Shown here piece after piece: positions 1-37,638 of a stretch of DNA of 37,638 nt. A program made the position numbers and the translations under genes. Position 1 is the first letter of the stretch. Each line of letters opens with the position of its first letter. Under the pieces are notes generated by a model that did no database searches, was not told where the DNA came from, and saw nothing but the letters and a program-made list of their open reading frames with translations. The DNA lies in NCBI RefSeq assembly GCF_000003605.2, contig NW_003134034.1, positions 1-37,638 of the forward strand, in the 5' to 3' direction. Origin of the DNA: Saccoglossus kowalevskii (lineage: Eukaryota; Hemichordata; Enteropneusta; Harrimaniidae).

Positions 1-35
1 CCATAGTAGAGCTTAATACAGGAAATCTGACATCA

Positions 36-76
36 CAGTCACCACTGTAGAGCACAATACAGGAACTCTGCCAGCA
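36..76. repeat. First complete monomer (class CACTGTAG / GCACAATA / CTGCCAGCA)
   Basis: This unit sets the register used throughout. It carries T at unit position 11 (CACTGTAG instead of CACAGTAG), GCAC for GCTC at 17-20, and CTGCCA for CTGACA near the end. Many later units show the same combination, for example at 979, 8565, 10410, 10779, 23254 and 23368. In most copies it follows a CATAG/GCTTAA/GACATCA unit and precedes a consensus unit and an AGATCTCAATACGG unit, so it is a reliable marker of HOR position 25. The missing A in CTGCCA removes the TGA stop seen in other units, but the TAG of the same unit remains. Confidence 0.9.
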
Positions 77-1326
77 CAGTCACCACAGTAGAGCTCAATA
101 CAGGAAATCTGACAACACAGTCACCACAGTAGATCTCAATACGGAAAATCTGACAGCACAGTCACCACAGTAGAGCTCAATACAGGAAATCTGACAACAC
201 AGTTACCACATTAGAGCTCAATACAGGAACTCTGACAACACAGTCACCATAGTAGAGCTTAATACAGGAACTCTGACAGCACAGTCACTACAGTAGAGCT
301 CAATACAGGAACTCTGACAGCACAGTCACCACAGTAAAGCTCAATACAGGAACTCTGACAGCACAGTCACCACAGTAGATCTCAATACAGGAACTCTGAC
401 AGCACAGTCACCATAGTAGAGCTCAAAACAGGAACTCTGACAGCACTGTCACCACAGTAGATCTCAAAACAGGAACTCTGACAGCACAGTCTCTACAGTA
501 GAGATCAATACAGGAACTCTGACAGCACAGTCACCATAGTATAGCTTAATACAGGAACTCTGACAGCACAGTCACTACAGTAGAGCTCAATACAGGAACT
601 CTGACAGCACAGTCACTACAGTAGAGCTCAATACAGGAACTCTGACAGCACAGTCACCACAGTAGATCTCACCACGGGAAATTTGACAACACAGTCACCA
701 CAGTAATGCTCACCACGGGAAATCTGACAGCACAGTCACCACAGTAGAGCTCAATACGGGAAATTTGACAACACAGTCACCACAGTAGAGCACAATACAG
801 GAACTCTGACAACACAGTCACCACAGTAGAGATCAATACAGGAAATCTAACAACACAGTCACCACAGTAGAGCTCAATACAGGAACTCTGACAACACAGT
901 CACCACAGTAGAGCTCAATACAGGAAATCTGACAGCACAGTCACCATAGTAGAGCTTAATACAGGAAATCTGACATCACAGTCACCACTGTAGAGCACAA
1001 TACAGGAACTCTGCCAGCACAGTCACCACAGTAGAGCTCAATACAGGAAATCTGACAACACAGTCACCACAGTAGATCTCAATACGGAAAATCTGACAGC
1101 ACAGTCACCACAGTAGAGCTCAATACAGGAAATCTGACAACACAGTTACCACAGTAGAGCTCAATACAGGAACTCTGACAACACAGTCACCACAGTAGAG
1201 CTCATCAGGGGAAATCTGACAGTACAGTCACTACAGTAGAGCTCAATACAGGAAATCTGACATCACAGTCACCACTGTAGAGCTCAATACAGGAAATCTA
1301 ACAACACAGTCACCACAGTAGAGCTC

Positions 1327-1332
1327 AATAAA
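1327..1332 (+). other. AATAAA hexamer within the AATAAAGG monomer class (18 copies in the window)
   Basis: One monomer class changes AATACAGG to AATAAAGG and so creates the sequence of a polyadenylation signal. I found it at 1327, 3500, 4402, 4689, 5878, 8872, 11045, 12521, 16375, 19656, 23634, 24946, 25479, 25889, 28925, 31221, 33066 and 35608. It is listed as a sequence match only; nothing here shows transcription. Confidence 0.6.
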
Positions 1333-4118
1333 GGAAATCTGACAACACAGTCACCACAGTAGAGCTCAATACGGAAAATCTTACAGCACAGTCACCACAG
1401 TAGAGCTCATCAGGGGAAATCTGACAACACAGTCACCACAGTAGAGCTCAATACAGGAACTCTGACAACACAGTCACCACAGTAGAGCTCAATACAGGAA
1501 ATCTGACAGCACAGTCACCATAGTAGAGCTTAATACAGGAACTCTGACAACACAGTTACCACAGTAGAGCTCAATACAGGAAATCTGACAACACAGTCAC
1601 CACAGTAGAACTCAATACAGGAAATCTGACAGCACAGACACCACAGTAGAGCTCAATACGGGAAATCTGACAACATAGTTGCCACAGTAGAGCTCAATAC
1701 AGGAAATCTGACAGCACAGACACCACAGTAGAGCTCAATACGGGAAATCTGACAACATAGTTGCCACAGTAGAGCTCAATACAGGAAATCTGACAGCACA
1801 GTCACCACAGTAGAGTTCAATACAGGAAATCTGACATCACAGTCACCACTGTAGAGCTCAATACAGGAACTCTGCCAGCACAGTCACCACAGTAGAGCTC
1901 AATACAGGAAATCTGACAGCACAGTCACCACAGTAGAGCTCAATACAGGAAATCTGACAACACAGTTACCACAGTAGAGCTCAATACAGGAACTCTGACA
2001 ACACAGTCACCACAGTAGAGCTCATCAGGGGAAATCTGACAGCACACTCACCACAATAGAGCTCAATACAGGAAATCTGACAACACAGTCACCACAGTAG
2101 AGCTCAATACAGGAAATCTAACAACGCAGTCACCACAGTAGAGCTCAAAACAGGAAATCTGACAACACAGTCACCACAGTAGAGCTCAATACAGGAAATC
2201 TAACAACACAGTCACCACAGCAGAGCTCAATACAGGAACTCTGACAACACAGTCACCACAGTAGAGCTCACCACGGGAAATTTGACAACACAGTCACCAC
2301 AGTAAAGCTCAATACAGGAACTCTGACAGCACAGTCACCACAGTAGAGCTCAATACAGGAACTCTGACAGCACAGTCACCACAGTAGAGCTCAAAACAGG
2401 AACTCTGACAGCACAGTCACCACAGTAGAGCTCAAAACAGGAACTCTGACATCACAGTCACTACAGTAGAGATCAATACAGGAACTCTGACAGCACAGTC
2501 ACCATAGTAGATCTTAATACAGGAACTCTGACAGCACAGTCACTACAGTAGAGCTCAATACAGGAACTCTGACAGCACAGTCACCACAGTAAAGCTCAAT
2601 ACAGAAACTCTGACAGCACAGTCACCACAGTAGATCTCAATACAGGAACTCTGACAGCACAGTCACCACAGTAGAGCTCAAAACAGGAACTCTGACAGCA
2701 CTGTCACCACAGTAGATCTCAAAACAGGAACTCTGACAGCACAGTCACTGCAGTAGAGATCAATACAGGAACTCTGACAGCACAGTCACCATAGTAGAGC
2801 TTAATACAGGAACTCTGACAGCACAGTCACTACATTAGAGCTCAATACAGGAACTCTGACAGCACAGTCACTACAGTAGAGCTCAATACAGGAACTCTGA
2901 CAGCACAGTCACCACAGTAGATCTCACCACGGGAAATTTGACAACACAGTCACCACAGTAATGCTCACCACGGGAAATCTGACAGCACAGTCACCACAGT
3001 AGAGCTCAATACGGGAAATCTGACAACACAGTCACCACAGTAGAGCACAATACAGGAACTCTGACAACACAGTCACCACAGTAGAGATCAATATAGGAAA
3101 TCTAACAACACAGTCACCACAGTAGAGCTCAATACAGGAACTCTGACAACACAGTCACCACAGTAGAGCTCAATACAGGAAATCTGACAGCACAGTCACC
3201 ATAGTAGAGCTTAATACAGGAAATCTGACATCACAGTCACCACTGTAGAGCTCAATACGGAAAATCTGACAGCACAGTCACCACAGTAGAGCTCAATACA
3301 GGAAATCTGACAACACAGTTACCACAGTAGAGCTCAATACAGGAACTCTGACAACACAGTCACCACAGTAGAGCTCATCAGGGGAAATCTGACAGCACAG
3401 TCACCACAGTAGAGCTCAATACAGGAAATCTGACATCACAGTCACCACTGTAGAGCTCAATACAGGAAATCTAACAACACAGTCACCACAGTAGAACTCA
3501 ATAAAGGAAATCTGACAACACAGTCACCACAGTAGAGCTCAACACAGGAACTCTGACAGCACAGTCACCACAGTAGAGCTCAATACGGAAAATCTTACAG
3601 CACAGTCACCACAGTAGAGCTCATCAGGGGAAATCTGACAACACAGTCACCACAGTAGAGCTTAATACAGGAACTCTGACAGCATAGTCACTACAGTAGA
3701 GCTCAATACAGGAACTCTGACAGCACAGTCACTACAGTAGAGCTCAATACAGGAACTCTGACAGCACAGTCACCACAGTAGATCTCACCACGGGAAATTT
3801 GACAACACAGTCACCACAGTAGAGCTCAATACGGGAAATTTGACAACACAGTCACCACAGTAGAGCACAATACAGGAACTCTGACAACACAGTCACCACA
3901 GTAGAGATCAATACAGGAAATCTAACAACACAGTCACCACAGTAGAGCTCAATACAGGAACTCTGACAACACAGTCACCACAGTAGAGCTCAATACAGGA
4001 AATCTGACAGCACAGTCACCATAGTAGAGCTTAATACAGGAAATCTGACATCACAGTCACCACTGTAGAGCACAATACAGGAACTCTGCCAGCACAGTCA
4101 CCACAGTAGAGCTCAATA

Positions 4119-4760
4119 CAGGAAATCTGACAACACAGTCACCACAGTAGATCTCAATACGGAAAATCTGACAGCACAGTCACCACAGTAGAGCTCAATA
4201 CAGGAAATCTGACAACACAGTTACCACAGTAGAGCTCAATACAGGAACTCTGACAACACAGTCACCACAGTAGAGCTCATCAGGGGAAATCTGACAGCAC
4301 AGTCACCACAGTAGAGCTCAATACAGGAAATCTGACATCACAGTCACCACTGTAGAGCTCAATACAGGAAATCTAACAACACAGTCACCACAGTAGAGCT
4401 CAATAAAGGAAATCTGACAACACAGTCACCACAGTAGAGCTCAACACAGGAACTCTGACAGCACAGTCACCACAGTAGAGCTCAATACAGGAAATCTGAC
4501 AACACAGTTACCACATTAGAGCTCAATACAGGAACTCTGACAACACAGTCACCACAGTAGAGCTCATCAGGGGAAATCTGACAGCACAGTCACCACAGTA
4601 GAGCTCAATACAGGAAATCTGACATCACAGTCACCACTGTAGAGCTCAATACAGGAAATCTAACAACACAGTCACCACAGTAGAGCTCAATAAAGGAAAT
4701 CTGACAACACAGTCACCACAGTAGAGCTCAACACAGGAACTCTGACAGCACAGTCACCAC
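4119..4760. repeat. Seven-monomer (287-bp) tandem duplication
   Basis: The series CAGTTACC, ATCAGGGG, GACATCA, CACTGTAG/TAACA, AATAAAGG and AACACAGG occurs twice. CTCATCAGGGG starts at 4276 and 4563 (287 bp = 7 units) and AATAAA at 4402 and 4689. Differences are minimal; the CAGTTACC unit reads CACAG in the first copy and CACATT in the second. In other HOR copies AACACAGG is followed by the ATCTTACAG unit, which here appears only after the second copy, so the first AACACAGG unit marks the join. Confidence 0.85.
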
Positions 4761-5151
4761 AGTAGAGCTCAATACGGAAAATCTTACAGCACAGTCACCA
4801 CAGTAGAGCTCATCAGGGGAAATCTGACAACACAGTCACCACAGTAGAGCTCAATACAGGAACTCTGACAACACAGTCACCACAGTAGAGCTCAATACAG
4901 GAAATCTGACAGCACAGTCACCATAGTAGAGCTTAATACAGGAACTCTGACAACACAGTTACCACAGTAGAGCTCAATACAGGAACTCTGACAACACAGT
5001 CACCACAGTAGAGCTCAATACAGGAAATCTGACAGCACAGTCACCATAGTAGAGCTTAATACAGGAACTCTGACAACACAGTTACCACAGTAGAGCTCAA
5101 TACAGGAAATCTGACAACACAGTCACCACAGTAGAACTCAATACAGGAAAT

Positions 5152-5325
5152 CTGACAGCACAGACACCACAGTAGAGCTCAATACGGGAAATCTGACAAC
5201 ATAGTTGCCACAGTAGAGCTCAATACAGGAAATCTGACAGCACAGACACCACAGTAGAGCTCAATACGGGAAATCTGACAACATAGTTGCCACAGTAGAG
5301 CTCAATACAGGAAATCTGACAGCAC
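5152..5325. repeat. Dimer (82-bp) duplication of CAGACACC and TAGTTGCC units
   Basis: The pair CAGACACC/ACGGG plus TAGTTGCC appears twice in a row. The same doubling exists at about 1635-1800, exactly 86 units away (TAGTT at 1676 and 5202). All other copies (9221, near 20,030, 22,300, 29,300, 31,600 and 36,000) have the pair once. The neighbouring GAGTTC unit is also shared (about 1813 and 5339). The two doubled loci therefore derive from one duplication that was later copied as part of a larger block. Confidence 0.85.
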
Positions 5326-7293
5326 AGTCACCACAGTAGAGTTCAATACAGGAAATCTGACATCACAGTCACCACTGTAGAGCTCAATACAGGAACTCTG
5401 CCAGCACAGTCACCACAGTAGAGCTCAATACAGGAAATCTGACAACACAGTCACCACAGTAGATCTCAATACGGAAAATCTGACAGCACAGTCACCACAG
5501 TAGAGCTCAATACAGGAAATCTGACAACACAGTTACCACAGTAGAGCTCAATACAGGAACTCTGACAACACAGTCACCACAGTAGAGCTCATCAGGGGAA
5601 ATCTGACAGCACACTCACCACAATAGAGCTCAATACAGGAAATCTGACAACACAGTCACCACAGTAGAGCTCAATACAGGAAATCTAACAACGCAGTCAC
5701 CACAGTAGAGCTCAAAACAGGAAATCTGACAACACAGTCACCACAGTAGAGCTCAATACAGGAACTCTGACAACACAGTCACCACAGTAGAGCTCAAAAC
5801 AGGAACTCTGACATCACAGTCACTACAGTAGAGATCAATACAGGAACTCTGACAGCACAGTCACCATAGTAGAGCTCAATAAAGGAAATCTGACAACACA
5901 GTCACCACAGTAATGCTCACCACGGGAAATCTGACAGCACAGTCACCACAGTAGAGCTCAATACGGGAAATCTGACAACACAGTCACCACAGTAGAGCAC
6001 AATACATGAACTCTGACAACACAGTCACCACAGTAGAGATCAATACAGGAAATCTAACAACACAGTCACCACAGTAGAGCTCAATACAGGAACTCTGACA
6101 ACACAGTCACCACAGTAGAGCTCAATACAGGAAATCTGACATCACAGTCACCACTGTAGAGCTCAATACAGGAACTCTGCCAGCACACTCACCACAGTAG
6201 AGCTAAATACAGGAAATCTGACAACACAGTCACCACAGTAGATCTCAATACGGAAAATCTGACAGCACAGTCACCACAGTAGAGCTCAATACAGGAAATC
6301 TGACAACACAGTTACCACAGTAGAGCTCAATACAGGAACTCTGACATCACAGTCACTACATTAGAGATCAATACAGGAACTCTGACAGCACAGTCACCAC
6401 AGTAGAGCTCAAAACAGGAACTCTGACATCACAGTCACTACATTAGAGATCAATACAGGAACTCTGACAGCACAGTCACCATAGTAGAGCTTAATACAGG
6501 AACTCTGACAGCACAGTCACCACAGTAATGCGTCACCACGGGAAATCTGACAGCACAGTCACCACAGTAGAGCTCAATACGGGAAATCTGACAACACAGT
6601 CACCACAGTAGAGCACAATACATGAACTCTGACAACACAGTCACCACAGTAGAGATCAATACAGGAAATCTAACAACACAGTCACCACAGTAGAGCTCAA
6701 TACAGGAACTCTGACAACACAGTCACCACAGTAGAGCTCAATACAGGAAATCTGACAGCACAGTCACCATAGTAGAGCTCAATACAGGAACTCTGACAAC
6801 ACAGTCACCACAGTAGAGCTCAATACAGGAAATCTGACAACACAGTCACCACAGTAGAGCTCAATACAGGAAATCTGACAGCACAGACACCACAGTAGAG
6901 CGCAATACGGGAAATCTGAAAACACAGTCGCCACAGTAGAGCTCAATACAGGAAATCTGACAGCACAGTCACCACAATAGAGCTCAATACAGGAAATCTG
7001 ACAGCACAGTCACCACAGTAGAGCTCAATACAGGAACTCTGACAGCACAGTCACCACAGTAGAGCTCAATACAGGAAATCTGACAACACAGTCACCACAG
7101 TAGAACTCAATACAGGAAATCTGACAGCACAGTCACTACAGTAGAGCTCAATACGGGAAATCTGACAGCACAGTTGCCACAGTAGAGCTCAATACAGGAA
7201 ATCTGACAGCACAGTCACCACAGTAGAGCTCAATACAGGAAATCTGACAACACAGTCACCACAGTAGAGCTCAATACAGGAACTCTGACAACA

Positions 7294-9425
7294 CAGTCAC
7301 CACAGTAGAGCTCACCACGGGAAATTTGACAACACAGTCACCACAGTAAAGCTCAATACAGGAACTCTGACAGCACAGTCACCACAGTAGAGCTCAATAC
7401 AGGAACTCTGACAGCACAGTCACCACAGTAGAGCTCAAAACAGGAACTCTGACATCACAGTCACTACAGTAGAGATCAATACAGGAACTCTGACAGCACA
7501 GTCACCATAGTAGAGCTTAATACAGGAACTCTGACAGCACAGTCACTACAGTAGAGCTCAATACAGGAACTCTGACAGCACAGGCACCACAGTAAAGCTC
7601 AATACAGGAACTCTGACAGCACAGTCACCACAGTAGATCTCAATACAGGAACTCTGACAGCACAGTCACCACAGTAGAGCTCAAAACAGGAACTCTGACA
7701 GCACTGTCACCACAGTAGATCTCAAAACAGGAACTCTGACAGCACAGTCACTACAGTAGAGATCAATACAGGAACTCTGACAGCACAGTCACCACAGTAG
7801 AGCTCAAAACAGGAACTCTGACATCACACTCACTACAGTAGAGATCAATACAGGAACTCTGACAGCACAGTCACCATAGTAGAGCTTAAAACAGGAACTC
7901 TGACAGCACAGTCACTACAGTAGAGCTCAATACAGGAACTCTGACAGCACAGTCACCACAGTAAAGCTCAATACAGGAACTCTGACAGCACAGTCACCAC
8001 AGTAGATCTCAATACAGGAACTCTGACAGCACAGTCACCATAGTAGAGCTCAAAACAGGAACTCTGACAGCACTGTCACCACAGTAGATCTCAAAACAGG
8101 AACTCTGACAGCACAGTCACTACAGTAGAGATCAATACAGGAACTCTGACAGCACAGTCACCATAGTATAGCTTAATACAGGAACTCTGACAGCACAGTC
8201 ACTACAGTAGAGCTCAATACAGGAACTCTGACAGCACAGTCACTACAGTAGAGCTCAATACAGGAACTCTGACAGCACAGTCACCACAGTAGATCTCACC
8301 ACGGGAAATTTGACAACACAGTCACCACAGTAATGCTCACCACGGGAAATCTGACAGCACAGTCACCACAGTAGAGCTCAATACGGGAAATTTGACAACA
8401 CAGTCACCACAGTAGAGCACAATACAGGAACTCTGACAACACAGTCACCACAGTAGAGATCAATACAGGAAATCTAACAACACAGTCACCACAGTAGAGC
8501 TCAATACAGGAAATCTGACAGCACAGTCACCATAGTAGAGCTTAATACAGGAAATCTGACATCACAGTCACCACTGTAGAGCACAATACAGGAACTCTGC
8601 CAGCACAGTCACCACAGTAGAGCTCAATACAGGAAATCTGACAACACAGTCACCACAGTAGATCTCAATACGGAAAATCTTACAGCACAGTCACCACAGT
8701 AGAGCTCAATACAGGAAATCTGACAACACAGTTACCACAGTAGAGCTCAATACAGGAACTCTGACAACACAGTCACCACAGTAGAGCTCATCAGGGGAAA
8801 TCTGACAGCACAGTCACCACTGTAGAGCTCAATACAGGAAATCTAACAACACAGTCACCACAGTAGAGCTCAATAAAGGAAATCTGACAACACAGTCACC
8901 ACAGTAGAGCTCAACACAGGAACTCTGACAGCACAGTCACCACAGTAGAGCTCAATACGGAAAATCTTACAGCACAGTCACCACAGTAGAGCTCATCAGG
9001 GGAAATCTGACAACACAGTCACCACAGTAGAGCTCAATACAGGAACTCTGACAACACAGTCACCACAGTAGAGCTCAATACAGGAAATCTGACAGCACAG
9101 TCACCATAGTAGAGCTTAATACAGGAACTCTGACAACACAGTTACCACAGTAGAGCTCAATACAGGAAATCTGACAACACAGTCACCACAGTAGAACTCA
9201 ATACAGGAAATCTGACAGCACAGACACCACAGTAGAGCTCAATACGGGAAATCTGACAACATAGTTGCCACAGTAGAGCTCAATACAGGAAATCTGACAG
9301 CACAGTCACCACAGTAGAGCTCAATACAGGAACTCTGCCAGCACAGTCACCACAGTAGAGCTCAATACAGGAAATCTAACAACACAGTCACCACAGTAGA
9401 GCTCAATACAGGAACTCTGACAACA
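7294..9425. repeat. Quasi-HOR copy, 52 monomers, most complete reference copy
   Basis: I assigned every unit here to a class. Module 1 starts at 7294 with ACCACGGG, TAAAGC (7335), a consensus unit, AAAACAGG (7417), GAGATC (7458), CATAG (7499), CACTAC (7540), TAAAGC (7581), AGATCT (7622), AAAACAGG (7663), CTGTCACC (7704) and GAGATC (7745). A nine-unit block then repeats at 7786-8154. Module 2 runs from CATAG at 8155 through ACCACGGG (8278), TAATGC (8319) and GCACAATA (8401) to CTGCCA (8565). Module 3 runs from 8606 through CAGTTACC (8729), ATCAGGGG (8770), AATAAAGG (8852), AACACAGG (8893), ATCTTACAG (8934), GAACTC (9180), CAGACACC (9221) and TAGTTGCC (9262) to the last unit at 9385. Without the nine-unit duplication the copy is 43 units. 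Confidence 0.85.
7417..8154. repeat. Nine-monomer (369-bp) tandem duplication within a HOR copy
   Basis: Units AAAACAGG/CATCA, GAGATC, CATAG, CACTAC, TAAAGC, AGATCT, AAAACAGG, CTGTCACC and GAGATC occupy 7417-7785 and again 7786-8154. Copy 1 has CAGGCACC in its TAAAGC unit and CCACAG in its later AAAACAGG unit; copy 2 has CACTCACTAC and CCATAG at the matching places. It accounts for nine of the 52 units in this HOR copy. Confidence 0.85.
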
Positions 9426-12400
9426 CAGTCACCACAGTAGAGCTCACCACGGGAAATTTGACAACACAGTCACCACAGTAAAGCTCAATACAGGAACTCT
9501 GACAGCACAGTCACCACAGTAGAGCTCGATACAGGAACTCTGACAGCACAGTCACCACAGTAGAGCTCAAAACAGGAACTCTGACAGCACAGTCACCACG
9601 GTAGAGCTCAAAACAGGAATTCTGACATCACAGTCACTACAGTAGAGATCAATACAGGAACTCTGACAGCACAGTCACCATAGTAGAGCTTAATACAGGA
9701 ACTCTGACAGCACAGTCACCACAGTAGAGCTCAAAACAGGAACTCTGACAGCACAGTCACCACAGTAGAGCTCAAAACAGGAACTCTGACATCACAGTCA
9801 CTACAGTAGAGATCAATACAGGAACTCTGACAGCACAGTCACCATAGTAGAGCTTAATACAGGAACTCTGACAGCACAGTCACTACAGTAGAGCTCAATA
9901 CATGAACTCTGACAGCACAGTCACCACAGTAAAGCTCAATACAGGAACTCTGACAGCACAGTCAACACAGTAGATCTCAATACAGGAACTCTGACAGCAC
10001 AGTCACCACAGTAGAGCTCTAAACAGGAACTCTGACAGCACTGTCACCACAGTAGATCTCAAAACAGGAACTCTGACAGCACAGTCACAACAGTAGAGAT
10101 CAATACAGGAACTCTGACAGCACAGTCACCATAGTAGAGCTTAATACAGGAACTCTGACAGCACAGTCACTACAGTAGAGCTCAATACAGGAACTCTGAC
10201 AGCACAGTCACTACAGTAGAGCTCAATACAGGAACTCTGACAGCACAGTCACCACAGTAGAGCTCAATACGGGAAATTTGACAACACAGTCACCACAGTA
10301 GAGCTCAATACAGGAACTCTGACAACACAGTCACCACAGTAGAGCTCAATACAGGAAATCTGACAGCACAGTCACCATAGTAGAGCTTAATACAGGAAAT
10401 CTGACATCACAGTCACCACTGTAGAGCACAATACAGGAACTCTGCCAGCACAGTCACCACAGTAGAGCTCAATACAGGAAATCTGACAACACAGTCACCA
10501 CAGTAGATCTCAATACGGAAAATCTGACAGCACAGTCACCACAGTAGAGCTCAATACAGGAAATCTGACAACACAGTTACCACATTAGAGCTCAATACAG
10601 GAACTCTGACAACACAGTCACCATAGTAGAGCTTAATACAGGAAATCTGACAGCACAGTCACCACAGTAGAGCTCAATACAGGAAATCTAACAACACAGT
10701 CACCACAGTAGAGCTCAATACAGGAAATCTGACAGCACAGTCACCATAGTAGAGCTTAATACAGGAAATCTGACATCACAGTCACCACTGTAGAGCACAA
10801 TACAGGAACTCTGCCAGCACAGTCACCACAGTAGAGCTCAATACAGGAAATCTGACAACACAGTCACCACAGTAGATCTCAATACGGAAAATCTGACAGC
10901 ACAGTCACCACAGTAGAGCTCAATACAGGAAATCTGACAACACAGTTACCACATTAGAGCTCAATACAGGAACTCTGACAACACAGTCACCATAGTAGAG
11001 CTTAATACAGGAACTCTGACAGCACAGTCACTACAGTAGAGCTCAATAAAGGAACTCTGACAGCACAGTCACCACAGTAAAGCTCAATACAGGAACTCTG
11101 ACAGCACTGTCACCACAGTAGATCTCAAAACAGGAACTCTGACAGCACAGTCACTACAGTAGAGATCAATACAGGAACTCTGACAGCACAGTCACCATAG
11201 TATAGCTTAATACAGGAACTCTGACAGCACAGTCACTACAGTAGAGCTCAATACAGGAACTCTGACAGCACAGTCACTACAGTAGAGCTCAATACGGGAA
11301 ATTTGACAACACAGTCACCACAGTAGAGCACAATACAGGAATTGTGACAACACAGTCACCACAGTAGAGATCAATACAGGAAATCTGACAACACAGTCAC
11401 CACAGTAGAGCTCAACACAGGAACTCTGACAGCACAGTCACCACAGTAGAGCTCAATACGGAAAATCTTACAGCACAGTCACCACAGTAGAGCTCATCAG
11501 GGGAAATCTGACAACACAGTCACCACAGTAGAGCTCAATACAGGAACTCTGACAGCACAGTCACTACAGTAGAGCTCAATACAGGAACTCTGACAGCACA
11601 GTCACCACAGTAAAGCTCAATACAGGAACTCTGACAGCACAGTCACCACAGTAGATCTCAATACAGGAACTCTGACAGCACAGTCACCACAGTAGAGCTC
11701 AAAACAGGAACTCTGACAGCACTGTCACCACAGTAGATCTCAAAACAGGAACTCTGACAGCACAGTCACAACAGTAGAGATCAATACAGGAACTCTGACA
11801 GCACAGTCACCATAGTAGAGCTTAATACAGGAACTCTGACAGCACAGTCACTACAGTAGAGCTCAATACAGGAACTCTGACAGCACAGTCACTACAGTAG
11901 AGCTCAATACAGGAACTCTGACAGCACAGTCACCACAGTAGAGCTCAATACGGGAAATTTGACAACACAATCACCACAGTAGAGCACAATACAGGAACTC
12001 TGACAACACAGTCACCACAGTAGAGATCAATACAGGAAATCTAACAACACAGTCACCACAGTAGAGCTCAATACAGGAACTCTGACAACACAGTCACCAC
12101 AGTAGAGCTCAATACAGGAAATCTGACAGCACAGTCACCATAGTAGAGCTTAATACAGGAAATCTGACATCACAGTCACCACTGTAGAGCACAATACAGG
12201 AACTCTGCCAGCACAGTCACCACAGTAGTGCTCAATACAGGAAATCTGACAACACTGTCACCACAGTAGATCTCAATACGGAAAATCTGACAGCACAGTC
12301 ACCACAGTAGAGCTCAATACAGGAAATCTGACAACACAGTTACCACATTAGAGCTCAATACAGGAACTCTGACAACACAGTCACCACAGTAGAGCTCATC

Positions 12401-14263
12401 AGGGGAAATCTGACAGCACAGTCACCACAGTAGAGCTCAATACAGGAAATCTGACATCACAGTCACCACTGTAGAGCTCAATACAGGAAATCTAACAACA
12501 CAGTCACCACAGTAGAGCTCAATAAAGGAAATCTGACAACACAGTCACCACAGTAGAGCTCAACACAGGAACTCTGACAGCACAGTCACCACAGTAGAGC
12601 TCAATACGGAAAATCTTACAGCACAGTCACCACAGTAGAGCTCATCAGGGGAAATCTGACAACACAGTCACCACAGTAGAGCTCAATACAGGAACTCTGA
12701 CAGCACAGTCACTACAGTAGAGCTCAATACAGGAACTCTGACAGCACAGTCACCACAGTAAAGCTCAATACAGGAACTCTGACAGCACAGTCACCACAGT
12801 AGATCTCAATACAGGAACTCTGACAGCACAGTCACCACAGTAGAGCTCAAAACAGGAACTCTGACAGCACTGTCACCACAGTAGATCTCAAAACAGGAAC
12901 TCTGACAGCACAGTCACAACAGTAGAGATCAATACAGGAACTCTGACAGCACAGTCACCATAGTAGAGCTTAATACAGGAACTCTGACAGCACAGTCACT
13001 ACAGTAGAGCTCAATACAGGAACTCTGACAGCACAGTCACCACAGTAAAGCTCAATACAGGAACTCTGACAGCACAGTCACCACAGTAGATCTCAATACA
13101 GGAACTCTGACAGCACAGTCACCACAGTAGAGCTCAAAACAGGAACTCTGACAGCACTGTCACCACAGTAGATCTCAAAACAGGAACTCTGACAGCACAG
13201 TCACTGCAGTAGAGATCAATACAGGAACTCTGACAGCACAGTCACCATAGTAGAGCTTAATACAGGAACTCTGACAGCACAGTCACTACAGTAGAGCTCA
13301 ATACAAGAACTCTGACAGCACAGTCACTACAGTAGAGCTCAATACAGGAACTCTGACAGCACAGTCACCACAGTAGATCTCACCACGGGAAATTTGACAA
13401 CACGGTCACCACAGTAATGCTCACCACGGGAAATCTGACAGCACAGTCACCACAGTAGAGCTCAATACGGGAAATCTGACAACACAGTCACCACAGTAGA
13501 GCACAATACAGGAACTCTGACAACACAGTCACCGCAGTAGAGCTCAATACAGGAAATCTGACAGCACAGTCACCATAGTAGAGCTTAATACAGGAAATCT
13601 GACATCACAGTCACCACAGTAGAGCTCAATACGGAAAATCTGACAGCACAGTCACCACAGTAGAGCTCAATACAGGAAATCTGACAACACAGTTACCACA
13701 GTAGAGCTCAATGCAGGAACTCTGACAACACAGTCACCACAGTAGAGCTCATCAGGGGAAATCTGACAGCACAGTCACCACAGTAGAGCTCAATACAGGA
13801 AATCTTACATCACAGTCACCACTGTAGAGCTCAATACAGGAACTCTGCCAGCACAGTCACCACAGTAGAGCTCAATACAGGAAATCTGACAACACAGTCA
13901 CCACAGTAGATCTCAATACGGAAAATCTGACAGCACAGTCACCACAGTAGAGCTCAATACAGGAAATCTGACAACACAGTTACCACAGTAGAGCTCAATA
14001 CAGGAACTCTGACAACACAGTCACCACAGTAGAGCTCATCAGGGGAAATCTGACAGCACACTCACCACAGTAGAGCTCAATACAGGAAATCTGACAACAC
14101 AGTCACCACAGTAGAGCTCAATACAGGAAATATAACAACACAGTCACCACAGTAGAGCTCAAAACAGGAAATCTGACAACACAGTCACCACAGTAGAGCT
14201 CAATACAGGAAATCTAACAACACAGTCACCACAGTAGAGCTCAATACAGGAACTCTGACAACA
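9426..14263. repeat. Compound quasi-HOR segment, 118 monomers
   Basis: From the starter at 9426 to the one at 14264 there are exactly 118 units and no net indel. It is probably two or more HOR copies run together. The left end (9426 to about 10,300) is a long-range copy of 29,479 to about 30,350 at a constant offset of 20,053, including the rare CATGAACTC unit at 9901. The middle contains a nine-unit tandem duplication (10,328-11,065) and a segment shared with 23.3-24.1 kb. Module 1 appears repeatedly (near 11.55, 12.7 and 13.0 kb) with CAGTCACAAC variants, while the TAATGC unit appears only once, at 13,403. Confidence 0.75.
10328..11065. repeat. Nine-monomer (369-bp) tandem duplication spanning modules 2 and 3
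   Basis: Units at 10,328-10,696 (AATCTGACAGCA, GACATCA, CTGCCA, consensus, AGATCTCAATACGG, consensus, CAGTTACCACATT, CATAG, TAACA) repeat from 10,697. The CAGTTACCACATT units start at 10,574 and 10,943. The first eight units correspond; the ninth differs because copy 2 runs on into CACTAC/AATAAAGG. The second copy, not the first, matches the segment at 23,286. Confidence 0.85.
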
Positions 14264-14837
14264 CAGTCACCACAGTAGAGCTCACCACGGGAAATTTGAC
14301 AACACAGTCACCACAGTAAAGCTCAATACAGGAACTCTGACAGCACAGTCACCACAGTAGAGCTCAATACAGGAACTCTGACAGCACAGTCACCACAGTA
14401 GAGCTCAAAACAGGAACTCTGACAGCACAGTCACCACAGTAGAGCTCAAAACAGGAAATCTGACATCACAGTCACTACAGTAGATCTCAATACAGGAACT
14501 CTGACAGCACAGTCACCATAGTAGAGCTTAATACAGGAACACTGACAGCACAGTCACTACAGTAGAGCTCAATACAGGAACTCTGACAGCACAGTCACCA
14601 CAGTAAAGCTCAATACAGGAACTCTGACAGCACAGTCACCACAGTAGAGCTCAATACAGGAAATCTGACAACACAGTTACCACAGTAGAGCTCAATACAG
14701 GAACTCTGACAACGCAGTCACCACAGTAGAGCTCAAAACAGGAAATCTGACAACACAGTCACCACAGTAGAGCTCAATACAGGAAATCTAACAACACAGT
14801 CACCACAGTAGAGCTCAATACAGGAACTCTGACAACA
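14264..14837. repeat. Short quasi-HOR fragment, 14 monomers
   Basis: Two starter monomers lie only 574 bp (14 units) apart. The fragment carries module 1 up to a TAAAGC unit near 14,600. It then passes directly, at about 14,640, into AATCTGACAACA, CAGTTACC, AACGCAGTC and TAACA units from the end of module 3, which lead to the next starter. Roughly 30 monomers of modules 1 to 3 are missing relative to the 46-unit order. The simplest explanation is a large deletion by unequal exchange. Confidence 0.75.
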
Positions 14838-16682
14838 CAGTCACCACAGTAGAGCTCACCACGGGAAATTTGACAACACAGTCACCACAGTAAAGCTCAA
14901 TACAGGAACTCTGACAGCACAGTCACCACAGTAGAGCTCAATACAGGAACTCTGACAGCACAGTCACCACAGTAGAGCTCAAAACAGGAACTCTGACAGC
15001 ACAGTCACCACAGTAGAGCTCAAAACAGGAACTCTGACATCACAGTCACTACAGTAGAGATCAATACAGGAACTCTGACAGCACAGTCACCATAGTAGAG
15101 CTTAATACAGGAACTCTGACAGCACAGTCACTACAGTAGAGCTCAATACAGGAACTCTGACAGCACAGTCACCACAGTAAAGCTCAATACAGGAACTCTG
15201 ACAGCACAGTCACCACAGTAGATCTCAATACAGGAACTCTGACAGCACAGTCACCACAGTAGAGCTCAAAACAGGAACTCTGACAGCACTGTCACCACAG
15301 TAGATCTCAAAACAGGAACTCTGACAGCACAGTCACTGCAGTAGAGATCAATACAGGAACTCTGACAGCACAGTCACCATAGTAGAGCTTAATACAGGAA
15401 CTCTGACAGCACAGTCACTACAGTAGAGCTCAATACAGGAACTCTGACAGCACAGTCACTACAGTAGAGCTCAATACAGGAACTCTGACAGCACAGTCAC
15501 CACAGTAGATCCCACCACGGGAAATTTGACAACACAGTCACCACAGTAATGCTCACCGCGGGAAATCTGACAGCACAGTCACCACAGTAGAGCTCAATAC
15601 GGGAAATCTGACAACACAGTCACCACATTAGAGCACAATACAGGAACTCTGACAACACAGTCACCACAGTAGAGATCAATACAGGAAATCTAACAACACA
15701 GTCACCACAGTAGAGCTCAATACAGGAACTCTGACAACACAGTCACCACAGTAGAGCTCAAAACAGGAACTCTGACAGCACAGTCACCACAGTAGAGCTC
15801 AATACGGGAAATTTGACAACACAGTCACCACAGTAGAGCACAATACAGGAACTCTGACAACACAGTCACCACAGTAGAGATCAATACAGGAAATCTAACA
15901 ACACAGTCACCACAGTAGAGCTCAATACAGGAACTCTGACAACACAGTCACCACAGTAGAGCTCAATACAGGAAATCTGACAGCACAGTCACCATAGTAG
16001 AGCTTAATACAGGAAATCTGACATCACAGTCACCACTGTAGAGCACAATACAGGAACTCTGCCAGCACAGTCACCACAGTAGAGCTCAATACAGGAAATC
16101 TGACAACACTGTCACCACAGTAGATCTCAATACGGAAAATCTGACAGCACAGTCACCACAGTAGAGCTCAATACAGGAAATCTGACAACACAGTTACCAC
16201 ATTAGAGCTCAATACAGGAACTCTGACAACACAGTCACCACAGTAGAGCTCATCAGGGGAAATCTGACAGCACAGTCACCACAGTAGAGCTCAATACAGG
16301 AAATCTGACATCACAGTCACCACTGTAGAGCTCAATACAGGAAATCTAACAACACAGTCACCACAGTAGAGCTCAATAAAGGAAATCTGACAACACAGTC
16401 ACCACAGTAGAGCTCAACACAGGAACTCTGACAGCACAGTCACCACAGTAGAGCTCAATACGGAAAATCTTACAGCACAGTCACCACAGTAGAGCTCATC
16501 AGGGGAAATCTGACAACACAGTCACCACAGTAGAGCTCAATACAGGAACTCTGACAACACAGTCACCACAGTAGAGCTCAATACAGGAAATCTGACAGCA
16601 CAGTCACCATAGTAGAGCTTAATACAGGAAATCTAACAACACAGTCACCACAGTAGAGCTCAATACAGGAACTCTGACAACA
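14838..16682. repeat. Quasi-HOR copy, 45 monomers
   Basis: I followed the class order unit by unit. Modules 1 and 2 are normal through GAGATC/TAACA and the ACTCTGACAACA unit. An AAAACAGG unit (about 15,740) and a second run of ACGGGAAATTT, GCACAATA, GAGATC/TAACA and ACTCTGACAACA units are then inserted. Module 3 is normal through AATAAAGG, AACACAGG, ATCTTACAG and ATCAGGGG. Its end is cut short by a hybrid unit at 16,601 that removes the GAACTC, CAGACACC, TAGTTGCC and CTGCCA units. The total of 45 is therefore an insertion and a deletion that nearly cancel. Confidence 0.8.
16601..16641. repeat. Hybrid monomer: CATAG/GCTTAA left half, AATCTAACAACA right half
   Basis: The left part (CACCATAGTAGAGCTTAA) belongs to the unit that normally opens the GAACTC/CAGACACC/TAGTTGCC series. 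The right part (AATCTAACAACA) belongs to the unit just before the last monomer of the HOR. Everything between these two classes is missing in this copy and the next units are the normal last monomer (16,642) and the starter (16,683). This is what a deletion by crossover inside two misaligned monomers leaves behind. Confidence 0.75.
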
Positions 16683-18733
16683 CAGTCACCACAGTAGAGC
16701 TCACCACGGGAAATTTGACAACACAGTCACCACAGTAAAGCTCAATACAGGAACTCTGACAGCACAGTCACCACAGTAGAGCTCAATACAGGAACTCTGA
16801 CAGCACAGTCACCACAGTAGAGCTCAAAACAGGAACTCTGACATCACAGTCACTACAGTAGAGATCAATACAGGAACTCTGACAGCACAGTCACCATAGT
16901 AGAGCTTAATACAGGAACTCTGACAGCACAGTCACTACAGTAGAGCTCAATACAGGAACTCTGACAGCACAGGCACCACAGTAAAGCTCAATACAGGAAC
17001 TCTGACAGCACAGTCACCACAGTAGATCTCAATACAGGAACTCTGACAGCACAGTCACCACAGTAGAGCTTAAAACAGGAACTCTGACAGCACTGTCACC
17101 ACAGTAGATCTCAAAACAGGAACTCTGACAGCACAGTCACTACAGTAGAGATCAATACAGGAACTCTGACAGCACAGTCACCATAGTAGAGCTTAATACA
17201 GGAACTCTGACAGCACAGTCACTACAGTAGAGCTCAATGCAGGAACTCTGACAGCACAGTCACTACAGTAGAGCTCAATACAGGAACTCTGACAGCACAG
17301 TCACCACAGTAGATCTCACCACGGGAAATTTGAAAACACAGTCACCACAGTAATGCTCACCACGGGAAATCTGACAGCACAGTCACCACAGTAGAGCTCA
17401 ATACGGGAAATCTGACAACACAGTCACCACAGTAGAGCTCAATACAGGAACTCTGACAACACAGTCACCACAGTAGAGCTCAATACAGGAAATCTGACAG
17501 CACAGTCACCATAGTAGAGCTTAATACAGGAAATCTGACATCACAGTCACCACTGTAGAGCTCAATACGGAAAATCTTACAGCACAGTCACCACAGTAGA
17601 GCTCATCAGGGGAAATCTGACAGCAGAGTCACCACATTAGAGCTCAATACAGGAAATCTGACAACACAGTCACCACAGTAGAGCTCAATACAGGAAATCT
17701 AACAACACAGTCACCACAGTAGAGCTCAATACAGGAAATCTGACAACACATTCACCACAGTAGAGCTCAATACAGGAAATCTAACAACACAGTCACCATA
17801 GTAGAGCTCAATACAGGAACTCTGACAGCACAGTCACCACAGTAGAGCTCATCACGGGAAATCTGACAGCACAGTCACCACAGTAGAGCTCAAAACAGGA
17901 ACTCTGACATCACAGTCACATCAGTAGAGATCAATACAGGAACTCTGAACAGCACAGTCACCATAGTAGAGCTTAATACAGGAACTCTGACAGCACAGTC
18001 ACTACAGTAGAGCTCAATGCAGGAACTCTGACAGCACAGTCACCACAGTAAAGCTCAATACAGGAACTCTGACAGCACAGTCACCACAGTAGATCTCAAT
18101 ACAGGAACTCTGACAGCACAGTCACCACAGTAGAGCTCAAAACAGGAACTCTGACAGCACTGTCACCACACTAGATCTCAAAACAGGAACTCTGACAGCA
18201 CAGTCACTACAGTAGAGATCAATACAGGAAATCTGACAGCACAGTCACCATAGTAGAGCTTAATACAGGAAATCTGACATCACAGTCACCACTGTAGAGC
18301 TCAATACAGGAACTCTGCCAGCACAGTCACCACAGTAGAGCTCAATACAGGAAATCTGACAACACAGTCACCACAGTAGATCTCAATACGGAAAATCTGA
18401 CAGCACAGTCACCACAGCAGAGCTCAATACAGGAAATCTGACAACACAGTTACCACAGTAGAGCTCAATACAGGAACTCTGACAACATAGTCACCACAGT
18501 AGAGCTCATCAGGAGAAATCTGACAGCACACTCACCACAGTAGAGCTCAATACAGGAAATCTGACAACACAGTCACCACAGTAGAGCTCAATACAGGAAA
18601 TCTAACAACACAGTCACAACAGTAGAGCTCAAAACAGGAAATTTGACAACACAGTCACCACAGCAGAGCTCAATACAGGAAATCTAACAACACAATCACC
18701 ACAGTAGAGCTCAATACAGGAACTCTGACAAGA
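16683..18733. repeat. Quasi-HOR copy, 50 monomers
   Basis: From the starter at 16,683 to the one at 18,734 there are 50 units plus one inserted base near 17,949 (CTCTGAACAGC). Module 1 includes the rare CAGGCACC form of the TAAAGC unit (16,970), shared with 7581 and 32,062. The TAATGC unit is at 17,339. A hybrid unit near 17,544 (left half CACTGTAG, right half ACGGAAAATCTTAC) skips part of module 3. A run of ACATTCACC and AATCTAACA units at about 17.63-17.86 kb then matches the unusual 24.1-27.2 kb domain. The segment ends with a second module 1 and module 3 passage with CACATC and CAGCAGAGC variants. Confidence 0.75.
17544..17584. repeat. Hybrid monomer: CACTGTAG left half, ACGGAAAATCTTAC right half
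   Basis: The unit combines the CACTGTAG start of a module 2 or 3 unit with the ACGGAAAATCTTACAGCA end of the unit that follows AACACAGG. The monomers normally lying between them, including CAGTTACC, AATAAAGG and AACACAGG, are absent. Similar units near 3236 and 35,346 join CACTGTAG to ACGGAAAATCTGAC instead, which marks a different and smaller deletion. The exact unit edges are good to a few bases. Confidence 0.65.
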
Positions 18734-20169
18734 CAGTCACCACAGTAGAGCTCACCACGGGAAATTTGACAACACAGTCACCACAGTAAAGCTCAATACA
18801 GGAACTCTGACAGCACAGTCACTACAGTAGAGATCAATACAGGAACTCTGACAGCACAGTCACCATAGTAGAGCTTAATACAGGAACTCTGACAGCACAG
18901 TCACTACAGTAGAGCTCAATACAGGAACTCTGACAGCACAGTCACTACAGTAGAGCTCAATACAGGAACTCTGACAGCACAGTCACCACAGTAGATCTCA
19001 CCACGGGAAATTTGACAACACAGTCACCACAGTAATGCTCACCACGGGAAATCTGACAGCACAGTCACCACAGTAGAGCTCAATACGGGAAATTTGACAA
19101 CACAGTCACCACAGTAGAGCACAATACAGGAACTCTGACAACACAGTCACCACAGTAGAGATCAATACAGGAAATCTAACAACACAGTCACCACAGTAGA
19201 GCTCAATACAGGAACTCTGACAACACAGTCACCACAGTAGAGCTCAATACAGGAAATCTGACAGCACAGTCACCATAGTAGAGCTTAATACAGGAAATCT
19301 GACATCACAGTCACCACTGTAGAGCTCAATACAGGAACTCTGCCAGCACAGTCACCACAGTAGAGCTCAATACAGGAAATCTGACAACACAGTCACCACA
19401 GTAGATCTCAATACGGAAAATCTGACAGCACAGTCACCACAGTAGAGCTCAATACAGGAAATCTGACAACACAGTTACCACAGTAGAGCTCAATACAGGA
19501 ACTCTGACAACACAGTCACCACAGTAGAGCTCATCAGGGGAAATCTGACAGTACTGTCACCACAGTAGAGCTCAATACAGGAAATCTGACATCACAGTCA
19601 CCACTGTAGAGCTCAATACAGGAAATCTAACAACACAGTCACCACAGTAGAGCTCAATAAAGGAAATCTGACAACACAGTCACCACAGTAGAGCTCAACA
19701 CAGGAACTCTGACAGCACAGTCACCACAGTAGAGCTCAATACGGAAAATCTTACAGCACAGTCACCACAGTAGAGCTCATCAGGGGAAATCTGACAACAC
19801 AGTCACCACAGTAGAGCTCAATACAGGAACTCTGACCACACAGTCACCACAGTAGAGCTCAATACAGGAAATCTGACAGCACTGTCACCATAGTAGAGCT
19901 TAATACAGGAACTCTGACAACACAGTTACCACAGTAGAGCTCAATACAGGAAATCAGACAACACAGTCACCACAGTAGAACTCAATACAGGAAAATCTGA
20001 CAGCACAGACACCACAGTAGAGCTCAATACGGGAAATCTGACAACATAGTTGCCACAGTAGAGCTCAATACAGGAAACCTGACAGCACAGTCACCACAGT
20101 AGAGCTCAATACAGGAACTCTGCCAGCACAGTCACCACAGTAGAGCTCAATACAGGAACTCTGACAACA
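18734..20169. repeat. Short quasi-HOR copy, 35 monomers
   Basis: This copy spans 35 units plus one inserted base near 19,992 (AGGAAAATCTG). After the starter and one TAAAGC unit it jumps straight to the GAGATC and CATAG units that close module 1, which removes about ten monomers. Module 2 (TAATGC unit at 19,021) and module 3 then run in the normal order, including AATAAAGG at 19,656, and end with the CAGACACC/TAGTTGCC pair near 20,030. It shows that one contiguous block of module 1 can be lost while the rest of the HOR stays intact. Confidence 0.8.
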
Positions 20170-20415
20170 CAGTCACCACAGTAGAGCTCACCACGGGAAA
20201 TTTGACAACACAGTCGCCACAGTAAAGCTCAATACAGGAACTCTGACAGCACAGTCACCACAGTAGAGCTCAATACAGGAACTCTGACAGCACAGTCACC
20301 ACAGTAGAGCTCAAAACAGGAACTCTGACAGCACAGTCACCACAGTAGAGCTCAAAACAGGAACTCTCACATCACAGTCACTACAGTAGAGATCAATACA
20401 GGAACTCTGACAACA
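20170..20415. repeat. Six-monomer partial copy of module 1, first of a nested triplication
   Basis: Six units run from one starter to the next: ACCACGGG, TAAAGC, consensus, AAAACAGG, AAAACAGG/CATCA and GAGATC. The sixth unit (20,375-20,415) has the left half of a GAGATC unit and the GACAACA ending of the unit that normally precedes the starter. It reads as a crossover junction that returns the order to the starter. The same six-unit fragment with the same junction occurs at 36,612-36,857. Confidence 0.85.
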
Positions 20416-20948
20416 CAGTCACCACAGTAGAGCTCACCACGGGAAATTTGACAACACAGTCACCACAGTAAAGCTCAATACAGGAACTCTGACAGCACAG
20501 TCACCACAGTAGAGCTCAATACAGGAACTCTGACAGCACAGTCACCACAGTAGAGCTCAAAACAGGAACTCTGACAGCACAGTCACCACAGTAGAGCTCA
20601 AAACAGGAACTCTGACATCACACTCACTACAGTAGAGATCAATACAGGAACTCTGACAGCACAGTCACCATAGTAGAGCTTAATACAGGAACTCTGACAG
20701 CACAGTCACTACAGTAGAGCTCAATACAGGAACTCTGACAGCACAGTCACCACAGTAAAGCTCAATACAGGAACTCTGACAGCACAGTCACCACAGTAGA
20801 TCTCAATACAGGAACTCTGACAGCACAGTCACCATAGTAGAGCTCAAAACAGGAACTCTGACAGCACTGTCACCACAGTAGATCTCAAAACAGGAACTCT
20901 GACAGCACAGTCACTACAGTAGAGATCAATACAGGAACTCTGACAACA
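20416..20948. repeat. 13-monomer (533-bp) module 1 copy, tandem duplicate a
   Basis: Thirteen units run from ACCACGGG through TAAAGC, AAAACAGG, GAGATC, CATAG, CACTAC, TAAAGC, AGATCT, AAAACAGG and CTGTCACC to a GAGATC unit. The last unit (20,908-20,948) again ends in GACAACA and is a hybrid junction. The next 533 bp repeat it with only a few substitutions. Both copies share the rare CACTCACTAC unit after the CATCA unit, so they come from one duplication and not from independent HOR copies. Confidence 0.9.
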
Positions 20949-21481
20949 CAGTCACCACAGTAGAGCTCACCACGGGAAATTTGACAACACAGTCACCACA
21001 GTAAAGCTCAATACAGGAACTCTGACAGCACAGTCACCTCAGTAGAGCTCAATACAGGAACTCTGACAGCACAGTCACCACAGTAGAGCTCAAAACAGGA
21101 ACTCTGGCAGCACAGTCACCACAGTAGAGCTCAAAACAGGAACTCTGACATCACACTCACTACAGTAGAGATCAATACAGGAACTCTGACAGCACAGTCA
21201 CCATAGTAGAGCTTAATACAGGAACTCTGACAGCACAGTCACTACAGTAGAGCTCAATACAGGAACTCTGACAGCACAGTCACCACAGTAAAGCTCAATA
21301 CAGGAACTCTGACAGCACAGTCACCACAGTAGATCTCAATACAGGAACTCTGACAGCACAGTCACCATAGTAGAGCTCAAAACAGGAACTCTGACAGCAC
21401 TGTCACCACAGTAGATCTCAAAACAGGAACTCTGACAGCACAGTCACTACAGTAGAGATCAATACAGGAACTCTGACAGCA
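20949..21481. repeat. 13-monomer (533-bp) module 1 copy, tandem duplicate b
   Basis: This is the second 533-bp copy. It differs from the first by CACCTCAGTAG (about 21,034) and CTCTGGCAGC (about 21,105), and its last unit ends in GACAGCA, so the HOR continues normally into CATAG/TATAGC units at 21,482. The two private variants recur at about 37,477 and 37,545, which links this copy specifically to the right end of the window. Confidence 0.9.
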
Positions 21482-23248
21482 CAGTCACCATAGTATAGCT
21501 TAATACAGGAACTCTGACAGCACAGTCACTACAGTAGAGCTTAATACAGGAACTCTGACAGCACAGTCACTACAGTAGAGCTCAATACAGGAACTCTGAC
21601 AGCACAGTCACCACAGTAGATCTCACCACGGGAAATTTGACAACACAGTCACCACAGTAATGCTCACCACGGGAAATCTGACAGCACAGTCACCACAGTA
21701 GAGCTCAATACGGGAAATTTGACAACACAGTCACCACAGTAGAGCACAATACAGGAACTCTGACAACACAGTCACCACAGTAGAGATCAATACAGGAAAT
21801 CTAACAACACAGTCACCACAGTAGAGCTCAATACAGGAACTCTGACAACACAGTCACCACAGTAGAGCTCAATACAGGAAATCTGACAGCACAGTCACCA
21901 TAGTAGAGCTTAATACAGGAAATCTGACATCACAGTCACCACTGTAGAGCACAATACAGGAACTCTGCCAGCACAGTCACCACAGTAGAGCTCAATACAG
22001 GAAATCTGACAACACAGTCACCACAGTAGATCTCAATACGGAAAATCTGACAGCACAGTCACCACAGTAGAGCTCAATACAGGAAATCTGACAACACAGT
22101 CACCACAGTAGAGCTCAATACAGGAAATCTGACAGCACAGTCACCATAGTAGAGCTTAATACAGGAACTCTGACAACACAGTTACCACAGTAGAGCTCAA
22201 TACAGGAAATCTGACAACACAGTCACCACAGTAGAACTCAATACAGGAAATCTGACAGCACAGACACCACAGTAGAGCTCAATACGGGAAATCTGACAAC
22301 ATAGTTGCCACAGTAGAGCTCAATACAGGAAATCTGACAGCACAGTCACCACAGTAGAGCTCAAAACAGGAACTCTGACATCACAGTCACTACAGTAGAG
22401 ATCAATACAGGAACTCTGACAGCACAGTCACCATAGTAGAGCTTAATACAGGAACTCTGACAGCACAGTCACCACAGTAGAGCTCAAAACAGGAACTCTG
22501 ACAGCACAGTCACCACAGTAGAGCTCAAAACAGGAACTCTGACATCACAGTCACTACAGTAGAGATCAATACAGGAACTCTGACAGCACAGTCACCATAG
22601 TAGAGCTTAATACAGGAACTCTGACAGCACAGTCACTACAGTAGAGCTCAATACAGGAACTCTGACAGCACAGTCACCACAGTAAAGCTCAATACAGGAA
22701 CTCTGACAGCACAGTCACCACAGTAGATCTCAATACAGGAACTCTGACAGCACAGTCACCACAGTAGAGCTCAAAACAGGAACTCTGACAGCACTGTCAC
22801 CACAGTAGATCTCAAAACAGGAACTCTGACAGCACAGTCACAACAGTAGAGATCAATACAGGAACTCTGACAGCACAGTCACCATAGTAGAGCTTAATAC
22901 AGGAACTCTGACAGCACAGTCACTACAGTAGAGCTCAATACAGGAACTCTGACAGCACAGTCACTACAGTAGAGCTCAATACAGGAACTCTGACAGCACA
23001 GTCACCACAGTAGAGCTCAATACGGGAAATTTGACAACACAGTCACAACAGTAGAGCACAATACAGGAACTCTGACAACACAGTCACCACAGTAGAGATC
23101 AATACAGGAAATCTAACAACACAGTCACCACAGTAGAGCTCAATACAGGAACTCTGACAACACAGTCACCACAGTAGAGCTCAATACAGGAAATCTGACA
23201 GCACAGTCACCATAGTAGAGCTTAATACAGGAAATCTGACATCACAGT

Positions 23249-23490
23249 CACCACTGTAGAGCACAATACAGGAACTCTGCCAGCACAGTCACCACAGTAG
23301 AGCTCAATACAGGAAATCTGACAGCACAGTCACCATAGTAGAGCTTAATACAGGAAATCTGACATCACAGTCACCACTGTAGAGCACAATACAGGAACTC
23401 TGCCAGCACAGTCACCACAGTAGAGCTCAATACAGGAAATCTGACAACACAGTCACCACAGTAGATCTCAATACGGAAAATCTGACAGCA
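23249..23490. repeat. Three-monomer (123-bp) tandem duplication
   Basis: The series AATCTGACAGCA, CATAG/GCTTAA/GACATCA and CACTGTAG/CTGCCA appears twice in succession. The CACTGT marks at 23,252 and 23,375 lie 123 bp (three units) apart, and elsewhere this triplet occurs once per HOR. It is the smallest odd-numbered duplication I could place with confidence. It sits at the left edge of a segment shared with 10.7-11.4 kb, where the same junction is part of a nine-unit duplication. Confidence 0.8.
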
Positions 23491-24597
23491 CAGTCACCAC
23501 AGTAGAGCTCAATACAGGAAATCTGACAACACAGTTACCACATTAGAGCTCAATACAGGAACTCTGACAACACAGTCACCATAGTAGAGCTTAATACAGG
23601 AACTCTGACAACACAGTCACTACAGTAGAGCTCAATAAAGGAACTCTGACAGCACAGTCACCACAGTAAAGCTCAATACAGGAACTCTGACAGCACAGTC
23701 ACCACAGTAGATCTCAATACAGGAACTCTGACAGCACAGTCACCATAGTAGAGCTCAAAACAGGAACTCTGACAGCACTGTCACCACAGTAGATCTCAAA
23801 ACAGGAACTCTGACAGCACAGTCACTACAGTAGAGATCAATACAGGAACTCTGACAGCACAGTCACCATAGTATAGCTTAATACAGGAACTCTGACAGCA
23901 CAGTCACTACAGTAGAGCTCAATACAGGAACTCTGACAGCACAGTCACTACAGTAGAGCTCAATACGGGAAATTTGACAACACAGTCACCACAGTAGAGC
24001 ACAATACAGGAATTGTGACAACACAGTCACCACAGTAGAGATCAATACAGGAAATCTGACAACACAGTCACCACAGTAGAGCTCAATACAGGAAATCTGA
24101 CAACACAGTCACCACAGTAGAGCTCAATACAGGAAATCTAACAACACAGTCACCACAGTAGAGCTCAATACAGGAACTCTGACAGAACAGTCACCACAGT
24201 AGAGCTCATCAGGGGAAATCTGACAGCAGAGTCACCACATTAGAGCTCAATACAGGAAATCTGACAACACAGTCACCACAGTAGAGCTCAATACAGGAAA
24301 TCTAACAACACAGTCACCACAGTAGAGCTCAATACAGGAAATCTGACAACACATTCACCACAGTAGAGCTCAATACAGGAAATCTAACAACACAGTCACC
24401 ATAGTAGAGCTCAATACAGGAACTCTGACAGAACAGTCACCACAGTAGAGCTCATCACGGGAAATCTGACAGCACAGTCACCACAGTAGAGCTCAAAACA
24501 GGAACTCTGACAGCACAGTCACCACAGTAGAGCTCAAAACAGGAACTCTGACAGCACATTCACTACAGTAGAGCTCAATACAGGAAATCTAACAACA

Positions 24598-25663
24598 CAG
24601 TCACCACAGTAGAGCTCAATACAGGAACTCTGACAACACAGTCACCACAGTAGAGCTCAATACAGGAAATCTGACAGTACAGTCACCATAGTAGAGCCTG
24701 ATACAGGATCTCTGACAACACAGTCACCACAGTAGAGCTCAATACAGGAAATCTGAAAACACAGTCACCACACTAGAGCTCAATACAGGAAATCTGACAG
24801 CACAGACACCACAGTAGAGCTCAATACGGGAAATCTGACAACACAGTTGCCACAGTAGAGCTCAATACAGGAAATCTGACAGCACAGTCACCACAGTAGA
24901 GCTCAATACAGGAAATCTGACATCACAGTCACCACTGTAGAGCTCAATAAAGGAACTCTGACAGCACTGTCACCACAGTAGAGCTCAATACAGGAAATCT
25001 GACAACACAGTCACCACAGTAGAGCTCAATACAGGAACTCTGACAGCACAGTCACCACAGTAGAGCTCAATACGGAAAATCTGACAACACAGTCACCGCA
25101 GTAGAGCTCAATACAGGAAATCTGACAACACAGTCACCACAGTAGAGCTCAATACAGGAACTCTGACAACACAGTCACCACAGTAGAGCTCAATACAGGA
25201 AATCTGACAGTACAGTCACCATAGTAGAGCCTGATACAGGATCTCTGACAACACAGTCACCACAGTAGAGCTCAATACAGGAAATCTGACAACACAGTCA
25301 CCACAGTAGAGCTCAATACAGGAAATCTGACAGCACAGACACCACAGTAGAGCTCAATACGGGAAATCTGACAACACAGTTGCCACAGTAGAGCTCAATA
25401 CAGGAAATCTGACAGCACAGTCACCACAGTAGAGCTCAATACAGGAAATCTGACATCACAGTCACCACTGTAGAGCTCAATAAAGGAACTCTGACAGCAC
25501 TGTCACCACAGTAGAGCTCAATACAGGAAATCTGACAACACAGTCACCACAGTAGAGCTCAATACAGGAACTCTGACAGCACAGTCACCACAGTAGAGCT
25601 CAATACGGAAAATCTGACAACACAGTCACCGCAGTAGAGCTCAATACAGGAAATCTGACAACA
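24598..25663. repeat. Two 533-bp (13-monomer) tandem copies in the divergent domain
   Basis: Copy 1 is 24,598-25,130 and copy 2 is 25,131-25,663. Markers keep the 533-bp offset: GCCTGATACAGGATCTC (about 24,695 and 25,228), AATAAAGG (24,946 and 25,479) and CACCGCAG (about 25,096 and 25,629). The few differences include CTGAAAAC against CTGACAAC and CACACTAG against CACAGTAG. It has the same length as the duplication at 20.4-21.5 kb but consists of quite different monomers, so the two arose separately. Confidence 0.9.
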
Positions 25664-26379
25664 CAGTCACCACAGTAGAGCTCAATACAGGAACTCTGAC
25701 AGCACAGTCACCACAGTAGAGCTCAATACGGAAAATCTGACAGCACAGTCACCACAGTAGAGCTCATCAGGGGAAATCTGACAGCACAGTCACCATAGTA
25801 GAGCTCAATACAGGAAATCTGACAACACAGTCACCACAGTAGAGCTCAATACAGGAAATCTAACAACACAGTCACCACAGTAGAGCTCAATAAAGGAAAT
25901 CTGACAACACAGTCACCACAGTATAGCTCAACACAGGAACTCTGACAGCACAGTCACCACAGTAGAGCTCAATACGGAAAATCTTACAGCACAGTCACCA
26001 CAGTAGAGCTCATCAGGGGAAATCTGACAGCACAGTCACCACAGTAGAGCTCAATACAGGAAATCTGACAACACATTCACCACAGTAGAGCTCAATACAG
26101 GAAATCTGACAACACAGTCACCACAGTAGAGCTCAATACAGGAAATCTGACAACACAGTCACCACAGTAGAGCTCAATACAGGAAATCTAACAACACAGT
26201 CACCACAGTAGAGCTCAATACAGGAACTCTGACAGAACAGTCACCACAGTAGAGCTCATCAGGGGAAATCTGACAGCAGAGTCACCACATTAGAGCTCAA
26301 TACAGGAAATCTGACAACACAGTCACCACAGTAGAGCTCAATACAGGAAATCTAACAACACAGTCACCACAGTAGAGCT

Positions 26380-26645
26380 CAATACAGGAAATTCTGACAA
26401 CACATTCACCACAGTAGAGCTCAATACAGGAAATCTAACAACACAGTCACCATAGTAGAGCTCAATACAGGAACTCTGACAACACAGTCACCACAGTAGA
26501 GCTCAATACAGGAAATCTGAACAGTACAGTCACCATAGTAGAGCTTAATACAGGATCTCTGACAACACAGTCACCACAGTAGAGCTCAATACAGGAAATC
26601 TGACAACACAGTCACCACAGTAGAGCTCAATACATGAAAATCTGA
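26380..26645. repeat. Cluster of three single-base insertions
   Basis: GAAATTCTGAC near 26,391, CTGAACAGTAC near 26,520 and CATGAAAATCTG near 26,634 each make a 42-bp unit. Three of ten register-changing indels in 37.6 kb fall in 250 bp, all in or next to the GGAAATCTGAC motif. They may mark a segment that exchanges less with the rest of the array, or local base-calling errors. Confidence 0.7.
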
Positions 26646-27020
26646 CAGCACAGACACCACAGTAGAGCTCAATACAGGAAATCTGACAACACAGTCACCA
26701 CAGTAGAGCTCAATACAGGAAATCTAACAACACAGTCACCACAGTAGAGCTCAATACAGGAAATCTGACAACACATTCACCACAGTAGAGCTCAATACAG
26801 GAAATCTAACAACACAGTCACCATAGTAGAGCTCAATACAGGAACTCTGACAGAACAGTCACCACAGTAGAGCTCATCACGGGAAATCTGACAGCACAGT
26901 CACCACAGTAGAGCTCAAAACAGGAACTCTGACAACACAGTCACCACAGTAGAGCTCAATACAGGAAATCTGACAGTACAGTCACCATAGTAGAGCTTAA
27001 TACAGGATCTCTGACAACAC
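26541..27020. repeat. Eleven-monomer spaced duplication (GGATCTCTGACA unit)
   Basis: The unit with GCTTAATACAGGATCTCTG occurs at about 26,541 and 26,993. The CAGGATCT marks are 452 bp apart, which is 11 units plus the inserted base near 26,634. Flanking units also match: a GACAGTA ending upstream and consensus plus CAGACACC units downstream. GGATCTCTGACAACA is otherwise seen only at 24,709 and 25,242, so all four copies probably come from one founder unit within this domain. Confidence 0.75.
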
Positions 27021-27675
27021 AGTCACCACAGTAGAGCTCAATACAGGAAATCTGACAACACAGTCACCACAGTAGAGCTCAATACAGGAAATCTGACAGC
27101 ACAGACACCACAGTAGAGCTCAATACGGGAAATCTGACAACACAGTTGCCACAGTAGAGCTCAATACAGGAAATCTGACAGCACAGTCACCACAGTAGAG
27201 CTCAATACAGGAAATCTGACATCACAGTCACCACTGTAGAGCTCAATACAGGAACTCTGCCAGCACAGTCACCACAGTAGAGCTCAATACAGGAAATCTG
27301 ACAACACAGTCACCACAGTAGATCTCAATACGGAAAATCTGACAGCACAGTCACCACAGCAGAGCTCAATACAGGAAATCTGACAACACAGTTACCACAG
27401 TAGAGCTCAATACAGGAACTCTGACAACACAGTCACCACAGTAGAGCTCAACAGGGGAAATCTGACAGCACACTCACCACAGTAGAGCTCAATACAGGAA
27501 ATCTGACAACACAGTCACCACAGTAGAGCTCAATACAGGAAATCTAACAACACAGTCACCACAGTAGAGCTCAAAACAGGAAATCTGACAACACAGTCAC
27601 CACAGCAGAGCTCAATACAGGAAATCTAACAACACAGTCACCACAGTAGAGCTCAATACAGGAACTCTGACAAGA

Positions 27676-29478
27676 CAGTCACCACAGTAGAGCTCACCAC
27701 GGGAAATTTGACAACACAGTCACCACAGTAAAGCTCAATACAGGAACTCTGACAACACAGTCACCACAGTAGAGCTCAATACAGGAACTCTGACAGCACA
27801 GTCACCACAGTAGAGCTCAAAACAGGAACTCTGACAGCACAGTCACCACAGTAGAGCTCAAAACAGGAACTCTGACATCACAGTCACATCAGTAGAGATC
27901 AATACAGGAACTCTGACAGCACAGTCACCATAGTAGAGCTTAATACAGGAACTCTGACAGCACAGTCACTACAGTAGAGCTCAATGCAGGAACTCTGACA
28001 GCACAGTCACACAGTAGATCTCAATACAGGAACTCTGACAGCACAGTCACCACAGTAGAGCTCTAAACAGGAACTCTGACAGCACTGTCACCACAGTAGA
28101 TCTCAAAACAGGATCTCTGACAGCACAGTCACAACAGTAGAGATCAATACAGGAACTCTGACAGCACAGTCACCATAGTAGAGCTTAATACAGGAACTCT
28201 GACAGCACAGTCACTACAGTAGAGCTCAATACAGGAACTCTGACAGCACAGTCACTACAGTAGAGCTCAATACAGGAACTCTGACAGCACAGTCACCACA
28301 GTAGAGCTCAATACGGGAAATTTGACAACACAGTCACCACAGTAGAGCACAATACAGGAACTCTGACAACACAGTCACCACAGTAGAGATCAATACAGGA
28401 AATCTAACAACACAGTCACCACAGTAGAGCTCAATACAGGAACTCTGACAACACAGTCACCACAGTAGAGCTCAATACAGGAAATCTGACAGCACAGTCA
28501 CCATAGTAGAGCTTAATACAGGAAATCTGACAGCACAGTCACCATAGTAGAGCTTAATACAGGAAATCTGACATCACAGTCACCACTGTAGAGCACAATA
28601 CAGGAACTCTGCCAGCACAGTCACCACAGTAGAGCTCAATACAGGAAATCTGACAACACTGTCACCACAGTAGATCTCAATACGGAAAATCTGACAGCAC
28701 AGTCACCACAGTAGAGCTCAATACAGGAAATCTGACAACACAGTTACCACATTAGAGCTCAATACAGGAACTCTGACAACACAGTCACCACAGTAGAGCT
28801 CATCAGGGGAAATCTGACAGCACAGTCACCACAGTAGAGCTCAATACAGGAAATCTGACATCACAGTCACCACTGTAGAGCTCAATACAGGAAATCTAAC
28901 AACACAGTCACCACAGTAGAGCTCAATAAAGGAAATCTGACAACACAGTCACCACAGTAGAGCTCAACACAGGAACTCTGACAGCACAGTCACCACAGTA
29001 GAGCTCAATACGGAAAATCTTACAGCACAGTCACCACAGTAGAGCTCATCAGGGGAAATCTGACAACACAGTCACCACAGTAGAGCTCAATACAGGAACT
29101 CTGACAACACAGTCACCACAGTAGAGCTCAATACAGGAAATCTGACAGCACAGTCACCATAGTAGAGCTTAATACAGGAACTCTGACAACACAGTTACCA
29201 CAGTAGAGCTCAATACAGGAAATCTGACAACACAGTCACCACAGTAGAACTCAATACAGGAAATCTGACAGCACAGACACCAGAGTAGAGCTCAATACGG
29301 GAAATCTGACAACATAGTTGCCACAGTAGAGCTCAATACAGGAAATCTGATAGCACAGTCACCACAGTAGAGCTCAATACAGGAACTCTGCCAGCACAGT
29401 CACCACAGTAGAGCTCAATACAGGAAATCTAACAACACAGTCACCACAGTAGAGCTCAATACAGGAACTCTGACAACA
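27676..29478. repeat. Quasi-HOR copy, 44 monomers, second reference copy
   Basis: Assigned unit by unit, this copy follows the order of 7294-9425 without the nine-unit duplication. Relative to the 46-unit order it lacks the second TAAAGC unit (at a junction near 28,010 where one base is also missing) and the ACCACGGG and TAATGC pair of module 2. It gains one extra CATAG/GCTTAA unit (about 28,500-28,560). Module 3 is complete from the AGATCTCAATACGG unit to the CAGACACC, TAGTTGCC and CTGCCA units. It supports a true HOR length near 46 monomers. Confidence 0.85.
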
Positions 29479-31774
29479 CAGTCACCACAGTAGAGCTCAC
29501 CACGGGAAATTTGACAACACAGTCACCACAGTAAAGCTCAATACAGGAACTCTGACAGCACAGTCACCACAGTAGAGCTCAATACAGGAACTCTGACAGC
29601 ACAGTCACCACAGTAGAGCTCAAAACAGGAACTCTGACAGCACAGTCACCACAGTAGAGCTCAAAACAGGAACTCTGACATCACAGTCACTACAGTAGAG
29701 ATCAATACAGGAACTCTGACAGCACAGTCACCATAGTAGAGCTTAATACAGGAACTCTGACAGCACAGTCACCACAGTAGAGCTCAAAACAGGAACTCTG
29801 ACAGCACAGTCACCACAGTAGAGCTCAAAACAGGAACTCTGACATCACAGTCACTACAGTAGAGATCAATACAGGAACTCTGACAGCACAGTCACCATAG
29901 TAGAGCTTAATACAGGAACTCTGACAGCACAGTCACTACAGTAGAGCTCAATACATGAACTCTGACAGCACAGTCACCACAGTAAAGCTCAATACAGGAA
30001 CTCTGACAGCACAGTCACCACAGTAGATCTCAATACAGGAACTCTGACAGCACAGTCACCACAGTAGAGCTCAAAACAGGAACTATGACAGCACTGTCAC
30101 CACAGTAGATCTCAAAACAGGAACTCTGACAGCACAGTCACAACAGTAGAGATCTATACAGGAACTCTGACAGCACAGTCACCATAGTAGAGCTTAATAC
30201 AGGAACTCTGACAGCACAGTCACTACAGTAGAGCTCAATACAGGAACTCTGACAGCACAGTCACTACAGTAGAGCTCAATACAGGAACTCTGACAGCACA
30301 GTCACCACAGTAGAGCTCAATACGGGAAATTTGACAACACAGTCACCACAGTAGAGCACAATACAGGAACTCTGACAACACAGTCACCACAGTAGAGATC
30401 AATACAGGAAATCTAACAACACAGTCACCACAGTAGAGCTCAATACAGGAACTCTGACAACACAGTCACCACAGTAGAACTCAATACAGGAACTCTGACA
30501 GCACAGTCACCATAGTAGAGCTTAATACAGGAACTCTGACAGCACAGTCACTACAGTAGAGCTCAATACAGGAACTCTGACAGCACAGTCACTACAGTAG
30601 AGCTCAATACAGGAACTCTGACAGCACAGTCACCACAGTAGAGCTCAATACGGGAAATTTGACAACACAGTCACCACAGTAGAGCACAACACAGGAACTC
30701 TGACAACACAGTCACCACAGTAGAGATCAATACAGGAAATCTAACAACACAGTCACCACAGTAGAGCTCAATACAGGAACTCTGACAACACAGTCACCAC
30801 AGTAGAGCTCAATACAGGAAATCTGACAGCACAGTCACCATAGTAGAGCTTAATACAGGAAATCTGACATCACAGTCACCACTGTAGAGCACAATACAGG
30901 AACTCTGCCAGCACAGTCACCACAGTAGAGCTCAATACAGGAAATCTGACAACACTGTCACCACAGTAGATCTCAATACGGAAAATCTGACAGCACAGTC
31001 ACCACAGTAGAGCTCAATACAGGAAATCTGACAACACAGTTACCACATTAGAGCTCAATACAGGAACTCTGACAACACAGTCACCACAGTAGAGCTCATC
31101 AGGGGAAATCTGACAGCACAGTCACCACAGTAGAGCTCATCAGGGGAAATCTGACATCACAGTCACCACTGTAGAGCTCAATACAGGAAATCTAACAACA
31201 CAGTCACCACAGTAGAGCTCAATAAAGGAAATCTGACAACACAGTCACCACAGTAGAGCTCAACACAGGAACTCTGACAGCACAGTCACCACAGTAGAGC
31301 TCAATACGGAAAATCTTACAGCACAGTCACCACAGTAGAGCTCATCAGGGGAAATCTGACAACACAGTCACCACAGTAGAGCTCAATACAGGAACTCTGA
31401 CAACACAGTCACCACAGTAGAGCTCAATACAGGAAATCTGACAGCACAGTCACCATAGTAGAGCTTAATACAGGAACTCTGACAACACAGTTACCACAGT
31501 AGAGCTCAATACAGGAAATCTGACAACACAGTCACCACAGTAGAACTCAATACAGGAAATCTGACAGCACAGACACCAGAGTAGAGCTCAATACGGGAAA
31601 TCTGACAACAAAGTTGCCACAGTAGAGCTCAATACAGGAAATCTGACAGCACAGTCACCACAGTAGAGCTCAATACAGGAACTCTGCCAGCACAGTCACC
31701 ACAGTAGAGCTCAATACAGGAAATCTAACAACACAGTCACCACAGTAGAGCTCAATACAGGAACTCTGACAACA
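29479..31774. repeat. Quasi-HOR copy, 56 monomers
   Basis: Exactly 56 units, no net indel. The first 0.9 kb is a long-range copy of 9426 to about 10,300. Modules 1 and 2 then appear partly twice: the run CATAG, CACTAC, CACTAC, ACGGGAAATTT, GCACAATA, GAGATC/TAACA occurs at about 30.18-30.42 kb and again at about 30.48-30.76 kb, which accounts for the extra units. Module 3 is complete, with one doubled ATCAGGGG unit near 31,095-31,145, and ends in CAGACACC, TTGCC and CTGCCA units. Confidence 0.8.
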
Positions 31775-34397
31775 CAGTCACCACAGTAGAGCTCACCACG
31801 GGAAATTTGACAACACAGTCACCACAGTAAAGCTCAATACAGGAACTCTGACAGCACAGTCACCACAGTAGAGCTCAATACAGGAACTCTGACAGCACAG
31901 TCACCACAGTAGAGCTCAAAACAGGAACTCTGACATCACAGTCACTACAGTAGAGATCAATACAGGAACTCTGACAGCACAGTCACCATAGTAGAGCTTA
32001 ATACAGGAACTCTGACAGCACAGTCACTACAGTAGAGCTCAATACAGGAACTCTGACAGCACAGGCACCACAGTAAAGCTCAATACAGGAACTCTGACAG
32101 CACAGTCACCACAGTAGATCTCAATACAGGAACTCTGACAGCACAGTCACCACAGTAGAGCTCAAAACAGGAACTCTGACAGCACTGTCACCACAGTAGA
32201 TCTCAAAACAGGAACTCTGACAGCACAGTCACTACAGTAGAGATCAATACAGGAACTCTGACAGCACAGTCACCATAGTAGAGCTTAATACAGGAACTCT
32301 GACAGCACAGTCACTACAGTAGAGCTCAATACAGGAACTCTGACAGCACAGTCACTACAGTAGAGCTCAATACAGGAACTCTGACAGCACAGTCACCACA
32401 GTAGATCCCACCACGGGAAATTTGACAACACAGTCACCACAGTAATGCTCACCGCGGGAAATCTGACAGCACAGTCACCACAGTAGAGCTCAATACGGGA
32501 AATCTGACAACACAGTCACCACATTAGAGCACAATACAGGAACTCTGACAACACAGTCACCACAGTAGAGATCAATACAGGAAATCTAACAACACAGTCA
32601 CCACAGTAGAGCTCAATACAGGAACTCTGACAACACAGTCACCACAGTAGAGCTCAAAACAGGAAATCTGACAGCACAGTCACCATAGTAGAGCTTAATA
32701 CAGGAAATCTGACATCACAGTCACCACTGTAGAGCTCAATACAGGAACTCTGCCAGCACAGTCACCACAGTAGAGCTCAATACAGGAAATATGACAACAC
32801 AGTCACCACAGTAGATCTCAATACGGAAAATCTGACAGCACAGTCACCACAGTAGAGCTCAATACAGGAAATCTGACAACACAGTTACCACAGTAGAGCT
32901 CAATACAGGAACTCTGACAACACAGTCACCACAGTAGAGCTCATCAGGGGAAATCTGACAGCACAGTCACCACAGTAGAGCTCAATACAGGAAATCTGAC
33001 ATCACAGTCACCACTGTAGAGCTCAATACAGGAAATCTAACAACACAGTCACCACAGTAGAGCTCAATAAAGGAAATCTGACAACACAGTCACCACAGTA
33101 GAGCTCAACACAGGAACTCTGACAGCACAGTCACCACAGCAGAGCTCAATACGGAAAATCTTACAGCACAGTCACCACAGTAGAGCTCATCGGGGAAATC
33201 TGACAACACAGTCACCACAGTAGAGCTCAATACAGGAACTCTGACAACACAGTCACCACAGTAGAGCTCAAAACAGGAACTCTGACATCACAGTCACTAC
33301 AGTAGAGATCAATACAGGAACTCTGACAGCACAGTCACCATAGTAGATCTTAATACAGGAACTCTGACAGCACAGTCACTACAGTAGAGCTCAATACAGG
33401 AACTCTGACAGCACAGTCACCACAGTAAAGCTCAATACAGAAACTCTGACAGCACAGTCACCACAGTAGATCTCAATACAGGAACTCTGACAGCACAGTC
33501 ACCACAGTAGAGCTCAAAACAGGAACTCTGACAGCACTGTCACCACAGTAGATCTCAAAACAGGAACTCTGACAGCACAGTCACTGCAGTAGAGATCAAT
33601 ACAGGAACTCTGACAGCACAGTCACCATAGTAGAGCTTAATACAGGAACTCTGACAGCACAGTCACTACATTAGAGCTCAATACAGGAACTCTGACAGCA
33701 CAGTCACTACAGTAGAGCTCAATACAGGAACTCTGACAGCACAGTCACCACAGTAGATCTCACCACGGGAAATTTGACAACACAGTCACCACAGTAATGC
33801 TCACCACGGGAAATCTGACAGCACAGTCACCACAGTAGAGCTCAATACGGGAAATCTGACAACACAGTCACCACAGTAGAGCACAATACAGGAACTCTGA
33901 CAACACAGTCACCACAGTAGAGTTCAATACAGGAAATCTGACATCACAGTCACCACTGTAGAGCTCAATACAGGAACTCTGCCAGCACAGTCACCACAGT
34001 AGAGCTCAATACAGGAAATCTGACAACACAGTCACCACAGTAGATCTCAATACGGAAAATCTGACAGCACAGTCACCACAGTAGAGCTCAATACAGGAAA
34101 TCTGACAACACAGTTACCACAGTAGAGCTCAATACAGGAACTCTGACAACACAGTCACCACAGTAGAGCTCATCAGGGGAAATCTGACAGCACACTCACC
34201 ACAATAGAGCTCAATACAGGAAATCTGACAACACAGTCACCACAGTAGAGCTCAATACAGGAAATCTAACAACGCAGTCACCACAGTAGAGCTCAAAACA
34301 GGAAATCTGACAACACAGTCACCACAGTAGAGCTCAATACAGGAAATCTAACAACACAGTCACCACAGTAGAGCTCAATACAGGAACTCTGACAACA
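31775..34397. repeat. Quasi-HOR copy, 64 monomers
   Basis: This copy holds 64 units minus one base near 33,191 (TCATCGGGGAAA). It has two passages through modules 1 and 2, with TAATGC units at 32,431 and 33,783. The first passage carries AGATCCCACCACGGG, CACCGCGGG and CACATTAGAGCAC, shared with 15.5-15.65 kb. The second carries AGATCTTAAT, CAGAAACTC and CACTGCAG, shared with 2.4-3.0 kb. The copy is therefore a mosaic whose halves have different nearest relatives. Confidence 0.8.
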
Positions 34398-36611
34398 CAG
34401 TCACCACAGTAGAGCTCACCACGGGAAATTTGACAACACAGTCACCACAGTAAAGCTCAATACAGGAACTCTGACAGCACAGTCACCACAGTAGAGCTCA
34501 ATACAGGAACTCTGACAGCACAGTCACCACAGTAGAGCTCAAAACAGGAACTCTGACAGCACAGTCACCACTGTAGAGCTCAAAACAGGAACTCTGACAT
34601 CACAGTCACTACAGTAGAGATCAATACAGGAACTCTGACAGCACAGTCACCATAGTAGAGCTTAATACAGGAACTCTGACAGCACAGTCACTACAGTAGA
34701 GCTCAATACAGGAACTCTGACAGCACAGTCACCACAGTAAAGCTCAATACAGGAACTCTGACAGCACAGTCACCACAGTAGATCTCAATACAGGAACTCT
34801 GACAGCACAGTCACCACAGTAGAGCTCAAAACAGGAACTCTTGACAGCACTGTCACCACAGTAGATCTCAAAACAGGAACTCTGACAGCACAGTCACCAT
34901 AGTAGAGCTTAATACAGGAACTCCGACAGCACAGTCACTACATTAGAGCTCAATACAGGAACTCTGACAGCACAGTCACTACAGTAGAGCTCAATACAGG
35001 AACTCTGACAGCACAGTCACCACAGTAGATCTCACCACGGGAAATTTGACAACACAGTCACCACAGTAATGCTCACCACGGGAAATCTGACAGCACAGTC
35101 ACCACAGTAGAGCTCAATACGGGAAATCTGACAACACAGTCACCACAGTAGAGCACAATACAGGAACTCTGACAACACAGTCACCACAGTAGAGATCAAT
35201 ATAGGAAATCTAACAACACAGTCACCACAGTAGAGCTCAATACAGGAACTCTGACAACACAGTCACCACAGTAGAGCTTAATACAGGAAATCTGACAGCA
35301 CAGTCACCATAGTAGAGCTTAATACAGGAAATCTGACATCACAGTCACCACTGTAGAGCTCACTACGGAAAATCTGACAGCACAGTCACCACAGTAGAGC
35401 TCAATACAGGAAATCTGACAACACAGTTACCACAGTAGAGCTCAATACAGGAACTCTGACAACACAGTCACCACAGTAGAGCTCATCAGGGGAAATCTGA
35501 CAGCACAGTCACCACAGTAGAGCTCAATACAGGAAATCTGACATCACAGTCACCACTGTAGAGCTCAATACAGGAAATCTAACAACACAGTCACCACAGT
35601 AGAGCTCAATAAAGGAAATCTGACAACACAGTCACCACAGTAGAGCTCAACACAGGAACTCTGACAGCACAGTCACCACAGTAGAGCTCAATACGGAAAA
35701 TCTTACAGCACAGTCACCACAGAAGAGCTCATCGGGGAAATCTGACAACACAGTCACCACAGTAGAGCTCAATACAGGAACTCTGACAACACAGTCACCA
35801 CAGTAGAGCTTAATACAGGAAATCTGACAGCACAGTCACCATAGTAGAGCTTAATACAGGAACTCTGACAACACAGTTACCACAGTAGAGCTCAATACAG
35901 GAAATCTGACAACACAGTCACCACAGTAGAACTCAATAGAGGAAATCTGACAGCACAGACACCACAGTAGAGCTCAATACGGGAAATCTGACAACATAGT
36001 TGCCACAGTAGAGCTCAATACAGGAAATCTGACAGCACAGTCACCACAGTAGAGCTCAATACAGGAAATCTGACATCACAGTCACCACTGTAGAGCACAA
36101 TACAGGAACTCTGCCAGCACAGTCACCACAGTAGAGCTCAATACAGGAAATCTGACAACACAGTCACCACAGTAGATCTCAATACGGAAAATCTGACAGC
36201 ACAGTCACCACAGTAGAGCTCAATACAGGAAATCTGACAACACAGTTACCACAGTAGAGCTCAATACAGGAACTCTGACAACACAGTCACCACAGTAGAG
36301 CTCATCAGGGGAAATCTGACAGCACACTCACCACAGTAGATCTCAATACGGAAAATCTGACAGCACAGTCACCACAGTAGAGCTCAATACAGGAAATCTG
36401 ACAACACAGTTACCACAGTAGAGCTCAATACAGGAACTCTGACAACACAGTCACCACAGTAGAGCTCAATACAGGAAATCTAACAACGCAGTCACCACAG
36501 TAGAGCTCAAAACAGGAAATCTGACAACACAGTCACCACAGTAGAGCTCAATACAGGAAATCTAACAACACAGTCACCACAGTAGAGCTCAATACAGGAA
36601 CTCTGACAACA
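34398..36611. repeat. Quasi-HOR copy, 54 monomers
   Basis: Exactly 54 units; an insertion near 34,840 (CTCTTGACAGC) and a deletion near 35,732 (CATCGGGGAAA) cancel. Module 1 lacks a GAGATC unit near 34,890. Module 2 contains the TAATGC unit at 35,055 and a CAATATAGG unit (about 35,197) that is otherwise found only near 3090. Module 3 is followed by a second partial passage of AGATCTCAATACGG, CAGTTACC, AACGCAGTC and AAAACAGGAAATC units that lead to the starter at 36,612. Confidence 0.8.
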
Positions 36612-37638
36612 CAGTCACCACAGTAGAGCTCACCACGGGAAATTTGACAACACAGTCACCACAGTAAAGCTCAATACAGGAACTCTGACAGCACAGTCAC
36701 CACAGTAGAGCTCAATACAGGAACTCTGACAGCACAGTCACCACAGTAGAGCTCAAAACAGGAACTCTGACAGCACAGTCACCACAGTAGAGCTCAAAAC
36801 AGGAACTCTCACATCACAGTCACTACAGTAGAGATCAATACAGGAACTCTGACAACACAGTCACCACAGTAGAGCTCACCACGGGAAATTTGACAACACA
36901 GTCACCACAGTAAAGCTCAATACAGGAACTCTGACAGCACAGTCACCACAGTAGAGCTCAATACAGGAACTCTGACAGCACAGTCACCACAGTAGAGCTC
37001 AAAACAGGAACTCTGACAGCACAGTCACCACAGTAGAGCTCAAAACAGGAACTCTGACATCACACTCACTACAGTAGAGATCAATACAGGAACTCTGACA
37101 GCACAGTCACCATAGTAGAGCTTAATACAGGAACTCTGACAGCACAGTCACTACAGTAGAGCTCAATACAGGAACTCTGACAGCACAGTCACCACAGTAA
37201 AGCTCAATACAGGAACTCTGACAGCACAGTCACCACAGTAGATCTCAATACAGGAACTCTGACAGCACAGTCACCATAGTAGAGCTCAAAACAGGAACTC
37301 TGACAGCACTGTCACCACAGTAGATCTCAAAACAGGAACTCTGACAGCACAGACACTACAGTAGAGATCAATACAGGAACTCTGACAACACAGTCACCAC
37401 AGTAGAGCTCACCACGGGAAATTTGACAACACAGTCACCACAGTAAAGCTCAATACAGGAACTCTGACAGCACAGTCACCTCAGTAGAGCTCAATACAGG
37501 AACTCTGACAGCACAGTCACCACAGTAGAGCTCAAAACAGGAACTCTGGCAGCACAGTCACCACAGTAGAGCTCAAAACAGGAACTCTGACATCACACTC
37601 ACTACAGTAGAGAATCATACGAGAACTCTTGACGGCAC
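36612..37638. repeat. Copy of 20,170-21,196: 6-, 13- and 6-unit module 1 fragments
   Basis: Starters lie at 36,612, 36,858 and 37,391, spaced 6 and 13 units, as at 20,170, 20,416 and 20,949. The offset is 16,442 bp (401 units plus the net indel). Private variants match: CTCTCACATC (about 36,806 and 20,365), CACTCACTAC, CACCTCAGTAG and CTCTGGCAGC. The hybrid GAGATC/GACAACA junction units are also shared (36,817-36,857; 37,350-37,390). The match runs to the end of the window and probably continues beyond it. Confidence 0.9.
37612..37638. other. Distorted sequence end, probable unpolished contig edge
   Basis: The final unit should read GAGATCAATACAGG then AACTCTGACAGCA. It reads GAGAATCATACGAG then AACTCTTGACGGCA: an inserted and a deleted A, a disturbed CAGG, an extra T, and A to G in ACAGCA. 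That is about five edits in 27 bases, against about ten indels in the preceding 37.6 kb. It looks like raw-read error at a contig or read end. Confidence 0.75.

Follow-up and report, generated by a model that had tools for sequence, protein, structure and literature searches.

Irregular higher-order repeats (HORs) occur in plants. In animals, the chicken CNM satellite of the acrocentric centromeres has a 41-bp monomer, and its divergent monomers are organised into HORs of 26-98 monomers (PMC9974502); the same source calls the dyad symmetry of the sate-21 motif similar to that in CNM. HORs in which monomer types are repeated within the unit are termed cascading HORs (PMC11050224), while reported long alpha HORs include the human chromosome 21 52mer (PMC12385485), an orangutan 58mer (PMC12428378) and a 59mer (PMC11276891). 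Lemur centromeric HORs are built of monomers of 41-548 bp and vary in length between centromeres (PMC13228423, preprint). In crocodilians, satellites with a 41-bp monomer are 21+20-bp dimers, and the word 'higher-order' is absent from the main text of the paper describing them (PMC10900743).

Here we describe an array of 41-bp monomers in a window of 37,638 nucleotides, the window being the whole stretch of DNA that was analysed. The array is a higher-order repeat, badly fragmented. It resembles chicken CNM in monomer length and in the size of its unit, as both forms found here, of 46 and 55 units, are inside the CNM range (PMC9974502), and it resembles the alpha 52mer, 58mer and 59mer in the number of monomers per unit (PMC12385485, PMC12428378, PMC11276891). 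The strangeness which an earlier note on this DNA had seen in so long an HOR made of so short a monomer is therefore weak. The motif TTTTCnnnnnGAAAA, given in the same paper for sate-21 and not the CNM sequence itself, has 0 matches in the window (PMC9974502). The likeness to lemur HORs consists of the 41-bp lower limit of monomer length and of the variable HOR length (PMC13228423, preprint), whereas the crocodilian satellites share the monomer length only, their dimers having no counterpart in our array, which is without an internal half-repeat (PMC10900743).

Cascading alpha HORs are similar to the array in that monomer types recur within the unit and variants come from loss or reshuffling of entire runs, but their canonical copies amount to 65% (15mer) and 94% (20mer), against 0 of 16 intervals here, and their monomer is ~171 bp long instead of 41 bp (PMC11050224). 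The alpha 52mer, unlike the array, has two complete copies 0.2% apart (PMC12385485). In a regular (Willard-type) HOR each monomer type is present once and an intact canonical copy prevails; the array has neither of these features, with 37 classes in 55 positions and no intact copy, so the earlier note was right to set it apart from that type. It shares with cascading HORs the repeated monomer types, while a canonical copy accompanied by variants was not found in 37.6 kb, although a longer array might hold some. No description of an HOR without any intact copy was found among the passages covered by a narrow literature search. The organisation is of a known kind; what is unusual is the degree of fragmentation, with no copy intact in the window.

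The array and its monomers

The window consists of the following two parts:

1..37613, forward strand: 41-bp satellite monomer array, head-to-tail, uninterrupted, in one orientation, ~917 units
37614..37638, forward strand: the last 25 bases of the window, with several small indels and substitutions relative to the monomer

The terminal stretch is probably the end of a contig or read that was left unpolished. Tandem Repeats Finder (TRF) run on the window reported period 41, 917.3 copies and 90% matches over 1..37612. Dynamic-programming cutting from base 36 gave 917 units, namely 906 of 41 bp, 8 of 42 bp and 3 of 40 bp. Outside the array end there are ten off-length units, and only three of them form a cluster: the 42-bp units at 26361, 26485 and 26609, which follow one another at a regular spacing of three units. 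By the same cutting there are 181 distinct unit sequences, 89 of them singletons, and the monomers are ~10% apart from one another.

A coding repeat was rejected because no ORF of at least 60 amino acids is present in the window in any of the six frames, open ends included, and an RNA gene because no Rfam family matched the window at gathering score. Single-strand folding of three 123-base pieces was no better than that of their shuffles (z 1.40, 0.74 and 0.06). Origin from half-monomers (20+21) was rejected as well, no internal lag rising above shuffled (p 0.87).

CpG observed/expected is 0.079 across the window, and such strong depletion suggests a methylated eukaryote genome. Of 147 CpGs in the window 126 are in the context ACGG, where the consensus unit has ACAG, as is expected of CpG decay. 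No match was obtained for 1.5 kb of the window against plasmids and against phages, for 32-base and 19-base monomer patterns in viral contigs, or for a 22-base pattern in prokaryote genome contigs, which is as expected of a eukaryote satellite; six monomer fragments searched as letters in the literature gave no match either. The window is non-coding satellite DNA, and its host is most likely a eukaryote whose genome carries CpG methylation.

Order of the monomer classes

Two cuttings were used. The first was greedy, and not all of its units are in register, three of them having 14-19 mismatches; in it, a class was defined as an exact 41-mer seen at least 4 times, which gave 49 classes comprising 730 of the 916 units, and the remaining 186 units were assigned to the nearest class. 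This cutting underlies the figures for entropy, 4-mer recurrence, context prediction, majority walk and autocorrelation, as well as the junction tests based on permuted pairings and identity tracts. The main figures (template breaks, hybrids, identity, distance and runs) were obtained with the dynamic-programming cutting. Identity counts by template position leave out the 11 units that are not 41 bp long and thus cover 906 units, while the context-only identity test also leaves out the first three units and covers 903 of 917.

Copies of the order were delimited by monomers of class P:

2250..2290, forward strand: starter monomer 1 (class P, template position 1), exact match
7294, 9426, 14264, 14838, 16683, 18734, 20170 and 20416, forward strand: further starters (class P), exact match
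20949, 27676, 29479, 31775, 34398, 36612, 36858 and 37391, forward strand: the last of these other 16 starters (class P), exact match

All 17 starter coordinates of the earlier note fall exactly on this one class, and its 16 spacings of 123, 52, 118, 14, 45, 50, 35, 6, 13, 164, 44, 56, 64, 54, 6 and 13 units were reproduced without change; its span of 2250..37638 for the order needs correction, as the array actually begins at base 1. The note had named a class order no better than shuffled as an outcome that would speak against it, and the observed order is far from shuffled. Its conditional entropy is 1.45 bits, compared with 3.21 ± 0.02 in 100 shuffles, and recurring monomer 4-mers account for 52.6% of positions against 0.01% after shuffling. 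Of the 914 positions, 848 have a context that is found elsewhere as well; at 655 of these the two preceding classes correctly predicted the next one, while five shuffles yielded 14-20 correct predictions of 451-470. A walk following the majority next class, begun from four starts, settled into a 46-class cycle when the context order was 3, 6 or 8; with orders 4 and 5 the cycle was shorter. The claimed order of about 46 classes is thereby recovered at three of five context orders, but a 55-position template fits better.

With the 55-position template (2,255 bp) the array is covered with 111 breaks at a cost of 2718, as against 128 breaks and a cost of 3044 with 46 positions; shuffled templates (20 shuffles each) needed on average 683 and 698 breaks, respectively. 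Exact agreement with the 55-mer template was noted for 644 of 917 units. When both forms were allowed as branches, the number of breaks was 104, and 868 of the 917 units were within one difference. In the class string the long form has ten classes where the 46-mer has one, and both the short form (l-u-O) and the long form (l-U-h-A-Q-A-R-I-A-O-m-O) are recurrent. The 46-mer is a shorter form of the 55-position template, and the order is better described as one of ~55 units. The template comprises 37 distinct classes, and in the first cutting each of its positions is visited 7 to 26 times. It was derived from the very data that it is meant to describe, by reading their class string, and as none of its copies is intact it stands for an inferred ancestor and not an observed unit. 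An older layer of 7 or 20 units inside the template was rejected, as its top lag, 20 (0.916), lies within permutations (p 0.117).

The higher-order character of the array is seen in a test that uses the preceding classes and never the unit's own sequence. When nothing but the two preceding classes is shared, identity between units is 97.1% (47.3% exact, 4,988 pairs), and it is 97.5% when three are shared (3,170 pairs), while all pairs of the 903 units give 89.9% (2.0% exact, 407,253 pairs). Since units of the same context are so much more alike than all pairs, which is the gap that defines an HOR, the array counts as one; in the general sense, too, its unit is repeated in copies that resemble one another far more closely than the monomers do. 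At a shared template position, identity between units is 98.5% (55.6% exact, 7,608 pairs), and between different positions it is 89.7% (1.0% exact, 402,357 pairs), values that are partly circular, as units are placed by their own similarity, and the context-only value is lower.

Fixed-lag autocorrelation was too weak to be accepted as sole proof of an HOR. Lags 55 and 56 reach 0.059, equal to lags 64 and 109, and the maxima of 500 shuffles at lags 40-60 have a mean of 0.045 and a top value of 0.062; no single lag exceeds lag 7 (0.074), and a raised value is also seen at lag 13. The mean over lags 40-60 is nevertheless 0.0419 versus 0.0333 (z 6.5), a value reached by none of 2000 shuffles. Of the dominant diagonal at 44-56 units that had been predicted, only a broad rise at 40-60 was found, with no dominant peak, so the prediction is weakly borne out. 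Fixed-lag autocorrelation shows just this raised band because no copy is intact. Iterated gapped self-alignment of the class string produced long alignments, but its masking was too greedy for further use.

Breaks, junctions and distant blocks

The features to which this section refers are given below:

31898..33249, forward strand: longest break-free template run, 33 units
8809..10344, forward strand: block repeated almost identically at 28862-30397, over 1536 bp with 10 mismatches and at a distance of 489 units (ungapped self-comparison)
20127..21171, forward strand: block present again at 36569-37613, over 1045 bp with 2 mismatches
23950..26900, forward strand: diverged zone of 72 units, 2.5% from the template versus 0.75% elsewhere

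Every one of the 16 starter-to-starter intervals contains at least one break, and the median run between breaks is 6 units (~250 bp). The breaks are in register, and the description of the array as a quasi-HOR with copy length changing by whole monomers proved correct. Of 81 distinct junctions, 17 are recurrent and together hold 47 of the 111 events; the recurring ones are separated by a median distance of 270 units and share a context of 2 to 36 units.

In the junction tests on the dynamic-programming cutting, 3 of the 111 junctions, situated beside units of other length, were dropped, and 78 of the 81 distinct ones were used. Similarity of junction partners shows a small excess over permuted pairings (0.913 vs 0.906, p 0.003), and identity tracts at junctions have a median of 24 compared with 16 for random ones. 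Among the 54 distinct junctions with monomer-edge mismatches 13 are perfect within-monomer hybrids, while controls gave 4.6 on average and none of 1000 reached 13; the other 41 are no clean hybrids.

The two long block pairs place near-identical sequences of 1.0-1.5 kb at a distance of 16-20 kb, and both members of the pair 20127-21171 and 36569-37613 have the same two nested partial duplications, with starters 6 and 13 units apart. For units at the same template position, identity does not fall with distance: it is 0.985 at 20-60 units and 0.986 at 500-900 units, and the Spearman coefficient between distance and identity is 0.027, with 0.010 ± 0.013 for permuted data.

Twenty of the 111 breaks are located in the diverged zone, as is a tandem duplication of 13 units (24598-25130 and 25131-25663) with 2 mismatches in 533 bp. 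Portions of the order are preserved there, with some positions occupied by different classes, and the zone may represent an older branch of this HOR.

Origin of the order and its significance

The best explanation, to which we assign a probability of about 0.8, is that one unit of ~55 monomers was amplified and then reshuffled in register at two scales. Diverged monomers would have been amplified together as one such unit (2.26 kb), which would later have been cut and reshuffled in register through gains and losses of whole monomers, leaving no intact copy in 37.6 kb. Recombination or slippage during replication may have caused the reshuffling. Many of the breaks could go back to small steps involving a few monomers, by slippage or unequal exchange, and copies already broken could have been spread by very large blocks which, at ~150-300 units (6-12 kb), exceed the HOR in length; such spreading would explain both the recurrence of the same breaks far apart and the similarity that stays flat with distance. 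We infer these steps from the observed pattern, and the combination of small whole-unit gains and losses with duplication of very large blocks is the one we favour.

A toy simulation with 9 hand-set settings, 12 runs each and half of the events small, was carried out without fitting. Tandem blocks with a mean of 20-60 units gave Spearman coefficients of -0.05 to -0.12 on average, while block means of 150-300 units combined with small steps gave -0.01 to 0.02. Large tandem blocks left on average 70, 152 and 249 breaks, compared with the observed 104-111. Block insertion at random places also removed the fall with distance, but produced 185-350 breaks. Some template positions are lost in every setting, with a mean of 42-53 of the 55 remaining, and none of the 9 matches every observed value.

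The same observations can be read in other ways. Two or more HOR families (the 46-mer, the 55-mer and the variant at 24-27 kb) could have been amplified independently and interleaved, with no single ancestor that was trimmed. Recurrence of both the short and the long form would suit such a history, as would the threefold divergence of the zone at 23950-26900, but the forms have the same classes and most of the order in common and are found alternately along the array, so we regard it as unlikely. It is also conceivable that there is no higher-order unit at all, and that nested local duplications of short runs (e.g. 7 or 13) left the order of 46 or 55 as a by-product. The prominence of lags 7 and 13 in the autocorrelation points that way, together with exactly repeated runs of 8-12 units at lags 13 and 28 and the shorter cycles of the majority walk at orders 4 and 5. 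However, short duplications hardly account for a 55-position order that covers 917 units with 111 breaks instead of ~683, with repeated visits to every template position, and similarity is flat with distance, whereas in the small-block simulations it falls on average. This reading seems to us quite improbable.

Finally, the breaks might be misjoins introduced when a regular HOR array was assembled. An error-like stretch closes the window, the longest exact repeat is 694 bp, and a unique 127-mer starts at just 38.8% of positions, so that a short-read assembly would fail here. Long reads would be placeable, as a unique 511-mer starts at 96.7% of positions, and the median run from break to break is far below long-read length. 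The breaks moreover recur with shared context, and some of them are hybrids inside monomers, which makes an assembly artefact very improbable.

Within the history of one amplified and reshuffled unit, a further proposal is that the HOR is kept just as an order, with turnover by blocks larger than the HOR and without a local homogenisation gradient. Same-position monomers are ~97-98.5% alike, equally at less than 1 kb and at 20-37 kb. We consider the proposal tentative and rather doubtful; if it is true, amplification would act on something other than the single HOR copy.

Satellite arrays of this kind are usually located in centromeric, pericentromeric or subtelomeric heterochromatin, and the array may perhaps lie in one of them. 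A centromere function is conceivable; the window contains 0 CENP-B boxes and 0 copies of TTAGGG/CCCTAA, and neither count decides centromere identity.

With regard to detection, a strong order of which every copy is broken can all but escape fixed-lag autocorrelation, and probably other period-based HOR callers as well. The array offers a compact and fully readable case of a long HOR made from a very short monomer, in which gains and losses of units can be traced break by break.
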